A stretch of 64,000 nucleotides of DNA, from positions 1,240,001-1,304,000 of the forward strand of contig BMTG01000001.1 in assembly GCA_014649555.1 (NCBI GenBank), read 5' to 3'. The notes under the pieces are model-generated. The model was not told where the DNA came from, ran no database searches, and saw nothing but the letters and a program-made list of their open reading frames with translations. A program made the translations under genes and the position numbers. This document shows positions 1 through 64,000 of the stretch, piece after piece; positions within the stretch are counted from its first letter, which is position 1, and the number at the start of each line of letters is the position of its first letter. The DNA comes from Streptomyces globisporus (GTDB lineage: Bacteria; Actinomycetota; Actinomycetes; Streptomycetales; Streptomycetaceae).

Positions 1-588
1 CTTCGATGCGGCCAGCCCCTGGGGCGAGGCCCGGCGCAGACCGTCCAGGACCGGGGCAAGCCCCTTCTCCACGTCCTCGGCAGCCACCGTGACCAGGCCG
101 ATCCTCGCCGCCTCCGCCGCGTCGAACCGCTCCCCGGTGAGGTAGTAGCGGTTCGCCGCCGTGCGGTCCACGCGCGGGAGCAGGGTGAGGGAGATGACGG
201 CCGGGGCCAGGCCAAGGCGGGACTCGGTGAGGGCGAAGGACGATCCCTCGCCCGCCACCGCGATGTCGCACGCCGCCAGCAGGCCCAGGCCGCCCGCCCG
301 GACATGGCCGGTCACCCGGGCCACCACCGGCTTCGGCAGCGCCACGATCTCCCGCATCAGACCCACGAACGCCTCCGGGTCCGGCGGAGCCTTCAGATCC
401 GCCCCGGCGCAGAACGTCGTCCCCGTGTGGGCCAGCACCACCGCCCGTACGGTGTCGTCGCCCGCACAGTCCGCCAGGGCGTCGCGCAATTCCCCCACCA
501 GCGCCGCCGACAGCGCGTTGCGGTTGGCCGGGGAGTCCAGCGTCAGCGTCGCGATGCCCCGCTCCCCCGTCCGTACGATCAGGGTCAC
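1..588 (-). CDS. Enoyl-CoA hydratase/isomerase family protein (partial, 3' end beyond window)
   Basis: This is a crotonase-fold enzyme expected to hydrate an alpha,beta-unsaturated acyl-CoA. The visible 196 residues start at a GTG whose GTGA overlaps the stop of the upstream CoA ligase by 4 bases, so the two are translationally coupled. Family features are seen: an N-terminal TLDSPANRNALS segment, the FCAGADLK oxyanion-hole motif near residue 65, a GHVRAGGLGL segment and the FALTESRLGL stretch. The C-terminus lies beyond base 1. It is the last visible gene of the seven-gene operon and would do the job of AtuE (isohexenylglutaconyl-CoA hydratase) if the operon is Atu-like. The exact substrate is inferred only from context. 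Confidence 0.88.
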   Translation of the reverse strand, partial: MTLIVRTGERGIATLTLDSPANRNALSAALVGELRDALADCAGDDTVRAVVLAHTGTTFCAGADLKAPPDPEAFVGLMREIVALPKPVVARVTGHVRAGGLGLLAACDIAVAGEGSSFALTESRLGLAPAVISLTLLPRVDRTAANRYYLTGERFDAAEAARIGLVTVAAEDVEKGLAPVLDGLRRASPQGLAASK

Positions 589-2204
589 GTCCCGTCCGTC
601 CTCTCCGTCTTCTCGGTCTTCTCGGTCTTCTCGGTCTTCTCGCGGTCGCGCAGCTCGCGCCGGAGGATCTTGCCCGAGGCCGCCCGGGGTACCGCCTGGA
701 TGAACTCGGCCCGCCGCACCTTCTTGTACGGGGAGACGCGCTCGGCGACGTACGCCATCACCTCGTCCTCCGTCAGGCCGTCCGCCCCCGGTCCCCGGAC
801 CAGGAACGCCTTCGGGACCTCGTTGCCCTCCGCGTCGTACACCCCGATCACCGCCGCGTCCGCGACCTCCTCGTGGGTGAGGAGCAGCGCCTCCAGTTCG
901 GCGGGGGCCACCTGGTAACCCTTGTACTTGATCAGCTCCTTCACCCGGTCGACGACGTACAGCCAGCCGTCCTCGTCCACCCGGCCGACATCGCCCGTGT
1001 GCACCCAGCCGTCCTCGTCGATCATCGCGGCCGTGGCGTCCGCGCGGCCCAGGTAGCCCTTCATCACCTGCGGGCCCCGGATCAGGATCTCGCCGTCGAC
1101 TCCCGGCTCCGCGTCCTTCGCCGGGTCCTCCAGCGACACGATCCGCATCTCGGTGTTCGGCAGCAGCTTGCCGACCGTGCCCGGCGGCGGCTGCTCGACG
1201 GAGAGCGGCACCACGTGCGTACCGGGCGACAGCTCCGTCATCCCGTACGCCTGCCGCACCGGCGGCACCCCCAGCCGGGCCGAACACGCCTCCGCCAGCT
1301 CGGCGTCCAGCGGGGCGGCGGCGCTGACGATGTACTGGAGCGAGGAGAGGTCGTACTCCCCGACCAGCGGGTGCTTCGCCAGCGCCAGCACGATCGGCGG
1401 AGCCACGTACAGGCCGGAGATGCGGTGCGTCTGGATGGCCTCCAGGAACTGCGCCAGATCGAAGCGGGGCAGCACGACGACCGTCGAGCCGCAGCGCAGC
1501 GGGACGTTCATCAGCGCCGTGAGGCCGTAGATGTGAAAGAACGGCAGCACCGCCAGGATGCGGTCGCCCTCGCCCATGGGGATGAACGGTCTCAGCTGCT
1601 CCAGGTTGGTCACGATCGACCGGTGCGTCAGCATCACGCCCTTCGGCGTGCCCGTCGTGCCGGAGCTGTACGGGAGGGCCGCCACGTCCTCACCGGGGTC
1701 GATCGCGATCTCCGGCTCGGGAGCCGTGGAGGACAGCATGTCCAGGATGGAGGTGTGGCCCTCCGCATGGTCGCAGACGTAGATTTCCCTTACCCCGCCC
1801 GTCAGTTCGGCCGCCCGGCGGGCCGTGGCCAGGAGCGGGGAGACTGTCACGATCCACTTCGCCCCGCTGTCCGCGAGCTGCTTGGCGAACTCCTCGGGCG
1901 TGGCCAGCGGGTGGACCGTGGTGACCGAGGCTCCGGCCCGGGTGGCCCCGTAGAAGACGGCGGGGTAGGCGATGGTGTTCGGGCTGTGCAGGGCGAGGAC
2001 GTCGCCCTTCCTGAGCCCGGCCTCGGCGAGCGCGGCGGCGATCCGCCGGTGGAATCCGTCGAGTTGGGCGTACGTGAGGGACATGCCGTTCGTCCCGTCG
2101 ATCAGGGCGACGGTGTCACCGAACCCGGCGGCCCCGCCGAGAACCGCGTCGTGGATGGGCGTGTCGAGTGCTGTTACGTCTGCGTACTCGCTGCGGAACA
2201 CCAT
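585..2204 (-). CDS. Acyl-CoA ligase of the 4-coumarate-CoA ligase type
   Basis: A 539-residue adenylate-forming enzyme that activates a carboxylic acid with ATP and transfers it to CoA. The P-loop-like motif SSGTTGTPKGV lies at about residues 180-190, YGMTELSP near 318, the GDVGRVDEDGW segment near 400 and the catalytic lysine in ASGKILRREL near 510. An AGGGGA ribosome binding site 5 bases upstream supports the ATG start. The C-terminus ends in four EKT repeats encoded by a 9-bp tandem repeat, which is not part of the fold. It sits between the acyl-CoA dehydrogenase and the enoyl-CoA hydratase genes and probably feeds the operon's own pathway (AtuH-like role). The substrate is unknown. Confidence 0.9.
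   Translation of the reverse strand: MVFRSEYADVTALDTPIHDAVLGGAAGFGDTVALIDGTNGMSLTYAQLDGFHRRIAAALAEAGLRKGDVLALHSPNTIAYPAVFYGATRAGASVTTVHPLATPEEFAKQLADSGAKWIVTVSPLLATARRAAELTGGVREIYVCDHAEGHTSILDMLSSTAPEPEIAIDPGEDVAALPYSSGTTGTPKGVMLTHRSIVTNLEQLRPFIPMGEGDRILAVLPFFHIYGLTALMNVPLRCGSTVVVLPRFDLAQFLEAIQTHRISGLYVAPPIVLALAKHPLVGEYDLSSLQYIVSAAAPLDAELAEACSARLGVPPVRQAYGMTELSPGTHVVPLSVEQPPPGTVGKLLPNTEMRIVSLEDPAKDAEPGVDGEILIRGPQVMKGYLGRADATAAMIDEDGWVHTGDVGRVDEDGWLYVVDRVKELIKYKGYQVAPAELEALLLTHEEVADAAVIGVYDAEGNEVPKAFLVRGPGADGLTEDEVMAYVAERVSPYKKVRRAEFIQAVPRAASGKILRRELRDREKTEKTEKTEKTERTDGT
607..642. repeat. 9-bp in-frame tandem repeat encoding (EKT)4
   Basis: Four perfect copies of gtcttctcg occupy 607-642, with a degenerate copy at 598-606. 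They encode Glu-Lys-Thr repeats at the very C-terminus of the CoA ligase, about 13 codons before its stop. The tail looks disordered and charged. Confidence 0.9.
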
Positions 2205-2340
2205 GGCGGTCCCCTGTCGTCGCGGTCGTCCGCGCCGCCCGGGTGGCGGCGCGGGACGCCGTGCGGGTGTGGAGTGTGGAGGTCAGAATCACCCCTGTGG
2301 GGGAGGGATGGGGAGGGGTCGGACGGGATCAGATCCCGGC

Positions 2341-2421
2341 GAACGGCCGGAACGGCCGGAACGGCTGGAACGGCTGGAACGGCCCGAACGGCTGGAACCG
2401 CTAGAACGGCTAGAACGGCTA
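2341..2421. repeat. Nine copies of a 9-bp tandem repeat abutting a stop codon
   Basis: Nine consecutive 9-bp units of the type gaacggcyg fill 2341-2421. The last base triplet is the TAG stop of the acyl-CoA dehydrogenase gene. Read on the minus strand in the gene's frame, the first three units each begin with TAG and the later ones read Gln/Arg/Gly-Pro-Phe, so a readthrough product would carry a QPF/RPF repeat. The remaining part of the 2205-2418 gap shows no gene. Confidence 0.92.
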
Positions 2422-3588
2422 GTACGACTTCGGCAGGCCCAGCGACTGGTGCGAGACGTAGTTCAGGATCATCTCCCGGCTGACCGGGGCTATCCGGGCC
2501 ACCCGCGACGCGGTGATCAGGGACGCGAGGCCGTACTCCCGGGTCAGGCCGTTGCCTCCGAGCGTGTGCACCGCCTGGTCGACGGCCTTCACGCACGCCT
2601 CCCCGGCCGCGTACTTCGCCATGTTGGCCGCCTCGCCCGCCCCGATGTCGTCCCCCTCGTCGTACAGCCGGGCCGCCTTCTGCATCATCAGGCGCGACAG
2701 CTCCAGGTCGATGTGTGCCGTGGCGAGCGGGTGCGCGATGGCCTGGTGGGCGCCGATGGGGTCCTTCCAGACCTGGCGGGTGCGGGCGTACTCGACGGCC
2801 CTCCCCAGAGCGAAGCGGCCCATCCCGATGCCGAAGGCCGCCGTCATGATCCGCTCGGGGTTGAGCCCGGCGAAGAGCTGGAGCAGGCCCGCGTCCTCGT
2901 CGCCGACCAGGGCGTCCGCCGGCAGCCGTACGTCGTCGAGGACCAGCTCGAACTGCTTCTCCGGGGCGTGGAGTTCCATGTCGATCTGGTTCCGCCCGAA
3001 GCCGGGGGCCTCGCGCGGGACGATGAACAGGCAGGGCTTCAGCTTCCCCGAGCGGGCGTCCTCGGTGCGGCCGACGATCAGCGTGGCGTCGGCTATGTCG
3101 ACGCCGGAGACGAAGACCTTGCGTCCCGTGAGGACCCAGTCGTCGCCGTCGCGGCGAGCGGTGGTGGTGATGCGGTGGGAGTTCGATCCGGCGTCGGGCT
3201 CGGTGATACCGAAGGCCATGGTGAGGCTTCCGTCGGCGAGGCCCGGAAGCCACGCCCGCTTCTGCTCCTCCGTACCGAAGCGGGCGATGACCGTGCCGCA
3301 GATCGCGGGCGACACGATCATCATCAGGAGCGGCGAGCCGGCCGCACCCAACTCCTCCAGCACGATGGAGAGTTCGGCCATGCCGCCGCCTCCTCCGCCG
3401 TACTCCTCGGGGAGGTTCACCCCGAGGTAGCCGAGCTTCGCGGCCTCCGCCCACAGTTCGTCGGTGTGCTTGCCCTCGCGGATGACGGTGGTCATGTAGT
3501 CGCGGCCGTACCGCTTCCCGAGGGCGGCGACGGCTGCGCGCAGGGCCTGGTGCTCTTCGGTTTCGAGGGCGGTGCGTGCGGTGCTCAT
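2419..3588 (-). CDS. Acyl-CoA dehydrogenase family protein (AtuD-like context)
   Basis: A 389-residue flavoprotein of the acyl-CoA dehydrogenase family, likely introducing an alpha,beta double bond into an acyl-CoA and passing electrons to ETF. The start ATG overlaps the stop of the biotin carboxylase gene (ATGA). N-terminal NLPEEYGGGG, the FAD-contact region ITEPDAGSNS near residues 133-142, the GRKVFVSG strand and the C-terminal GGNGLTREYG segment are visible. At the position where many family members have the catalytic Glu in a YEG motif, the sequence reads RIAPVSREM, so the base may lie elsewhere or the reaction may differ. The stop codon is the first unit of a 9-bp tandem repeat. Confidence 0.88.
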   Translation of the reverse strand: MSTARTALETEEHQALRAAVAALGKRYGRDYMTTVIREGKHTDELWAEAAKLGYLGVNLPEEYGGGGGGMAELSIVLEELGAAGSPLLMMIVSPAICGTVIARFGTEEQKRAWLPGLADGSLTMAFGITEPDAGSNSHRITTTARRDGDDWVLTGRKVFVSGVDIADATLIVGRTEDARSGKLKPCLFIVPREAPGFGRNQIDMELHAPEKQFELVLDDVRLPADALVGDEDAGLLQLFAGLNPERIMTAAFGIGMGRFALGRAVEYARTRQVWKDPIGAHQAIAHPLATAHIDLELSRLMMQKAARLYDEGDDIGAGEAANMAKYAAGEACVKAVDQAVHTLGGNGLTREYGLASLITASRVARIAPVSREMILNYVSHQSLGLPKSY

Positions 3589-5588
3589 GCGGTCTCCTCC
3601 GGTACGGGAACGGGTACGGGGGTGGCGGCCGGGTCCTCCTGGACCACGGCGAGCAGCGCGCCGACCTCGACCTGGTGGCCGGGCGCGGCGTGCAGGGCGG
3701 TGAGGGTGCCGGAGGCGGGCGCGAGGATGCGGTGTTCCATCTTCATCGCCTCCAGCCAGATCAGCGGCTGCCCGGCCTCGACGGTGGCCCCGGCGGCCAG
3801 GCCCTCCGCGAGGCGGACGACGGTGCCGGGCATCGGGGCGAGCAGGGAGCCGGGGGCGGCGTGCGTGGCGGGGTCGGTGAAGCGGGGCAGGGCGGTGAAG
3901 GTGTACGAGGCGTCGGTGGCATCCACGTGGACCCGGTCGCCGTGGGTGGTGATGGTGAAGTGCCTCGCCACGCCCTCGACTTCGAGCGTGACGCGGTCGG
4001 GGGTGGCGTTCAGGACCCGGGTGCCGGGGGTCTCGTGCGGTTCCGGGACTCCGGTGCGCGGGGTGCGGTAGGCGACCTCGTGTTCCGTGCCGTCGGGTTC
4101 GCTGCGGTAGCGCTTGCGCTGGGGCTGCGACGGCACGTTGCGCCAGGCTCCGAAACGGGCCGGGGCGGGGCCTCCGGGGTGCGTGGGACGTACGGCTTCC
4201 GGACCCCGTAGGGCTTCCGCCAGGGTCGCGGCGAGGGCGGCCGTGGCGGCGTCCCGGTCGGCTCCCGGGGCGGTCAGCTCCGCCAGGTGCCGGTCGTAGA
4301 AGCCGGTGTCCAGGCGGGCGGCCGCGAAGTCCGGGTGGCGGAGCGAGCGTACGAGCAGGTCGCGGTTGGTGACCGGGCCGTGGATGCGGGCTCGCACCAG
4401 CGCGCGGGCCAGCAGGCGGACGGCCTCGGTACGGGTCGGGGCGTGGGCGATCACCTTGGCGATCATCGGGTCGTAGTGCACGCCGATCGTGTCGCCGCCG
4501 GTGTATCCGGTGTCCAGGCGCAGGCCGGGGCCCTCCGGCACCTCCAGGGTGTGCAGTGCGCCGGTCTGCGGCTGCCAGTCGCGGGCCGGGTCCTCGGCGT
4601 AGAGCCGGGCCTCCACGGCGTGGCCGGAAGGCTGCGGGGGCTCGGGGGCCGGCAGCGGTTCGCCTTCCGCCACGCGCAGTTGCAGGGCGACGAGGTCGAG
4701 CCCGAACACGGCTTCCGTGACCGGGTGTTCGACCTGGAGGCGGGTGTTCATCTCCAGGAAGTACGGGCGGCCCTCGGCGGAGACCAGGAACTCCACGGTG
4801 CCCGCGCCCCGGTAGCCGACCGCCCGGGCCGCCGCCACCGCCGCCTCGTGCAGCCGGTCGCGCAGCCCGTCGTCCAGGCCGGGCGCCGGGGCCTCCTCGA
4901 CGACCTTCTGGTGGCGGCGCTGGAGCGAGCAGTCCCGGGTGCCGAGCGCCCACACGGTGTCGTGCGCGTCCGCCATCACCTGGACCTCGACGTGCCGGCC
5001 GCGCTCCACGTACGGCTCGGCGAACACCTCCCCGTCCCCGAAGGCGGAGGCGGCTTCGGCGGCGGCCGCCAGCAACTCGCCTGGCAGTGCGTTGAGTTCG
5101 CGGACAATCCGCATGCCGCGGCCGCCGCCGCCCGCCGCCGCCTTCAGCAGCAGCGGCAGGTCCTCGGGGCCCGCCGTCGCCGGGTCCACCGGGGCCAGCA
5201 GCGGCACCCCGGCCCCCGCCATCAGCTCCTTGGCCCGGGTCTTGGAGGCCATCAGCTCGATCGCCTTCACCGGCGGGCCCACCCACACGAGCCCCGCGTC
5301 CTGCACGGCGGCGGCGAAGGCGGCGTTCTCGGAGAGGAAGCCGTAGCCGGGGTGCACGGCGTCCGCCCCGGCGGCCCGCGCGGCGGCCACGACGAGGTCG
5401 CCGCGCAGATACGTGTCGGAGGGGGCCGCGCCCGGCAGCCGTACGGCGAGGTCCGCCTCCCGTACGTGCAGGGCGTCGGCGTCCACGTCGGAGTACACGG
5501 CGACCGTGGTGATGCCCAGGTCGCGGCAGGTACGGAAGATCCGGCAGGCGATCTCGCCCCGGTTGGCGACGAGCAGGGTATGGATCAC
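3585..5588 (-). CDS. Acyl-CoA carboxylase biotin-containing alpha subunit (biotin carboxylase plus BCCP)
   Basis: A 667-residue subunit combining biotin carboxylase and biotin carrier domains; it carboxylates biotin with ATP and bicarbonate for the carboxyltransferase partner. The start TLLVANRGEIACRIFRT is typical. The ATP-grasp motif GGGGRGMRIV lies near residue 155, EMNTRLQVEHPVTE near 283 and the biotinylation motif EAMKMEH near 613-619 (Lys about 616). The chosen GTG at 5588 is preceded by AGGAG at the right distance; an ATG 12 bases upstream is possible but places AGGAG inside the gene. The C-terminus has a short PVPVPVP tail. It follows the beta subunit by 19 bases and overlaps the dehydrogenase gene. 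In an Atu-like pathway it would be AtuF (geranyl-CoA carboxylase alpha). Confidence 0.92.
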   Translation of the reverse strand: MIHTLLVANRGEIACRIFRTCRDLGITTVAVYSDVDADALHVREADLAVRLPGAAPSDTYLRGDLVVAAARAAGADAVHPGYGFLSENAAFAAAVQDAGLVWVGPPVKAIELMASKTRAKELMAGAGVPLLAPVDPATAGPEDLPLLLKAAAGGGGRGMRIVRELNALPGELLAAAAEAASAFGDGEVFAEPYVERGRHVEVQVMADAHDTVWALGTRDCSLQRRHQKVVEEAPAPGLDDGLRDRLHEAAVAAARAVGYRGAGTVEFLVSAEGRPYFLEMNTRLQVEHPVTEAVFGLDLVALQLRVAEGEPLPAPEPPQPSGHAVEARLYAEDPARDWQPQTGALHTLEVPEGPGLRLDTGYTGGDTIGVHYDPMIAKVIAHAPTRTEAVRLLARALVRARIHGPVTNRDLLVRSLRHPDFAAARLDTGFYDRHLAELTAPGADRDAATAALAATLAEALRGPEAVRPTHPGGPAPARFGAWRNVPSQPQRKRYRSEPDGTEHEVAYRTPRTGVPEPHETPGTRVLNATPDRVTLEVEGVARHFTITTHGDRVHVDATDASYTFTALPRFTDPATHAAPGSLLAPMPGTVVRLAEGLAAGATVEAGQPLIWLEAMKMEHRILAPASGTLTALHAAPGHQVEVGALLAVVQEDPAATPVPVPVPEETA

Positions 5589-5607
5589 GTCACTCCTCAT
5601 GGGCGGG

Positions 5608-7206
5608 TCACATCCGGAAGACGCCGAAGCCGCCACGGGCGCCCTCGACCGGTGCGGTGTGGATCGCGGACAGGCACATCCCGAGGACGGTCCGGGTGTC
5701 GCGCGGGTCGATGACCCCGTCGTCGTACAGCCGCCCGGACAGGAACATCGGCAGCGACTCCGCCTCGATCTGCTGCTCCACCATCGCGCGCAGCCCGGCG
5801 TCCGCCTCGTCGTCGTACGGCTGCCCCTTCGCGGCGGCCGAGGCGCGGGCGACGATGGAGAGGACGCCCGCGAGCTGCTGCGGGCCCATGACGGCGGACT
5901 TGCTGCTGGGCCAGGCGAAGAGGAAGCGCGGATCGTAGGCGCGGCCGCACATGCCGTAGTGCCCGGCCCCGTAGGACGCGCCCATCAGGACCGACAGATG
6001 CGGGACCTTCGAGTTCGCCACCGCGTTGATCATCATCGCGCCGTGCTTGATGATGCCGCCCTGTTCGTACTCCTTGCCGACCATGTAGCCGGTGGTGTTG
6101 TGCAGGAAGAGGAGCGGGATGTCGCGCTGGTTGGCGAGCTGGATGAACTGCGCGGCCTTCTGCGACTCCTCGCTGAACAGCACCCCCTGGGCGTTGGCGA
6201 GGATGCCGACCGGATAGCCGTGCAGCCGCGCCCAGCCGGTCACCAGACTCGGCCCGTACAGCGGCTTGAAGGTGTCGAAGTCCGAGCCGTCGACCAGGCG
6301 GGCGATGACCTCGCGCGGGTCGAACGGGGCCTTCAGGTCGCCGGGGACGATGCCGAGCAGCTCCTCCTCGTCGTACTTCGGCGGCTCGGCTGGGCCCTGA
6401 TCGGTCTGCGCTTTACGCCAGTTGAGCCGGGCGACGATCCGGCGGGCCTGGCGGATCGCGTCGTGCTCGTCCACGGCGAAGTGGTCGGCGAGCCCCGATG
6501 TACGGGCGTGCATCTCGGCCCCGCCGAGGGACTCGTCGTCGCTCTCCTCGCCGGTGGCCATCTTCACCAGGGGCGGTCCGCCGAGGAAGACCTTGGACTG
6601 CTCCTTGATCATCACGGTGTGGTCGGACATGCCGGGGACGTACGCGCCTCCGGCGGTGGAGTTGCCGAACACGACGGCCACGGTGGGGATTCCGGCGGCG
6701 GAGAGCCGGGTGAGGTCCCGGAAGAGTGCACCGCCGGGGATGAAGATCTCCTTCTGGGAGGGCAGGTCGGCCCCGCCCGACTCCACCAGGCTGATCACGG
6801 GGAGCCGGTTGGCGAAGGCGATCTCGTTGGCGCGCAGGGCCTTCTTCAGCGTCCAGGGGTTCGACGCCCCGCCGCGAACGGTCGGGTCGTTGGCGGTGAT
6901 CAGGCATTCGACGCCCTCGACCACCCCGATTCCGGTGACGAGCGAGGCCCCGACCGCGTAATCGCTGCCCCAGGCGGCCAGCGGCGACAGCTCCAGGAAC
7001 GGGGTGTCGGGGTCGACGAGCAGCTCGATCCGCTCGCGGGCCGGGAGCTTGCCGCGCTTGCGGTGCCGGGTCACGTACTTCTCGCCGCCGCCCGCAAGCG
7101 CCTGGGCGTGCGCGGTCTCCAGCTCGGCGAGCTTCTCCACCATGGTGGACCGATTCGCCGCGTATTCGGGGCTGTTGGTGTCGAGCGCGGTGGGCAGGAC
7201 GGTCAT
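5608..7206 (-). CDS. Acyl-CoA carboxylase carboxyltransferase (beta) subunit
   Basis: A 532-residue carboxyltransferase of the methylcrotonyl/geranyl-CoA carboxylase type that moves carboxyl from biotin to an acyl-CoA. Visible family features include RHRKRGKLPARERI near residue 53, the GGASNPWTLKK region, the N-terminal oxyanion segment FGNSTAGGAYVPGMSD, and the C-terminal NTTGYMVGKEYEQGG and MGASYGAGHYGMCGRAY segments. Its ATG overlaps the stop of the AtuA-like gene. Length and motifs favour the 3-methylcrotonyl/geranyl-CoA type over the acetyl/propionyl type, but substrate cannot be fixed from sequence alone. Confidence 0.92.
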   Translation of the reverse strand: MTVLPTALDTNSPEYAANRSTMVEKLAELETAHAQALAGGGEKYVTRHRKRGKLPARERIELLVDPDTPFLELSPLAAWGSDYAVGASLVTGIGVVEGVECLITANDPTVRGGASNPWTLKKALRANEIAFANRLPVISLVESGGADLPSQKEIFIPGGALFRDLTRLSAAGIPTVAVVFGNSTAGGAYVPGMSDHTVMIKEQSKVFLGGPPLVKMATGEESDDESLGGAEMHARTSGLADHFAVDEHDAIRQARRIVARLNWRKAQTDQGPAEPPKYDEEELLGIVPGDLKAPFDPREVIARLVDGSDFDTFKPLYGPSLVTGWARLHGYPVGILANAQGVLFSEESQKAAQFIQLANQRDIPLLFLHNTTGYMVGKEYEQGGIIKHGAMMINAVANSKVPHLSVLMGASYGAGHYGMCGRAYDPRFLFAWPSSKSAVMGPQQLAGVLSIVARASAAAKGQPYDDEADAGLRAMVEQQIEAESLPMFLSGRLYDDGVIDPRDTRTVLGMCLSAIHTAPVEGARGGFGVFRM

Positions 7207-8933
7207 GCGGTCACCTCCGGGCCATCGATGCCTTCGAGCAGGGCCACGGGGATCGGCAGCCACCGGGACCGCAGCCACTCCCCCAGCGCCTTGGCCTGCG
7301 GGTCGAAGCGGGCCTGGGCGGCGACGCCTTCGCCCAGGAGTCCGTGCACGGTGAAGTTCAGGGCACGGAGGTTGGGCAGGACATGGCGGACGACGGTCAC
7401 GTCGGCCGTCTCCGGCAGGAGTTCCTTGAACCGCTCGACGCTCAGCTCGTGCGCCAGCCACCGCCAGGCGTCGCCGTCGCGCACCCAGACACCCACGTTG
7501 GCGTCGCCGCCCTTGTCGCCGCTGCGCGCGCCCGCGATCAGACCGAGAGGGGCGCGGCGGGTGGGGGTGCCGGAGGGGTACGGGCCGGGGAGCGGCGGTT
7601 CCTCGGCCTCGGCCAACTCCTGGGTGCGGAAGGCTGGTTCGATCACCTCGCGGGTCCCGTCCGGCAGTACGGCGATGTGCTCGACCTCGGCCGCCGGTAC
7701 GGGCCGGGCCTCGAACACCCCGTAGGGCGCGCCCTTTCCGGGCGGGGCGGTGACGTGGAAGCCCGGGTAGCTGCCGAGGGCCAGCTCGATGGCAGCCCCG
7801 GAGACGGTGCGGCCGACCGCATCGGCGTCCTGGTCGCGGACGACGAGCCGGAGCAGGGCGCTGGCCCGTTCCTCGGTGTCGGCGTCGGTGTGGTCGGTAC
7901 GGGCCAGCTCCCAGCGCACCTCGGCGGGCGGGCGGGCGCCGCCGCGCTCCAGGGCGTCGGCGAACTGGGCCTTCACCAGGTCGGCCTTGGCCTCGATGTC
8001 GAGTCCGGTGAGGACGAAGACGACCTCGTTGCGCCAGCCGCCGAGCCGGGTGAGCCCGGCCTTGAGGGTGGGCGGCGGGGCCTCGCCGCGTACGCCGTCG
8101 ATGCGGACCCGGTCCGGGCCGTCGGGCGTGAGGCGCACGGTGTCGAGGCGGGCGGTGGCGTCGGGGCCCGCGTACCGGGCTCCGCCGGTCTCGTACAGGA
8201 GTTGGGCGGTGACGGTGGAGAGGTCGACGACCCCGCCCGTACCGTCGTGCTTGGTGATGACGGACGAGCCGTCGGCGTGGATCTCGGCGAGCGGGAAGCC
8301 GGGGCGGCGGAGACGGGCGGGGTCGTGCTCGCCGAAGAAGGCGTGGTTCCCGCCGGTCGCCTGCGTACCGCACTCCAGGACGTGCCCGGCGACCACGGCC
8401 CCCGCGAGCGCGTCCAGGTCGTCCGGGCCCCAGCCGAAGTGGGCGGCGGCGGGCCCGGTGACCAGGGCCGCGTCGGTGACCCGGCCGGTGACGACGACAT
8501 CGGCCCCGGCCCGCAGGCAGGCGGCGATCCCGGAGCCGCCGAGGTAGGCGTTGGCGGTGAGGAAGCCGTCCGGGATGGGGAGGCTGTCGCCCTCTACGTG
8601 GGCCACGGTGACGGGCACGCCGGCCTTGTCCGCCAACTGCCGTACGGCGTCGGCGAGTCCGGCCGGGTTGAGGCCGCCCGCGTTGGCGACGATCTTCACC
8701 CCGCGCTCATGGGCGAGGCCGAGCCCGTCCTCCAACTGGCTCAGGAAGGTGGTGGCGTAGCCCTTCTGCGGGTCCTTGAGGCGGCTGCGGCCGAGGATGA
8801 GCATGGTCAGCTCGGCGAGGTAGTCGCCGGTGAGGATGTCGAGGGGGCCGCCGGTGAGCATCTCGCGGAGGGCGTCGAAGCGGTCGCCGTAGAAGCCGGA
8901 GGCGTTGCCGATGCGGAGGACGGGGGCGGTCAT
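7203..8933 (-). CDS. AtuA-like protein (DUF1446 plus C-terminal AtuA ferredoxin-fold domain)
   Basis: A 576-residue protein with the DUF1446 signature start VLRIGNASGFYGDRFDA, the DYLAELTMLILGRS segment near residue 40, and a C-terminal LIAGARSGDKGGDANVGVWV block near residue 470 that marks the AtuA C-terminal domain. In Pseudomonas the homologue AtuA is needed for acyclic terpene (citronellol/geraniol) use, but its biochemical role is unsettled. Both ends overlap neighbours by 4 bases (ATGA), so it is tightly coupled to the TIGR03084 gene upstream and the carboxyltransferase downstream. Its presence is the best pointer that this operon handles 3-methyl-branched or terpenoid acyl-CoAs. Confidence 0.87.
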   Translation of the reverse strand: MTAPVLRIGNASGFYGDRFDALREMLTGGPLDILTGDYLAELTMLILGRSRLKDPQKGYATTFLSQLEDGLGLAHERGVKIVANAGGLNPAGLADAVRQLADKAGVPVTVAHVEGDSLPIPDGFLTANAYLGGSGIAACLRAGADVVVTGRVTDAALVTGPAAAHFGWGPDDLDALAGAVVAGHVLECGTQATGGNHAFFGEHDPARLRRPGFPLAEIHADGSSVITKHDGTGGVVDLSTVTAQLLYETGGARYAGPDATARLDTVRLTPDGPDRVRIDGVRGEAPPPTLKAGLTRLGGWRNEVVFVLTGLDIEAKADLVKAQFADALERGGARPPAEVRWELARTDHTDADTEERASALLRLVVRDQDADAVGRTVSGAAIELALGSYPGFHVTAPPGKGAPYGVFEARPVPAAEVEHIAVLPDGTREVIEPAFRTQELAEAEEPPLPGPYPSGTPTRRAPLGLIAGARSGDKGGDANVGVWVRDGDAWRWLAHELSVERFKELLPETADVTVVRHVLPNLRALNFTVHGLLGEGVAAQARFDPQAKALGEWLRSRWLPIPVALLEGIDGPEVTA

Positions 8934-9742
8934 CGGCCACCTCGTTCGGCCTGCTCCGCGCGCGGCAGCCGGCCCGGTCCCGGCGGGCCGGCGAAGGCCT
9001 GGGCGATGGAGAGCCACTGGTCGGCCTCGCGGCCCTCGGCGGTGACCGCGAGGTCGGAGCGGTGGGCGCGCTGGGTGACCAGGAGGCAGAAGTCGAGGAG
9101 CGGGCCGGTGATCCGCTGGGCGGCGCCCTCGGGCCCGTAGGCGATCATCTCCCCGTCCGGGACGTGGAGTTCGACGCGGAACTCCTCATCGGGCGCGGTG
9201 ATCCCGCGTACCGCGTAGGCGTAGTTCCGGGCCCGTACGCCGATCCGGGCCACATGACGGAGCCGGGCGGTCGGGGTCCGGGTCACACCCAGTGCGTCGG
9301 CGATGTCCTGGCCGTGGGCCCAGGTCTCCATGAGCCGGGCGGTCGCCATGGACGCGACGCTCATCGGCGGCCCGTACCAGGGGATCCGGGTGCCGGCCGG
9401 GGCGTCGCGGAGGACCCTGTCGAGCCGCGCCCGGCCCTCGCGCCAGCGGGCGAGCAGGGCGTCCGGGGCATGGGCGGCGACGAGGGCGTCGGCCGCCTCG
9501 TCGACGAAGGCCTCGGGGGCGGCCAGGGCCTTGGCGACCTCGTCGCCGAACCGGTCGGGCTCGGTGGCGGCCAGCAGGGCGACCTCGTCGGTCCAGCTGA
9601 GATGGGCGATCTGATGGGCGACGGTCCACCGGTCGGCGGGCGTCGGGCCGCGCCAGCCCGGTTCACCCAACTCCCCGACAAGTTCGTCGAGTTCGTCGCT
9701 CTCCTCGCGCAGATCGTCGATCACGGCTACGGCAGCGGACAC
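8930..9742 (-). CDS. TIGR03084-like metal-binding protein (DinB/mycothiol-dependent isomerase fold)
   Basis: A 270-residue protein beginning at GTG 9742, chosen because GAGGGGAG lies just upstream; longer in-frame starts lack a site. The N-terminal half has the four-helix DinB-like pattern with PADRWTVAHQIAHLSWTDEVA near residue 35, METWAHGQDIADALG near residue 140 and a following RHVARIG segment, giving His residues able to bind one metal. This family is regularly found beside AtuA-like and acyl-CoA carboxylase genes in actinobacteria. Its catalytic role is not established. It is the first gene of the operon and follows a palindromic operator candidate. Confidence 0.8.
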   Translation of the reverse strand: MSAAVAVIDDLREESDELDELVGELGEPGWRGPTPADRWTVAHQIAHLSWTDEVALLAATEPDRFGDEVAKALAAPEAFVDEAADALVAAHAPDALLARWREGRARLDRVLRDAPAGTRIPWYGPPMSVASMATARLMETWAHGQDIADALGVTRTPTARLRHVARIGVRARNYAYAVRGITAPDEEFRVELHVPDGEMIAYGPEGAAQRITGPLLDFCLLVTQRAHRSDLAVTAEGREADQWLSIAQAFAGPPGPGRLPRAEQAERGGR

Positions 9743-9803
9743 GTGCGCTCCCCTCGGGACCGGGTGTGGTGCCCAGGAGCATGGCAGTGCACCGGGAAAC
9801 AAT

Positions 9804-9815
9804 CAAGCGCGCTTG
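9804..9815. promoter_or_regulatory. Palindromic operator candidate upstream of the Atu-like operon
   Basis: A perfect 12-bp palindrome CAAGCGCGCTTG lies 61 bases upstream of the first gene of the operon. Its position and symmetry suit a dimeric (for example TetR-type) repressor. No regulator gene for it is visible in the window. The rest of 9743-9869 holds no gene. Confidence 0.5.
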
Positions 9816-9869
9816 CATGATTTTCTGCCCGGGGTGTGGGGGGCGCTCGGCGCGCCACCCCGGCCGCCC

Positions 9870-10424
9870 TCATGCGCCGCCCATGGCCCCCTTCGCCATC
9901 TGCTCGGTGGTGCTGGCCCCGTCGAGCGCCTCACGCACGATGTCGGCGTGACCGCTGTGGTGGGCGATCTCGCGGAACACGTGCAGCAGCACGTGGCGGA
10001 CGGTCCAGACGACGGGCTGCGGCGGCGACCAGGGGTAGCGCGGCAGCGTGACCTCCCGGTCGAGATCGGCCTCCTCGCGGACCGCGCGGTCGAACGCCGC
10101 CGCCGCGGCGTGGAAGGCCTCGACGTGGGCGGCGAGGGTTTCGTCGTCGGTCATCCGGTTGCCGTCCGGGTCGAGGTCGGCCCAGCCGACCTCGGGGGCG
10201 GCGGTGCCGTCGATCACGGACAGCCAGCTGCGCTGCACGTCGGCGAGGTGCTTGACGATGCCGCCGAGGGTCAGCTCGCTGACCGTCGAACGGGTGCGGG
10301 CCTGCTCGTCGGTGAGCCCGGCGACGGTGTAGAGGAAGTTGGTGCGCTGGTCGGCGACCAGGACCAGCAGGTCATGGCGTTCACCGGCGTCCGGCCCGCT
10401 GTCGGTCGATGCGGTCGGTTTCAT
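9870..10424 (-). CDS. DinB/DUF664 family protein
   Basis: A 184-residue four-helix-bundle protein of the DinB/DUF664 group. It has the family arrangement of three separated histidines: IVKHLADVQRSWL near residue 55, then HVLLHVFREIAHHSGHADIVREAL near residues 143-166, which would form a divalent metal site. An AGGAGG site 7 bases before the ATG supports the start. Members are thought to be thiol-dependent (mycothiol or bacillithiol) enzymes or metal-dependent hydrolases, but the substrate is unknown. It is monocistronic and divergent from the Nudix gene. Confidence 0.85.
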   Translation of the reverse strand: MKPTASTDSGPDAGERHDLLVLVADQRTNFLYTVAGLTDEQARTRSTVSELTLGGIVKHLADVQRSWLSVIDGTAAPEVGWADLDPDGNRMTDDETLAAHVEAFHAAAAAFDRAVREEADLDREVTLPRYPWSPPQPVVWTVRHVLLHVFREIAHHSGHADIVREALDGASTTEQMAKGAMGGA

Positions 10425-10550
10425 GGCGCTGCCTCCTGGAGGGCGGAACCGTGCGGTACGGGACTCGATCCGGCGACTGTAGGCGGCGGCGCCGTACGGA
10501 CGAGGGCATTCCGGCGGCGGCGGGGCGGCGGCCCGCGTTAGCCTCCGTCG

Positions 10551-11282
10551 ATGACTGCCGAAACACGCGCGGTGACCGTCCTGTTCGAGGCCGACAAGCT
10601 GATCCTGGAGCTCCACCACGACACCGAGGGCGCGTACCACGTCTTTCCCGGCGGCGGCCCGGGCGAAGGCGCCGGGGGCTCCGTCGGCGTACCGCGCGTC
10701 GCCCTGTCGCTGGCGGAGGCCCTGCACGCCCGCATCCGGCCCGCCGGGACGGCGGAGGCGGTGCTGCGCGCCTGGGCGCAGGGCGCGGCGCCGCAGGGTC
10801 CGGTGGCCCTGGTCGACCCGGCGGCGGTTCCGCCGGTACGGGTGCGGGCCGGGGCGGTCGTCATCCGCGCCGGGGCCGTGCTGCTGATCCGGTTCACCGA
10901 GGAGGGCGGCGGGTCGCACTACGAGATTCCGGGCGGCGGGGTCGAGACGGGCGAGACACTGGGAGCGGCCGTCCTGCGGGAGCTGGGCGAGGAGACCGGC
11001 CTGGCCGGGACCGTCGGGCCCGAGGTCGCCCGGGTCTGGAAGGACGGCCGGCACGAGCACTACTTCCTCGTGTCCGCGACCGGCGAGGTCGGCCCGCCCG
11101 AGACGCTGGACAACTACGGCGGCACCCCGGTCTGGGAGCCGGTGGAGCGCCTGCCCGTCACCCCGCTGTGGCCCCGGCGGCTGTCCTGGCGCATCGAGCA
11201 CTGGCACCGGACGGGATGGCCCGGGCGCCCGGCGGAACTGGCCGACTCCATCACGGAGCTGGGGCCGCCGTGCGGGTGGTGA
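10551..11282 (+). CDS. Nudix hydrolase
   Basis: A 243-residue protein with a complete Nudix box at about residues 126-148: GGGVETGE followed by the RELGEETGL helix that binds the metal. Nudix enzymes cleave nucleoside diphosphates linked to another group. The first 95 residues form an extra domain with an HVFPGGGPGEG segment resembling a degenerate Nudix core, so this may be a duplicated-domain protein in which only the second half is catalytic. It converges on the EamA exporter gene, and the 132 bases between them show no gene. Confidence 0.87.
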   Translation: MTAETRAVTVLFEADKLILELHHDTEGAYHVFPGGGPGEGAGGSVGVPRVALSLAEALHARIRPAGTAEAVLRAWAQGAAPQGPVALVDPAAVPPVRVRAGAVVIRAGAVLLIRFTEEGGGSHYEIPGGGVETGETLGAAVLRELGEETGLAGTVGPEVARVWKDGRHEHYFLVSATGEVGPPETLDNYGGTPVWEPVERLPVTPLWPRRLSWRIEHWHRTGWPGRPAELADSITELGPPCGW

Positions 11283-11414
11283 GGGGCGGACGCCTGGGTT
11301 CGCGGTTTACCACCCTGCCCTACGCGCGGCAGAGGCCGTACAAGCTGATCCGGCGTGGCACGGCATGGACCGTCGTCGCCCGCCGAGGTCTCTCCCGGGC
11401 CGGGCGACCGCGCC

Positions 11415-12371
11415 TCACGCCTCGCGTCGTGGCGCCGACCCCGACCGGCTGCGCACCGCGCCGATGCTCGCCCCGATGACCAGGGCGATGGCGAGGGCAT
11501 CCGTCGTGGAGAGGGCCTGGTCCAGGATCAGGAAGCCCGCACCGGCGGCGATGGCCGGCTCCAGGCTCATCATCACGGCGAACGTGGGCGCCGGCAGCCG
11601 ACGCAGGGCCATCAGCTCCAGGGTGTACGGGAGGACCGAGCTGAGGACCGCCACCGCCGCGCCGAGCGCCACCGTGGACGGGACCGTGAGCTTCGCCCCG
11701 GACTCGATGATGCCGAGCGGCAGCGAGAGGACCGCGGCGACCACCATCGCCAGCGCGAGCCCGTCCGCCTGCGGGAAGCGGCGGCCGGTGCGGGCACTGA
11801 AGACGATGTACGCCGCCCACATCGCCCCGGCCCCCAGGGCGAAGGCCGCGCCGACCGGGTCGAGGCGGTCGAAGCCGCCGCCGCCCAGCAGCACGACGCC
11901 GACGAGGGCGAGCCCGGCCCACAGGACGTTGATCAGGCGGCGGGAGGCGAACACCGAGAGGGCGAGCGGGCCGAGCACCTCCAGGGTGACGGCGATACCG
12001 AGCGGGATCCGGTCCAGCGCCAGATAGAAGAGCGTGTTCATGCCGCCCATCGCGACACCGAAGGCCAGCACCGTGCCCCAGTCCGCACGCGAGTGGCCGC
12101 GCAGCTTCGGGCGGCAGATCACCAGCAGGATCAGCGCGGCGGCCACCAGCCGCAGGGTGACGACGCCCAGCGCACCCGCCTTCGGCATCAGCAGCGCCGC
12201 GACCGCCGAGCCGAACTGGACGGACAGGCCGCCGGCGACCACCAGCGCGATCGGCGCCAGCGCCGCCCGGCGGTCGGACCAGGACCGTCCGGCGCCTTCG
12301 AGTGCCGTCACCGCTTCGGGTACGGCGACGGCTGCGGCGGCCGGTTCGGCGGCGCTGCGCTGGTCGTTCAC
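11415..12371 (-). CDS. EamA-family exporter (RhtA-like, 10 TM)
   Basis: A 318-residue inner-membrane transporter of the drug/metabolite superfamily with two EamA repeats and about ten hydrophobic segments. The GMNTLFYLALDRIPLGIAVT and MSLEPAIAAGAGFLIL segments mark the ends of the repeats; the overall look is that of RhtA-like amino-acid or metabolite exporters. The GTG start at 12371 has GGAAGG six bases upstream. It is divergent from a LysR regulator that probably controls it, with an inverted repeat between them. Confidence 0.87.
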   Translation of the reverse strand: MNDQRSAAEPAAAAVAVPEAVTALEGAGRSWSDRRAALAPIALVVAGGLSVQFGSAVAALLMPKAGALGVVTLRLVAAALILLVICRPKLRGHSRADWGTVLAFGVAMGGMNTLFYLALDRIPLGIAVTLEVLGPLALSVFASRRLINVLWAGLALVGVVLLGGGGFDRLDPVGAAFALGAGAMWAAYIVFSARTGRRFPQADGLALAMVVAAVLSLPLGIIESGAKLTVPSTVALGAAVAVLSSVLPYTLELMALRRLPAPTFAVMMSLEPAIAAGAGFLILDQALSTTDALAIALVIGASIGAVRSRSGSAPRREA

Positions 12372-12398
12372 GGGGGGCCTTCCGGGGACGAGCGGGTA

Positions 12399-12416
12399 AG
12401 TGCACTGTAATGCACT
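12399..12416. promoter_or_regulatory. Inverted repeat between EamA and LysR genes
   Basis: AGTGCA and TGCACT form a 6-bp inverted repeat separated by 6 bases, located 28 bases upstream of the exporter start in the divergent promoter region. It is a candidate LysR-type binding site. Confidence 0.45.
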
Positions 12417-12523
12417 GGACGGTACAGGATGACGAACTGTGTCCGCCATGGGTTTCCCTTCACCGTAAGGACGCCCGCGCGTTCCGTGAAATGCCGATCA
12501 CGCTCTCGTTATGCTTCCGGCGC

Positions 12524-13405
12524 ATGAGCGAGGAACCGACCACGGGCCGCCCCGTGGAACTCCGGCATCTGCGGGCCTTCCTCGCGGTCGCCGACGAGCT
12601 CAACATCACGCGCGCCGCCGCCCGCCTCCGGCTGACCCAGCCTGCCGTGTCCCGCACCCTCGCCGCGCTGGAGCGGCATCTCGGGGTCCGGCTCGTCGAC
12701 CGTTCCACCCACCACCTCGCCCTCACCCCCGACGGCGTCGCCTTCCGCGACAAGGCCGCCGCCGCGGTCGCCGCCTTCGACGAGGCGCTCGACCCCGGGC
12801 GGCTGCGCACCTGGCCGCTGCGGCTCGGGCACGCCTGGTCCGCGTTCGGGCCGTACACCACACCGCTGCTGCGGACCTGGCAGGAACGCTTCCCGGGCAC
12901 CCCGCTGGAGCTGCTCCGGATCGACGACCGCACCGCCGGGCTGACCCGGGGCGAGGTCGACGCGGCGCTGCTGCGCGGGCCGGTGGACGCGCCGGGGCTG
13001 GTCGCCGAGGTGCTGTTCACCGAGGTACGGGTGGCGGCGGTGACCGCGGACGGGCCGCTCGCGGCGCGCACCTCGCTCGAACTCGCCGACCTCGCGGACG
13101 GCCCGGTCGTCCTGAACACCGTCTCCGGCACGACCACCGTGGACCTGTGGCCGCCGCACGCCCGCCCGGCCGCCACCCTCACCGTCGGCAACACCGACGA
13201 CTGGCTCACCGCCATCGCCGCCGGGCGCGGCAGCGGGGTGTCCACCGCGTCGACCGCGGACCTGCACCCGCACGCGGGGGTCTCCTACGTCCCGCTCGAC
13301 GACGCCCCGGCCGTCCCGGTCCTCCTCGCCCGCCGCGACGCCCCCGGGCACCCGGCCCTCCCCCAACTGGCTTCCCTGGCCCGGGAGATCGTCGCGCGGG
13401 GGTGA
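12524..13405 (+). CDS. LysR-family transcriptional regulator
   Basis: A 293-residue regulator. The N-terminal winged HTH is plain: ELRHLRAFLAVADELNITRAA then LTQPAVSRTLAALERHLGVRLVDRS up to residue 65. The C-terminal effector domain is present, with a FGPYTTPLLRTWQERFPGT start of the periplasmic-binding fold. No strong ribosome binding site precedes the ATG, and an in-frame ATG 33 bases upstream is possible. It is divergent from the EamA exporter and probably regulates it. A 15-bp tandem repeat begins just after its stop codon. Confidence 0.9.
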   Translation: MSEEPTTGRPVELRHLRAFLAVADELNITRAAARLRLTQPAVSRTLAALERHLGVRLVDRSTHHLALTPDGVAFRDKAAAAVAAFDEALDPGRLRTWPLRLGHAWSAFGPYTTPLLRTWQERFPGTPLELLRIDDRTAGLTRGEVDAALLRGPVDAPGLVAEVLFTEVRVAAVTADGPLAARTSLELADLADGPVVLNTVSGTTTVDLWPPHARPAATLTVGNTDDWLTAIAAGRGSGVSTASTADLHPHAGVSYVPLDDAPAVPVLLARRDAPGHPALPQLASLAREIVARG

Positions 13406-13406
13406 G

Positions 13407-13451
13407 GAGCCCGGGGGCGGGAAGCCCGGGGCCGGGAAGCCCGGGGGCGAG
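13407..13451. repeat. 15-bp tandem repeat after the LysR stop codon
   Basis: Three copies of a 15-bp unit of the form aagcccgggg-s-cggg run from 13407 to 13451, with a partial fourth copy after them. They start one base after the LysR TGA and reach nearly to the stop of the convergent PPOX-fold gene. Confidence 0.8.
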
Positions 13452-13463
13452 GAGCGCGGGTGC

Positions 13464-14387
13464 TCAGGGGGCCACGCAGCTCGCGGGCGGCGGCGGGTTG
13501 AACCGCGACCTGGCCATCAGGGCCCACCGGTGGGGAACGGCCCGATCGATCGTCACCACGCGTTCGACGTCGAACTCGATCCTCCTCAGGGCCCCCGGCA
13601 GCGCGGCGCGGCGGTCCGGATCCCAGTCGATGCGGGCACGCCCGGTCAGCTGGAGCGTGTGGCCCCGTTCCCAGTCGAGGAAGAGCAGTCCGCACGCCGC
13701 GTCCAGCGAGAGGTTCCCCAGGGTCATGTAGAAGGAGTTCCCCGGGTAGTCCGGCCAGGAGAGCCTGCGGGGGCCTTCGACCGTCACGAAGCCCGGTTCG
13801 CCGCCGCGGTGCGAGGCGTCGGCCCCGTGGCCGGGCGCGCGGCTGGCGATGAAGAAGGTGTCCGCCTCCGCGATCCACTGCCGCCCCTGCCGGCCCAGCT
13901 CGTGACGCACGGCCGCGGGGGCGTCTCCGACGGGCGCGTCGGACTCCACCAGCTCCCGCTGCTGAAGGTACTTGGGGCAGTTTCCCAGCACCTGCTCCGT
14001 GGCGATACGGAGTCGGCCGCCCTGCCGCCGTGCCACCCCGCTCAGCCTGATCCGCCGGATCGTTCGGGGGTCCAGCGCGAGGACGCCCAGATCGCGCGGA
14101 GCGGTGAAGGCGTCGGCCAGGGGGTCGCCGGGAACCGGTGCGGCGTCGACCACGACCTGGTGCGGATCGACCGTGTCGACGAAGCCGGCGGCGCCGGTGA
14201 GGACGGAGGCCCAGACCGCACCGTCGGCGTCGGCCGCCCCGAGGAACAGCATGCGCTGCTCCCGCAGGAACGCGGCGAACCCCGGCCGGACGGTGTTGTC
14301 GAACATGGGCGACCCCCAGCCCGGGTGCCCTTCACCCGCCCGTCGCTGAACGGCCTGTTCGCCCTCGTGGTGAGGCGATCTGATCAT
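13464..14387 (-). CDS. Pyridoxamine 5'-phosphate oxidase-fold (PPOX/FMN-binding) protein
   Basis: A 307-residue protein of the PNPOx-like split-barrel type. The C-terminal half carries the typical DTFFIASRAPGHGADASHRGGEPGFV block at about 176-201 and NSFYMTLGNLSLDAACGLLFLDWERG following it, which form the FMN site. A first split-barrel-like half (residues 29-150) precedes it. Family members reduce or oxidise small molecules with FMN or F420, or bind flavin only. AGGAG six bases upstream supports the ATG start. It is divergent from the AraC regulator and may lie at the left edge of the biosynthetic locus; membership is uncertain. Confidence 0.8.
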   Translation of the reverse strand: MIRSPHHEGEQAVQRRAGEGHPGWGSPMFDNTVRPGFAAFLREQRMLFLGAADADGAVWASVLTGAAGFVDTVDPHQVVVDAAPVPGDPLADAFTAPRDLGVLALDPRTIRRIRLSGVARRQGGRLRIATEQVLGNCPKYLQQRELVESDAPVGDAPAAVRHELGRQGRQWIAEADTFFIASRAPGHGADASHRGGEPGFVTVEGPRRLSWPDYPGNSFYMTLGNLSLDAACGLLFLDWERGHTLQLTGRARIDWDPDRRAALPGALRRIEFDVERVVTIDRAVPHRWALMARSRFNPPPPASCVAP

Positions 14388-14531
14388 TTCGGTCTCCTCG
14401 TACGGGAGGGAGCGGCCGTCGCAGGCGGGGCCGGGCGGGCGTGAGCGACGCTAACGGCGACATCTCCGCGGCTGTTGACCAATCGCGCATGCTTCCTGCC
14501 CGAGTTGCGCCCTTTCGGGGTCCGGCGGAAG

Positions 14532-14558
14532 CGGCCCATCAAAGGTTTCGATGGGCCG
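14532..14558. promoter_or_regulatory. Inverted repeat in the 319-bp gap before the AraC gene
   Basis: CGGCCCATC and GATGGGCCG form a perfect 9-bp inverted repeat with a 9-base spacer. It directly abuts the butyrolactone-receptor-like site at 14559. It may be a hairpin in the leader or a second operator. Apart from these elements the region 14388-14706 shows no gene. Confidence 0.5.
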
Positions 14559-14586
14559 TAGAAAACCAGCATGCGGGTATGTTCCC
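14559..14586. promoter_or_regulatory. Butyrolactone-receptor (ARE-like) operator candidate upstream of the AraC gene
   Basis: This 28-base site aligns without gaps to sites at 24412-24439 and 25258-25285. Shared positions are an A-rich left flank with AC at positions 7-8, GCATG at the centre, GGT(A/T)T to the right and a pyrimidine-rich end. The right half GGTATGTT agrees with the half-site known for autoregulatory elements of ArpA/ScbR-type receptors. It lies 120 bases before the chosen AraC start. Confidence 0.6.
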
Positions 14587-14706
14587 ATGCTCACGGATCC
14601 ACGGAAGGCACGGAAGAGAGCCACCGCCCAGGCGGCATCCGGTCGCAACGAAGCGGCCGACGCATACGCCCGGGCACCGCACTTCGGGCAGGTAACGGGG
14701 GAACTC

Positions 14707-15660
14707 ATGCTGCGCACCAGTGAACCGGACAGACAGCTGGCGGCAACCGGCCGCACGAGACGGGACGTACGGATGGACACCGCTCCGGGCGCCGTCGCCG
14801 AGCAGGGCGAGGAACTCGCCGGGACGACGGTCAGCCGGCGTTTCGGCGAGGCGTGGGTCTGCGTGGTGGAGGCGGGCCCGGGCGAGGTGAGCAGGCCGGG
14901 GCGGGCGGGACCGGCGGCCGAGACCTACCTGCGGGTGTTACGTCCGCTGGTGGGAGAGGTCCATGTGGAACAGGACGGCCGCCGCGCGGTCGCCTGCAGC
15001 TCCCAGCTCGTCTGCTACGACAGTTCCCGTCCGCACCGGATCTCCGTGCCGGAGGACCTCCGCATGGTGACGCTCGCGCTGCCCCACCGCTCGATCGGCC
15101 TCACGCCCAAGGAGTCGGACCTGCTCACCGCGAGGGTGTGGCACGGTTCCCAGGGGCTCGGCGCCCTGATGTCGGAGCTGCTCGCCGGGCTGGAGCGGTA
15201 CGGCGAGGAGGTCGACACCGCGATCGACCTGCTCGGCGGCAGCGTCGCGGGGCTGGCGGGCGCTCTGTTCGCCGAGCGCATCCGCAGTGCGGCGGCCGCG
15301 TCGGGCGTCGGCCGCCAGACCCTGATGGTGCATGTGCAGGCCTTCATCCGCGACAACATCGCGGTCCCGGAGCTGAGCCCGGTGACCGTGGCCCAGCAGC
15401 ACAATGTCTCTCTGCGCTATCTGCAGAAGATCTTCAACGAGCACAACACCAGCCCCGCGCGGTGGATCCGGGACGAGCGGCTCGCCCGCTGCCGTTGCGA
15501 ACTCGCCGATCCCGGCCTCGCCCATCTCTCCATCGCGGCGATCGGCGAGCGCTCGGGTTTCTACGGGGCCTCGCACTTCAGCCGGCTGTTCCGGGACCGC
15601 TACGGCGTCACACCCCGGGAGTACCGCAAGACCATGCGCCCGTCGGCTCTCACCGCCTGA
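14707..15660 (+). CDS. AraC-family transcriptional regulator with a TTA codon
   Basis: A 317-residue activator with an N-terminal AraC-binding-like domain and a C-terminal double HTH. The C-terminal part shows VTVAQQHNVSLRYLQKIFNEHN and IAAIGERSGFYGASHFSRLFRDRYGVTPREYR, the usual second HTH with the PREYR end. Start choice is not firm; ATG 14707 has a GGGGGAA stretch upstream, and in-frame ATGs exist at 14587 and 14773. Codon 78 (bases 14938-14940) is TTA, so translation should depend on the bldA tRNA. It precedes the methyltransferase and ligase genes on the same strand and is the likely pathway activator, itself controlled by the ARE-like site upstream. Confidence 0.88.
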   Translation: MLRTSEPDRQLAATGRTRRDVRMDTAPGAVAEQGEELAGTTVSRRFGEAWVCVVEAGPGEVSRPGRAGPAAETYLRVLRPLVGEVHVEQDGRRAVACSSQLVCYDSSRPHRISVPEDLRMVTLALPHRSIGLTPKESDLLTARVWHGSQGLGALMSELLAGLERYGEEVDTAIDLLGGSVAGLAGALFAERIRSAAAASGVGRQTLMVHVQAFIRDNIAVPELSPVTVAQQHNVSLRYLQKIFNEHNTSPARWIRDERLARCRCELADPGLAHLSIAAIGERSGFYGASHFSRLFRDRYGVTPREYRKTMRPSALTA

Positions 15661-15742
15661 CGCCCCGCGCCGCTCCTTCCCTCCCTCACGCCGTACCGGT
15701 CACGCGGTCCGGCGTGCCATCACCGCTGCGAAAGGTGAAACG

Positions 15743-16495
15743 TTGACCAGCTTCGAATTCCCCGGTGAGTACTACGAGATCATGCGTCGGGACTTCCGGA
15801 ACCTCGCCGCCGAGACGGAGTTCCTGGCCTCCTGCGCTCCCCCCGGCAGCCGGGTCCTCGACCTCGGCTCCGGAACCGGCACCAACCTGCGCCGACTGGG
15901 CGAACTCGGTTACTCCTGCGTGGGGGTGGACCAGAGCGCGAGCTTCGTGGAGTACGCCCGGCGGGCGGGCGGCGAGGGCGTGGAGTATGTGCACGGCCGG
16001 GCCGAGGATTTCGCGACGGACCGCCGTTTCGACCTGGTCTACAGCCTCTTCATGACCCTCAACCACCTGCCGCACGACAAGCTGCGGACCGTGCTGGAGA
16101 CGACGCGGTGCCACCTGGCGCCCGAGGGCAGGCTCGTCCTGGAATTCGGCCACCTGCTGAACTTCGTCGAGAGCTACCAGCAGCACACCGTCGCCCACCA
16201 CCGCGGCGACGACATCCTCATCACCCGGCTCGCCCGCCAGTCGGTCAACCCGCACGCGGCGACCTGGCGCAACGAGGAGACGCTGCTGGTGCGCGACGCC
16301 GACGGCCAGGTGTCCCTGTACGACAACTTCTTCGACCAGTCCGTCCTCACCGGGCCCGAGGTGCGCGGCCTGCTCGCCGAGGCGGGGTTCACCGTCACCG
16401 CCGAGTACGGCGGGTTCCGCAAGGAGCCCGCCCCCGGCCACGGCCGCGGGCCGCTGGTGATCATCGCCGCCCCCACCCCGAAGGAAGCGATATGA
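15743..16495 (+). CDS. Class I SAM-dependent methyltransferase
   Basis: A 250-residue methyltransferase. Motif I VLDLGSGTGTN is at about residues 36-46, the acidic loop GVDQSASFVEYAR follows, and FDLVYSLFMTLNHL carries motif II. The start is a TTG with AGGTGA just upstream; no nearby ATG or GTG is suitable. The stop overlaps the ATG of the next gene (ATGA), so methyltransferase and ligase are coupled. It probably O- or N-methylates the product or an intermediate of this locus; the substrate is not predictable. Confidence 0.88.
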   Translation: MTSFEFPGEYYEIMRRDFRNLAAETEFLASCAPPGSRVLDLGSGTGTNLRRLGELGYSCVGVDQSASFVEYARRAGGEGVEYVHGRAEDFATDRRFDLVYSLFMTLNHLPHDKLRTVLETTRCHLAPEGRLVLEFGHLLNFVESYQQHTVAHHRGDDILITRLARQSVNPHAATWRNEETLLVRDADGQVSLYDNFFDQSVLTGPEVRGLLAEAGFTVTAEYGGFRKEPAPGHGRGPLVIIAAPTPKEAI

Positions 16496-18165
16496 CGACC
16501 ACCGACGTCTCTTTCCTCGACGGCGGGCCCGCCGTCCCCACGGAGGTCCGCGACCTCGGCGAGACCCTGGTCCGGGCGGCGGGGACCACCGCATCGACCG
16601 GCATCTGCTTCGTGGGCGACGACGGCTCCGAGACGGTTCTGACCTACCCGGAACTGCTGGACGGTGCGGCCCGGCTCCTCGGCGGTCTGCGTGCGGCGGG
16701 CGTCGTGCCCGGCGAGACGGTCCTCCTCCAGGTCGCCGAACCCCCGGCACTGCTGACCGCCTTCTGGGCCTGTGTGCTGGGCGGCTTCGTCCCCATGCCG
16801 GTCAACGCCGGCGCCACCGCGGACCAGCGGGCCACCGCGCCCGAGCTGCTCCAGCGGGTGTGGCAGGGGTACGGGAGGCCGAAGGTCCTCACCGGCCCCG
16901 GCCAGGAGATCGCCCCGGCCGTCGCCGCCGACCCGCAGTGGCCGCAGGCCCTGCTCGGGGAAACGGACCGGCTCGGTTCCGGCGCACCCGAGAGCGCCTG
17001 GCACCGGGCGGCGCCGGACGATCCCGCCGTCCTGCTGCTCACCTCGGGCAGCACCGGTGTGCCCAAGGCCGTCACCCTCACCCACCGCAACGTGCTGAGC
17101 CGCACGTCCGCCACGGTGCGGCTGAACCGGCTGGGGGCAACGACCCGCAGCTTCAACTGGATGCCCCTCGACCATGTCGGCGGGCTGGTCATGTTCCACG
17201 TACGCGATGTCTACCTCGGCTGCTACCAGGTGCACGCCGGGATCGAGTGGGTGCTCGGGGACCCACTGCGCTGGCTGGAGGGCGTCGACCGGCACCGCGC
17301 CGACACCACCTGGGCCCCCAACTTCGCCTTCGGCCTGATCAACGACCTGGCGGACCGGCTGGCGGGGCGTCCGTGGGACCTGAGCTGTCTGCGGTACATC
17401 ATGAACGGCGGCGAGGCCGTCCGCAGCGGCGTGGTGCGGCGCTTCCTGGAGCTGCTGGCCCCCCTCGGGCTGCCCCGGGACGCGATGTGGCCGGGGTGGG
17501 GCATGTCCGAGACGTCCGCGGGGGTGGCCGACTGCGAGTTCTGGGCCGTGAACGCGGGTGACGACCGGTACGTGCCGGTGGGACGGCCGCAGCCGGGCAC
17601 ATCCCTGCGCGTGGTCGACGAGCGCAACCGGATCGTTCCCGTGGGCACGACGGGCCTGTTGCAGGTCAGCGGGGCGAGTGTGACCTCGGGGTACTACCGC
17701 AACCCCGGGCAGAACCGGCAGTCCTTCACGGACGGCTGGTTCCGGACCGGGGATCTCGCCTATGTGCGGGACGGCATTCTCACGGTGACCGGCCGTGCGG
17801 ACGACGTGATCCAGCTCGGCGGCGTCACCTATCACGGGCACGAGATCGAGGCCCGGGTGGAGGAGCTGGACGTGGTCGTGCCGTCCTACACCGTCGCCTG
17901 CCCGGTGACCGGGCCGGAGTCGGGCACCGAGGAACTCGCGGTCTTCTTCCACCCGCGCGCCGGGACGGATCCGGCCGAAGCCGCCCGGACGGTCCGTGAC
18001 CAACTGGCCCGGACGCTGGGCGTGACCGTGGCCCACACGGTGCCGGTGGGCAGGGAGGACGTGCCGAAGACGGGTATCGGCAAGCTCCGACGGGCCCAGC
18101 TGCGGGAGCAGTTCGAGGCTGCGGGCGCGGCCGGCTTCTCGGCGGAACCGGCTCCGGTGGGCTGA
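16492..18165 (+). CDS. Stand-alone adenylate-forming acyl ligase
   Basis: A 557-residue AMP-binding enzyme. The phosphate-binding loop LLTSGSTGVPKAVT is at about residues 182-195, GWGMSETSAG at about 341-350, GWFRTGDLAYVRDG in the linker, and the catalytic lysine in TGIGKLRRA near residue 531. The central FNWMPLDHVGGLVM segment resembles the acyl-ligase modules that start some polyketide or peptide assembly lines rather than housekeeping CoA ligases. No carrier protein or condensing enzyme is encoded nearby, so it may make an acyl-CoA, or act as an amide- or ester-forming ligase as NovL/SimL do. It is coupled to the methyltransferase. Confidence 0.85.
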   Translation: MTTTDVSFLDGGPAVPTEVRDLGETLVRAAGTTASTGICFVGDDGSETVLTYPELLDGAARLLGGLRAAGVVPGETVLLQVAEPPALLTAFWACVLGGFVPMPVNAGATADQRATAPELLQRVWQGYGRPKVLTGPGQEIAPAVAADPQWPQALLGETDRLGSGAPESAWHRAAPDDPAVLLLTSGSTGVPKAVTLTHRNVLSRTSATVRLNRLGATTRSFNWMPLDHVGGLVMFHVRDVYLGCYQVHAGIEWVLGDPLRWLEGVDRHRADTTWAPNFAFGLINDLADRLAGRPWDLSCLRYIMNGGEAVRSGVVRRFLELLAPLGLPRDAMWPGWGMSETSAGVADCEFWAVNAGDDRYVPVGRPQPGTSLRVVDERNRIVPVGTTGLLQVSGASVTSGYYRNPGQNRQSFTDGWFRTGDLAYVRDGILTVTGRADDVIQLGGVTYHGHEIEARVEELDVVVPSYTVACPVTGPESGTEELAVFFHPRAGTDPAEAARTVRDQLARTLGVTVAHTVPVGREDVPKTGIGKLRRAQLREQFEAAGAAGFSAEPAPVG

Positions 18166-18179
18166 TCCGGCGGCAGAGC

Positions 18180-18219
18180 CCGGGTGGGGCCCACGACTCA
18201 GGTCGCGGGCCCCACCCGG
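18180..18219 (+). terminator. Hairpin after the ligase gene
   Basis: CCGGGTGGGGCCC and its exact complement form a 13-bp stem with a 14-base loop, 15 bases after the ligase stop and before the convergent CGNR gene. It can serve both strands. Confidence 0.75.
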
Positions 18220-18279
18220 CGTTTCGGTGCGGGCACCCCGGGGCGCTCTCGACGTGTTCGTGTGGTGGCCCCCCGGCCG

Positions 18280-18843
18280 TCACGCGTCGGCGGTCCCCGC
18301 GCGGGTTTCGCGGTTGCGGACGTAGTGGCGGGCCACCTTGGCGCGGTTTCCGCACAGCGCCATGGAGCACCAGCGGCGGGTGCCGTTGCGGGACGTGTCG
18401 ACGAAGTGCCGGATGCAGTCCGGCTGGGCGCACCGGCGGATCCGGTCCGGGGCGGTGTCGAGGAGCCGCAGGTAGTCGCGGGCGGCCAGCCAGGCCGCGC
18501 CCCAGGAAGGATCGGCGAACTCGGCCTCCTCGCCCGGCCCTTCCGGGGTCAGGACCAGCCGGACCCGGCCGTGCTCCAGCACCTCGTCGAGGCTCTTGGC
18601 GGCGGCGGGCGAGCGGGGGTCGGCGAAGACCGCGGCGATCGCCGACCGGGTCCGTACCAGCGCCTCGGCGGCCGGGGCGTCGGCGGGGAAGCGGTCGCCC
18701 AGGCCGTGGCCGTCGAGCCAGGTCCGCAGGCCGGGCAGGGAGTCCAGCAGGTCGTGCCGGCGCCCGTCGGCCTTCCAGAGCGTGTTCAGCAGGTCGACGG
18801 CGACAGGTTCGCCGACGAACGGGCGGGGGTCGGTCAGGGCCAT
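18280..18843 (-). CDS. CGNR zinc-finger / ABATE domain putative regulator
   Basis: A 187-residue protein with the N-terminal ABATE domain (FVGEPVAVDLLNTLW near residue 10) and the C-terminal CGNR zinc finger. The finger reads CAQPDC, then WCSMALCGNRAKVARHY near residues 157-173, giving four cysteines for zinc and a following basic helix likely to bind DNA. The family is treated as stress or secondary-metabolism regulators. It faces the ligase gene and is divergent from the flavin monooxygenase; a palindrome 40 bases upstream is a candidate site for autoregulation. Confidence 0.87.
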   Translation of the reverse strand: MALTDPRPFVGEPVAVDLLNTLWKADGRRHDLLDSLPGLRTWLDGHGLGDRFPADAPAAEALVRTRSAIAAVFADPRSPAAAKSLDEVLEHGRVRLVLTPEGPGEEAEFADPSWGAAWLAARDYLRLLDTAPDRIRRCAQPDCIRHFVDTSRNGTRRWCSMALCGNRAKVARHYVRNRETRAGTADA

Positions 18844-18882
18844 GGCGCATCCCTCCGGGCCGTACCGATGTGCACTAACCCT

Positions 18883-18896
18883 TCAAGTGTACTTGA
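18883..18896. promoter_or_regulatory. Palindrome upstream of the CGNR gene
   Basis: TCAAGT and ACTTGA flank two bases in the divergent region between the CGNR gene and the monooxygenase. It is a candidate operator. The rest of the 298-base gap (18844-19141) is locally AT-richer, around 18900-18945, and includes a TTGACA at 18935-18940, but I could not pair it with a convincing -10 box. Confidence 0.45.
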
Positions 18897-19141
18897 GCGG
18901 TTGCAAACCCTCTCTCTAACTTCTAAAGTCACGTTTGACAGTTAGCCAAGGGGGAGTGCCTGGAGCTCACGGAGACCGCACGCAGACGTGTCAGATCACG
19001 TGCGCGTTCACGCGACAGCCACGGACCGACCGTCCCTAACGTGAGGGAGCGCGGACGCCGGACCACCCGCGACGACATGCGCGGCACGGCACCGGAGCCG
19101 TTCGCCGAGAACCGGCAACAGGCACGCATAGGAGGCTTTCC

Positions 19142-20353
19142 ATGACCATCTCTCAGACCACGCCCACCGCCGCGGAGACCGAGCGGGAAACCCTGACCGC
19201 CGGGACGATCCTGGCCCGCGCCGAAGCCGCGGCACCGCGACTGCGCGAACTCTCCGAGGAGATCGAGCGCGGCCGGCGCCTCCCGGAGGAAGCGGTCCGA
19301 CTGGTGCGCGGAACCGGCGTGTTCCGGATCGGCATGCGCGAGGAATGGGGCGGTCCCGAGCTGACCTTCTCGGAGCAGACCCGGGTGATCGAGGCGCTCT
19401 CCTACGGTGACTCGGCGGCGGGCTGGTGCGCCATGATCGGCATGGACACCTGGATCTACGCCGGCTACCTCGACGAGACCGTGGTCAAGGAGATGCTGGC
19501 CGACGCCGACGCGATAACCGCCGGGCTCATCTTCCCGGTCGGCCGGGCGGACCGGGTCCCGGGCGGCTACCGGGTGACGGGCCGCTGGCCGTTCGGCAGC
19601 GGCATCACGCACGCCGACTGGGTCGTCGGCGGCTGCGTCGTCCACAGCGACGGCGTCCCGGAGCCGGGCGAGGACGGCGCCCCGGTGAACTGGCGGCTGA
19701 TGCTCGTACGCCGCGAGGAGGTCGAGACCGTCGACACCTGGCACACCCACGGCCTGGCCGGCAGCGGCAGCACGGACTACCGGGTGACGGACCACTTCGT
19801 CCCCGAGGACCGCACCTTCGACTTCACCACCCCCCGCGACTCCAGCCCGTTCTCCGCACCCGACGCCTTCCTCGGCAACGTGCCGGGCGTGCCGCTCGGC
19901 GTGGCCCGTGCCGCGCTCGACCACGTGCGGGAGCTCGCCGCGCACCGTGTGGAGCGGGCCACCGACACCCCTTGGTCCGACAGCTACCGCGTGCAGACCG
20001 CCATCGGGGAGGCCGAGATGCAGCTCTCCGCGGCCCGCTACGCCGTCTACGGATCGCTCGACGAGCTGTGGGCCCGGCTGCGGGACGGCGTCGAGGCGAC
20101 CCCCGACCAGCAGGTCGCCGCCGCTCTCGCCCGGCTCAACGCCTTCCGCACGGCCCGGTCGATCGTGCAGCGCCTCTCCGACCTCGTCGGCACGGCGTCC
20201 ATCTACCGGACCTCGCCGCTGGATCGCTGGCTGCGCGACCTGCACACCATGTGCCAGCACATCCTGGCGCAGGAGCAGATCGCCCAGTCCGCGGGCGCCC
20301 ACCTCATCGGCGGCACCCCCCAGGCGCCCTTCCCTCTCGGGCTCAAGGGCTGA
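19142..20353 (+). CDS. Acyl-CoA dehydrogenase-fold flavin-dependent monooxygenase (group D)
   Basis: A 403-residue protein of the acyl-CoA dehydrogenase fold but of the monooxygenase branch (HsaA/DszC-like), which uses reduced flavin and oxygen to hydroxylate aromatic or other substrates. Seen are an N-terminal helical segment with LSEEIERGRRLPEEAVR, the GYRVTGRWPFGSGITHADW strand region near residues 140-160, and a C-terminal half lacking the acyl-CoA dehydrogenase catalytic Glu motif. AGGAGG lies 6 bases before the ATG. It needs a flavin reductase, and one is encoded at 25828 in the same locus. The MFS exporter gene follows 92 bases later. Confidence 0.82.
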   Translation: MTISQTTPTAAETERETLTAGTILARAEAAAPRLRELSEEIERGRRLPEEAVRLVRGTGVFRIGMREEWGGPELTFSEQTRVIEALSYGDSAAGWCAMIGMDTWIYAGYLDETVVKEMLADADAITAGLIFPVGRADRVPGGYRVTGRWPFGSGITHADWVVGGCVVHSDGVPEPGEDGAPVNWRLMLVRREEVETVDTWHTHGLAGSGSTDYRVTDHFVPEDRTFDFTTPRDSSPFSAPDAFLGNVPGVPLGVARAALDHVRELAAHRVERATDTPWSDSYRVQTAIGEAEMQLSAARYAVYGSLDELWARLRDGVEATPDQQVAAALARLNAFRTARSIVQRLSDLVGTASIYRTSPLDRWLRDLHTMCQHILAQEQIAQSAGAHLIGGTPQAPFPLGLKG

Positions 20354-20445
20354 CCCCACCGCGACGAGCGCGGCCGGGGACGAAGGAACGACCAGCACCC
20401 CTTGCCGGACCAGCCGGCACCTCACTCAAGGAATCAGGAAAGCTG

Positions 20446-21927
20446 ATGGCAACTTCCGGCGAAGTACAGGTCGAGCCCGCGGGCGACAAGAAGGTCGGTG
20501 CCGACGGCACCCAGAAATCCTGGGGGCTCCGCGAGTGGGGCCTGCTGGTCAGCGTCTGTGCGGCGTTCTTCCTGGACGCCCTCGACAACATCATGGTCGG
20601 GATCGCCGTACCCCCGATCCAGGCCGATCTCGGGATGAGCACCGCGGCCGTGCAGTGGGTCGTGAGCTCCTACGTCCTCGGCTTCGGCGGCTTCCTGCTG
20701 CTGGGCGGCCGGATGGCGGACCTCATCGGCCGCCGCCGCGTGTTCCTCGTCGGCGTGGCGATCTTCGCCCTGGGGTCGCTGGTCGGCGGGGTGACGAACG
20801 AGGGCCTGGTGGTCATCGCCGCCCGGTTCGTCATGGGCATCGGCGCCGCGTTCACCGCACCGGCCGCGCTGTCGATCATCATCACCAACTTCCCCGCGGG
20901 CCCGCAGCGCAACCGGGCGGTCGGCATCTACACCGCCTGCGGCGCGGTCGGCTACTCCACCGGCGTCATCGTCGGCGGAGCGCTGACCGAGATCAACTGG
21001 CGCTGGACCTTCCTGCTGCCGGTCGTGGTGGCGATCGCCGCCCTGGTCGGCGGGCTGACCCTGGTACCGCGCGACAACGTCGCCGACCGCGCACGGGGCT
21101 CGTTCGACGTGGCGGGCGCCGTCACCGTGACCTCCGGCATGCTGCTCCTCGTCTACGCGATCGTCGAGGCGCCCAACGCCGGCTGGCTGTCCGGGCGCAC
21201 CCTGCTGGTGTTCGCGGCGGCGGTGGCGCTCCTGGTGGCCTTCACCGTCATCGAGTCCCGTACCGCCCAGCCGCTGCTGCGCCTCGGACTGCTGCGCAAC
21301 CGCTCCCTGGTCGGGGCCAGCCTGGTGGCCGCAGCGATCCTCGGCACCTACATGAGCTTCCAGTTCATCGGCGGTCTGTACCTCCAGACGCTGCGCGGCT
21401 GGTCCCCGATGGAGATGGCCCTGGCCTTCCTCCCGATCGGGCTGCTCATCGCGACGATCGCGCCCAGGTCCGGCAAGCTCATCTCCAGGTTCGGCGTGCA
21501 GTGGATGATCGTCGCGGGGTTCGTCGCGTACACCGCTTCCTACCTGCTCTTCCTCCGTATCGACGAGAGCTCCGGCTACCTCTGGGTGATCCTGCCGAGC
21601 ATCCTCCTCATCGGCATCGCCTTCCCGTTCTCCTTCCCGGCCGCCAACGTCCAGGCGACCGCGAACGTGGCCGACGAGGAACAGGGACTGGCCGCCGGCG
21701 TCCTGCAGACCGGCTACCAGGTCGGCGCCGCCGTGGTGCTCGCCGTGGTGACCGCCACCATGGCCGTCGACCACACCGGGGGCGGCGAAGGGGCCAAGAC
21801 GCTCGACGGCTACCACAGCGGCCTCTGGGTCCTCGTGGCCATTTCGGCCGTCACCGTCGTCCTCACCGCGATCGCCGCGGTCCGGGCCTCCGCGCGGCGC
21901 AAGGCGTCGGCGGACGTGAGCGTCTAG
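20446..21927 (+). CDS. MFS transporter of the DHA2 (14 TM) drug exporter type
   Basis: A 493-residue membrane protein. The first TM contains FFLDALDNIMVGIAVPPI, followed by loop motif GGRMADLIGRRRVF near residues 90-103, and motif C-like GYSTGVIVGGALTE in TM5. About fourteen hydrophobic segments are seen, typical of EmrB/QacA proton-driven exporters. An AGGAAAG site precedes the ATG. It lies between the monooxygenase and P450 genes and probably exports the product of the locus or gives self-resistance. A strong terminator follows. Confidence 0.9.
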   Translation: MATSGEVQVEPAGDKKVGADGTQKSWGLREWGLLVSVCAAFFLDALDNIMVGIAVPPIQADLGMSTAAVQWVVSSYVLGFGGFLLLGGRMADLIGRRRVFLVGVAIFALGSLVGGVTNEGLVVIAARFVMGIGAAFTAPAALSIIITNFPAGPQRNRAVGIYTACGAVGYSTGVIVGGALTEINWRWTFLLPVVVAIAALVGGLTLVPRDNVADRARGSFDVAGAVTVTSGMLLLVYAIVEAPNAGWLSGRTLLVFAAAVALLVAFTVIESRTAQPLLRLGLLRNRSLVGASLVAAAILGTYMSFQFIGGLYLQTLRGWSPMEMALAFLPIGLLIATIAPRSGKLISRFGVQWMIVAGFVAYTASYLLFLRIDESSGYLWVILPSILLIGIAFPFSFPAANVQATANVADEEQGLAAGVLQTGYQVGAAVVLAVVTATMAVDHTGGGEGAKTLDGYHSGLWVLVAISAVTVVLTAIAAVRASARRKASADVSV

Positions 21928-21954
21928 ATCATCCCGTCCCGGCGGCGGACACCC

Positions 21955-21994
21955 GGGGTGTCACCCGGTTCCTCAGGGAACCGGGTGACACCCC
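21955..21994 (+). terminator. Perfect 18-bp hairpin after the exporter gene
   Basis: GGGGTGTCACCCGGTTCC pairs perfectly with its complement around a TCAG tetraloop, 27 bases after the MFS stop. No T-tract follows, as is usual in Streptomyces. Confidence 0.85.
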
Positions 21995-22062
21995 GCTGCC
22001 GCGTGCGGGCGGCCGACCACCTCGCAGCGGACCCGTGCCGCCGTCACGAACAGGAGCCGAGC

Positions 22063-23295
22063 ATGCCCCGTACCGCCACCTGCCCCTTCGCCCTCGATCC
22101 CCAAGGACGCGACATCCAGGGCGAGATCGCCCGTATCCGCGCCCGCGGGCCCGTGGTCCGCGTGGAACTGCCCGGCGGCGTCCACGCCTGGTCGGTGACC
22201 CACCACGCGACGATCAAACGCCTGCTGCTGGACCCGCGGGTCTCCAAGGACGCCTACCGGCACTGGCCGGCCTGGACCCGCGGCGAGATCCCCCCGGACT
22301 GGCCGCTGGCCATCTGGGTGTCCGTGCAGAACATGGTCACCGCCTACGGGGAGGAGCACACCCGGCTCCGGAGACCCGTGGCGGCCGCCTTCACCGGCCG
22401 CCGTGTCGCCGCCCTCCGCCCCAGGGTAGAGGAGACGACCCGCGCGGTCCTGGACGAGCTGGCCGCCCTGCCCCCGGACGTACCCGTCGATCTGCGGCGC
22501 CACTTCGCGCACCCCGTGCCCAACCGTGTCATGGGCGAACTCTTCGGCATCCCCGAGCAGTCGCGGGACGTCATCGGCACGGTCATCCAGGGGTTCTTCC
22601 GGACCTCGGCGACCCCCGATGAGGCGCGCGCCAACGGATTCGCCCTGTACTCCGCCCTGGCCGAAGTCATCGCCCACAAGCGGGACCACCCCGGCGACGA
22701 CCTCACCAGCGACCTCATCGCGGTCCGGGACGAGGACGGCGGGCGGCTCAGCGAGAAGGAACTGGCGGACAACCTGATCCTCCTGTTCACCGCCGGCTAC
22801 GAGACGACGGTCAACCTCCTCGACCAGGCGGTCGACGCCCTGCTGCGCCACCCCGGCCAACTCGCCCTGGTCCGCGGCGGACAGGCCGGCTGGGACGACG
22901 TCATCGACGAGACCCTGCGGTACGAGGCGCCCGGCGCGCACGCGATCCTGCGGTACGCGGTCGAGGACATCGGCCTGGGCACGGTGACGATCCGCAAGGG
23001 CGACGCCATCGTCATCTCGTACGCGGCCGCGGGCCGGGACCCCGAACTGCACGGCGCGGACGCCGATGTGTTCGACGTGACCCGGCCCACCCGCAAGGAG
23101 CACCTCTCCTTCGGCCACGGGGTCCACCGCTGCCTCGGCGCCCCGCTGGCGCGCATGGAGGCGACGGTGGCCCTCGACGCGCTCTTCTCCCGCTTCCCGG
23201 AGATGGCCCTGGCCGACCCGGAGCGGCCGGCCGAACCGCTGGCGTCGTTCATCTCCAACGGCCACCGCGAACTCCTGGTCAGGCTGCGGCCCTGA
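22063..23295 (+). CDS. Cytochrome P450
   Basis: A 410-residue soluble bacterial P450. The I-helix motif AGYETT, the K-helix ExxR in ETLRYE and the heme loop [15 protein letters not shown] with the ligand Cys at about residue 357 are all intact. The N-terminal region shares the [10 protein letters not shown] pattern with the CYP154-like enzyme of the conservon at 39365, so both likely belong to the same family group. It starts at an ATG with GGAG 7 bases upstream, after the exporter's terminator, and converges on the AfsA-like gene. The substrate is unknown; a role in oxidising the locus product is inferred. Confidence 0.92.
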
Positions 23296-23335
23296 GGTCG
23301 CACCGGACGGAACGGACGGGCTGCGGCGTAGGAAC

Positions 23336-23384
23336 GCCGGCCTGCTGCCGCCGGGGCACCCGCGCCCGGCGGCAGCAGGCCGGC
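23336..23384. terminator. Perfect 20-bp hairpin between convergent P450 and AfsA-like genes
   Basis: A 20-bp perfect stem with a 9-base loop lies between the two stop codons (P450 ends 23295, AfsA-like gene ends 23391), so it can terminate both transcripts. Confidence 0.85.
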
Positions 23385-23390
23385 CGTGCG

Positions 23391-24353
23391 TCAGAACGCG
23401 CGGGCGTCACCGACGCTCGCCTCGAAGACCGTCAGCCCCTCCTGTCGGCCGGTGACCACCACCGTCGTCGATCCGGGCGTGGCCGCGGGCACGGTGTGGG
23501 CCTCTATCCAGCAGGGCGGCGCGAAGTCCGCGTACCGGAAGAAGTCGATGGAGAAGGAGGCCGGGCAGAAGTCCCGGCGGCCGGGCCCGGCCAGCACCGC
23601 CTGGTACACGGCCTCCATGAGGATCAGGCCCGAGTAGTGATCGCGCGCGCGGCCCGTCAGCGTCGCGTTGAGCGGGTCCGCCCGTAACTGCCAGCGCTCG
23701 GCCTGCGGCGTCGGAGCCAGCACGACATGGCGCGGGTCGGTCCGGCCGACCCGCTCGGGCGCCACCGGCACGGCGAAGGCGGCCAGTTCGGCCGGCGGAC
23801 GGGTGTGGCGGAGCCGCCGGTAGACCGCCGCGGTCGTGATGCTGACGTTCCCCGCGGCGACGGCCACCACTTCCTGGCCCCGGCACGCCGTCATCCGGCA
23901 GTGCATGGCCACCAGGCGGCCCCGACGGCGGCGGACGGCGGAGCAGACGATCTCGGCGTCGATCCGGGCGGGCCCCTCGCCCACCCCCAGCCGGTCGGGC
24001 CGCAGCCGGTAATCGAGGTCCCGGATCAGGAACTGGTCCTCCAGCGGCACGCCGTACTCCGTGTGCGCGAGCAGCATGGTCGCCTGGCGCATGGTCTCCC
24101 CCACCAGCTGCGGCGGGTACTGACGGCGGCGCGGGGTGAAGTGGTCGTGCCGGTCGGGCCAGCGGACCGACACCCGGAACCGGTCGTCGTCGACACGCTC
24201 CCAGCCGGTCAGCAGCACATCGTCCGCGCGGAGCCGGTGCACCAGCTCCCGGGGGACGGTTTCCCACCCCTCGGCCCCGGTCGGCGGGCCCTGGGGAGGA
24301 TCGTCCCCAGGGGCGGATGCTGAAAGATGCTCACGGAAGGCCGAACTGTGCAT
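23391..24353 (-). CDS. AfsA/ScbA-family gamma-butyrolactone biosynthesis protein
   Basis: A 320-residue protein with two AfsA hotdog repeats. The first contains VHRLRADDVLLTGW and RRRQYPPQLVGETMRQA (about residues 28-85); the second contains HYSGLILMEAVYQA and FSIDFFRYADFAPPCW near residues 240-290. AfsA-type enzymes condense a beta-ketoacyl group with dihydroxyacetone phosphate to start gamma-butyrolactone signals. Codon 223 is TTA (bases 23685-23687 on the plus strand read taa), giving bldA dependence. It is divergent from an ScbR-like receptor gene, the arrangement of scbA/scbR, with an ARE-like site between them. The ATG at 24353 is preceded by GGGGGGA. Confidence 0.92.
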   Translation of the reverse strand: MHSSAFREHLSASAPGDDPPQGPPTGAEGWETVPRELVHRLRADDVLLTGWERVDDDRFRVSVRWPDRHDHFTPRRRQYPPQLVGETMRQATMLLAHTEYGVPLEDQFLIRDLDYRLRPDRLGVGEGPARIDAEIVCSAVRRRRGRLVAMHCRMTACRGQEVVAVAAGNVSITTAAVYRRLRHTRPPAELAAFAVPVAPERVGRTDPRHVVLAPTPQAERWQLRADPLNATLTGRARDHYSGLILMEAVYQAVLAGPGRRDFCPASFSIDFFRYADFAPPCWIEAHTVPAATPGSTTVVVTGRQEGLTVFEASVGDARAF

Positions 24354-24411
24354 GGTTCCCCCCTCGTGAAACACACAGGCAGAGGCTCCGAGGCCCCCGC
24401 CCCAGGATATT

Positions 24412-24439
24412 AAAGATACGTGCATGGCGGTATGGTCTT
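24412..24439. promoter_or_regulatory. ARE-like operator between AfsA-like and ScbR-like genes
   Basis: The 28-base site has the left half AAAGATAC, central GCATG and right half CGGTATGG; the last matches the consensus half-site for ArpA-type receptors closely. It lies 59 bases upstream of the AfsA-like start and 66 bases upstream of the receptor start, where it could repress both. Confidence 0.65.
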
Positions 24440-24504
24440 CAATGACACAAGGCACCAAGGAGCGGCAAACCGGGGGCGTTGTTGCCGGACGAAAGGACAG
24501 CGGC

Positions 24505-25194
24505 ATGGCACAGCAGGAACGGGCGAGGAAGACCAAGGACGCGATCCTCGAAGCGGCGGGAGCGGTCTTCGCCGAACGGGGCTACGACGGGGCCACCGTG
24601 TCCGACGTCTACTCCCGGGCCGGGCTGACCAAAGGGGCCTTCTACTTCCACTTCTCCTCGAAGAAGGACCTGGCGGAGGAGGTCCTCTCCATACAGGTCG
24701 ACCGCCAGGGGTACCCGATCCTGCCGCGCCAGGTGAAGCTCCAGGAGCTGGTCGACGCGGGGTTCGTCTTCGCCCACCGGCTCATGCGCGACAGCATGCT
24801 CCAGGGCAGCGTCAACCTCTCCCTGGAGTCCGGCGCCCACCAACTGGACCGCAAAAGGCCGTTCGTGGCCTGGATCGACCACAACCAGCGGGCGCTGACC
24901 GAGGCGAACGACCACGGCGAGCTGTACTCGCACGTCGATACGGCGGAGGTCGCCGAGCTGATGGTCTCGTCCTTCTCGGGCGCCCAGATCCTTTCGCACA
25001 TCCTCACCGGCCGCCAGGATCTGACCACCCGCGTCGCCGCGCTCCTCGCGCATCTGCTGCCCACGATCGCCGTACCCGCGGTGCTGGCCAGGCTGGACAT
25101 CGCCGCGGACCGCGGGGAACGGGTCCTGGCCGAGGCCGGCGTCGGCACCACGGCCCTGCGCCCCGCACCCCCGGGGCTCACGGACACGCTCTGA
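24505..25194 (+). CDS. ScbR-like gamma-butyrolactone receptor (TetR family)
   Basis: A 229-residue TetR-family protein. The HTH region has ILEAAGAVFAERGYDGATVSDVYSRAG and LTKGAFYFHFSSKKDLAEEV at residues 14-60, with the KGAFYFHF form typical of the ScbR/ArpA/BarA group. A conserved tryptophan in RPFVAWIDHNQRAL near residue 120 fits the ligand pocket of butyrolactone receptors. The start is the ATG after GAAAGGA. It probably represses its own gene, the AfsA-like gene and the sites at 14559 and 25258 until a butyrolactone accumulates. A pseudo-receptor role is also possible. Confidence 0.9.
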   Translation: MAQQERARKTKDAILEAAGAVFAERGYDGATVSDVYSRAGLTKGAFYFHFSSKKDLAEEVLSIQVDRQGYPILPRQVKLQELVDAGFVFAHRLMRDSMLQGSVNLSLESGAHQLDRKRPFVAWIDHNQRALTEANDHGELYSHVDTAEVAELMVSSFSGAQILSHILTGRQDLTTRVAALLAHLLPTIAVPAVLARLDIAADRGERVLAEAGVGTTALRPAPPGLTDTL

Positions 25195-25257
25195 GGCACG
25201 GCCGTCCGACACGTGGCCAGGACTGTCCACGGACAGAAAGCACGCTTGGCCTATGCC

Positions 25258-25285
25258 CAAAAAACGTGCATGCTGGTTTTCTTGG
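25258..25285. promoter_or_regulatory. ARE-like operator upstream of the small LysR-type gene
   Basis: This 28-base site shares the ACGTGCATG core with the 24412 site and has AAAAC and GTTTT as 5-bp inverted arms around ten bases. It lies 31 bases before the start of the short LysR-type gene. Confidence 0.55.
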
Positions 25286-25316
25286 CACCAGGGATCTCGG
25301 ACGGGAGACGGTCGTC

Positions 25317-25580
25317 GTGAACCTGCACCAGTTACGTACGTTCTGCGAGGTCGCGGGCGTGCACAGCTTCACCAAAGCAGCCAGGAACCTGCACTACGCG
25401 CAGTCCACCGTGACATCGCAGATCCAGAACCTGGAGGACTTCCTGGGGGCACCCCTCTTCGAGCGCGGGAGCCGGGGCATCGTCCTGACCGACGCGGGTG
25501 TCAGGCTGCTGCCCTACGCGAACGCGATGCTCAGTCTCGCCGAGTCGGCACACCGGCACGTCGCCCGCTCCCCCGTATAA
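25317..25580 (+). CDS. Short LysR-type HTH protein (87 residues, no effector domain)
   Basis: Only the N-terminal winged HTH of a LysR regulator is present: VNLHQLRTFCEVAGVHSFTK, then YAQSTVTSQIQNLEDFLGAPLFERGSRGIVLTDAG, up to about residue 70. The usual linker helix begins (LLPYANAMLSLAESAHRHV) and the protein then stops, whereas the family usually has about 300 residues. The GTG start has GGGAG nine bases upstream. Codon 6 (25332-25334) is TTA, so it should be bldA-dependent. An ARE-like site precedes it. The TAA stop lies inside an 18-bp direct repeat whose second copy has CAA at that place. It could be an intact mini-regulator, a dominant-negative partner, or a relic. Confidence 0.75.
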   Translation: MNLHQLRTFCEVAGVHSFTKAARNLHYAQSTVTSQIQNLEDFLGAPLFERGSRGIVLTDAGVRLLPYANAMLSLAESAHRHVARSPV

Positions 25581-25610
25581 GGGTCCTCCGGCGTACAAGG
25601 GTCCTCCGGC
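25575..25610. repeat. 18-bp direct repeat across the stop of the short LysR-type gene
   Basis: Two 18-bp copies (25575-25592 and 25593-25610) differ at one base: TAA in the first, which is the stop codon, against CAA in the second. Confidence 0.85.
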
Positions 25611-25633
25611 CACCTCCACGACGTCACCCCGCG

Positions 25634-25675
25634 CAGCCGTCCGCCCGCCCCCTCCCCGGGGCGGGCGGACGGCTG
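25634..25675 (+). terminator. Perfect 18-bp hairpin after the short LysR-type gene
   Basis: CAGCCGTCCGCCCGCCCC pairs perfectly with bases 25658-25675 around a 6-base loop. It separates the regulator genes from the flavin reductase operon. Confidence 0.82.
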
Positions 25676-25705
25676 TGCGCGTTCCCACCGGCCGCGCGCG
25701 CAGAC

Positions 25706-25758
25706 GCAATTGACGGTGCGTTCTCCAGCAATTGATGCGTGCCGGAACTCGGTAGTGT
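25706..25758 (+). promoter_or_regulatory. Promoter with paired GCAATTGA boxes before the flavin reductase operon
   Basis: GCAATTGA occurs at 25706-25713 and again at 25728-25735, exactly 22 bases (two helical turns) apart. A TAGTGT -10-like box follows at 25753-25758, with the second repeat in the -35 position. Direct repeats spaced by whole helical turns suit an activator binding next to RNA polymerase, for example the AraC protein or a SARP. The regulator is not known. Confidence 0.5.
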
Positions 25759-25827
25759 CATCGACATCGCACCGGCCCTCCCTTTCGGACGGGCGGCGTA
25801 TCGCCGATTTCCTGGAGAGGACACATC

Positions 25828-26364
25828 ATGGGCGAGGTATCCGCCACCAGCCGGCCAGTCATCACCATTCAGGACGAACTCCGTTCGGTCATGCGCAATT
25901 TCGCCACCGGAGTCTGCGTGGTGAGCACTTTCACCGACGCACCGTCCGGACGTATACACAACGCTCTCACGGTCAATTCCCTCACCTCTCTCTCGCTGAG
26001 CCCACCCCTCATTTCCATCAGCATTCGACTGGAATCCACATTCCTCGACGAACTGATGGAGTCGGGAGTGTGGGCCGTATCCGTCCTGGACGGCGGCGGT
26101 GAGGACCTCGCCAGGATCTTCGCCCGCCCCGAGGAGGAGCGCAGGAGGTCGCTGCGGAGCCTGCCCACCGAGCCGGGGGCCGCGACCGGGGCGGCCGTTC
26201 TGGACGGTGCGGCCTGGCTGGAATGCCGATATCACCAGCACGTCGTCACCGGCGACCATGTCCTGGTCATCGGTGAGGTCGTGGGCCTGGGCGCCGACAG
26301 CACCCGCTCCCCCCTGGTATTCCTGCACGGCGGATTTCACCGCTTCGAACGCGAACAGGTCTGA
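25828..26364 (+). CDS. Flavin reductase (HpaC/ActVB-like)
   Basis: A 178-residue flavin reductase-like split-barrel protein. The pattern MRNFATGVCVVST near residue 20, NALTVNSLTSLSLSPPLISISI near 45-66 for the flavin pyrophosphate and isoalloxazine site, and the C-terminal HHV-GDHVLVIGEVVGL strand are typical. It would supply reduced FMN or FAD to an oxygenase; the group D monooxygenase at 19142 is the obvious partner, though the two genes are 5.5 kb apart. A GGAGAGGA site precedes the ATG. It is the first gene of a six-gene plus-strand run that ends with the aromatic supply cassette. Confidence 0.88.
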   Translation: MGEVSATSRPVITIQDELRSVMRNFATGVCVVSTFTDAPSGRIHNALTVNSLTSLSLSPPLISISIRLESTFLDELMESGVWAVSVLDGGGEDLARIFARPEEERRRSLRSLPTEPGAATGAAVLDGAAWLECRYHQHVVTGDHVLVIGEVVGLGADSTRSPLVFLHGGFHRFEREQV

Positions 26365-26409
26365 CAGAGCCCGATTCCCCGCCACCCCGTATCGATAGGT
26401 GACTGACAT

Positions 26410-27945
26410 ATGTCCGCAATCTCGATAGGTGTTGTCGGAGGCGGCGCATCCGCTGTCTGCCTCATCGACGCCCTGGTCATGGCCAAAGGCGGCCCAGGCA
26501 GCCTGACGGTATTCGAGCCATCGCCGAACCTCTGGCGGGGACGCGCCTACCAGGTCGACAGCGAAATCATCAAGGTCAACGCAACCCCCGACGACATGTC
26601 CGTACGGGCAGGCGATCCGCACCACTTCATCCGCTGGCTGGGCGCCCGTGAACGCATGCTCGGCGAGAGCTACGGCCTGGACCCCTTCTCCGGGGCGCGG
26701 TTCGCTCCGCGCACGGTCTACGGCGAGTACCTGGAACAGACGGCCTACGCCGGTCTGGCCGAACTCCGACGACAGGGCTGGCGCGTCGACCTCGTCGGCG
26801 ACTCCGTCACCTCGGCGCGGCGTACCGAGGACCAGGTCGTGGTGAGCACCGGGCGGGGCATGACGAGCTCCTTCGACTACGTCGTCCTCTGTGTCGGCGG
26901 TGACGGGCCCAAGGACGTGTACGGCCTGGCGGGCTCCCCCGGCTTCATCGCGGACCCGTATCCCGTCTCGCAGAATCTGCGCACGATCGGCGCGGCGGAG
27001 CGGGTCGCGGTGATCGGCAGTGGTCTCACCGCCGTCGACATCGTCCTCTCCCTGGCGGCCCAGGGGCATCGGGGACCGATCAGCCTGGTGTCCCGGCGCG
27101 GGGTGCTCCCCGGTGTCCGGCAGCGGGAGGCCCACTTCGAGCTGCGCCACCTGACACAGGAACGCATGCGCGCCCTGGCCCGGAGCAGGCGGGAGATCTC
27201 CGTCCAGGAGTTCACGGCGATCGTCCACCGGGAACTGCACGACGCCGGGGTGGACCTGGCGGCTCTCCACACCGAGCTGGCCTCCCTCGACGGGGAGTCG
27301 CCGGCCGACAGACTGAGGCGGCAGTTCGCCGCCGTCAACGCCTCCGACCTGGGCCTTCGCATTCTCCAGCGGGCGGTCCCGGAGATCGGGCCCGACGTCT
27401 GGCCGGTGCTCGGGGAACAGGACCGGGCCGAAGTACTGCGCCTGCACTACCGGACCATCATGAGTCTGTGCTGCCCGATGCCGCCGAGCAGTGCCGCGGT
27501 GCTGCTCGGCCTGATCGACGAAGGCCGTCTGGACATCCGGTCCGGTCTCGACTCCGCCTCCCCGGGAAGCGGTGGGGGCCTCACCCTCAGCCTGCTGGAC
27601 GGAACGGTCCTGCGGACGGACCGCGTGATCAACGCGGTCAGCGCCTCCGAGGGCCGCATACCGCAGGGCGCCGCACCGCTCGTGGACACCTTGGTCGGCG
27701 GCCGTGCCGCAAGCCTCCACCCGCACGGCGGGCTGCATGTCCTGCGCGCCACCAGCCAGTTGACGACGGACGGCACCTCGGACCCGCGGCTCTACGGACT
27801 GGGCACCATCGCGGCGGGCTCCCTCTTCTTCACCTTCGGTGTCCAGTCGCTGGTCGACCGGGGGGTGGACATCGTGGACGCCATCCTGGAGCACGCCGCC
27901 GCGCGGACGGCGAGCCACACCGCCGAGTCGCTGCTGCCGGCCTGA
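26410..27945 (+). CDS. FAD/NAD(P)-binding oxidoreductase (NAD_binding_9-like)
   Basis: A 511-residue protein. An N-terminal Rossmann motif VVGGGASAVCLIDAL (residues 8-22) binds FAD, a PDDMSVRAGDPHHFIRWL segment near residue 60 is typical of the NAD_binding_9 family, and a second Rossmann motif AVIGSGLTAVDIVLSL lies near residue 200. The C-terminal LYGLGTIAAGSLFFTFGVQSLVDR may close the FAD site. Relatives include uncharacterised hydroxylases and N-monooxygenase-like proteins of siderophore and secondary metabolism. The exact reaction is not predictable; an oxidation of a phenolic or amine intermediate is a reasonable guess. Confidence 0.75.
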   Translation: MSAISIGVVGGGASAVCLIDALVMAKGGPGSLTVFEPSPNLWRGRAYQVDSEIIKVNATPDDMSVRAGDPHHFIRWLGARERMLGESYGLDPFSGARFAPRTVYGEYLEQTAYAGLAELRRQGWRVDLVGDSVTSARRTEDQVVVSTGRGMTSSFDYVVLCVGGDGPKDVYGLAGSPGFIADPYPVSQNLRTIGAAERVAVIGSGLTAVDIVLSLAAQGHRGPISLVSRRGVLPGVRQREAHFELRHLTQERMRALARSRREISVQEFTAIVHRELHDAGVDLAALHTELASLDGESPADRLRRQFAAVNASDLGLRILQRAVPEIGPDVWPVLGEQDRAEVLRLHYRTIMSLCCPMPPSSAAVLLGLIDEGRLDIRSGLDSASPGSGGGLTLSLLDGTVLRTDRVINAVSASEGRIPQGAAPLVDTLVGGRAASLHPHGGLHVLRATSQLTTDGTSDPRLYGLGTIAAGSLFFTFGVQSLVDRGVDIVDAILEHAAARTASHTAESLLPA

Positions 27946-28039
27946 GCCCGGCCCGACCGCGCCGCCCGCGCGCCTGGCCGCACCTCCTGCTTCCCGCACC
28001 TCCCTCCCTTTTCTCCCCTTCTCCGAGAACGGAGTCGCC

Positions 28040-28885
28040 ATGACCACGGTTTCGCCCCTCACCCACCCGCACGGGACCACTTCCGCAGCGACAGCTCCCG
28101 CCGGCTATCTCGCCGACACGGCGACCGGCCTCCCGATCCCGGGAGAGCCCGACTTCGCCACCCCCGAGGAGGCCCGGCGCCACCGCAAGCAGCGCCTGGC
28201 CGCCGCTCTGCGGCTGTTCGGCAAGTACGGCTTCGGCGAGGGCATATCGGGCCACATCTCGGTGCGCGACCCGGAGTACCCGGACCAGTTCTGGGTGAAC
28301 CCGTTCGGCGTCTCGTTCAAGCACGTCCGCGTGGCCGACCTCATCTGCGTCGACTCCCGGGGCCGCGTCGTCCACGGCAAGCACCGGGTGAATCCGAGCG
28401 CCTTCGTGATCCACTCCCAGATCCACGAACTGCACCCGGGCGCCACGGCGGCGGCCCACGGCCACACGGCGCACTCCCGCGCCCTGGGCGCGATCGGCCG
28501 TCTCCTCGACCCCATCGATCAGGAATCGGCCGCCTTCTACGGTCGTCAGACGCTGTACGAGGCGTACGAGGGACCGTCCGTCTCCCTGGAGCAGGGCCGC
28601 GACATCGCCGAGAAGCTGGGCGACAACCGTGCCATCCTCCTGCGCCACCACGGGCTGATCACGGTGGGCGGCTCGCTGGACGAGGCGGTGCACTGGTTCT
28701 TCACCTACGACAGCTGCGCCCAGGTCCAGTTGCTGGCCCGCGCCGCCGGCACCCCGGAGACGTTCACCCACGAGCAGGCGACCGCCGCCGGGGAGGGGTT
28801 CGGGGACGAGCAGCTGGGCTGGTTCAGCTTCCAGCTGCTCTGGGACGAGATCGTCGCCGAGCAGCCCGACCTGCTGGAGGAGTAG
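28040..28885 (+). CDS. Class II aldolase/adducin-fold protein (possible CloR/NovR-like oxygenase)
   Basis: A 281-residue protein of the class II aldolase fold. Seen are LRLFGKYGFGEGISGHISVRD near residues 56-75, FWVNPFGVSFKHV, and the metal-binding histidines in HGHTAHSR near 140 and LLRHHGLITVGG near 202. In aminocoumarin clusters the homologous fold in NovR/CloR works as a non-heme iron oxygenase that shortens a 4-hydroxyphenylpyruvate derivative to a benzoate. Here the gene directly precedes DAHP synthase, chorismate mutase and prephenate dehydrogenase, which together make 4-hydroxyphenylpyruvate, so the same reaction type is a plausible hypothesis. An ordinary aldolase or epimerase role is not excluded. 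Confidence 0.75.
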   Translation: MTTVSPLTHPHGTTSAATAPAGYLADTATGLPIPGEPDFATPEEARRHRKQRLAAALRLFGKYGFGEGISGHISVRDPEYPDQFWVNPFGVSFKHVRVADLICVDSRGRVVHGKHRVNPSAFVIHSQIHELHPGATAAAHGHTAHSRALGAIGRLLDPIDQESAAFYGRQTLYEAYEGPSVSLEQGRDIAEKLGDNRAILLRHHGLITVGGSLDEAVHWFFTYDSCAQVQLLARAAGTPETFTHEQATAAGEGFGDEQLGWFSFQLLWDEIVAEQPDLLEE

Positions 28886-28948
28886 CGGACGAGGTGCGGC
28901 AGGCACCACCACCCGGTTCGACAGCGACTCCCGACAGAGGAAGGGCAC

Positions 28949-30313
28949 ATGACTCACCGACCGGAATTTCCCACCTCCCCCGCCACCTGGCGGGGGCTGC
29001 CCGCCGCGCAGCAGCCACCGTGGCCGGACCAGCAGGCGCTGAACCGGGTGCTGGCGGACCTCGCCGGCTGTCCTCCGCTCGTCTTCGCGGGCGAGTGCGA
29101 CCGGTTACGCACCCAGCTCGGTGCCGTGGCCCGCGGTGAGGCGTTCGTCGTGCAGGGCGGCGACTGCGCCGAGACCTTCGCCGGGGTGACGGCCGACCGG
29201 ATACGCGACAAGGTGAAGACGCTGCTCCAGATGGCGGCCGTCCTCACGTACGCGACCTCCGTTCCGGTGGTCAAGGTGGGGCGCATCGCGGGGCAGTACT
29301 CCAAACCCCGCTCCAGCCCCACCGAACGGCGCGGAGACGTCGAGCTGCCCGTCTACCGGGGCGACGCGGTCAACGGCCTGGAGTTCACCGCCGAGGCCCG
29401 CACCCCCGACCCGGACCGGCTGCGGCACATGTACCAGGCGTCCGCCGCCACGCTGAACCTCGTCCGCGCCTTCACCAAGGGCGGTTACGCCGGGCTGCAC
29501 CAGGTGCACACCTGGAACCAGGACTTCGTCTCCGCGTCACCGGCCGGTGAGCGTTACGAGCGGCTGGCCGGCGAGATCGACCGGGCCATGGCCTTCCTGC
29601 GGGCCTGCGGCGTACGGCCGGACGAGTTCGACGATGTGGACTTCTTCACCAGCCACGAGGCCCTGATCCTCGACTACGAGGAGGCGCTCACCCGGCGCGA
29701 CTCGCTCAGCGGCCATGACTACGACGTCTCCGGCCATCTGATCTGGATCGGCGAGCGTACCCGCCGACTCGACGGAGCGCACGTGGAGTTCGCCTCCACC
29801 GTGCGCAACCCGGTCGCGGTCAAACTGGGGCCCACCGCCACGGCCGACGAGGCCCTGGACCTGATCGAGAAGCTCGATCCCCACCGTGAGCCGGGCCGTC
29901 TCTCCTTCATCACGCGTATGGGCGCGGACCGGGTGCGCGACCTGCTGCCACCGCTGGTGGAGAAGGTCACCGCCTCGGGCGCCCGGGTCGCCTGGATCTG
30001 CGACCCGATGCACGGCAACACCTTCACCGCGCCCGGCGGCCTCAAGACCCGCAGGTTCGACGACATCCTGGCCGAGGTCCGGGGGTTCTTCGACGTGCAT
30101 CACGCGCTGGGCACCCATCCCGGGGGCATTCACATCGAGTTGACCGGCGAGGACGTCACCGAGTGCGTGGGCGGCGGCGCGGCTGTCGACGTGGACGACC
30201 TGGTCCATCGCTACGAGTCGGCGTGCGACCCGCGGCTGAACCGGCACCAGGCGCTGGACCTCGCCTTCGAGACGGCGGAGCTGCTCCGCGACCGCGGCAA
30301 CGGGGCGGGGTGA
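28949..30313 (+). CDS. Class II 3-deoxy-7-phosphoheptulonate (DAHP) synthase
   Basis: A 454-residue plant/actinobacterial-type DAHP synthase, joining phosphoenolpyruvate and erythrose 4-phosphate as the first step of the shikimate pathway. Typical segments are QGGDCAETFAG near residue 70, KVGRIAGQYSKPRSSP near 110, VYRGDAVNG near 135, and C-terminal WICDPMHGNT and GGIHIELTGEDVTEC. Codon 53 (29105-29107) is TTA, very unusual for a housekeeping shikimate gene and a sign that this is a pathway-dedicated copy under bldA control. The chorismate mutase gene follows after four bases. Confidence 0.93.
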   Translation: MTHRPEFPTSPATWRGLPAAQQPPWPDQQALNRVLADLAGCPPLVFAGECDRLRTQLGAVARGEAFVVQGGDCAETFAGVTADRIRDKVKTLLQMAAVLTYATSVPVVKVGRIAGQYSKPRSSPTERRGDVELPVYRGDAVNGLEFTAEARTPDPDRLRHMYQASAATLNLVRAFTKGGYAGLHQVHTWNQDFVSASPAGERYERLAGEIDRAMAFLRACGVRPDEFDDVDFFTSHEALILDYEEALTRRDSLSGHDYDVSGHLIWIGERTRRLDGAHVEFASTVRNPVAVKLGPTATADEALDLIEKLDPHREPGRLSFITRMGADRVRDLLPPLVEKVTASGARVAWICDPMHGNTFTAPGGLKTRRFDDILAEVRGFFDVHHALGTHPGGIHIELTGEDVTECVGGGAAVDVDDLVHRYESACDPRLNRHQALDLAFETAELLRDRGNGAG

Positions 30314-30317
30314 CGGC

Positions 30318-30698
30318 ATGGCGGTACGCGGTCTGCGCGGTGCGGTCCAGCTGCGCGAGGACTCCGAGGACGCCGTCGTCGGCGGCACCAAACGGCTCCT
30401 GAAGGACATGCTCGACGCCAACGGGGTACGGCACGACGACCTCGTCAGCGTCCTCTTCACGGCGACCCCGGATCTGCGCTCGGCGTTCCCGGCGGCCGCC
30501 GCCCGCGAGGCGGGCATGGCGGACACCCCGCTCATGTGCGCCCAGGAACTGGACGTCCCCGGTGCGCTGCCGCGCGTCGTCCGCATCCTGGCGCACGCCG
30601 AGACGGAACTGCCCAAGCGCGACATCCACCATGTGTATCTCGACGGCGCGGCCGTTCTGCGCCCCGACCAGGCAGCACGCCCCGGAGGCAGCGAATGA
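30318..30698 (+). CDS. AroH-type monofunctional chorismate mutase
   Basis: A 126-residue chorismate mutase of the trimeric AroH class, converting chorismate to prephenate. The active-site residues known in the Bacillus subtilis enzyme are matched with an offset of at most one: Arg7 (RGLRGAVQL), Cys74 and Glu77 (MCAQELDVPG), Arg89 (VVRIL) and Tyr107 (HHVYLDGA). It overlaps the prephenate dehydrogenase ATG (ATGA) and follows the DAHP synthase by 4 bases, so the three form one transcription and translation unit. Confidence 0.93.
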   Translation: MAVRGLRGAVQLREDSEDAVVGGTKRLLKDMLDANGVRHDDLVSVLFTATPDLRSAFPAAAAREAGMADTPLMCAQELDVPGALPRVVRILAHAETELPKRDIHHVYLDGAAVLRPDQAARPGGSE

Positions 30699-31858
30699 TC
30701 AGCACGGCAGCGGTCGTGGGAACCGGACTCATCGGCACCTCGGTGGCCCTGGCCCTCGCGGCGAAGGGGGTGCGGGTGCATCTGCTCGACCTGGACGAGT
30801 CGGCGGCGCGGACGGCGGCCTCACTGGGCGCCGGAACGGTGGGCCGCCCCGCCGCCCCCGTGGACATCGCCCTGCTGGCGGTACCGCCGGGGAGTGTGGG
30901 CGAGGTGCTGGCCGTTCAGCAGTCGAAGGGGCTCGCGCACTCCTACATGGACGTGGCCAGCGTCAAGTCGGGACCGGTGGGGGACGTGGCCGCGCTGGGC
31001 GATCCGGCCTCCTACATCGGCGGCCACCCGATGGCGGGACGGGAACTCTCCGGACCGCTCGCCGCGACGGCGGCCCTGTTCGAGGGGCGGTCCTGGGTCC
31101 TCACCCCGACCCCGGACACGACGACCCAGACCCTGAACCGGGCCCTGGAGGTGATCGCCCTGTGCGGGGCGGTCCCCGTGGTCATGGACGGCGAGGCCCA
31201 CGACCGGGCCGTGGCCCTCGTCTCGCACACCCCGCATGTCGTCGCGGCGCTGATGGCCGCGCGGCTCCAGCACATGCCCGACGACGCGACCCGGCTGGCC
31301 GGGCAGGGGCTGCGGGACGTGATCCGTATCGCCGGCGGCGACCCCAACCTGTGGGGCGACATCCTCGACGCCAACGCCGCGGCGGTGGCCGATGTGCTGG
31401 CGGAGCTTGCGGACGACCTGAGCGTGGCGGTGACGGCCCTGCGCGGGCTGGCCACCGACAGCACGGACGTCCGCGCCGAGGGGATGATGCACGTCGCCGA
31501 TCTGCTGAGCCGGGGCTGTGAGGGGCGCAAGCGGATACCGACGAAGCACGGCGCACCGCTCCGGGGCGGGGCGCTGGTCCGGGTCCTCATCGGGGACCAG
31601 CCGGGCGAGCTGGCCTCCCTGCTGGCCACCGTCGCGGACCTGGGCATCAACGTCGAGGAGGTGACGATCGACCATTCGCCCGAGGACCGCAGCGGCCTGG
31701 TCGAGCTGCTGGTCGACACCGGTTCGACGGTCCGCATGGAGCAGCGGCTCATCGAGTACGGCTGGCGGGTCCAGCAGGGGTCGGCCCCGGCCCCGCAGGG
31801 GCGCCCCGCACCCGCGGGACGGCTCCTGGCCGAAGCGGCTCCGGCCGCCACCGCCTGA
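30695..31858 (+). CDS. tyrA: Prephenate dehydrogenase with C-terminal ACT domain
   Basis: A 387-residue enzyme oxidising and decarboxylating prephenate to 4-hydroxyphenylpyruvate with NAD(P). The Rossmann motif VVGTGLIGTSVALAL is at residues 7-21, followed by VASVKSGPVGD and GGHPMAGRELSG near residue 110 with the catalytic His. The second helical domain has LVSHTPHVVAALM near 180. An ACT domain at about 295-365 (LIGDQPGELASLLATVADLGINVEEV) suggests feedback control by an aromatic amino acid is retained. As the last gene of the cassette it sets the product as 4-hydroxyphenylpyruvate, hence tyrosine or a 4-hydroxyphenyl building block. Confidence 0.93.
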   Translation: MISTAAVVGTGLIGTSVALALAAKGVRVHLLDLDESAARTAASLGAGTVGRPAAPVDIALLAVPPGSVGEVLAVQQSKGLAHSYMDVASVKSGPVGDVAALGDPASYIGGHPMAGRELSGPLAATAALFEGRSWVLTPTPDTTTQTLNRALEVIALCGAVPVVMDGEAHDRAVALVSHTPHVVAALMAARLQHMPDDATRLAGQGLRDVIRIAGGDPNLWGDILDANAAAVADVLAELADDLSVAVTALRGLATDSTDVRAEGMMHVADLLSRGCEGRKRIPTKHGAPLRGGALVRVLIGDQPGELASLLATVADLGINVEEVTIDHSPEDRSGLVELLVDTGSTVRMEQRLIEYGWRVQQGSAPAPQGRPAPAGRLLAEAAPAATA

Positions 31859-31868
31859 GGACGGTCTT

Positions 31869-31894
31869 CCGGCCCCCGTCACGTCGGGGGCCGG
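31869..31894. terminator. Hairpin overlapping the stop of the FAD oxidase gene
   Basis: CCGGCCCCCG and CGGGGGCCGG form a 10-bp stem with a 6-base loop between the convergent prephenate dehydrogenase and FAD oxidase genes. The loop begins with the oxidase stop codon. Confidence 0.75.
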
Positions 31895-34791
31895 GTGCCT
31901 TCCAGCCCTTCCGCGATCACCTCCGCGAGGTGCCGCGCCCTGCGGCCGGCCAGCTGGTCGAGCTGCGTACGGCAGGAGAAGCCGTCCGCGAGGAGTTCCG
32001 TCCCGGGTTCCGCCTCCCGTACGGCGGGGAGCAGCCGCTCCTCCGCGCAGGCGACCGACACCTCCCAGTGCCCCCTCTCGAAGCCGAAGTTCCCGGCGAG
32101 CCCGCAGCAGCCGCCGCTGAGATCGCCGGTCAGACCCAGCCGTTCCCGCAGCCGCCGTTCCGCCGCGTCGCCGAGCACCGCGTGCTGGTGGCAGTGCGTC
32201 TGGCCGGCGGCCGGGCGGTCCAGGCGGGGCGGTGTCCAGTCGGGGGCGTACTCCTCCAGGTACTGGGCGAACGTCCGCACCGCCGAAGCAAGTTCGGCGG
32301 CGCGCGGGTCGTCGGGGAGGAGTTCGGGCAGATCCGTGCGCAGGATCGCGGCGCAGCTCGGCTCCAGGACGACGAGGGGCTGCCCGGGGAAGAGGTCCAG
32401 CCGGTCCAGGGTGCGGCGCATCACCCGGCGGGCCGCGTCGAGCTGCCCGGTCGATACGTACGTGAGCCCGCAGCACACCCCGCGCGGCGGCGGCAGCACC
32501 GTACGCCCCGTCGCCTCCTCCAGGACCCGCACCGCCGCCCGGCCCACCTCCGGGGAGAGATGCTCGGTGAAGGTGTCGGCCCAGAGGTGCACCACCCGGT
32601 CCGTCGACAGGACGTGCGTCCCCGTGCCCTGCCGCGCGCGCAGCCACCGGCTGTACGTCTCGGTCGCCAGCACCGGGATCGCCCGCTCGGGTGCGATCCC
32701 CGCCGCCCGCTTCGCGAGCGCGGCGAGCGGGCGCAGCCGGGCGAGGGCGTTGAGCGGGCGGGCGATGGGACGCGCCAGGCGCAGCCACTGCGGCAGGCGG
32801 CCCATCGCGTAGTGGGCGGCGGGCCGGAGGCGGCCCCGATAGTGGTGGTGCAGGAACTCCGCCTTGTACGTGGCCATGTCGACGCCCACCGGACAGTCGC
32901 TGCGGCAGCCCTTGCAGGAGAGGCAGAGGTCGAGCGCGTCCCGGACCTCCGTGCTGCGCCAGCCGTCCGTGATGACCTCACCGGCCAGCATCTCGTGGAG
33001 GAGCCGGGCCCGGCCCCGGGTCGAGTGGGCCTCCTCACCGGTCGCACGGAAGGAGGGGCACATGACGCCCGCGCCGGTCGCCTCCGTCGTACGGCACTTG
33101 GCGACGCCGACGCAGCGGCGGACCGCGCCCGCGAAGTCCCCGCCGTCCTGCGGATAGCCGAACTCCACGTCCACCGGGCGCTTCGGGAGAACGGAGAAGC
33201 GGAGGTTCGTATCGAGACGGTCCGGGCGGGCGAGCATCCCCGGGTTCAGGCCGCCGTCCGGGTCCCACAGGTCCTTGAACCGGCCGAAGAGGGCGACGAG
33301 TTCGTCCCCGTACATCCGGGGCAGCAGCTCCGCCCGCGCCTGCCCGTCGCCGTGCTCCCCGCTGAGGGAGCCGCCGTGCGCGACGACCAGATCGGCGGTC
33401 TCCTCGGAGAACCGGCGGAAGAGGGCCACCCCGGCCTCGGTGATCAGGTCGAAGTCGATGCGGACATGGATGCAGCCGTCGCCGAAGTGGCCGTACGGGG
33501 TGCCGCGCAGGCCGTGTTCGGCGAGCAGGGCGCGGAAGTCGCGGAGGTAGGCGCCGAGCCGGGCGGGCGGGACCGCGCAGTCCTCCCAGCCCGGCCAGGC
33601 CTCGCTGCCGTCGGGCATCCGGGTCGCGGTCCCGGCGGCGTCCTCGCGGATCCGCCACAGCGCCCGCTGCCCGGCCGGATCGGTGACGACGGCCCCGTCC
33701 ACCGCGTCGGCCGCCCGCAGCACGCGTTCGGCGTGCGCGCGGGCCTCGGCCGGGGTGGATCCGCCGGTCTCGACGAAGAGCCAGGCGGCCCCGCGCGGGA
33801 GCAGCCCGGCCGGTTCGCGTACGAGGTCGGCGGCCATGCCCTCGACGGTGAGCGGGCCGTACGGGAGAAGGCTCGGGGCGGCCTCGGCCGCGGCGGACTC
33901 GTCGGCGTACCCGAGGACGGCCAGGGCGCGGGCGGGCGGCGCCTCGACCAGGCGCACGGTGGCCTCGGTGACGACGCCGAGGGTGCCCTCGCTGCCGCAG
34001 AACGCCCGGACCGGGTCGGGGCCGCCGGGGTGTTCGGGGAGCAGGGCGTCGAGGGCGTACCCGGAGATGCGGCGCGGGAGGTCGGGGTAGCCGGTGCGCA
34101 GGAGGGCGAGGTGGGAGGCGACGAGTTCGCTCACGCCTCGGGGGCCGTGGGACGCCCCCGCCCCCCGTGCGCCGACGCCCGCCGGGCCCGTACCGCTCCC
34201 CTGCTCCAGCCGCAGCGCCTGACCCCCGTACCGGACGACCGACAGCCCCCGCACGTTGTCCGCCGTCGTGCCCCAGGCCACCGAGTGCGCGCCGCAGGAG
34301 TTGTTGCCGATCATCCCGCCGAGGGTGCAGCGGCTGTGGGTGGACGGGTCGGGGCCGAAGGTCAGCCCGTGGGGCGCGGCGGCGGCCCGCAGGTCGTCCA
34401 GGATCACGCCGGGCTGGACGACGGCGGTGCGGGTGGCGGGGTCCAGGTCGAGGATCGTCCGCAGATGGCGGGTGAGGTCGAGGACGAGGCCGGTGCCGGT
34501 GGCCTGTCCGGCGATGGACGTGCCGCCGCCGCGCGGGACGACCGGTACCCCGTACTCCTGGCAGACCGTCAGTGCGGCCGCGACGTCGTCGGCGTCGCGC
34601 GGGGCGAGCACGCCGAGGGGGACACGGCGGTAGTTGGACGCGTCCATCGTCGTCAACGCCCGGGCGGCGGGCCCGAAGTCGCTCGCGCCGCGCACGGCGG
34701 AGCGGAGCGCCGCGACGAAAGCCGGGGAGGCCGCGGAAGCACGTGATGCCGTGGCGGACGGTCCGGTATGCGGTCGATGCTGTTCGGCCAT
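31879..34791 (-). CDS. FAD-linked oxidase fused to Fe-S (GlpC-like) domain
   Basis: A 970-residue oxidoreductase of the D-lactate/glycolate dehydrogenase type. The N-terminal FAD-binding (PCMH) domain shows VVPRGGGTSIAGQATG near residue 90 and GGMIGNNSCGAHSVAWG near 158. A FAD-oxidase C domain follows with YGHFGDGCIHVRIDFDL and GSLSGEHGDGQARAEL. From about residue 570 come a CxxxxKC...MCPSF cluster site, CLSCKGCRSDCPVGVD, and two CCG-type modules (VCCGLTY and GGCCGLAGNFGFE). The enzyme likely passes electrons to the quinone pool at the membrane. The ATG has GAAGGA directly adjacent, so a start at an upstream in-frame GTG is possible. A divergent gap of about 260 bases separates it from the conservon. 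Confidence 0.87.
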   Translation of the reverse strand: MAEQHRPHTGPSATASRASAASPAFVAALRSAVRGASDFGPAARALTTMDASNYRRVPLGVLAPRDADDVAAALTVCQEYGVPVVPRGGGTSIAGQATGTGLVLDLTRHLRTILDLDPATRTAVVQPGVILDDLRAAAAPHGLTFGPDPSTHSRCTLGGMIGNNSCGAHSVAWGTTADNVRGLSVVRYGGQALRLEQGSGTGPAGVGARGAGASHGPRGVSELVASHLALLRTGYPDLPRRISGYALDALLPEHPGGPDPVRAFCGSEGTLGVVTEATVRLVEAPPARALAVLGYADESAAAEAAPSLLPYGPLTVEGMAADLVREPAGLLPRGAAWLFVETGGSTPAEARAHAERVLRAADAVDGAVVTDPAGQRALWRIREDAAGTATRMPDGSEAWPGWEDCAVPPARLGAYLRDFRALLAEHGLRGTPYGHFGDGCIHVRIDFDLITEAGVALFRRFSEETADLVVAHGGSLSGEHGDGQARAELLPRMYGDELVALFGRFKDLWDPDGGLNPGMLARPDRLDTNLRFSVLPKRPVDVEFGYPQDGGDFAGAVRRCVGVAKCRTTEATGAGVMCPSFRATGEEAHSTRGRARLLHEMLAGEVITDGWRSTEVRDALDLCLSCKGCRSDCPVGVDMATYKAEFLHHHYRGRLRPAAHYAMGRLPQWLRLARPIARPLNALARLRPLAALAKRAAGIAPERAIPVLATETYSRWLRARQGTGTHVLSTDRVVHLWADTFTEHLSPEVGRAAVRVLEEATGRTVLPPPRGVCCGLTYVSTGQLDAARRVMRRTLDRLDLFPGQPLVVLEPSCAAILRTDLPELLPDDPRAAELASAVRTFAQYLEEYAPDWTPPRLDRPAAGQTHCHQHAVLGDAAERRLRERLGLTGDLSGGCCGLAGNFGFERGHWEVSVACAEERLLPAVREAEPGTELLADGFSCRTQLDQLAGRRARHLAEVIAEGLEGTRPPT

Positions 34792-34902
34792 TCCTTCAGC
34801 ATGCCGCCGGTCCTGATGAACTCTTGGGATGCGCACGGATGAAAGTGCATAAGCCGCACAAAAAAGCCCACAAGATCTTCCCAAACAGACCGTCAAGTCT
34901 CC

Positions 34903-34908
34903 TATAGT
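34903..34908 (+). promoter_or_regulatory. Possible -10 box (TATAGT) for the conservon
   Basis: TATAGT lies in the AT-richer part of the divergent gap 34792-35053, about 145 bases before the preferred cvnA start. No matching -35 box is evident. The region otherwise contains no gene that I can support. Confidence 0.4.
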
Positions 34909-35053
34909 GACCAAGACTTGCGCAGGAACTATCAGCTCCAGTTGTGCAGGATCGCCCGTACCCGTGACGAAGTGTCCTGAATTCGCCGCACCAGCACCGC
35001 CCGAACGCCCTACCGTCCCACCGCCCCGCACCGTCCGCCACCGAGGACTCCGA

Positions 35054-36670
35054 TTGCGCCCCTCACACCGGCCCACCGCACTCGCCCTGCTGATATCGGC
35101 AGCCGCAACCGGCACGCTGACCCTGTGGGCCGTCGCCTCGGCCCCCGACACGGTTCGGACCCCGCTGGCCTGGGGCGCGGGCGCAGCCGCCGTGCTGCTG
35201 AGCGTCTGCGTGGCCGTCACCGTCCACACCCTGGGGACCGCGCGAACGCTGCGCACCCTGCGGGCCGCCGACGCCCAGCGGTTCACCTCCGAGACCTCGC
35301 GCCTGGTCTCCGCCTCCGCCGTCGAGGCCCAGCGCTTCACGGCGGAGACCGCCCGGATCAAGGGTGCCGCCTCCGCCGAGACCGCCCGGCTCGTCGCCGA
35401 GTCCCGTGCCGAGAACGAGCGGATCGTCGCGGCGGCCGCCGCCGAACAGGCCCGCCTCCAGGTCAGCGTCGACCGGCTCGCGGCCCGTGCCACGCGCGCC
35501 GAGACCGAGCGTTCCGCCGCCGTCGCCGCCTGCGCCAACGCGGCGGGCCGGATGCAGGCCCTGTCCACCAGCATGCTGGCCGACCTCCGCGAGATGGAGC
35601 ACCGGCACTCCGACGAGTCCGTGCTCGGGGACCTGCTCCACCTGGACCACCGCACCGCCCAGGCGGGCCGCCTGGCCGACTCCATCGCCGTGCTGACCGG
35701 GGCCCGTTCCGGCCGGCGCTGGGCGAAGCCGATCGTCATGGAGTCGATCCTGCGCGGCGCGATGGGCCGGATCGGCAGCTACCAGCGGGTCCGTCTCCAC
35801 TCCACCAGCGATGTCGCCATCGCCGGTCACGCGGCCGAGGGCGTCATGCACGCGCTCGCCGAACTCCTCGACAACGCGGCCAACTTCTCGCCGCCCACCG
35901 CCGAGGTGCATGTGTACGTGGAGGAGGTCCCGGCGGGCATCGTCATCACCGTCGAGGACAGCGGGCTCGTCATGAGCGAGGTGCAGCTGCGCCGCGCGGA
36001 GCGGGCCGTCTCCGCCGACCACCAGGACCTCACCAACCTCTCCGGCACCCGCCTCGGGCTCGCGGTCGTCGGCCGGCTGGCCCGTAAGCACGGCCTGACC
36101 GTCTCCTTCCGGCCGTCCGCACGCGGAGGCACGGGCGCGCTGATGATGCTCCCTCAGGAGCTGATCTCCCGAGCGGTGGCACCGGCACCGGCTGCGACGA
36201 CCACACCGACGGCACCGGCGACCTCACCGGTGGCGACCGCACCGGCCCCCGCGGACACCGCCCCCACCGTCGAACTCCCCGCCGAGCCCGAGCCCTCGCA
36301 CGCCTCGGCCGCCGGAACGGACGCCGCCGCCGACGCGGGCCGGCTCCCCCGGACCCGTACCGAGGACGACGCCTCCACGCCCCTGACCCCGGCGGCGGAA
36401 GCGGACTCCCCTGGTTCACCGGTCTCCTCCGCGGACTCGGTCTCCGAGTCCACCGGCAGCGTGCCCGAGTTCGGCGAGAGCGGCCTGCCCAAGCGCCGCC
36501 GCGGCCGGACGCTGGCCGCCGCCGAAGCCCGTACCGGCAACGCCGCCCCCGGCGGAGCCGACACCCCCCGGGCCCGTACCACCGACCCGAAGGTCCAGGC
36601 AGCGCGCTTCAGCACCTTCAGCAAGGCGGTACGAGCCAACTCCCCGCACCCGGAAGGCAACACCCGATGA
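35054..36670 (+). CDS. cvnA: Conservon sensor-like ATPase CvnA
   Basis: A sensor-kinase-like protein of 538 residues from the preferred TTG (GAGGA six bases upstream); an in-frame GTG at 34964 is the alternative. Two N-terminal membrane segments (residues about 8-30 and 38-62) are followed by a long alanine/glutamate-rich coiled coil to about residue 165. A HATPase domain has the N box ALAELLDNAANFSPP near 280 and VEDSGLVMS near 312. The last 180 residues are low-complexity Ala/Pro/Thr with a basic KRRRGRT patch. No clear phospho-acceptor His box is seen, as in other CvnA proteins. The stop overlaps cvnB (ATGA). Confidence 0.88.
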   Translation: MRPSHRPTALALLISAAATGTLTLWAVASAPDTVRTPLAWGAGAAAVLLSVCVAVTVHTLGTARTLRTLRAADAQRFTSETSRLVSASAVEAQRFTAETARIKGAASAETARLVAESRAENERIVAAAAAEQARLQVSVDRLAARATRAETERSAAVAACANAAGRMQALSTSMLADLREMEHRHSDESVLGDLLHLDHRTAQAGRLADSIAVLTGARSGRRWAKPIVMESILRGAMGRIGSYQRVRLHSTSDVAIAGHAAEGVMHALAELLDNAANFSPPTAEVHVYVEEVPAGIVITVEDSGLVMSEVQLRRAERAVSADHQDLTNLSGTRLGLAVVGRLARKHGLTVSFRPSARGGTGALMMLPQELISRAVAPAPAATTTPTAPATSPVATAPAPADTAPTVELPAEPEPSHASAAGTDAAADAGRLPRTRTEDDASTPLTPAAEADSPGSPVSSADSVSESTGSVPEFGESGLPKRRRGRTLAAAEARTGNAAPGGADTPRARTTDPKVQAARFSTFSKAVRANSPHPEGNTR

Positions 36671-37086
36671 CCGCGACCACCGACGAGAAGCTCAACTGGC
36701 TGCTGGAGGGGCTGCTCGACCGCACCCCCGGTACCCGCCACGCCCTCGTCCTGTCCCGCGACGGCCTCAAGCTGTGCCGCACCCCCGAGCTCTCCGTCGA
36801 CCAGGCCGACCAGCTGGCCGCGATCTCCGCCGGGATCCAGAGCCTGTCGCACGGCGCGTCCATCGAGTTCGGTGACGGCACCGGCGGCGTACGGTCCGCG
36901 ATGGCCGAGTTCTACGGCGGCGTGCTGTTCATCGTCGAGGCGGGGGCCGGGGCCCACCTGGCCGTCGTCGCCGACGAGGACTCCGACGTGGGCCTCGTCG
37001 GCCACAACATGAGCGAGCTCGTCGAGCAGCTCGGCGAGCACCTCGTGGCGCCGCCGCGCGAACCCGCCGAGGCCCCGTCCGTATGA
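36667..37086 (+). CDS. cvnB: Conservon roadblock/LC7 protein CvnB
   Basis: A 139-residue roadblock/LC7 (MglB-like) protein, starting KLNWLLEGLLDRTPGTRHALVLSRDGL. This family binds small GTPases; in conservons CvnB is thought to bridge the sensor CvnA and the GTPase CvnD at the membrane. It overlaps cvnA and cvnC by 4 bases at each end. Confidence 0.93.
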   Translation: MTATTDEKLNWLLEGLLDRTPGTRHALVLSRDGLKLCRTPELSVDQADQLAAISAGIQSLSHGASIEFGDGTGGVRSAMAEFYGGVLFIVEAGAGAHLAVVADEDSDVGLVGHNMSELVEQLGEHLVAPPREPAEAPSV

Positions 37087-37454
37087 CGACGGCGCCCCGC
37101 CCCCGACCGGGCCGCGACGACGATCCGGACCGGCTGTACACCCTCACCGGGGGACGCAGCCGGTCCGACTCCGCCGCCTTCGACCTGGTGACGCTCGTCG
37201 TCGCCGAGTGCGACCCGTCCCCGGGGATGCAGTCCGAACACGTCGCGATCCTGCGGATGTGCTCGGGCCCCACCGCCGTCGTCGAGATCGCCGCGAGCCT
37301 GAGCCTGCCGGTCAGCATCGTCCGCATCCTGCTCTGCGACCTGCTCGACACCGGCCGGATCAGCGCCCGCCACCCCCGTACAGCCCGTGTCGCGGACCGG
37401 CTCCCCGACCCCGACATCCTGGAACAGGTGCTCGTTGGACTCCGCAACCTCTGA
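37083..37454 (+). CDS. cvnC: Conservon DUF742 protein CvnC
   Basis: A 123-residue DUF742 protein with the typical RLYTLTGGRSR near residue 18, LDLVTLV-like FDLVTLVVAE, and a winged-helix-like VEIAASLSLPVSIVRILLCDLLDTGRI segment. It is the third conservon component, likely an adaptor. Its last 20 bases overlap the start of cvnD. Confidence 0.93.
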   Translation: MTTAPRPRPGRDDDPDRLYTLTGGRSRSDSAAFDLVTLVVAECDPSPGMQSEHVAILRMCSGPTAVVEIAASLSLPVSIVRILLCDLLDTGRISARHPRTARVADRLPDPDILEQVLVGLRNL

Positions 37455-38109
37455 CCGCGCCACCCTGAGCTCCACCGCCGACAACGGACTCAAGATCGTT
37501 GTCGTGGGCGGCTTCGGCGTCGGCAAGACCACCATGGTCCGATCCGTGAGCGAGATCCGTCCGCTCAACACGGAGGAGACCATGACCCGCGCGGGCGAGG
37601 CCGTCGACGACCTCGCCGGCGTCCACGCCAAGACGTCCACCACGGTGGCGTTCGACTTCGGCCGGATCACGCTCGACGAGCGCTCCGTGCTGTACCTCTT
37701 CGGCGCACCCGGACAGGAGCGCTTCTGGTTCCTGTGGGACCGGCTGTTCGCCGGCACGCTCGGCGCGGTCGTCCTCGTCGACACCCGCCGGCTCGCCGAC
37801 TCCTGGTACGCCATCGACCGCCTGGAGCACCACGGCACACCGTTCATCGTGGCGTGCAACGACTTCGGCGGCCCGCTCCACAGCGAGCAGCAGATCCGGG
37901 AGGCCCTGGACCTCTCGGAGGACGTACCGCTGGTGGAGTGCGACGCCCGCGACCGGTCCTCCAGCAAGTACGTGCTGATCACGCTCGCCGAGCACCTCGC
38001 CGCGCTCTCCGCCGCCCGCCTCCAGGCCACCGGAACGACCGCCTCCGAGGCGGTCGCCCCCGAAGCGGCCCTGGCTGCGGCCGGCCCGACCCCGGAGCCC
38101 GCCCCGTGA
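37435..38109 (+). CDS. cvnD: Conservon small GTPase CvnD
   Basis: A 224-residue Ras-like ATP/GTP-binding protein. P-loop GGFGVGKTTMV is at about residues 24-34, and the switch II region reads LYLFGAPGQERFWFLW, where the usual Asp of DxxG is replaced. The G4 position reads VACNDFGG rather than NKxD, and the G5 region ECDARDRSSSK is kept. The start is TTG with a GGAACAGG stretch upstream, overlapping cvnC by 20 bases. The C-terminus is Ala/Pro-rich. Nucleotide specificity may differ from classic GTPases, a known feature of this family. Confidence 0.9.
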   Translation: MDSATSDRATLSSTADNGLKIVVVGGFGVGKTTMVRSVSEIRPLNTEETMTRAGEAVDDLAGVHAKTSTTVAFDFGRITLDERSVLYLFGAPGQERFWFLWDRLFAGTLGAVVLVDTRRLADSWYAIDRLEHHGTPFIVACNDFGGPLHSEQQIREALDLSEDVPLVECDARDRSSSKYVLITLAEHLAALSAARLQATGTTASEAVAPEAALAAAGPTPEPAP

Positions 38110-39368
38110 CCACTGTCTCCGGCTGCCCCGTCACCCACACCTCCGTCCCGCTGTCCGGGCCCCGCTTCCAGAGCGACCCCGTCCAGCTCTACCGGGACCT
38201 GCGGCGCGACCACGGGGCGATCGCCCCGGTCGTCCTCGACGGCGACGTCCCCGCCTGGCTCGTCCTCGGCTACCGCGAACTGCACCAGGTCACCGGCGAC
38301 CCGGTCCTCTTCAGCCGGGACTCCGAGCTGTGGAACCAGTGGGACCGCATCCCCGACGACTGGCCGCTGCTGCCGATGATCGGGCGCAGGCAGCCCTCGA
38401 TCCTCTACACGGTCGGCGAGCGCCACAGCGTCCGCGCGATGATGATCAGCAACGCGCTGGAGGGCGTCGACCCGTTCTCGCTGAAGCGGTACGCCGAGGA
38501 GTTCGCCGACGAGCTGATCGACCGGTTCTGCACCAAGGGCTCGGTCGACATCATCGCGGAGTACGCCAAGCTGCTCCCCGCCCTGGTCCTGGCCAGGATC
38601 TACGGCTTCTCCGACGAGGAGGCGCACCCGCTGGTCGGCGCGATCAACGACATGATCGACGGCCGGGAGCGGGCGCTGGCCGGACAGCAGCACCTGGGTG
38701 CGTCGATGTTCCAGCTGCTGGCGGACAAGCACGCCGAGCCCGGCGACGACGTGGCCACCCGGATGCTCGCCGACCCCGGCGGCTTCACCGACGAGGAGGT
38801 CGCCCAGGACCTCATGGTGATGATGGCGGCCGGTCACCAGCCGACCGCCGACTGGATGGGCAACTCGCTGCGCCTGATGCTCACCGACGACCGGTTCGCC
38901 GCCTCGCTCTCCGGCGGCCGGCACAGCGTCGCCGAGGCCATGAACGAGGTCCTCTGGGAGGACACCCCGACGCAGAACGTGGCCGGCCGCTGGGCCGCCC
39001 GCGACACCCACCTCGGCGGGCGCCACATCCGCGCCGGCGACCTGCTGCTCCTGGGCCTCGCCGCCGCCAACGGCGACCCGCAGGTACGGACCGACGGCTC
39101 GGCGCTGACCGGCGGCAACAACGCCTTCCTCTCCTTCGGCCACGGCGAGCACCGCTGCCCGTTCCCGGCCCAGGAGACCGCCGAGGTCATCGCCCGTACC
39201 GGTATCGAGGTCCTGCTCGACCGGCTGCCGGACGTGGACCTCGCCGTCCCCGCCGAGCAGCTCACCCGCCGCCCGTCGCCGTGGCTGCGCGGACTGACGG
39301 ACCTGCCGGTGCTCTTCACTCCCACCCCTGCCCTCGGCAGACCCGGAAGCCACGGAGGCCCCGCATGA
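38106..39368 (+). CDS. CYP157-like P450 lacking the ExxR motif
   Basis: A 420-residue P450 coupled to cvnD by a GTGA overlap and to the next P450 by ATGA. The heme loop FLSFGHGEHRCPFPAQ is intact with the ligand Cys at about residue 351. At the K helix, where P450s have E-x-x-R, it reads EVLW (Glu281, Trp284). The I helix reads AAGHQPTADW instead of AGxET. Both deviations are known for CYP157 enzymes of Streptomyces conservons. It may be an atypical catalyst or a redox- or ligand-binding partner in the conservon complex. Confidence 0.92.
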   Translation: MTTVSGCPVTHTSVPLSGPRFQSDPVQLYRDLRRDHGAIAPVVLDGDVPAWLVLGYRELHQVTGDPVLFSRDSELWNQWDRIPDDWPLLPMIGRRQPSILYTVGERHSVRAMMISNALEGVDPFSLKRYAEEFADELIDRFCTKGSVDIIAEYAKLLPALVLARIYGFSDEEAHPLVGAINDMIDGRERALAGQQHLGASMFQLLADKHAEPGDDVATRMLADPGGFTDEEVAQDLMVMMAAGHQPTADWMGNSLRLMLTDDRFAASLSGGRHSVAEAMNEVLWEDTPTQNVAGRWAARDTHLGGRHIRAGDLLLLGLAAANGDPQVRTDGSALTGGNNAFLSFGHGEHRCPFPAQETAEVIARTGIEVLLDRLPDVDLAVPAEQLTRRPSPWLRGLTDLPVLFTPTPALGRPGSHGGPA

Positions 39369-40594
39369 CCCGTATCGCGCTCGACCCCTTCGTCAGAGAC
39401 CTCGACGGCGAGAGTGCCGCGCTGCGGGCCGCCGGCCCGCTGGCCGAGGTGGAGCTGCCGGGCGGTGTACACGTGTACGCAGTCACCCGCCACGCGGAGG
39501 CCCGTGCGCTGCTCACCGACAGCCGGGTGGTCAAGGACATCGACGTCTGGAACGCCTGGCGGCGCGGCGAGATACCGATGGACTGGCCGCTGATCGGCCT
39601 GGCCAACCCGGGCCGCTCGATGCTGACGGTCGACGGGGCCGACCACCGCCGGCTCCGTACGCTGGTGGCGCAGGCGCTCACGGTGAAACGGGTGGAGCGG
39701 CTGCGGGCGGGCATCGAAGCCCTCACGAACGCGAGCCTGGAGAAGCTGGCGGCGCTGCCCGCCGGGGAGCCGGTCGACCTCAAGGCGGAGTTCGCCTACC
39801 CCCTCCCCATGAACGTCATCAGCGAGCTGATGGGCGTGGACGCGGCGGACCACCCGCGGCTGAAGGAACTGTTCGAGAAGTTCTTCTCGACGCAGACCCC
39901 GCCGGAGGAGGTCCCGCAGATGATGGCGGACCTCGGGACCCTCTTCACGAAGATCGTCGACGGCAAGCGGGCGAACCCGGGCGACGACCTCACCAGCGCG
40001 CTGATCGCGGCCTCCGAGAACGGTGACCACCTCACCGACGAGGAGATCGTCAACACGCTGCAACTGATCATCGCCGCCGGACACGAGACCACGATCAGCC
40101 TGATCGTCAACGTGGTGGAGGCCCTCCAGACCCACCCGGAACAGCGCAAGAAGGTCCTCAACGGCGAGATCCCGTGGGACGGCGTGATCGAGGAGACGCT
40201 GCGCTGGAACACCCCGACCTCGCACGTCCTGATCCGCTTCGCGACGGAGGACATCGAGGTCGGCGACAAGGTTCTACCCAAGGGCGAGGGCCTGATCATC
40301 TCGTTCGGCGCGCTGGGCCGGGACGAGGAGCAGTACGGCCCGACGGCGGGCGACTTCGACGCCACGCGCTCCCCGAACCGCCACATCGCCTTCGGCCACG
40401 GCCCGCACGTCTGCCCCGGCGCGGCGCTGTCCCGCCTGGAGGCGGGCATCGCCCTCCCGGCCCTCTACGAGCGCTTCCCGGAACTGGACCTGGCGGTCCC
40501 GGCATCCGAACTGCGCAACAAGCCGATCGTGACGCAGAACGACCTGCACGAGCTGCCGGTGGAGCTGGGCTGCCCGTTCGGCCACGACGCCTGA
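39365..40594 (+). CDS. CYP154-like cytochrome P450
   Basis: A 409-residue P450, last gene of the conservon operon. All canonical motifs are intact: I-helix IIAAGHETTISL, K-helix EETLRWN and heme loop FGHGPHVCPGAALSRLEAG with Cys at about residue 350. The pairing of a CYP157-like and a CYP154-like enzyme behind cvnD is a recurring arrangement in Streptomyces. The N-terminal RRGEIPMDWPL segment is shared with the P450 at 22063. The natural substrate is unknown. Confidence 0.93.
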   Translation: MTRIALDPFVRDLDGESAALRAAGPLAEVELPGGVHVYAVTRHAEARALLTDSRVVKDIDVWNAWRRGEIPMDWPLIGLANPGRSMLTVDGADHRRLRTLVAQALTVKRVERLRAGIEALTNASLEKLAALPAGEPVDLKAEFAYPLPMNVISELMGVDAADHPRLKELFEKFFSTQTPPEEVPQMMADLGTLFTKIVDGKRANPGDDLTSALIAASENGDHLTDEEIVNTLQLIIAAGHETTISLIVNVVEALQTHPEQRKKVLNGEIPWDGVIEETLRWNTPTSHVLIRFATEDIEVGDKVLPKGEGLIISFGALGRDEEQYGPTAGDFDATRSPNRHIAFGHGPHVCPGAALSRLEAGIALPALYERFPELDLAVPASELRNKPIVTQNDLHELPVELGCPFGHDA

Positions 40595-41809
<1,215 letters not shown>

Positions 41810-41831
41810 CTCCTCGGTTCTCCGCTGTACG

Positions 41832-41870
41832 GAGACGGCCCGGCACCCCGCGTGGGTGCCGGGCCGTCTC
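41832..41870 (+). terminator. Perfect 17-bp hairpin after serC
   Basis: GAGACGGCCCGGCACCC pairs perfectly with 41854-41870 around a CGCGT loop, 22 bases after the serC stop. Confidence 0.88.
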
Positions 41871-41900
41871 GGCGTCCCCCTTTCGCCCAGGAGGCCCGCA

Positions 41901-42266
41901 ATGCCCGTGGCAACAGCCGACCACCCTGGTACCGATGAGCCGAAACCGCTGATCGAAGCGGCGAATCGGCTCATGGACCGGCTTCCGGGGTACCGGGTGG
42001 AGATCATCGACGGCATGCTCTCCGTGGCGCCGCTCCGGGACGGCCCCCACGCCGACGCGCTGACCACGGTGATGCTCCCGCTCCTTTCCGCAGGTCTCAG
42101 CAACGGCGACACCGAAGTCGAGGTCCTCCAGGGCATCGGTCTCTGGCTCCCCAGCGGCCCCGAGTACTACGCCCCCGGCCGGCAGGCCCCGCTACCCGCC
42201 TCCATCGGCGCCGAAGTCTCCCTGGACGTCGACGAGATCGTGCGCGCGGGCAGCCCGAAACGCTGA
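41901..42266 (+). pseudogene. Uma2-family protein with a probable internal deletion
   Basis: A 121-residue reading frame with AGGAGG seven bases before its ATG. Residues 9-85 resemble the N-terminal part of Uma2 (DUF820) endonuclease-like proteins (EAANRLMDRLPGYRVEIIDGMLSVAP, then HADALTTVMLPLL). The protein then passes directly to a GAEVSLDVDEIVRAG end that resembles the C-terminus of that family. Full-length members have about 190 residues, and the central PD-(D/E)xK core (with its PDLxVV segment) is missing. The frame is open, so the deletion was in frame or the remnant is still translated. Nuclease activity is unlikely. Confidence 0.65.
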
Positions 42267-42279
42267 GGCCCGGGCGGGG

Positions 42280-42684
42280 TCACGCCGCCGCCAGCACCGC
42301 CCGCAGCGCGGCTATCCCCGCCAGCCACTCCTGGTCCGCCCCGGCGTCCGCCCACAGGTCCAGCGGCTCCGCGTTCTTCGCGGTGAGGCGGTCCAGGGCA
42401 CGGACGGCCAGCGGGCGCAGGTCGGTGGGGAGCGGGGGCAGGGGGTGCTTCGGGCCGTACGCCGTGGTGACGGGGTCGCCGCCGGGGCACTGGGCCGCGA
42501 CCAGCGCGGCGGCAGCCACCGCCTCCTCCCCGCCGTCCACGTAGTCCTCGGGGCCCGTGTCGGCCACGGCGGCCAGGACGTCCCGGAGCACGTCCGCCTT
42601 CCCGCCCGGCTCCGCGTCGTCGACCCGGCCGCCGAAGTCGGCCGCGGTGTCGTTGTCGAAGTGGCCGATGTCCCAGGCGCCCAT
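42280..42684 (-). CDS. DUF4259 family protein
   Basis: A 134-residue soluble protein starting MGAWDIGHFDNDTAADFGGRVDD, the hallmark of the DUF4259 family, followed by alternating helical segments rich in Ala and Asp. No catalytic motif is recognisable and the function is unknown. It lies 26 bases downstream of a methyltransferase gene on the same strand, so the two are probably cotranscribed. Confidence 0.85.
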   Translation of the reverse strand: MGAWDIGHFDNDTAADFGGRVDDAEPGGKADVLRDVLAAVADTGPEDYVDGGEEAVAAAALVAAQCPGGDPVTTAYGPKHPLPPLPTDLRPLAVRALDRLTAKNAEPLDLWADAGADQEWLAGIAALRAVLAAA

Positions 42685-42710
42685 GGGGTCCCCCTCAATC
42701 CGTGTGCCGG

Positions 42711-43433
42711 TCAGTCCGTCGCGCTGATGTCCCCATCCTCACAGCCGCCACTGACAACCGGCCTGCGCGCGAGGACGAACCCCTGCGGCGCCCGCTCCGG
42801 AAACGGCCCGTCCGTCTCCCGCTCCCGCCAGACCCGGGACACGCCCTCCAGGCCCGCGTCCCGCAGCAGTTCAGCGATCCTCTCCGGCTGCCGCCGGTGG
42901 AAGACGAGCGAGACCTCCAGGCCCCACGCCTCCGTCAGCCGCAGCGGCTCGTCGCCGACCTGGAAGCCCAGCTGTACGTAGCCGCCCGGGGCCAGCACGC
43001 GATGGAACTCCGCAAAGGCGCGCGGCAGTTCCTCGTCCGGGACGTGGATCGTCGAGTACCAGGCGAGCAGCCCGCCCAGCGAGGCGTCCGGCAGGTCGAG
43101 GGCGAGCATGGAGCCCTCCTCGAAGCGCAGCCCGGGATGCTCCCGCCGCGCCACCGCGACCATCTGCGGGGAGAGGTCGATCCCGAACACGTCCAGGCCC
43201 CGGCCGAGTCCGTGGAGGTGCTGGGTCACCCGGCCCGTTCCGCAGCCGACATCGGCCACCGGGAGGCCGCCGCCGCCCGCCGCCACCAGTTCGGCGAACG
43301 TACTCAGCAGAGCGCGCTCCAAAGGCTTGGCAGCCAGCTCGCCACGGGTGAAATCGACGTAGGCGGGGGCCATGGCGTCGTACGAGGTCCGGGTGGCGCG
43401 CAGAAAGCCGGGCGACAGGTCAGGGGTGGTCAT
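42711..43433 (-). CDS. Class I SAM-dependent methyltransferase
   Basis: A 240-residue methyltransferase. Motif I VADVGCGTGRVTQHL is near residues 59-73, the acidic loop FGIDLSPQMVAVARRE follows, then LAWYSTIHVPDEEL and a motif III FHRVLAPGGYVQLGF near 142-156. The start ATG at 43433 is followed closely by the typical SYDAMAPAYVDF segment. The substrate is unknown. The gene is followed by DUF4259 and lies downstream of the isochorismatase-like gene, beyond an 18-bp repeat. Confidence 0.9.
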   Translation of the reverse strand: MTTPDLSPGFLRATRTSYDAMAPAYVDFTRGELAAKPLERALLSTFAELVAAGGGGLPVADVGCGTGRVTQHLHGLGRGLDVFGIDLSPQMVAVARREHPGLRFEEGSMLALDLPDASLGGLLAWYSTIHVPDEELPRAFAEFHRVLAPGGYVQLGFQVGDEPLRLTEAWGLEVSLVFHRRQPERIAELLRDAGLEGVSRVWRERETDGPFPERAPQGFVLARRPVVSGGCEDGDISATD

Positions 43434-43481
43434 GGCGCATCACCCTAGGCGCCCGCCAAGCCTCCTGTCCCGGCATCAGGC

Positions 43482-43535
43482 GGCGCTCCGGTCACAGCCG
43501 GCGCTCCGGTCACGGCCGGGGCTCCGGTCACGGCC
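43482..43535. repeat. Three 18-bp tandem repeats across the isochorismatase-like stop codon
   Basis: Units at 43482-43499, 43500-43517 and 43518-43535 have the form ggcgctccggtcacrgcc. The stop codon of the gene at 43528 lies in the last unit. In another reading frame they would encode an AVTGAP repeat. Confidence 0.88.
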
Positions 43536-44169
43536 GGGCCAGGAGCTGCGTCTCCCAGGCGAAGGCCACACCCGAGGCGCCGCCGTGCTGGGCCTGCACC
43601 TCGATGGCCCCCTGAATCGTCTCCTCGCGGGCCCAGTCGCGCTGCCACTCGGCCATCACGGCCAGCCACGTGATCGGCACGACGCCCGCCTGGACCATGC
43701 GCCGCACCGCCATGTCGTGGGCCTCGGCCGACACGCCCCCGGACGCGTCGGTGACGGCGTAGACCTCGAACCCCTCACCCACCGCCTGGATGGCCGGCAT
43801 CGCGAGGCATATCTCCGTCCAGAGCCCGGCGAGGATCAGCTTCTTGCGGCCGGTCGCCTTGACGGCGTCGACGACGCGCTCGTCCTGCCAGGTGTTGATG
43901 AGCGTCCGGTCGATCGGCTTCTGCTCCGGGAACACGTCCTGGACGCCCTGGATCAGCAGGCCGCCGCGCTCCTCCAGCACCGTCGTCAGGACGGTCGGGA
44001 CGCCGTACGCCTTGGCGGCCTTGGCGAGCCCGACGACGTTGTTCACGATCATCGTCGGCTCATGGCTGTTCAGGTTGGCGAACTGGAACGGCTGATGGTC
44101 GATCAGCACCACGACGCTCTCCTCGGGCGTCAGCAGCGCGTCGAGTCCGGCCTTGTTCTGGGCGCTCAT
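43528..44169 (-). CDS. Isochorismatase-like cysteine hydrolase (YcaC type)
   Basis: A 213-residue hydrolase of the isochorismatase fold. Catalytic residues are visible: Asp in VVLIDHQPFQF near residue 24, Lys in VKATGRKKLILAG near 100 and Cys in GLWTEICLAMPA near 119. Length and the TEICLAM motif point to the YcaC-like branch, whose physiological substrates are unclear. GGAGGGAA precedes the ATG at 44169. It is divergent from a MarR regulator, and two operator-like sequences lie in between, so it is probably induced when that regulator binds a ligand. Confidence 0.88.
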   Translation of the reverse strand: MSAQNKAGLDALLTPEESVVVLIDHQPFQFANLNSHEPTMIVNNVVGLAKAAKAYGVPTVLTTVLEERGGLLIQGVQDVFPEQKPIDRTLINTWQDERVVDAVKATGRKKLILAGLWTEICLAMPAIQAVGEGFEVYAVTDASGGVSAEAHDMAVRRMVQAGVVPITWLAVMAEWQRDWAREETIQGAIEVQAQHGGASGVAFAWETQLLARP

Positions 44170-44188
44170 GGGAATTCCCTCCACCATT

Positions 44189-44238
44189 TGGTTGATGTGT
44201 CATCCACCCTAGATACGAGTGGTTGATGCGTCAACCAC
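44189..44238. promoter_or_regulatory. Paired MarR-type operator candidates
   Basis: A perfect palindrome with 8-bp arms (GTGGTTGA and TCAACCAC around TGCG) sits at 44219-44238. A degenerate copy (TGGTTGAT...CATCCAC) lies at 44189-44207. Both are in the divergent gap between the isochorismatase-like and MarR genes, about 30 bases apart. Confidence 0.65.
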
Positions 44239-44315
44239 GGCCGTGCGCTGGAGACTTGCCGCGAACTCCGGGCCTCCGATGGAGATGCCCGGGAAGGCCT
44301 CGCTACGCTCCTTGC

Positions 44316-44780
44316 ATGAACGCGACGCCTCGCTGGCTGAACCCGGAGCAGCAGGCCGCCTGGGACGGCTTCATCCGCATGCAGGAGAAGCTCATCGGAC
44401 GGCTCTCACGCCGGGTCCAGGCAGACTCCCGTATGTCCCCCGCCGACTACATCGTGCTGGCCAAGCTCACCGAGGCCGGCGGGCGCATGCGCTTCATGGA
44501 CCTGACCAAGCTGGTGGAGTGGGAGAAGAGCCGCATGTCCCACCAGGTGGCGCGGATGGCCAAGCGCGGCCTTGTGGCCAAGGAGGAGTGCCCCGACGAC
44601 GGACGCGGCGCGTTCATCGTCGCCACCCCGGCCGGCCGCGAGGCGATCGAGGAGGCCGCGCCCGTGCACGTCGAGCATGTCCGGCGGCTGTTCATCGACG
44701 CGCTCACCCAGGAGGAGCTGGACAGCCTGGCCCGGATCTCGAACCGCGTCCTCGCCCACCTGGAGAAGCAGCCCGACTGA
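44316..44780 (+). CDS. MarR-family transcriptional regulator
   Basis: A 154-residue MarR protein. The winged HTH is seen as SPADYIVLAKLTEAGGRMRFMDLTKLVEWEKSRMSHQVARMAKRG followed by the wing EECPDDGRGAFIVATPAGRE (about residues 41-108). The N-terminal WDGFIRMQEKLIGRL helix and the C-terminal helices provide the dimer interface. It probably represses the divergent isochorismatase-like gene through the TTGA/TCAA palindromes. Confidence 0.9.
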   Translation: MNATPRWLNPEQQAAWDGFIRMQEKLIGRLSRRVQADSRMSPADYIVLAKLTEAGGRMRFMDLTKLVEWEKSRMSHQVARMAKRGLVAKEECPDDGRGAFIVATPAGREAIEEAAPVHVEHVRRLFIDALTQEELDSLARISNRVLAHLEKQPD

Positions 44781-44788
44781 AGTTCAGC

Positions 44789-45328
44789 TCACGGCACGGG
44801 GGGAACCGTCACGCTCCCGGCCCACCGCCGCTCGCCGTCCTCCCATCCCCCGGTCGGACCGAGACCCGCCGCCACCGCCACCGCGGCGGACGCGGCGTGG
44901 TCGGGGTGGATGTGGGCGACGAGTTCCCGGACGCCCCCGGCCGAGACCAGGTGCGCCGCCAGGCCCTGCGCGGCCTCGCTCGCGTAACCCCGGCCCTGCC
45001 AGGGCGTTCCGACGACCCAGGCGATCTCCGCGCGAGGCCCTCGTACCGTCGCCTGGACATATCCGGCGAGGCTCCCGTCCTCACGGACCCGGAGCACCCA
45101 GTTCCACCACCGCTCCCCCGGGTCCGGCGACCCGGCGCACTGGCGCTCGTACCGGGCCCGCAGCGCGGCCGGGGCCGGCGGCTCGCCCCCGGTGAACACG
45201 TACAGCGCCGGGTCCGCGAGGACGGCCGCCATCTCCTCGGCGTACGCCGGTTCGAGGGGGAGCGCGTCGAGGCGGGCGGTGGTGAAGCGCGGCGGGGTGC
45301 TGGGCAGCGGGGCGGCGGTCGTCGGCAC
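44789..45328 (-). CDS. GNAT-family N-acetyltransferase
   Basis: A 179-residue acetyltransferase of the RimJ/RimL-like GNAT group. It begins with TTARLDALPLEPAYAEEM; the acetyl-CoA pyrophosphate-binding motif reads VGTPWQGRGYASEAAQGL near residues 111-128, followed by HIHPDHAASAAVAVAAGL. Substrate unknown. It converges with the MarR gene, only 8 bases apart. Confidence 0.88.
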   Translation of the reverse strand: MPTTAAPLPSTPPRFTTARLDALPLEPAYAEEMAAVLADPALYVFTGGEPPAPAALRARYERQCAGSPDPGERWWNWVLRVREDGSLAGYVQATVRGPRAEIAWVVGTPWQGRGYASEAAQGLAAHLVSAGGVRELVAHIHPDHAASAAVAVAAGLGPTGGWEDGERRWAGSVTVPPVP

Positions 45329-45397
45329 GCTGCCCGACCCTACGCGGCCCGCACCCGCCCCGACCGCCCTTTTCCGGCCCAGTGGCCGTTCAGCCCC

Positions 45398-46264
45398 TCA
45401 CCGGCTCAGCCGCTGGAAGCGGCGGACCGCCAGCGGCAGGAACACCAGCGTGATCACCAGCGGCCACACGACCGCCATCAGCAGCGCGTGCTGCTCGACC
45501 CAGGTCCCGCCGCCCGCCACGGGGTTGCCGAACAGTTCGCGCGTCGCCGTCGCGGTCGAGGAGATCGGGTTCCAGGCCGCGCCGAAGCCGAGCCAGTCGG
45601 GCATCAGGGACGGCGAGACGAAGGTGCTGGAGATCATGGTGAAGGGGAAGGCGACCGCGTACAGCCCGCCCGCCGCCTCCGGGGTGGGGACCAGCATGCC
45701 GAGCCAGACGCCGACCCAGATCAGGCTGAACCGCAGCAGCAGGAGGAGCCCGAACGCCCCGAGCGCGCCCGGCACGCCGCCGTCCGCGCGCCAGCCGATC
45801 AGCAGGGCCGTGACGGCCAGGATGGTCAGTTCGGCGGCGGCCACCACCAGGTCGGCCGCCCCGCGCCCCGAGGCGAACGCGGACGGGGCCATCGGCATCG
45901 ACCGGAAGCGGTCGACGACCCCCTTCGAGGCGTCGGTGACGACGGCCACGGCGGTGTTCATGAAGCCCATGGCCATGGTCATCGCGAACATGCCGGGCAT
46001 CAGGAACTCCCGGTAGTCCCCGCCCCCGGGCACCTTCATCGCGCTGCCGAAGACATAGCCGTACAGCAGGAGCGAGAGGATCGGGAAGCCGAGCTGCCAG
46101 ACGATCGCGACGGGCCGGCGCCGGTAGTGGGTGAGGGTGCGGCGGGTGATGTTCCAGCAGTCGGAGACGGCCCAGTAGGCGAGTCCGTGGCCGCGGTCGG
46201 GCCCGGGGCCGTCTCCGGGGCGGCGTACGTCGGTCGTCGCGGGATTGCGTTCGAGTGTCGTCAT
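45398..46264 (-). CDS. ABC-2 type transporter permease (DrrB-like)
   Basis: A 288-residue membrane protein with about six TM helices. Residues 1-30 are cytoplasmic; [33 protein letters not shown] leads into TM1, and [20 protein letters not shown] near residue 120 is the conserved ABC-2 permease loop seen in DrrB and DrrB-like exporters. The ATG overlaps the ATPase stop (ATGA), so both are made in step. With the ATPase it forms a drug or metabolite exporter under TetR control. Confidence 0.92.
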
Positions 46265-47256
46265 GCCGCCGCCACCTCCGGGGCGTCGTGGTTCTCGGTG
46301 CCGTGGCCCGTCAGCCGCAGGAACACGTCGTCCAGGCTCGGCCGGCGCAGCCCGATGTCCTCCACCGCGATGCCGTCGTCCTGGAGGCTCCGGACCACCT
46401 CGGTGAGCGCGGCCACCCGGTCGGCGACCTGGGCGTGCACCCGGCGGGTGGGGGTGTCGGTGACGACGAGCCCGCCCCCGGCCACCCGGTCGACGGTCTT
46501 CGCCACCGCGTCGAGGTCCCCCGGGTCGGCGGCGACGACCTCGATCCGGTCGCCGCCGACCCTGTTCTTCAGCGCGTCCGGGGTGTCGTCGGCGATGGCC
46601 CGCCCCCGGTCGATGACGGTGATGTGCGAGGCGAGCCGGTCCGCCTCTTCGAGGTACTGCGTGGTCAGCAGCACCGTCGTGCCGCCCGCCACCAGCGCCC
46701 GGACCGCCTCCCAGACCTCGCCCCGGCTTCGCGGGTCGAGCCCGGTCGTCGGCTCGTCCAGGAAGAGCACATCGGGCTGGAGGATCATCGAGGAGGCGAG
46801 GTCGAGCCGGCGCCGCATGCCGCCGCTGTACTCCGTGGCGGCCTTGTCGGCCGCCTCGGTCAGGCCGAACCGGTCCAGCAGCTCCCCGGCGCGCTGCCGG
46901 GCCGGTCGGTTGCCCAGGTGGAAGAGGCGCCCGAACATCTCCAGGTTCTGCCGCCCGGTGAGGCCTTCGTCGACGGCGGCGTACTGGCCGGTGAGCCCGA
47001 TCCGGCCCCGTACGCGGCGGGGGTCGCGGGCCACGTCGAGCCCGGCCACCTCGGCCCGGCCCGCGTCGTACCGCAGGAGGGTGGCGAGGACCCGCACGGC
47101 GGTGGTCTTGCCGGCCCCGTTCGGGCCGAGCAGGCCGTGGACGGTGCCGGGGCGGACGGCGAGGTCGAACCCGTCGAGCGCCCGCTTCTCCTTGTACTGC
47201 TTCACGACGCCCTCGGCGAGCACCGCGTATCCGGATGTGGATGTGGATGCAGACAT
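46261..47256 (-). CDS. ABC transporter ATP-binding protein (DrrA-like)
   Basis: A 331-residue ATPase. Walker A is [11 protein letters not shown] near residues 43-53, the signature is [12 protein letters not shown] near 143, Walker B is [22 protein letters not shown] near 165-183, and the switch His sits in [13 protein letters not shown]. The C-terminal DrrA-type domain ends in [16 protein letters not shown]. It energises the permease downstream. A pair of palindromic TetR sites lies in the divergent gap with the regulator at 47383. Confidence 0.94.
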
Positions 47257-47316
47257 GGCGTACCCCCTGATTCCGCTCGATGCCGACAGATCGGCCGCAG
47301 ATCGGCCACCTGAACT

Positions 47317-47352
47317 GAGTACACCGTACCCTATTCTGAGTACGGTGTACTC
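47317..47352. promoter_or_regulatory. TetR operator: two palindromes forming a 13-bp inverted repeat
   Basis: GAGTACACCGTAC at 47317-47329 and its exact complement at 47340-47352 are 10 bases apart. Each half is itself nearly palindromic (GTAC-ACC-GTAC and GAGTAC-GGT-GTACTC), so two repressor dimers could bind side by side. It lies 30 bases before the regulator start and 60 bases before the ABC ATPase start. Confidence 0.75.
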
Positions 47353-47382
47353 ACTTTCTTTCCGGCCGACTACGCTGAGCCC

Positions 47383-48195
47383 ATGACGAACGACGGAACG
47401 ACAGCCGGGGCAGCGTCGAAGGCGGACGGGTCGGCCACCGGGAGCGGTGACATCGCGCGCAGCCTGGAGCTCTTGTGGGGCACCGGCGAACGCCCCAGCC
47501 GCGGCCCGAAACCGGGGCTGACCCTGGACCGGATCGTCACCGTCGCCGTCGCCGTCGCGGACGCGGAGGGGCTGGCCGCCGTCTCGATGCGCCGGCTCTC
47601 CACCGAGCTGGGCACGGGCACGATGTCGCTCTACCGGTACGTCCCCGGCAAATCCGAGCTGCTGGACCTGATGTTCGACCGCGTGCTCGGCGAACCGTTC
47701 GCCGACCACCCCGGCGAGCCCCCCGCCGACTGGCGCGAGGCGGTCGACCGGATGGCCCGGGGCCACCTGGACACCCTGCGCCGCCACCCCTGGCTGCTGA
47801 AGATCAACCAGGCCCGTACGGTGCTCGGCCCCAGCGCCCTGCGCGGACTGGAGCTCGCGCTCACGGGCCTGCGCGGGATGGGCCTGCGGGACCCGGAGCT
47901 GATCGGCGTGATCATCACGGTGAACAGCTTCGTGGAGGGCCTCGCCCGCACCCGGGCCGACGAGGCGGAGGCGGTGGCGCAGACCGGGCTGAGCGACGAG
48001 GCGTTCTGGGACAACCAGCGGCCCTACCTGGAGCGGGCCATGCTCAGCGGCGCATACCCGATGATGGCGACCATGGCGGAGGACACCTTCGACTCCGAGT
48101 TCGACCACTTCGAGTTCGGGCTGCAACGGCTGATCGCCGGGTTCGACACGCTGGTCCGGGAGCGGGCGGCGGAACGGGCCGCGTCCCGCACATGA
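47383..48195 (+). CDS. TetR-family regulator of the ABC exporter
   Basis: A 270-residue TetR protein with an N-terminal extension of about 45 residues. The HTH is LTLDRIVTVAVAVADAEGLAAVSMRRLSTELGTGTMSLYRYVPGKSELLDLM, near residues 46-98, followed by a TetR_C-type ligand domain. It is divergent from the DrrA/DrrB-like pair, the standard arrangement of a drug-responsive repressor, and the perfect inverted repeat between them is its probable operator. The ligand is unknown. Confidence 0.92.
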   Translation: MTNDGTTAGAASKADGSATGSGDIARSLELLWGTGERPSRGPKPGLTLDRIVTVAVAVADAEGLAAVSMRRLSTELGTGTMSLYRYVPGKSELLDLMFDRVLGEPFADHPGEPPADWREAVDRMARGHLDTLRRHPWLLKINQARTVLGPSALRGLELALTGLRGMGLRDPELIGVIITVNSFVEGLARTRADEAEAVAQTGLSDEAFWDNQRPYLERAMLSGAYPMMATMAEDTFDSEFDHFEFGLQRLIAGFDTLVRERAAERAASRT

Positions 48196-48226
48196 CAGGT
48201 CGGCAGGACCGTGTCCCAATGGATAT

Positions 48227-48628
48227 ATGGACGCCAGCCGGGAGCTCGCTCCTTTCGTCAAGCAGTACGCCGTCCTGCTGAGCAGCCGCCGGCAGGACGG
48301 GACCTCCGTCGGAACGCCGGTCAACATCGCCGTCGAGGGCGATCACGCGTTCATCCGCACGTTCTCCTCCGCCTGGAAGGTCGAGCGGATGCGCAACCAC
48401 CCGCGGGTGGAGCTCGCCCCCTGCACGGTGCGGGGTGTCCCGACCGGACCGCGGATCAGGGCGCACGCGCGGCTGCTGCGGCCGGGCACGAAGGAGAACA
48501 CGCACGCGGCGCGGATGCTGTCGCGCAAGTACCCGGTGGTGCAGGGCGTGCTGGTCCCGCTCGCGCACCGGCTGAAGCGGGACCGGACGCTGCACTACGA
48601 GGTGTGGCCGGTGACGGACGAGGACTGA
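48227..48628 (+). CDS. PPOX-class F420-dependent oxidoreductase-like protein
   Basis: A 133-residue split-barrel protein. VLLSSRRQDGTSVGTPVNIAVEGDHAFIRTF near residues 16-46 and the KVERMRNHPRVELAPCTVRG segment near 50-69 are typical of the F420-dependent PPOX group in actinobacteria, which reduce or oxidise small molecules using the deazaflavin F420. No substrate is predictable. Tandem 16-bp repeats start right after its stop codon. Confidence 0.87.
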   Translation: MDASRELAPFVKQYAVLLSSRRQDGTSVGTPVNIAVEGDHAFIRTFSSAWKVERMRNHPRVELAPCTVRGVPTGPRIRAHARLLRPGTKENTHAARMLSRKYPVVQGVLVPLAHRLKRDRTLHYEVWPVTDED

Positions 48629-48698
48629 GGGAACCAGGGCCGAGCGGAACCAGGCCCGAGGGGAACCAGCGCGTCCGGGCCCCAGCGCGTCCGGGCCC
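48629..48698. repeat. 16-bp tandem repeats between two convergent stop codons
   Basis: Two near-identical 16-bp units (48629-48644 and 48645-48660) are followed by a partial third, then by two perfect copies of a different 16-bp unit (48667-48682 and 48683-48698). The array begins directly after one stop codon and ends directly before the convergent TAG at 48699. Confidence 0.88.
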
Positions 48699-49721
48699 CT
48701 ACCCCTGCCCCCGCTTCCGCCGGAGCGCGAACCACAGGACGCCCACCCCGACGACGATCGCCGCCCCGAGCCCCGCACTGCCCTTGCCGTCGCCCTCCTC
48801 GCCACCGCCCTGGTCACCGGCTTCGCCCCCGGCACTCCCCGATGGCTTCCCCTGCTCCTGACCGCCCCCGGAGCCGCCGCCCTCCACCTCCACCCGGACG
48901 ACCTCGCTCCGCGCCCCCTCCGAGCCGAACATCAGGGCCGAGCCGTCCGCCGTGTACGTCACGGACTCGGCCTGTCGCTGGAACGGGGCGGCGACGGACC
49001 GGTCCTCGCCCAGGCGGCCGTTCTCGAAGGCGTACTCGCGGGCGCTGAAGTACGAGCGCAGCACCAGGCGTTTCCCGTCGGGCGAGAAGGCCCCGTCCGT
49101 GACCCACGGCACCTCGTCCACCCGCCGGAAGGTGTTCACGGCACCGGCGGTCAGCTTCGCGGGCCCTTCGTAGAGGCCGCCGCCGTCCTCGTTCTTGGAG
49201 GCGATGTAGACGCGGCCGGTCTTCGGGTGGACCATCAGCGCCTCGGCGTTGCGGGCCCCGTCGGCGTACTTCACGTCGTACTGGACGGCGTCGACGGTGG
49301 CGTCGCGCAGCTCCTTCGGCTCGGGGAAGCGGTAGATCCAGACATGGCTCCAGGTGCCGTCGAGGTTGTCCCCGATGTCGCCGACGTAGAGGTCGCCGTC
49401 GGGCCCGATGGAGATGCCCTCGACATCGCGCGGCTCCCCCACACCCCGCATGGTGATGGTCGCGAGGGTCTTGCCCGTACGGGAGTCGACGGCGAAGACG
49501 TAGGGGCCGTCGTCGCTGTCGTTGTGCGTCCAGTAGACGCCGGGGTGGGCGCGGCTGGCGGCGAGGCCGCTGGACTCGGTGATACGGGGGTCCTCGATCG
49601 TGAAGTCACGGTCGGGCCGCCCGTCGTCGGCCACGGCCGGGCCGGCCCCGGCGAACAGCAGAACAGCGGCGGCGAGGGCGGCAGCACGGGTGCCCGTCGG
49701 CCCGGTCGGATGGAGGCGCAT
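48699..49721 (-). CDS. Secreted, membrane-anchored beta-propeller-like protein
   Basis: A 340-residue exported protein. A signal peptide (AAALAAAVLLFAGAGPAVADDG) ends near residue 32. Blade-like repeats follow: SGLAASRAHPGVYWTHNDSDDG, VEGISIGPDGDLYVGDIGDN, EALMVHPKTGRVYIASKN and DGAFSPDGKRLVLRSY. After a Gly/Glu-rich linker (about 280-312) there is one C-terminal TM helix GAAIVVGVGVLWFAL and a basic tail, so it is held on the outer face of the membrane. The function is unknown; related proteins resemble SdiA-regulated or phytase-like propellers. Confidence 0.85.
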   Translation of the reverse strand: MRLHPTGPTGTRAAALAAAVLLFAGAGPAVADDGRPDRDFTIEDPRITESSGLAASRAHPGVYWTHNDSDDGPYVFAVDSRTGKTLATITMRGVGEPRDVEGISIGPDGDLYVGDIGDNLDGTWSHVWIYRFPEPKELRDATVDAVQYDVKYADGARNAEALMVHPKTGRVYIASKNEDGGGLYEGPAKLTAGAVNTFRRVDEVPWVTDGAFSPDGKRLVLRSYFSAREYAFENGRLGEDRSVAAPFQRQAESVTYTADGSALMFGSEGARSEVVRVEVEGGGSGGGQEQGKPSGSAGGEAGDQGGGEEGDGKGSAGLGAAIVVGVGVLWFALRRKRGQG

Positions 49722-49779
49722 GGCTCAAGTGTCCATCGTCACGTCGCAGGCCGGAGCGGTGATCGGCCATGATGACGCC

Positions 49780-50508
49780 ATGCGTTTCCTCTTCGTCGGC
49801 GATTCCATGACCATCGGGCACGCCGGCGACTTCACCTGGCGTTACCGGATGTGGCAGCACCTGGAGGCGTTCCCCGGTCTCCCGTACGAGATCGTCGGCC
49901 CGCGCTCGACGCTGTACGACGCCGAGGCGGGCGCCCCGGTCTCCCACGCGTACGCCGACCCGTCCTTCCCGCCCGCCGCCCGCCGCCATCTGTCCGGCTG
50001 GGGCGAGGGCTGGCTGCACATGGCCCCGGTGATCGCGGACGCGGTGCGCGAGACGGAGGCGGACGTCCTGCTGGTCTCGCTGGGCCTGATAGACCTCGGC
50101 TTCTACACGGACGCCGAGCAGACGGCGGCGAACGCCCGCGCGTTCATCACGGCGGCGCGCACGGCGAACCCGCGTCTGCGGATGGTCCTGCTCCCGGTGA
50201 TACCGAACATCCGGGCCGGGACGGACGCCCCCTTCGCCGCCTCCTGCGCCCGCTTCAACGAACTGCTGGCCAAGGCGGTGGCGGACCTGGACACCGCGTC
50301 CTCCCCACTCCTGCTGGCCTCGCGTCCGCCCGGCTACGACATCCACGCGGACACGTACGACGGCACGCACCCCGGCCCGAGCGGCGAGCACCTCCTGGCG
50401 GCGGCGTTCGCCGACGCGATGCACCAGGCGTGGGGCCTGGGCGGCCCGTACGCGGGCGGGGTCACGGCACGGGTACCGGCGCAGGCACAGGTCTCGGCCC
50501 CGGTCTGA
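49780..50508 (+). CDS. SGNH/GDSL-type esterase
   Basis: A 242-residue hydrolase without a signal peptide. Block I has the catalytic Ser in FVGDSMTIGHAGD at residues 6-17, and block V has the Asp/His pair in DGTHPGPSGEHLLAA near 201. The body contains VSLGLIDLGF, where the SGNH Asn block might be expected to read GxND; here the Asn is not obvious. Substrate unknown. It is divergent from the propeller gene. Confidence 0.85.
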   Translation: MRFLFVGDSMTIGHAGDFTWRYRMWQHLEAFPGLPYEIVGPRSTLYDAEAGAPVSHAYADPSFPPAARRHLSGWGEGWLHMAPVIADAVRETEADVLLVSLGLIDLGFYTDAEQTAANARAFITAARTANPRLRMVLLPVIPNIRAGTDAPFAASCARFNELLAKAVADLDTASSPLLLASRPPGYDIHADTYDGTHPGPSGEHLLAAAFADAMHQAWGLGGPYAGGVTARVPAQAQVSAPV

Positions 50509-50575
50509 CCCTCGTCCGTCAGGAGTCCGGCTCGGTACAGGCCACCGCACCCGGTACGCCTCGACCCGGTGGTCC

Positions 50576-51217
50576 TCACCCGCACCGCTGCGACCCCAGC
50601 ATCGTCAGGGCCAGCTGGGTCAGTTCGCCCGAGACCTCGCCGGGGCGGGCCCGGCGGCAGCGGCGGGCGTGGTGGGCCATCAGCTCGTGGACCGTGCCGA
50701 CCATCACCATCACGTCGACCCGGTGGTCCCGGTCCTCCGCCTCACCCCGGTCCACCGCCCGCTCGGCCTCCCCCGTGAGGAACTCCGTCCACAGCGCCCG
50801 CCAGAGCTTGCAGTGCTCGTCGACCACGGCGCTCACGCCCAGCACTTCGACGAACGTCACGCGGGCCTCGCGCGGGTCGCGGGTGACGGCTTCCACGTAC
50901 GCGTCGAAGAGCCTCCGGACCCGCTCCTCGATCGAGCACTCCTCGATGCCCTCGGTCAGCAGGGCGCTCTCCGCCGCCCGCAGCCCGGTCGTCGTGACCC
51001 GGTTGTGGAGGGCGATGAGCAGCCCCTCCCGTGACCCGTACTCCTGGCGCAGCACCTCGATGGGCACACAGGCAGCCTCGCACACGTCGTGCTCGGCCGT
51101 CGCCCGGTATCCGTTGACGCCGTACAGCTCCCTGGCCGCTTCCAGGAGTTGTTCCCGCGCCTGTGTGCGCGCGGCGTCCCCGGGCCCGGTCCGCTGAACC
51201 GTCCAGCTGTCCGCCAC
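50576..51217 (-). CDS. TetR-family transcriptional regulator
   Basis: A 213-residue TetR-like protein. The start is the GTG at 51217 with AAGGAGG 4 bases upstream. The HTH region AREQLLEAARELYGVNGYRATAEHDVCEAACVPIEVLRQEYGSREGLLIAL covers residues 18-68; the recognition helix is somewhat divergent. No neighbouring target is obvious: the gene converges with the SGNH hydrolase and lies downstream of the DUF6292-like gene. Two CCCGTACGGG palindromes upstream are candidate autoregulatory sites. Confidence 0.87.
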   Translation of the reverse strand: MADSWTVQRTGPGDAARTQAREQLLEAARELYGVNGYRATAEHDVCEAACVPIEVLRQEYGSREGLLIALHNRVTTTGLRAAESALLTEGIEECSIEERVRRLFDAYVEAVTRDPREARVTFVEVLGVSAVVDEHCKLWRALWTEFLTGEAERAVDRGEAEDRDHRVDVMVMVGTVHELMAHHARRCRRARPGEVSGELTQLALTMLGSQRCG

Positions 51218-51321
51218 CGGTCCTCCTTGAGCGCAAGGTGCGGGAGAGGAGCCTGCGCGCCTCTGCACGAACCGCCGCCCCATTGTGCTCGCCCCACCGC
51301 CGTCCGGACGGCCGCGCCACA

Positions 51322-51347
51322 CCCGTACGGGGTAATACCCGTACGGG
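51322..51347. promoter_or_regulatory. Two direct copies of the palindrome CCCGTACGGG
   Basis: The 10-bp palindrome CCCGTACGGG occurs at 51322-51331 and 51338-51347, centres 16 bases apart and separated by GTAATA, the only AT-rich bases nearby. It lies about 105 bases upstream of the TetR start. Confidence 0.5.
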
Positions 51348-51406
51348 GAAACGCTTCTTCTCGGCGCGTCGCTCGGCGCGTCGGGAAGTGGGAGCGCGCC
51401 GAGACC

Positions 51407-52186
51407 TCAGCGCTGCTCCTCCGCGTACGAGAACGCCTCACGGTGCTCGTCCACGCTCTCGACGCCGTCGCGCGCCCGCAAGGACAGGTCGCGGGTGAGA
51501 CGGCGGGCCAGTTCGCGCAGGACGTCGTCCGGCGTGGTCCCCTCGACGTACTCCAGCAGGTCGGTCAGGGCCTCCAGTTCGCCCGTGTGCAGCGATACGT
51601 CGGCGATCTCCTGGTCCTCCGCCGTGAGCGCCTCCACGATGCGCCGCCGGCAGGCCGTGTCCCGCAGGCGCGTCACGACGTCGTCGGGACCCGACTCCGT
51701 GTCGAAGGCTTCGAGGCGCCGGAGCAGTACGTCCGGGTCGCTGTGCGGCGCCCGGTAGAAGGGCCGCTCACCGCTGCCCGCCTCGCGCGGGTCCAGCCGC
51801 ACCTCGGAGAGGAACGCCGCGACCCGTACCGGCTCCGGCGTCAGGCCGCTGCCCATCCAGCGGGCCGAGTCCACGAGCGAGCGGCCCGACCCCTCAGGGA
51901 TGTGGAAGAAGCACCAGCCGGAGACACCGCACCAGAGCAGCCCCGTCTCGCCGCCGTCACCGAGGAGCCTGCGGCTGAACGCGCGCGTGAACTCCACGCT
52001 GCCCTCGACATCTCCCGCGAAGTCGTCCTGGCTCGGGTCGTGCACATCCCCGTACGCCGAGGTGGAGGCCACCGGGACCTCCTCGGTCAGCAGCACCTCC
52101 GCCACGGCCGCCATGTAACCGCCTATCACCGATTCGAGCGCGCCCCGCAGCTGAGGCGAGCGGTCTTCGGCATCGGTGTACGTCAC
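51407..52186 (-). CDS. DUF6292-like hypothetical protein
   Basis: A 259-residue protein. Residues 17-140 (LESVIGGYMAAVAEVLL, then TGLLWCGVSGWCFFHIPEG) resemble the DUF6292 family of actinobacteria. The second half is acidic and helical without a known domain. The GTG start at 52186 has GGGAG seven bases upstream. No function can be given. It is the only gene between the TetR regulator and the GH3 glycosidase. Confidence 0.7.
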   Translation of the reverse strand: MTYTDAEDRSPQLRGALESVIGGYMAAVAEVLLTEEVPVASTSAYGDVHDPSQDDFAGDVEGSVEFTRAFSRRLLGDGGETGLLWCGVSGWCFFHIPEGSGRSLVDSARWMGSGLTPEPVRVAAFLSEVRLDPREAGSGERPFYRAPHSDPDVLLRRLEAFDTESGPDDVVTRLRDTACRRRIVEALTAEDQEIADVSLHTGELEALTDLLEYVEGTTPDDVLRELARRLTRDLSLRARDGVESVDEHREAFSYAEEQR

Positions 52187-52325
52187 GGCGGTTCTCCCAC
52201 GTCGGTCGCGGCGGCAGGTCCGCCTCCCTATCCGCCGTTGCCCGCATAATGCCTGTTCACACCGGTCGGGCTCGCCTCTGAGGTACGGGGCAGGGGCAGG
52301 CGTCCCCGCACCCACCGTCCAGGGC

Positions 52326-54608
52326 TCAGCCCTTGACCGTGAACTCCCCCCGCAGCAGCGCCTCGTCCCGGGACGACGGGCCCACCAGCAGCTCGAAGCG
52401 GCCCGGCTCCACCCTGCGGACGCCCTCCGCGTCCACGAGCGTGCAGTCGGCCACCGGGAGTTCGAAGAGGATCTCGCGCGACTCGCCCGGGGCCAGCGCC
52501 ACCTGCCGGTAGGCCTTCAGCTCCTTCTCCGCCCAGGTCACCGACGTCACCGTGTCGCTCACGTACACCTGCACCGTCTCCAGCGCGGGCCGCGCACCCG
52601 TGTTGGTCACCGTGACCCGGGCCCGTACGCTCTCCGACTCGTCGACCACCGCTGTCAGCACCTCCAGGTCCGTGTAGGCGACCGTCGAATAGCTCAGCCC
52701 CTCGCCGAACGCGAACGCCGGGCGCTGGGTGAGGTCCGCGTAGCGCGTACCGTGCTGGCCGCGCACCTGGTTGTAGTACGTCGGCTGCTGGCCCGCGTGC
52801 CGGGCGAAGGACAGCGGCAGCCGCCCGGTCGGCTCGATCAGGCCGAGGAGCAGTTCGGCGACCGCCCGGCCGCCGAGCATGCCCGGGTTGGCCGCGTACA
52901 CGATCGCCGCCGCGCCGAGCGCGGAGGGCGGCAGCACCAGCGGCTTGGAGCTGATGACGACGACGACCAGCGGCTTCCCCGTCGCCGCCAGCGCGTCCAG
53001 CAAAGCGACCTGGTCGCCGACGAGTTCGAGGGTGGCCGTCGACTTGCCCTCGCCGATCAGCTCGATCCGGTCGCCGACGACGGCCACCACATGGTCGGCC
53101 GCTTCGGCGGCGGCGACGGCCTCGGCGATCAGCTCCGCGTCGGGGGCGGCCGGGTGGACGACCTCGGGGCGGGGCTGCCCGTCGGGGAAGAACTCCCCCT
53201 CCGGGTCGGGCCCGACCTCCAGGATCCGGGCGCCGGGCGCGTACGTGACGGTCCAGTCGGCGGGCACGTGGTCGCGGAAGCCGTCGAGGACCGTACGGAT
53301 CATGGCGCGCGGCTGGCCGTCCGGCAGCCAGTCCGCCTGCCCGGAGGAGCCCGCCCAGTCGCCCAACTGGGTCTGCGCGTCATCCGCGTTGGGCCCGATG
53401 ACCGCGACCGTACGGGGGCCGGGCCCGGTGGCCCGGCCCTCCCCGTCGGCCGCCAGACCGCCCGCGAACGGCAGCGTGCCGTCGTTGGCCAGCAGCACCA
53501 GCGAGCGGCGGGCCGCCTCCAGGTTCAGCGCCGCGTGCGCCCCGCTGCCGATGACCTCGGCCTGCCGGCCGGCGTCGGGGTGGCGCGGGTTCTCGAAGAG
53601 GCCGAGCTCGAACTTGAGCGTCAGGATGCGGCGTACGGCGGCGTCGATCTCCACCTCCGTCAACGCGCCCTGGGCCACAGCCTCCTGGGCCCCCTCGAAG
53701 AAGTTCGACGTGGTCATCACCATGTCGTTGCCCGCGCGGACCGCGGCCGCCGACGCCTGCGCGTAGTCGGCGTAGACCTTCTGCTCCCACACCATGCGGC
53801 CGACGTTGTCCCAGTCGGTGACCAGGGTGCCGGTGTAGCCCCACTCGCCGCGCAACACCTCGTTGAGCAGCCAGTTGTTGACGGTGATCGGCACGCCGTC
53901 CATCGACTGGTAGCCGAGCATGAAGGTCCGGCAGCCCTCCTTCGCGACCCGCTCGAACGGCGGCAGGAACCAGGAGCGCAGCTTGCGGCGCGAGATGTCC
54001 GCCTCGCTGGCGTCCCGGCCACCCTGGGTCTCGGAGTACCCGGCGAAGTGCTTGGCGCAGGCCAGGATCGCGGTCGGGTCGTCCAGGCCCTCGCCCTGGT
54101 AGCCGCGCACCATCGCGGAGGCCAACTCACCGATGAGGAAAGGGTCCTCGCCGAACGTCTCGCTGACCCGGCCCCACCGCAGGTCCCGGGTGATGCAGAG
54201 CACCGGCGAGAACGTCCAGTGCACCCCGGTCGCCGCGACCTCCACCGCCGTCGCCCGCGCGATCCGCTCCACCAGCTCCGGGTCCCAGGTGGCGGCCATC
54301 CCGAGCTGGGTCGGGTAGATCGTGGCGCCCTCCCAGAACGAGTGCCCGTGGATGCAGTCCTCCGCGACGAGCAGCGGGATGCGCAGCCGGGTCTTCGCGG
54401 TGAGCGCGGCGGCCTCGCGCACCCGCTCCGGGGACGCGTGCAGGATCGAGCCCGCGTGCAGGTCCTCGACGAGGTGCCGCACGCCCTCCTTGGCGTTGAG
54501 CTGGAGCATCTGGCCCACCTTCTCGGGCAGCGTCATGCGCCCCAGGAGGTCGGCGACCCGCTCCGCGACGGGCAGCGCGGGGTCGAGATACGGCGGCTTG
54601 GGACCCAC
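52326..54608 (-). CDS. Glycoside hydrolase family 3 (beta-glucosidase/beta-xylosidase type)
   Basis: A 760-residue GH3 enzyme without a signal peptide, so it acts in the cytoplasm on imported oligosaccharides or glycosides. The N-terminal (beta/alpha)8 domain holds ILACAKHFAGYSETQGGRD near residue 180 and the nucleophile Asp in LVTDWDNVG at about residue 255. The second alpha/beta domain begins near 390 (VAVIGPNADD), with EGKSTATLEL where the acid/base loop lies. A fibronectin III-like domain closes the protein (VTVTNTGARPALETVQVYV). The GTG start is preceded by AAAGGAAG. A TetR regulator is divergent from it and is its probable repressor. Confidence 0.92.
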   Translation of the reverse strand: MGPKPPYLDPALPVAERVADLLGRMTLPEKVGQMLQLNAKEGVRHLVEDLHAGSILHASPERVREAAALTAKTRLRIPLLVAEDCIHGHSFWEGATIYPTQLGMAATWDPELVERIARATAVEVAATGVHWTFSPVLCITRDLRWGRVSETFGEDPFLIGELASAMVRGYQGEGLDDPTAILACAKHFAGYSETQGGRDASEADISRRKLRSWFLPPFERVAKEGCRTFMLGYQSMDGVPITVNNWLLNEVLRGEWGYTGTLVTDWDNVGRMVWEQKVYADYAQASAAAVRAGNDMVMTTSNFFEGAQEAVAQGALTEVEIDAAVRRILTLKFELGLFENPRHPDAGRQAEVIGSGAHAALNLEAARRSLVLLANDGTLPFAGGLAADGEGRATGPGPRTVAVIGPNADDAQTQLGDWAGSSGQADWLPDGQPRAMIRTVLDGFRDHVPADWTVTYAPGARILEVGPDPEGEFFPDGQPRPEVVHPAAPDAELIAEAVAAAEAADHVVAVVGDRIELIGEGKSTATLELVGDQVALLDALAATGKPLVVVVISSKPLVLPPSALGAAAIVYAANPGMLGGRAVAELLLGLIEPTGRLPLSFARHAGQQPTYYNQVRGQHGTRYADLTQRPAFAFGEGLSYSTVAYTDLEVLTAVVDESESVRARVTVTNTGARPALETVQVYVSDTVTSVTWAEKELKAYRQVALAPGESREILFELPVADCTLVDAEGVRRVEPGRFELLVGPSSRDEALLRGEFTVKG

Positions 54609-54690
54609 AGGACTTCCTTTCACGACGCACGACGGCCACACCGGCCACGCCGGCGAGAGCGGCACTCGCAGTACCGTACGCTCAATCCCG

Positions 54691-54700
54691 ACCGCTTGGT
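54691..54700. promoter_or_regulatory. Candidate TetR operator between GH3 and TetR genes
   Basis: ACC-GCTT-GGT at 54691-54700 is a short inverted repeat in an AT-richer stretch, 83 bases upstream of the glycosidase and 69 bases upstream of the regulator. Confidence 0.4.
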
Positions 54701-54769
54701 AAGTATTCACCCCTGTGAGAATCTGGGGCGGAACGAGAGAGGCGTGGCGATGACAGCGGGTGCATACGC

Positions 54770-55369
54770 GTGACCTCCGGAACCCGGCGCGGCTACGCCA
54801 AGGGCCGGGCCAAGCGGACCGAGATCCTCGACCAGGCGATGACCCTGTTCGGCGAGGCCGGCTACCGGGGCGCTTCGCTGCGCGTCATCGCCACTCGCTG
54901 CGGCATCTCCCACCCGGGGCTCCTGCATCACTTCCCGACGAAGGAGGCGCTGCTCCTCGCCGTCCTCCAGCGCCGCGACGACGTGGACGACGAGTGGCTG
55001 GCGCTCGGCGTCACCCGGGGCGTGGACCATCTGCGCCGCCTGGTGGACCTCGCCGAGCTGAACGCCAAGCGGCGCGGGATCGTCGAGCTGTTCTCGGTGG
55101 TCGCGGCGGAGGCCACGGCCCCCGACCACCCGGCCCACGCGTACTTCGAGGCCCGCTACCGTACGTCCGTCGCCAACACCGAACGGGCCTACCTCCAGGC
55201 CCGGGAGGCGGGCGAACTCCGGGACGACGTCGACCCGTCGGCGGCCGCGCAGCAGCTCATCGCCCTGATGGACGGCCTCCAGATCCAGTGGCTGATCAGC
55301 GACTGCACGACGGACATGGCGGGGGTGCTGCGGGCGCACGTCCGCGCGCAGCTGACCGTGGAGTTCTGA
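54770..55369 (+). CDS. TetR-family regulator divergent from the GH3 glycosidase
   Basis: A 199-residue TetR protein with HTH RTEILDQAMTLFGEAGYRGASLRVIATRCGISHPGLLHHFPTKEALLLAVL at residues 16-66 and a TetR_C_6-like ligand domain. Its GTG start overlaps the stop of a 7-codon reading frame (ATG at 54751, MTAGAYA) that has GAGAGG upstream, so translation may be coupled to that mini-frame. Alternatively, the gene starts elsewhere. It probably represses the GH3 gene and is released by a sugar or glycoside. Confidence 0.88.
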   Translation: MTSGTRRGYAKGRAKRTEILDQAMTLFGEAGYRGASLRVIATRCGISHPGLLHHFPTKEALLLAVLQRRDDVDDEWLALGVTRGVDHLRRLVDLAELNAKRRGIVELFSVVAAEATAPDHPAHAYFEARYRTSVANTERAYLQAREAGELRDDVDPSAAAQQLIALMDGLQIQWLISDCTTDMAGVLRAHVRAQLTVEF

Positions 55370-55391
55370 ACCGGCCCGGTGGCGGCGCTGC

Positions 55392-55730
55392 TCAGCCGAA
55401 GGCGACGCCCAGCAGATACGGGGTGAGGGTCAGCGTCAGCGCCAGCGACCAGTACGGGCCGGGGGGCGCGGCAGGCATCAGCCTGCGCCGCATCCACAGG
55501 TTGAGCAGGGTCCACAGGCCCCCGAAGCAGCCCACCACCGGGACGACGAAGACCAGCCACGGCCACATGCCGTCGTTCTCGGTCGGTTCCCGCTGGGTCC
55601 ACCCCAGCTCCGCCAGGGGCCCGTTGGACAGCACGTACCAGATCAGGAAGGCCGGCACGATCGCCGGAATCCCGAGCAGCAGGTTCGCCGCCACCGGGAC
55701 GCAGGACTTCCACAGCCGCGCGCCCTTCAC
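55392..55730 (-). CDS. Small membrane protein, four TM segments
   Basis: A 112-residue hydrophobic protein. TM-like segments are AANLLLGIPAIVPAFLIWYVL, MWPWLVFVVPVVGCFGGLWTLLNLW and LALTLTLTPYLLGV, joined by an acidic loop (TQREPTENDG) and a basic RRRLMP turn. A GGAGG site 4 bases before the GTG supports the start. It follows the CPBP protease gene by 17 bases and so belongs to the kinase/regulator/CPBP operon. I do not recognise a family. Confidence 0.75.
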   Translation of the reverse strand: MKGARLWKSCVPVAANLLLGIPAIVPAFLIWYVLSNGPLAELGWTQREPTENDGMWPWLVFVVPVVGCFGGLWTLLNLWMRRRLMPAAPPGPYWSLALTLTLTPYLLGVAFG

Positions 55731-55747
55731 GGAGCCTCCGTCAGGAT

Positions 55748-56881
55748 TCAAGGACTGACCCGCTCGATCCCGCGGCGGCCGGCGATCCGGGCCACGGTGA
55801 GGCAGTACAGCGGGGCGAAGACGAGTTCGGCCACCATGGCCTGCCAGGGGGCGTCGGCGGCCGTCTCGGTGCTGGCCAGTTCGCCGAAGCCGGCCGCCAG
55901 GCCGAAGGCGAGCAGGTTGTTGGCGACGTGCATGACGATCACGGCTTCGAGCCCGCCGGTCCGGATCACGAGCCAGCCCCACCACAGCGCCGAGTACAGC
56001 AGCAGGAGGAACCCGGAGAGCTCACCGAACCCGTGGGCCAGGGCGAACAGCAGGGAGGCGACGACTACCGCGGGCCAGGGCGTGCGGACGACCCGGCCGA
56101 TCACCTGGACCAGCCAGCCCCGGAAGACGTACTCCTCGGCGGCGGCCTGGAACGGGACGAGCGCCAGGATCACGGCCAGGCTCAGCAGGAAGACGGGCCA
56201 CCCCGGGAAGCCGGTCCCCGACTCCCCGACCGGCTCGTCGTTCCACGTCCACGCGATCAGCACGCCGATCTGCACGGCCATCAGCGGGAAGCCCACGGCG
56301 GCGCACCGCCCGAGCCAGCCCCAGCGCAGCCGCCCGACGACGGACGACACGGTCCCGGCGGGCCGCCGGCCGATCACGCGGGCGCCCCACAGGACGATGG
56401 GTATGGCGATCGCGATGCCGAGGAGCTGGACGACGAGGTCGGCGACGGGGTCCTCGAAGAAGAGGTCGCTGTCCGGGTCCGCGGGAGTCGCGTCCAGCAG
56501 CTCCGCGAGGACCATCCCGACGATGCCGACGACCACGACGGCCAGCAGGACCAGCCCCACGACGGCCGACAGCTCGCCGATCCAGCCGAACCGTCCGCCG
56601 TGACCGTTGCGCCCCTGCTCGTCGTAGCGGGACCCCGAGGGCGCCCGCACCGGCCCGGTCGGCGGGCGGCTCCACTCCGGGGGCCGGTCCCAGCCCTGGC
56701 CGCCCGGCCCACCCGGCCCACCCGGCCAGGCCGGTGCGGGCGGGTGCGGCGGACCGCCCGCCGACGACGGCGGGGCCCAGGGCGACGGCGGAGGCATGGA
56801 GGACGAGGGCGGCGGACCGTCCGTACGAGACGGCCCGTCCGAGGACGAGGGCGGAGGCGGCGGATCAGAAGGGTGGCTCAC
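55748..56881 (-). CDS. CPBP-family (CAAX-like) intramembrane metalloprotease
   Basis: A 377-residue protein. The first 95 residues are Pro/Ser/Gly-rich and cytoplasmic. Then come about eight TM helices carrying the three CPBP/Abi motifs: EEYVFRG (EExxxR) near residue 261, LFALAHGF (FxxxH) near 291 and VMHVANN (HxxxN) near 327. Bacterial members act as intramembrane proteases, sometimes as bacteriocin immunity factors. It begins 34 bases after the response-regulator stop on the same strand. The start at GTG 56881 is preferred, but an upstream GTG at 56911 is possible. Confidence 0.87.
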   Translation of the reverse strand: MSHPSDPPPPPSSSDGPSRTDGPPPSSSMPPPSPWAPPSSAGGPPHPPAPAWPGGPGGPGGQGWDRPPEWSRPPTGPVRAPSGSRYDEQGRNGHGGRFGWIGELSAVVGLVLLAVVVVGIVGMVLAELLDATPADPDSDLFFEDPVADLVVQLLGIAIAIPIVLWGARVIGRRPAGTVSSVVGRLRWGWLGRCAAVGFPLMAVQIGVLIAWTWNDEPVGESGTGFPGWPVFLLSLAVILALVPFQAAAEEYVFRGWLVQVIGRVVRTPWPAVVVASLLFALAHGFGELSGFLLLLYSALWWGWLVIRTGGLEAVIVMHVANNLLAFGLAAGFGELASTETAADAPWQAMVAELVFAPLYCLTVARIAGRRGIERVSP

Positions 56882-56914
56882 ATCAGCGATCTTCGGATGC
56901 CGTGCGTGCACGGG

Positions 56915-57547
56915 TCAACGCCAGCCGTCCTCGCGAACCCGGGCCGCCAGGTCGATCTTGGTGTAGGTCGGCCGGCCCGCCTCCTGGTACTTGGCTTTCA
57001 CCCGGTCCAGGTAGTACTTCGCCGTGTTCACCGTGATCCCGGCCCTGCGGGCGGTGGCCTTCAGCGTGAGCCCGGAGGCGTACCCCACCAGCACCTCGCG
57101 CTCCTGGGGGGACAGCCGAGGGCGCATGGAACCCCGGTCGTAGGCCAGAGCGAAGGCCAGCTCCGGGGAGTGGGCGGTGCGCCCGGCCGCGATCTCGCCG
57201 ACGGCTTCGACGAGTACGGACAGCTCCTGGTCCTTCGTGAGAAAGCCGTCGGCGCCGTCGGTGATGGCCGCGACGATCCGGTCGCGGTCCGCCACCACGC
57301 TGATCATCAGCACCCGGCTGCCGGCCGCCCGCAGGCGGCGGATGTTGTCGGCGGGCGGCCGGTCGTCGCGGAGCATGAGGTCGAGCAGCACGACGTCCGG
57401 CGGCTTCCCGGGGCCGGCGAGCAACTCGTCGACGGTGGCGGCGCAGGCGACGAGGTCCACCTCCTCGACTCCCTCGAACCACGACCGGATGCCGTCCCGC
57501 AGCATCCGGTCGTCGTCCACCACGGCGACGGTGATCACCCCGGCCAT
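56915..57547 (-). CDS. NarL/LuxR-family response regulator
   Basis: A 210-residue response regulator. The receiver has the acidic pair in VAVVDDDRM, the phospho-acceptor Asp in DVVLLDLML near residue 56 and the Lys in GFLTKDQ near 105. The C-terminal LuxR HTH has LSPQEREVLVGYASGLTLKATARRAGITVNTAKYYLDRVKAKY near 146-188. The ATG has GGAG five bases upstream and lies inside the 3' end of the kinase gene; a GTG nine bases later would give a GTGA overlap. It is the partner of the kinase upstream and may control the CPBP gene or the divergent lanthipeptide genes. Confidence 0.92.
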   Translation of the reverse strand: MAGVITVAVVDDDRMLRDGIRSWFEGVEEVDLVACAATVDELLAGPGKPPDVVLLDLMLRDDRPPADNIRRLRAAGSRVLMISVVADRDRIVAAITDGADGFLTKDQELSVLVEAVGEIAAGRTAHSPELAFALAYDRGSMRPRLSPQEREVLVGYASGLTLKATARRAGITVNTAKYYLDRVKAKYQEAGRPTYTKIDLAARVREDGWR

Positions 57548-58788
57548 CTCAGCTCCACGCGCACGCCCTCGCCGGGGGCGCTGTCCACGAAGGCCCGCCC
57601 TCCCACGCCGCGCATCCGGGCATGCACGGAACGGTCGAGCCCGATCCCGCCGGCGCCCGGCCGGGCGGGGCCGGGCGGCCTCGCCGCTCCGCCGGGCGCC
57701 TCCGCACCCTCCGATGCGCCCGCTCCGTCCGGTCCGGCGGCTCCGCCCCCGAAACCCCGGCCCCGGTCGACCACGGTGACGATCAGCCGGCCGGAGTCAC
57801 CGCCGGCGGTCAGGAAGGCGTGCCCCGTACCGGCGTGGCACCGCACGTTGTTGAGCGCCTCGGTCGCGGCCCGCGCCATGGCCAGCGCTATCTCACCGGG
57901 CACGGCGGGCGGTTCGTGATAGCGGGCGGTCACCCGCAGCCCGAGCGCTTCGGCGGCGCGTACGGACTCCTCCAGTGCGGCCCGCACCTCGGAGGCCTGC
58001 TCCCGGTCGTCCGCCTGCTCGACCAGCCTCCTGAGATACGCGGCCTCCCGCGCGCAACGCTCGCGCATCATCGAGGTGTTGGCGTCGACGCCACCGCGGG
58101 CAATGGCCGTCAGGGTGGCGAGGACGGTGTCGTGCAACGCGTTGTGATGGGCTACGCGCTCCGCGAACCTGGCCCGCTGCGCCTCCGCGGCCAGCGCACG
58201 CCGGTTGGCCGAGTCGACCTGCTTGCCCTGCCGGCAGAGATACCAGGTGAGCACCCAGGAGACGACGGCGGAGAAGACCAGGGCGTTCAGATGAGCGCCG
58301 GTCACGGAGGCGTCCGCCTCCACCAGGAGGTACCCGGCGAGATGCGTGACCACCAGGAGCACGACGGCGACGGCGAGGAGGCGCGCCCGGAAGGCGACAG
58401 CGGCCATGGCCGAAGACGATCCGCCCAGGAGCATGACCCAGGCGATCGATTCCTGGGCGTGGGCACCGCCCCAGGCATACGCGCCGAAGGGCAGCAGGCA
58501 GCCGATCGTCAGGACGTCGAGGCCCACGGCCCAGGAGACGAGCCGCCGGTGCCGCGCCGCCATGAACCAGATGAGAGCGGTGGCCGCGACCGCGGCCCCC
58601 AGCGCGAGCCACGGGAACAGGCGGTCGTGCTGATGCTGCGTCACCACGGCCCCTCCCGCGACCAGATGACTGCCGCGGTACAGCGCGGTGGCGATGACCA
58701 TCGTCTTCCGGGCCCGGTGCAGCCCGGTTTCGGCTCTGTCGATGCGACGGCCCCCCTTGATCACAACCCCCCAGAACGGGTGGTGCAC
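57535..58788 (-). CDS. NarL-type sensor histidine kinase
   Basis: A membrane kinase of up to 417 residues; the start is uncertain (GTG 58788, an inner GTG or an ATG about 29 codons in). Six TM segments cover residues 30-190. The dimerisation helix has HHNALHDTVLATLTAIARGG with the phospho-acceptor His, and the HATPase_c domain has EALNNVRCHAGTGHAFL and VVDRGRGFGGG, followed by an Ala/Gly/Pro-rich insert of about 35 residues before IGLDRSVHARM. It is cotranscribed with the response regulator and divergent from lanL. Confidence 0.88.
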   Translation of the reverse strand: MHHPFWGVVIKGGRRIDRAETGLHRARKTMVIATALYRGSHLVAGGAVVTQHQHDRLFPWLALGAAVAATALIWFMAARHRRLVSWAVGLDVLTIGCLLPFGAYAWGGAHAQESIAWVMLLGGSSSAMAAVAFRARLLAVAVVLLVVTHLAGYLLVEADASVTGAHLNALVFSAVVSWVLTWYLCRQGKQVDSANRRALAAEAQRARFAERVAHHNALHDTVLATLTAIARGGVDANTSMMRERCAREAAYLRRLVEQADDREQASEVRAALEESVRAAEALGLRVTARYHEPPAVPGEIALAMARAATEALNNVRCHAGTGHAFLTAGGDSGRLIVTVVDRGRGFGGGAAGPDGAGASEGAEAPGGAARPPGPARPGAGGIGLDRSVHARMRGVGGRAFVDSAPGEGVRVELRWPG

Positions 58789-58893
58789 CGGCCCCTCGGC
58801 GCACCGCTAACGTCACCCGTGGCGATCAGGGGATCGCTCGCGGCCACGATAGGCGGACCCCGGCCGAGGCCGGTCTGCGATTCCCGGACAACT

Positions 58894-58915
58894 CGGCAGA
58901 TCTTTCGATCTGCCG
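58894..58915. promoter_or_regulatory. Inverted repeat in the lanL upstream region
   Basis: CGGCAGATC and GATCTGCCG form a perfect 9-bp inverted repeat around TTTC, 136 bases before lanL and 106 bases from the kinase start. It is a candidate response-regulator site or a leader hairpin. The remaining part of 58789-59050 shows a short CACCGCACCG repeat near 59011-59035 and no gene. Confidence 0.5.
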
Positions 58916-59050
58916 TGGCCGAAAAGGCATATGACGCAGCATCACCCTCTGTGTCGGCACCCATGCCCCGTACGCGGCGCCCGCCCCCCGCCGACCCGCG
59001 CCGCCACGCACCGCACCGCACCGCACCGCACCGGCCAGGAAGGATCGCCC

Positions 59051-61954
59051 GTGAGTACGCACCGCGACGAACACGACAGCGGCAGCTTCTTCGCACTGGA
59101 CACCGGTCTGCTGCCCGGCATCGTCGAAGGGGTGCTGCACCGGCGCGGGGCGACTCAATGGTCGGTCGAGCAGGGGGAGTTCTGGTGCTCGGTCCGGCCG
59201 CACGGTCATCGGAGCGGCGAGCAGGGCTGGAAGCTGCACCTGTCGGCCACTCCGCTGTCCGCGGCCCTGGTCCTGGCGGTGGCGGCCGACGTCCTGGTCG
59301 AGGAACGGGCCTCGTTCAAGTTCGCGGGGGCCCTGGACCGGGTCGCCCTGCTGACGGGCGGGCGCGCCGACCGCGGGGGCGGCGGAAAGTTCATCACGGT
59401 CTACCCCGACGAGCCGGAGCTGTTCCGCCGGCTGGCCCGGCGGCTGCACGCGGCGACGCTGGGGCTGCGCGGACCACGCATCCTGTCGGACCGGCCGTAC
59501 GCGCCGGGCAGTCTCGTCCATTACCGCTACGGCGTGTTCAGCGGGGTGCGGACGACGACGAACGACGGGGACACGGACGTACGGCTGCGCCGTCCCGACG
59601 GCGGACTGGAGAAGGACCGGCGTCAGGCCTGGGTCACCACCCCCGCGTGGGCACCGCCACCGTTCCCGGAGCCGACGCCCTCCCCGGAGGCGGTGGCCCG
59701 CTCCGGCGCCGTGCCGAGCCGGCCGCGGCAGGCGGCCGGACCGCGGAAGCCGGAGAGTGGCCCCGCGAGGAAGTCCGTCCGCCTCAACGGCCGTTACGTG
59801 GTCGCCAAGGCGATCCGGCACGCCTTCAAGGGCGGGGTGTACCTCGCGACCGACGAGACCACCGGCCGACAGGCCGTGGTGAAGGAGGCACGGGCGCATG
59901 TCGGCGTCCGTATGGACGGCACCGGTCTCCAGGACACCCTGCGCCACGAGGCCGAGATGCTGGAGGCGCTGGCCCCGCTGGGCCTCACCCCGGCCGCGAT
60001 CGAGTTGTTCGCCCAGGGCGGGAACCTGTTCCTGGCCCAGGAGTTCGTGCCGGGGCGGACGCTGCGCGACCGGCTGGTGGAGCAACCGGTCCGGGATCTG
60101 GCGGAGTTCCTGGACCTGGGCCGGCAGATCGTGGAGATCGTGGCGGCGGTCCACGGCACCGGGCGGGTACTGCGCGACCTCTCACCGAACAACCTCATGG
60201 TCACGCCCGAAGGCCGGGTCCGGCTCATCGACGTCGAGTACCTGGCCCCCGAGGGCGTTCCGGTCCGCCGCGGGTACACCCCCGGCTATGTCGGCCCCGA
60301 GGTGTCCTCGCTGCGGGACTACGACTTCACGCCTCCCACGTACGCCAGTGATCTCTACGGGCTCGGCGCGGTGCTGCTGCACCTGGCGACAGGCGTCGAC
60401 ATGCTCCTGGTCCCCGACGACCGCCCGGTGGGCGACCGTACCGAGGCGCTGATCAGGTCGGCGATCGCCGATCACTCCTGGACGGCACCGCTCCTGCCCC
60501 TGCTCCTCGCCCTCTGTTCCCCGCTCCCCGGGGAACGTTGGGAACTGCCCCGGGTACGGAAGGCCCTGGCGGAGCTGCCCGGCTCAGCCCCACGCGCCGC
60601 CGACGGAGACGGAGACAGCGGGAGCAGCGGAGACAGCGGACGGACCGGCGGGGCCATGACTCCGGTCGCGGACTCCACCGGTGAGGGCGGCCTCCCGGCC
60701 CTGAGCGACGAGGAGCGCGAGCGGCTGCTCGCCGATGGCCTCGCCTACCTGTTGCGCACCCGTCCTGGCAGCGGCGGACACCTCTGGGACGTCAGCGCGT
60801 TCGGCGCGACCACCGACCCGCTGAACGTCCAGTACGGCTCGGCCGGCGTCCTCGCCGTGCTCACCCGGGCCGCGGCGGCGGGCGCGGGAGCCGACGTCCG
60901 CGACGGCGTGGCGGAGCTGACCGAGTGGACCCGGCGGGGTCTCGCCGGCCTCCCCACCGGCCGGACCGCCGACGGAACGCTTCTTCCCGGGCTGCACTTC
61001 GGCCGCTCGGGCACCGCCTGGGCGCTGCTCGACGCGGCCATGCTGCTGGGTGACGACTCCGTCGCCGCCGAGGCGTCCGCACTGGCGCGCGCGGTCCCCG
61101 TCGACTGGCCCAACCGGGACATCTGCCACGGGGCGGCCGGAGCCGGAATGGCCCAACTGCACTTCTGGCGCACGACCGGCGACCCGGTCTTCCGCGACCG
61201 GGCGGTGGAATGCGCCGAGGCGATCGTGGCCGCGGCGGAGGATCACCCCGCCGGGGTGATCTGGCCCGTCCCGGCCACCTTCGACTCGAACCTGGCAGGA
61301 GCCCGTCACTACGGGTTCGCCCACGGCATCGCGGGAATCGGTGCGTTCCTGCTGGCCGCGGGCGTGGCGGCGGAGCGCGCGGACCTCGTCCGGGCGGCCC
61401 GGACGGCGGGCGACACCCTGGTGAGGCTGGCCCGGACCGGGAACGGCCGGGCGGTCTGGCCGGCCGGGGACCGGGACGCCGACGGGCCGGTGGGGCAGAC
61501 GCACTGGTGCAGCGGCTCCTCGGGCATCGGGACGTTCCTGGTCCGGCTCTGGGCCGAGACCGGCGACGAACGCCACCGGGAGGCGGCCGTACTGGCGGCG
61601 GCCGGAGTGCGGGAGGCCATGTGGCTCTCCTCCCCCGCCGCCTGTCACGGGCTCGCCGGGAACGCCGAGTTCCTGCTCGACCTGTACGCCGCGCTCGGTG
61701 ATGCCCGCTTCCACGACCAGGCGGGGCAGTTGGCGGCGTGCATCCGCACCCGTGCCGTACGGCGCGACGGGCTGCTGGTGGTGCCGGACGAATCGCTGGA
61801 GGCGGTCACCGGCGGCTACCAGACCGGTGTCGCCGGCACGGTCGGCATGCTGCTGCGCCTGCGGGACGGGGGCCCGCGGCTCTGGATGCCGGACACTCCG
61901 GACCTCTTCGCACCCGTCGGCCGGAACCCGCGTACCACGGTGGGAGCGCGATGA
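59051..61954 (+). CDS. lanL: Class IV lanthipeptide synthetase LanL (lyase-kinase-cyclase)
   Basis: A 967-residue trifunctional enzyme. The N-terminal phospho-Ser/Thr lyase domain has GPRILSDRPYAPGSLVHYRYG near residues 140-160. A Ser/Thr kinase domain runs from about 245 to 520, with GGVYLATDETTGRQAVVKEA, the catalytic loop LRDLSPNNLMV and IDVEY in the DFG position. From about 555 a LanC-like cyclase domain follows, with CHGAAGAG and FAHGIAGIG repeats and zinc ligands in HWCSGSSG (Cys about 820) and ACHGLAGN (Cys 865, His 866). The kept zinc ligands separate it from class III LanKC. The GTG start follows AGGAAGGA. It dehydrates and cyclises a precursor peptide. Confidence 0.93.
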   Translation: MSTHRDEHDSGSFFALDTGLLPGIVEGVLHRRGATQWSVEQGEFWCSVRPHGHRSGEQGWKLHLSATPLSAALVLAVAADVLVEERASFKFAGALDRVALLTGGRADRGGGGKFITVYPDEPELFRRLARRLHAATLGLRGPRILSDRPYAPGSLVHYRYGVFSGVRTTTNDGDTDVRLRRPDGGLEKDRRQAWVTTPAWAPPPFPEPTPSPEAVARSGAVPSRPRQAAGPRKPESGPARKSVRLNGRYVVAKAIRHAFKGGVYLATDETTGRQAVVKEARAHVGVRMDGTGLQDTLRHEAEMLEALAPLGLTPAAIELFAQGGNLFLAQEFVPGRTLRDRLVEQPVRDLAEFLDLGRQIVEIVAAVHGTGRVLRDLSPNNLMVTPEGRVRLIDVEYLAPEGVPVRRGYTPGYVGPEVSSLRDYDFTPPTYASDLYGLGAVLLHLATGVDMLLVPDDRPVGDRTEALIRSAIADHSWTAPLLPLLLALCSPLPGERWELPRVRKALAELPGSAPRAADGDGDSGSSGDSGRTGGAMTPVADSTGEGGLPALSDEERERLLADGLAYLLRTRPGSGGHLWDVSAFGATTDPLNVQYGSAGVLAVLTRAAAAGAGADVRDGVAELTEWTRRGLAGLPTGRTADGTLLPGLHFGRSGTAWALLDAAMLLGDDSVAAEASALARAVPVDWPNRDICHGAAGAGMAQLHFWRTTGDPVFRDRAVECAEAIVAAAEDHPAGVIWPVPATFDSNLAGARHYGFAHGIAGIGAFLLAAGVAAERADLVRAARTAGDTLVRLARTGNGRAVWPAGDRDADGPVGQTHWCSGSSGIGTFLVRLWAETGDERHREAAVLAAAGVREAMWLSSPAACHGLAGNAEFLLDLYAALGDARFHDQAGQLAACIRTRAVRRDGLLVVPDESLEAVTGGYQTGVAGTVGMLLRLRDGGPRLWMPDTPDLFAPVGRNPRTTVGAR

Positions 61955-63966
61955 ACCGGCGGCCGGAACGCATCAGTTTCCGCTTCTCGGCACGGTCCCG
62001 GTTCGCCGCCTGCCTGGTGACCACGTCCGACGGCGCACTGGCCCCGGGGTGGTGGGACCTCGACGGCACACGTCCGCCGTACGCCGGTGATACGCCCCGC
62101 TTCCGGGAGGGCGCCCCGACGGAGACCACCGCCACCCAGGTGCTCCCGACCGAATGCGGCGGGCTGCTGCGGCTGCGCGGCGCGGCGGGCTCCGGTCGTC
62201 ACCTGCTCCTGCTGTCCCACCCCGCATCCGCAGGACCGGTGACCGAGGAGACCCCGACCGCCGGTACTCCGCTCGCCGGACCCCGGGGCCCGTCCTCGGC
62301 CGGGACCGGCCCCGAGGCCCCGGCCCCGGCCGAGGACCCGGCCGAGTGCCTGTCCGTGGAGGCGCGGGGCCTGCGCCTGGTGCCCGGCGGCCCGCGCGGC
62401 ACGCTCGCGCTGGCGGTGGAGACCGCTCACGACGGCCGCACCCGCGTCTGGCGGGTCAGGTCCGCGCCGCTGCGGCTGAGCGATCCCGTGACCCTGCCGG
62501 GCCGGGTCACCGCCCTCCTGCCGCTCGACGGAACGGGCTGCCGCTACGCCACGGACCTCGAAGGGCCGGACGGGTACCGCCCCGTCTCCCTGGACCTGCG
62601 CGACGGGAACCGGCTCGCTCTCCCGTCGCCGCCGGACGGCCGCATCCACCGGCTGCTGCTCTCGGCACCGGCCTCGGGACTGCTGCTGACGGCGAGCGAC
62701 CCCGGCGACGGGCGGCTGCGGATCGCCCGCGCCACGCTCGGCCTCCGGCCTCGGCTCGACTTCCCGGACCGGCTCAACTCCCTGGACGGAGCGGTCCTTC
62801 CGCTGGCCGCCGACCCGGCGGGTGAGCGGGTCGCGCTGCGGGTCTCCCGGGGCGCGCAGGCCCGCCTCTTCCTGTACGACGTGGCGGCGGACCGGCCCCG
62901 GCCCGCCGAGCTGCCGCCGGGTGCGTTCCACCCCGTGGCGGGCTGGAGCGAGGGCGGGCTGCGCGTCGTGTACGCGGCCCCGGACCGCCCCGCGGACCTG
63001 GTCGGCGTCCCGGACACCGCCGCGCACGGCGCACCGGCCACCCCCTCCGGGGCCGCGTCCCCCACCCTCGACGTCTCCGCGACTCCCCACGCCCCCACCG
63101 AGTGGTTCGCCACCCCGTCCGGCCGCTTCGAGGCCGTCCGGCTGGGCGACTGGCGCACCGCGCCCACCGTCGTCGTGGCGCTGCACGGCGGTCCGGAGGA
63201 CCACTGGACGCTCGGCCACGACCCGGTGCTCGCGCGCCTGTCGGAGACCGGGGCGGCGGTGGTGGCCCCCAACCAGCGCGGCAGCACCGGCTACGGCCGG
63301 GCCCACGCCGAGGCGATCCACGGCGCGTGGGGCGTACCCGATCTCGCGGACATCCGGGCTCTGGTCCGTACGCTCACGGAGCAGCGCCCGCCGGACGCCG
63401 AACCACCCGTGCTGCTGGGCACGAGTTACGGGGGCTTCCTCGCCCTGCTGGCCGTGTGCGCCGACCCGTACGCCTGGGCACGCTGCGCGGTGATCGCCCC
63501 GTTCCTGTCCGCGCGCGGACTGCGCGAGCGGTCGTCGGCCGCCGTGCGTGCGCTGATCGACCGGCACGGCCTGGGCGAGCCGCCGGACGACGGCCTCGGC
63601 CCCAGGGACGTCGAACGCCTCGCCCACCGCATCCGCGTACCGCTGCTCGCCCTGCACGGCTGTGACGACCCTGTCGTGCCGGTGGACGAGACGCGCCGGC
63701 TGCGCCGGGCACTGACGCGGGCGGGCGGCCCGGAACGCGTGCCCCACGACTGTCTCGACATCGCGGGAGCGGGACACCACCCGCTCCAGGAGCGGGGCGG
63801 CGCCGAACTCACCGACCGGCTGGTGGGCTTCCTGACGGCCGGGTTCCCGGACCGCCGCCGCTCCCCCGCTCCCCCTGGACTCACGGTCGCCGACGCGGCC
63901 GTGCGGCACCGCCCATCCTCGGCGGTGTTCGGGCACATCACGCACGACGAAAGGACACCATCATGA
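61951..63966 (+). CDS. S9-family prolyl oligopeptidase, probable lanthipeptide leader protease
   Basis: A 671-residue serine peptidase coupled to lanL by an ATGA overlap. The N-terminal part (to about 390) is a beta-propeller-like region; the C-terminal alpha/beta-hydrolase domain has the nucleophile Ser492 in GTSYGGFLALL, Asp573 in GCDDPVVPVDE and His609 in GAGHHPLQERGG. Prolyl oligopeptidases process leader peptides in some class III lanthipeptide systems (FlaP-type). Its place between lanL and the precursor gene suggests the same role here. No signal peptide is seen, so maturation would be intracellular. Confidence 0.9.
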   Translation: MNRRPERISFRFSARSRFAACLVTTSDGALAPGWWDLDGTRPPYAGDTPRFREGAPTETTATQVLPTECGGLLRLRGAAGSGRHLLLLSHPASAGPVTEETPTAGTPLAGPRGPSSAGTGPEAPAPAEDPAECLSVEARGLRLVPGGPRGTLALAVETAHDGRTRVWRVRSAPLRLSDPVTLPGRVTALLPLDGTGCRYATDLEGPDGYRPVSLDLRDGNRLALPSPPDGRIHRLLLSAPASGLLLTASDPGDGRLRIARATLGLRPRLDFPDRLNSLDGAVLPLAADPAGERVALRVSRGAQARLFLYDVAADRPRPAELPPGAFHPVAGWSEGGLRVVYAAPDRPADLVGVPDTAAHGAPATPSGAASPTLDVSATPHAPTEWFATPSGRFEAVRLGDWRTAPTVVVALHGGPEDHWTLGHDPVLARLSETGAAVVAPNQRGSTGYGRAHAEAIHGAWGVPDLADIRALVRTLTEQRPPDAEPPVLLGTSYGGFLALLAVCADPYAWARCAVIAPFLSARGLRERSSAAVRALIDRHGLGEPPDDGLGPRDVERLAHRIRVPLLALHGCDDPVVPVDETRRLRRALTRAGGPERVPHDCLDIAGAGHHPLQERGGAELTDRLVGFLTAGFPDRRRSPAPPGLTVADAAVRHRPSSAVFGHITHDERTPS

Positions 63967-64000
63967 TCGACAACACCATGACCGTCGATGTCGACGAGCT
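63963..64000 (+). CDS. lanA: Probable lanthipeptide precursor LanA (first 12 codons; cut by window end)
   Basis: An ATG overlapping the stop of the peptidase gene (ATGA) and preceded by GAAAGGA at a good distance begins a reading frame MIDNTMTVDVDE that runs off the window. The acidic, Asp/Val-rich start would suit a leader peptide, and position after lanL and the peptidase fits a precursor gene. The core peptide is not visible, so this rests on context and translational signals. Confidence 0.6.
   Translation, partial: MIDNTMTVDVDE

Follow-up and report, generated by a model that had tools for sequence, protein, structure and literature searches.

The stretch of DNA analysed here, 64,000 nucleotides of Streptomyces globisporus (C1:1240001-1304000; hereafter the window, with positions counted from its first letter), carries a locus in which all the enzymes listed by an initial annotation are present, each with Pfam or NCBIfam support. 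Its left edge is a gene for a PNPOx-like tandem split-barrel protein (13464-14387, minus strand; PF01243), further left than the start first given, so that the span initially proposed (14500 to 31858) leaves this gene out. It is followed on the plus strand by an AraC-family regulator (14773-15660; PF12833, PF14525), a SAM-dependent methyltransferase (15743-16495; PF13649) and LIG, a free-standing adenylate-forming ligase apparently of the keto-acid/arylpropanoid A-domain type (16492-18165; PF00501). A CGNR zinc-finger regulator on the minus strand (18280-18843; PF11706, PF07336) precedes the oxygenase component of a group D flavin monooxygenase with an acyl-CoA-dehydrogenase fold (19142-20353, plus; PF08028), an MFS exporter (20446-21927, plus; PF07690) and a P450 (22003-23295, plus; PF00067). 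The butyrolactone synthase ScbA/AfsA (23391-24242, minus; NF041195, 270 bits, cut-off 200) and the receptor ScbR (24505-25194, plus; NF041196, 215.5 bits, cut-off 150) both exceed the NCBIfam equivalog cut-offs, and the methyltransferase, exporter and butyrolactone system first described are all confirmed in this way. The remaining genes, all on the plus strand, encode an HTH-only LysR-like protein of 87 aa (25317-25580; PF00126), a flavin reductase (25828-26364, the longer start being set by comparison with homologues; PF01613, matched on the shorter version), a FAD/NADPH flavoprotein with a predicted FzmM-type N-hydroxylase fold (26410-27945), a NovR/CloR-like candidate non-haem iron oxygenase of class II aldolase fold (28040-28885; PF00596), a second class II DAHP synthase (28949-30313; TIGR01358, 681 bits, cut-off 614.7), an AroH-type chorismate mutase (30318-30698; PF07736) and a second prephenate dehydrogenase (30695-31858; PF02153, PF20463, PF01842).

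Four DNA-binding regulators were counted in the span (AraC, CGNR zinc finger, ScbR and the LysR-like protein, which is also short in relatives, at 92-157 aa), fewer than the five or six first claimed. No PP-binding carrier domain was matched at E 0.001 or better anywhere in the window, as had been predicted, and the nearest match on contig C1 lies outside it at C1:659115. Neither a published cluster with the same gene order, for which a check had been advised, nor a description of the cluster family was found in open-licence papers searched with a narrow range of terms.

Relatives were gathered through LIG, which is therefore present in them by construction, and the 30 compared loci are limited stretches of about 10 to 60 kb, some cut by a contig or stretch end, so that a gene scored as absent is one missing from the fetched DNA; several come from closely related strains (the NBC and ISL strains) and do not count as independent. 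The cluster family occurs in Streptomyces, Kitasatospora, Microbispora, Micromonospora, Glycomyces, Rhodococcus and others, with copies both on chromosomes and on linear plasmids. The NovR-like gene is present in 13/13 genomes chosen for an apparently free-standing ligase out of 49 with a LIG match, while NRRL B-24484 carries LIG, the AraC and methyltransferase genes and the cassette, with no FAD and no NovR-like gene in its 21.6 kb. A PNPOx-like homologue is found in 21 of the 30 loci; the 280-aa version was modelled with a pLDDT of 89, and Foldseek aligns about half of its chain to PNPOx/HupZ folds (best E 4e-6). GAPDH copies occur in 11/30 relative loci, none was matched in the window, and a self-resistance role was set aside for that reason.

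The DAHP synthase and prephenate dehydrogenase of the locus have counterparts elsewhere in the genome. There are two class II DAHP synthases, the cassette copy and one other (72% identity), and no DAHP synthase of the PF00793 type in the genome at E 0.001. Prephenate dehydrogenase gave two strong matches, with one more just above and one below the cut-off; the cassette enzyme is 54% identical to the copy on contig C8, and its C-terminal ACT match is weak (22.4 bits, below the cut-off of 27). Judged by these copy numbers, the cassette is extra to the primary aromatic-pathway set, and the dedicated supply from shikimate to 4-hydroxyphenylpyruvate suggested at the outset is borne out by the second DAHP synthase and the second prephenate dehydrogenase. 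All three cassette genes occur in 14/30 loci and none of the three in 7/30 (SID8352, M. mirobrigensis, both Glycomyces, A3M-1-3, S. albus NRRL B-1811 and Rhodococcus pLW3), both counts applying within the fetched DNA, and in some sister loci the supply set is widened by aroA, aroB, aroC and a transketolase gene beside the same core.

The group D monooxygenase matches NCBIfam HsaA/HpaH-like models, below their cut-offs, and the PDB entries Rv3094c, HsaA and C2-HpaH. Together with the flavin reductase gene it is consistent with the two-component phenol hydroxylase anticipated earlier, and in sister loci HpaB and a flavin reductase take its place. By locus, the group D oxygenase occurs in 16/30 and HpaB in 10/30, with both in one and neither in five, a tally that leaves out a 32% match in NRRL B-24484. 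The methyltransferase gene lies immediately upstream of LIG in many relatives and is elsewhere in the locus or missing in others.

Three promoters of the locus carry an ARE-like site, between the PNPOx-like and AraC genes (14560-14583), between ScbA and ScbR (24413-24436), and upstream of the LysR-like, flavin reductase, FAD and NovR-like genes (25259-25282). The half-sites and their spacing, compared by eye, agree with those of the ArpA consensus DNA given in an excerpt of PMC4150764; the SfbR consensus, as given in an excerpt of PMC7480387, is too degenerate to serve as a test, with 47 matches at 3 mismatches in reversed sequence. The ARE-like operator gave 27 matches, covering 12/12 relatives in which ScbA or ScbR was clearly matched and including sites upstream of AraC, against 2 matches in 21 sets with no such clear match and 0 in 1.05 Mb of reversed sequence. 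Genome G185 was placed among the former because ScbA was matched close to the end of a contig, with no ScbR seen, and NRRL B-24484, which has weak ScbA and ScbR matches (31% and 33%) and no operator, was counted among the latter; moving it would give an operator in 12/13. In one operator-bearing relative the two halves of the cluster lie 5.65 Mb apart in the genome. From these sites we infer binding by ScbR, and the cluster appears to be under butyrolactone control through ScbR at the putative ARE-like operators.

The P450, whose presence agrees with the first description, follows ScbR across loci. A homologue at at least 60% identity occurs in 8/30 loci, all 8 with ScbR, and at that identity is absent from the 17 loci with no ScbR match and from NRRL B-24484, where the ScbR match is weak; three Microbispora loci with no ScbR match lack the P450 and keep the other genes. 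A role as product-tailoring enzyme was therefore set aside, and because of its occurrence with ScbR, the P450 may serve the butyrolactone signal rather than the product. Against this, SID8352 has the P450 and ScbR with no ScbA, and in G046, G108 and S. gossypii ScbR is present but no P450 appears in the fetched DNA.

LIG is a 557-aa protein with no carrier domain attached, and its nearest PDB entries are StsA (6ulx, 398 bits) and McyG (4r0m, 364 bits), whereas the best benzoate-CoA ligase reached 87 bits only. The residue criteria for keto-acid adenylation in an excerpt of PMC11253843 are replacement of Asp235 by a hydrophobic residue and a change of the conserved Pro to Met. The Asp235 position is V229 in LIG and hydrophobic in 33/33 free-standing ligases (V in 24, I in 8, A in 1); the conserved Pro is replaced by Met (M338) in all 33 and also in 16/16 NRPS-embedded relatives, and the aromatic-pocket Trp (W274) is kept in 33/33. 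The 32 relatives in this set were called free-standing from gene-call neighbourhoods, and L092, L095, L102 and L104, which group with NRPS domains in the tree, were excluded. In that tree the LIG group forms its own fully supported clade, separate from the NRPS-embedded domains. Given this clade and the keto-acid-type residue changes, a keto-, hydroxy- or arylpropanoid acid of the phenylpyruvate type fits LIG better than 4-hydroxybenzoate; the earlier view of a stand-alone adenylate-forming ligase holds, and that of a benzoate-type substrate looks less likely. The keto-acid reading is not exclusive, since McyG is given as an L-Phe domain in the same excerpt (PMC11253843).

The protein first labelled a class II aldolase has NovR (9ryg) as its nearest solved structure, with 192 bits by single sequence and 229 bits by profile, followed by 4xxf, deposited as fuculose-1-phosphate aldolase (179 bits single, nearly tied by profile at 228 bits). 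Its H140, H142 and H204 align with NovR histidines and are invariant in 12 aligned sequences; we take these to be the metal-binding three, a choice made from the aldolase fold. CloR and NovR use three His and, according to an excerpt of PMC13111500, convert prenylated 4-hydroxyphenylpyruvate to the benzoate via two O2-dependent decarboxylations. The protein is thus considered a candidate oxidative decarboxylase of the NovR type rather than an aldolase; an aldolase function was set aside as first choice as NovR is nearest, although 4xxf is almost tied by profile. The label NovR-like, and not NovR, is used because no prenyltransferase partner was found among the Pfam-annotated genes of the span.

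The FAD/NAD(P) protein of the initial annotation is likewise present and can now be refined. In its predicted structure it has the fold of N-hydroxylating flavoproteins, the best match being the aspartate N-hydroxylase FzmM (8cp2) over nearly the whole chain, with two dinucleotide-binding motifs. It is 19% identical to FzmM and about 90 residues shorter; phmmer and profile searches of PDB sequences gave weak matches only, to pyridine-nucleotide oxidoreductases and similar proteins, and at an E of up to 1 the profile matches did not include FzmM. By Z alone YpdA, a thiol-disulphide reductase, comes close (25.0), but over just 314 residues.

The NovR-like gene was found in 19 of 392 Streptomyces genomes, a sample of the genus, and the FAD gene in 19/19 of those, a co-occurrence above chance by Fisher values that take genomes as independent, which they are not. 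A LIG match is absent from 5 of these 19, and in two of the genomes with no LIG match (G096 and G150) the FAD-NovR pair adjoins large NRPS genes, so the pair can occur apart from LIG. FAD homologues with no NovR also lie next to HpaB and meta-cleavage genes, as in G347, where FAD and HpaB occur with catechol 2,3-dioxygenase, hydratase and decarboxylase-like genes, and with the same families in G389 and G089; the FAD enzyme may therefore be catabolic in kind.

From gene content, gene families, conservation, operator sites and ligase residues, all read from the DNA, together with the predicted FAD fold, we infer substrates, an order of steps and a product, and on balance we lean towards a butyrolactone-controlled cluster for a small compound that derives from tyrosine or 4-hydroxyphenylpyruvate and is built with no assembly line. 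The three cassette enzymes (the added DAHP synthase, the chorismate mutase and the prephenate dehydrogenase) would drive carbon to 4-hydroxyphenylpyruvate, and the FAD enzyme and NovR-like iron oxygenase would act as a pair, oxygenating and oxidatively decarboxylating the side chain of that keto acid or of the matching amino acid. A hydroxyl ortho to the phenol would come from the group D monooxygenase and flavin reductase and be capped by the methyltransferase. LIG would adenylate an acid resembling phenylpyruvate or phenyllactate, which would pass directly to a small partner or CoA (no amide- or ester-forming partner enzyme was identified), and the MFS pump would send the product out. ScbR would keep the promoters closed via the three ARE-like sites until the ScbA-made signal, most likely completed by the P450, builds up. 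More speculatively, and with considerable doubt, the FAD and NovR-like enzymes might form a new two-enzyme module, in which N (or alpha-C) oxygenation of an aromatic amino or keto acid is followed by iron/O2-dependent decarboxylation; a carrier-free ligase, either derived from NRPS keto-acid domains or a sister of them, would then couple the resulting N-oxy or chain-shortened arene to a keto acid.

Other readings have to be weighed. The NovR-like enzyme might take 4-hydroxyphenylpyruvate fully to 4-hydroxybenzoate, which the ligase would activate towards a hydroxylated, methylated benzoate ester or amide; a NovR-type sequence, a phenol hydroxylase and a methyltransferase are all at hand, and NovR/CloR chemistry ends at the benzoate in the excerpt of PMC13111500, but the grouping of LIG with keto-acid/arylpropanoid A domains and not with aryl-acid ligases (87 bits for benzoate-CoA ligase) makes this route unlikely. 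The fold of the FAD protein raises another reading, in which it would hydroxylate nitrogen, giving a nitrogen oxide or N-hydroxy amino acid, and the final compound would contain an N-O or N-N bond, as in an oxime, nitroso, hydrazine or diazo group. ATP-dependent ligases take part in diazo biosynthesis, and LIG would fill that role. This, too, we regard as improbable: in addition to the 19% identity to FzmM, its absence from the profile matches and the partial rivalry of YpdA, the FAD homologue is also found in apparently catabolic clusters, and a Lyase_1 partner, which releases nitrite in known aspartate-nitrosuccinate pathways, has no gene in the window (three in the whole genome).

The neighbourhoods of G347, G389 and G089 also bear on the possibility of an operon that degrades or detoxifies aromatic acids rather than one of secondary metabolism, as enzymes of the HpaB and group D types are characteristic of the breakdown of 4-hydroxyphenylacetate. 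No ring-cleavage gene is present among the Pfam-annotated genes of the span, however, and the biosynthetic shikimate genes, butyrolactone system, exporter and plasmid-borne copies favour biosynthesis, so that a catabolic operon is very improbable.

The cluster seems to use a shikimate supply of its own to make a small, oxidised aromatic product, with no polyketide or peptide assembly line. As the window holds no carrier or condensation core, cluster finders relying on core enzymes could overlook the family, while the concrete genes (LIG, FAD and NovR-like), the predicted regulon and an inducible system allow a direct search for product and signal. If they act jointly, the FAD and NovR-like enzymes would be a new enzymatic unit; if the two-enzyme module is real, the family would represent a new class of small actinobacterial metabolites, the module also being recruited by NRPS clusters.

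Several known systems invite comparison. Identities as an aminocoumarin or bagremycin cluster were considered and set aside, the defining genes not being seen. The novobiocin/clorobiocin branch shares a best solved relative in NovR, with aligned histidines and a substrate class that fits the 4-hydroxyphenylpyruvate supply, but here there is no annotated prenyltransferase, the ligase is different and a FAD partner gene is present. Bagremycin and ferroverdin are small aromatic products joined by a free-standing ligase, as proposed here, but the 3,4-AHBA synthesis genes of their cluster have no counterpart among the Pfam-annotated genes of the span. FzmM resembles the FAD protein in fold over nearly its whole length and in the two dinucleotide-binding motifs, whereas the FAD protein is only 19% identical, is paired with a NovR-like gene and lies in a window without Lyase_1. 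The McyG and StsA A domains are the closest solved relatives of LIG, which has Asp235 replaced and the Pro-to-Met change and shares the aromatic-pocket Trp with McyG; LIG differs in being free-standing, with no carrier domain or NRPS module, in a separate, fully supported clade. As in other ScbA/ScbR systems, both proteins are present and the ARE-like sites resemble the ArpA consensus DNA, whereas the predicted regulon here takes in this cluster.

The genes look at first like a routine set of tailoring functions, yet they make up a coherent, regulated cluster family, for which no published description was found in the open-licence literature searched. Genes were called by codon-position GC content, families were assigned with Pfam and NCBIfam, and five gene starts were revised against homologues; this bore out every enzyme listed in the initial annotation, while the DNA-binding regulators in its span (14500-31858) number four, not five or six. 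The general outline proposed there stands, and the roles it gave to the aldolase-fold protein, the FAD protein, the ligase and the P450 are revised. The locus is best drawn at 13464-31858, because a PNPOx-like gene on the minus strand (13464-14387) belongs with it: a homologue is present in 21 of the 30 loci compared (the window and 29 relatives), and in the relatives frequently adjoins AraC, methyltransferase and ligase genes. To the right lie a FAD/Fe-S oxidase and then an ATPase, Roadblock and DUF742 set, none of which recurs next to the relatives compared. This conservon-like set, with a GTPase-like gene recognized by eye, is followed by two P450-like genes (35192-40594 together), and all of these are apparently unrelated to the cluster. 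Within the locus, 25317-25580 encodes a LysR-like protein cut down to its HTH domain (about 90 amino acids), which is kept at the same place in several relatives (e.g., stretches L071:14212-14502 and L141:5935-6213); a LysR protein without a sensing domain is unusual.

Relatives were gathered from Streptomyces genomes, GTDB genomes and plasmids through matches to the free-standing ligase (LIG, 16492-18165, plus strand). At E 1e-100 or better, matches occurred in 49 of 392 Streptomyces genomes, NRPS-embedded domains counted in, while GTDB genomes gave 72 ligase loci of all kinds and plasmids 21 records; the 29 relatives compared gene by gene were picked for an apparently free-standing ligase. 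The NovR-like gene (28040-28885, plus strand) and the FAD gene (26410-27945, plus strand) are each present in 28/30 loci, and of the four gaps, two fall at the end of a compared stretch and two belong to NRRL B-24484, which has neither gene. The family occurs in genera including Streptomyces, Kitasatospora, Microbispora, Micromonospora, Glycomyces and Rhodococcus, as well as in metagenome-assembled Saccharothrix and Pseudonocardiales. In the 392 Streptomyces, the NovR-like gene (E 1e-100 or better) was detected in 19 genomes. Every one of these also carries the FAD gene at a threshold of E 1e-60, which 50/392 have overall, and 14 have LIG where 2.4 would be expected. Conversely, the NovR-like gene was found in 13/13 genomes tested from among the 49 LIG-positive ones, at 73-100% identity. 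Five of the 19 are without LIG, and two of these, G096 and G150, have the FAD-NovR pair next to large NRPS genes. In G096 (L166, L177, L178), the pair lies near P450 genes and NRPS open frames of 4961, 4101 and 3672 amino acids, and in G150 (L167) near NRPS and P450 genes; one A domain beside the pair looks, from its motifs judged by eye, like a phenylglycine type. Genome G108 carries two oppositely oriented copies of the ligase gene, one close to each end of an 11.3-Mb contig (C1:70007 and C1:11256159), the arrangement that terminal inverted repeats of a linear chromosome would give. The core is accompanied by PPDK/PEP-utilising pairs and by three genes of the group D oxygenase type in S. albus NRRL B-1811 and Rhodococcus pLW3 (L086:7144-13907; L151:11899-17939), and the pLW3 locus additionally has an Rv2466c-like protein of the mycothiol-dependent nitroreductase family.

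The 8.25-Mb genome holding the window, which spans positions 1240001-1304000 of contig C1, has two class II DAHP synthases, none of the PF00793 type, and gives two strong matches to prephenate dehydrogenase. The DAHP synthase and prephenate dehydrogenase of the cluster share 72% and 54% identity, respectively, with the other genomic copies. The nearest to the cluster DAHP synthase are the cassette copies of genomes G360 and G185 (79%), the remaining cassette copies sharing 71-75%, apart from a few that share 44-57%, so identity alone cannot separate it from the primary copy. The three-gene cassette is complete in 14/30 loci, and 7/30 have none of its genes within the DNA compared. In Streptomyces sp. 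NBC_00335 and NBC_01244, the cluster core lies on linear plasmids, adjoined by aroA, aroB, aroC and transketolase, aminotransferase and GAPDH genes. An additional GAPDH gene, with no match in the window, is found in 11/30 loci, frequently adjoining AraC and PNPOx (e.g., L150:31753-32760), and may represent either a target copy conferring resistance or a supplier of sugar phosphates.

As for the substrate, the nearest solved relatives of LIG are StsA and McyG, and 33 free-standing ligases form one clade with full support (100/100), separate from NRPS-embedded domains. According to PMC11253843, the StsA keto-acid domain has a hydrophobic residue for the amino-group-binding aspartate and methionine for a conserved proline, while McyG W272 contributes to holding the substrate ring. 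The corresponding LIG residues are V229, M338 and W274, and these positions are V/I/A, Met and Trp in all 33 free-standing ligases; the same Met and Trp also occur in 16 NRPS-embedded relatives and are therefore markers of a wider group. Since that paper lists McyG as an L-Phe domain, the evidence favours an aromatic three-carbon acid as the predicted substrate over a keto group as such. No carrier domain was found within the window or recognized in three extended ligases, whose open frames include fusions to a DsbA-like domain in S. gossypii and to a flavin reductase in G304.

The NovR-like protein has NovR (9ryg) as its top solved match in single-sequence and profile searches, with 4xxf, deposited as a fuculose-1-phosphate aldolase, almost level by profile; three of its histidines align with NovR. 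CloR/NovR, as described in PMC13111500, converts prenylated 4-hydroxyphenylpyruvate into a hydroxybenzoate by two O2-dependent decarboxylations at a 3-His iron site. The annotated genes of the span include no prenyltransferase, from which we infer that the natural substrate would be 4-hydroxyphenylpyruvate itself or a derivative. The group D oxygenase, whose nearest PDB entries are Rv3094c, HsaA and C2-HpaH, is present in 16/30 loci and HpaB in 10/30 (both in one, neither in five), and this swapping of one two-component phenol hydroxylase for another supports a putative 4-hydroxyphenyl substrate. Elsewhere, in L171, L172 and L173, FAD-HpaB genes are accompanied by genes resembling catechol 2,3-dioxygenase, hydratase/decarboxylase, HpaE and an aminotransferase, and by an adenosylhomocysteinase gene (families scanned in L171); this may be a cluster for degrading aromatic compounds or for a biosynthesis that involves ring cleavage.

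P450 matches with at least 60% identity are confined to 8/30 loci, every one containing ScbR, and are absent from three Microbispora loci in which the other genes are retained; this distribution makes a role for the P450 in signal synthesis more likely. Palindromes in three intergenic regions (14560-14583, 24413-24436 and 25259-25282), predicted to be ARE-like operators, have the common pattern ARAWACNNGCATGNNGGTWTKNT, whose mean in 100 window shuffles was 0.00, the pattern being derived from these very sites. Allowing up to 3 mismatches, it gave 27 matches in relatives, covering 12/12 genomes in which ScbA or ScbR was clearly matched (G185 with ScbA alone), all lying no more than 362 bases from where the match to a cluster gene begins. 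The 21 sets without clear ScbA/ScbR gave two matches, one upstream of AraC in Kitasatospora MAP5-34; NRRL B-24484, with weak ScbA/ScbR matches, has no site, and 1.05 Mb of reversed sequence gave none. In G012, where the cluster is split into halves separated by 5.65 Mb (LIG lies at 7.95 Mb and the NovR-like gene at 2.30 Mb), the pattern is present in both, which are thus predicted to form a single regulon. In half-sites and spacing, the ARE-like sites of the window agree with the ArpA consensus DNA as quoted in PMC4150764.
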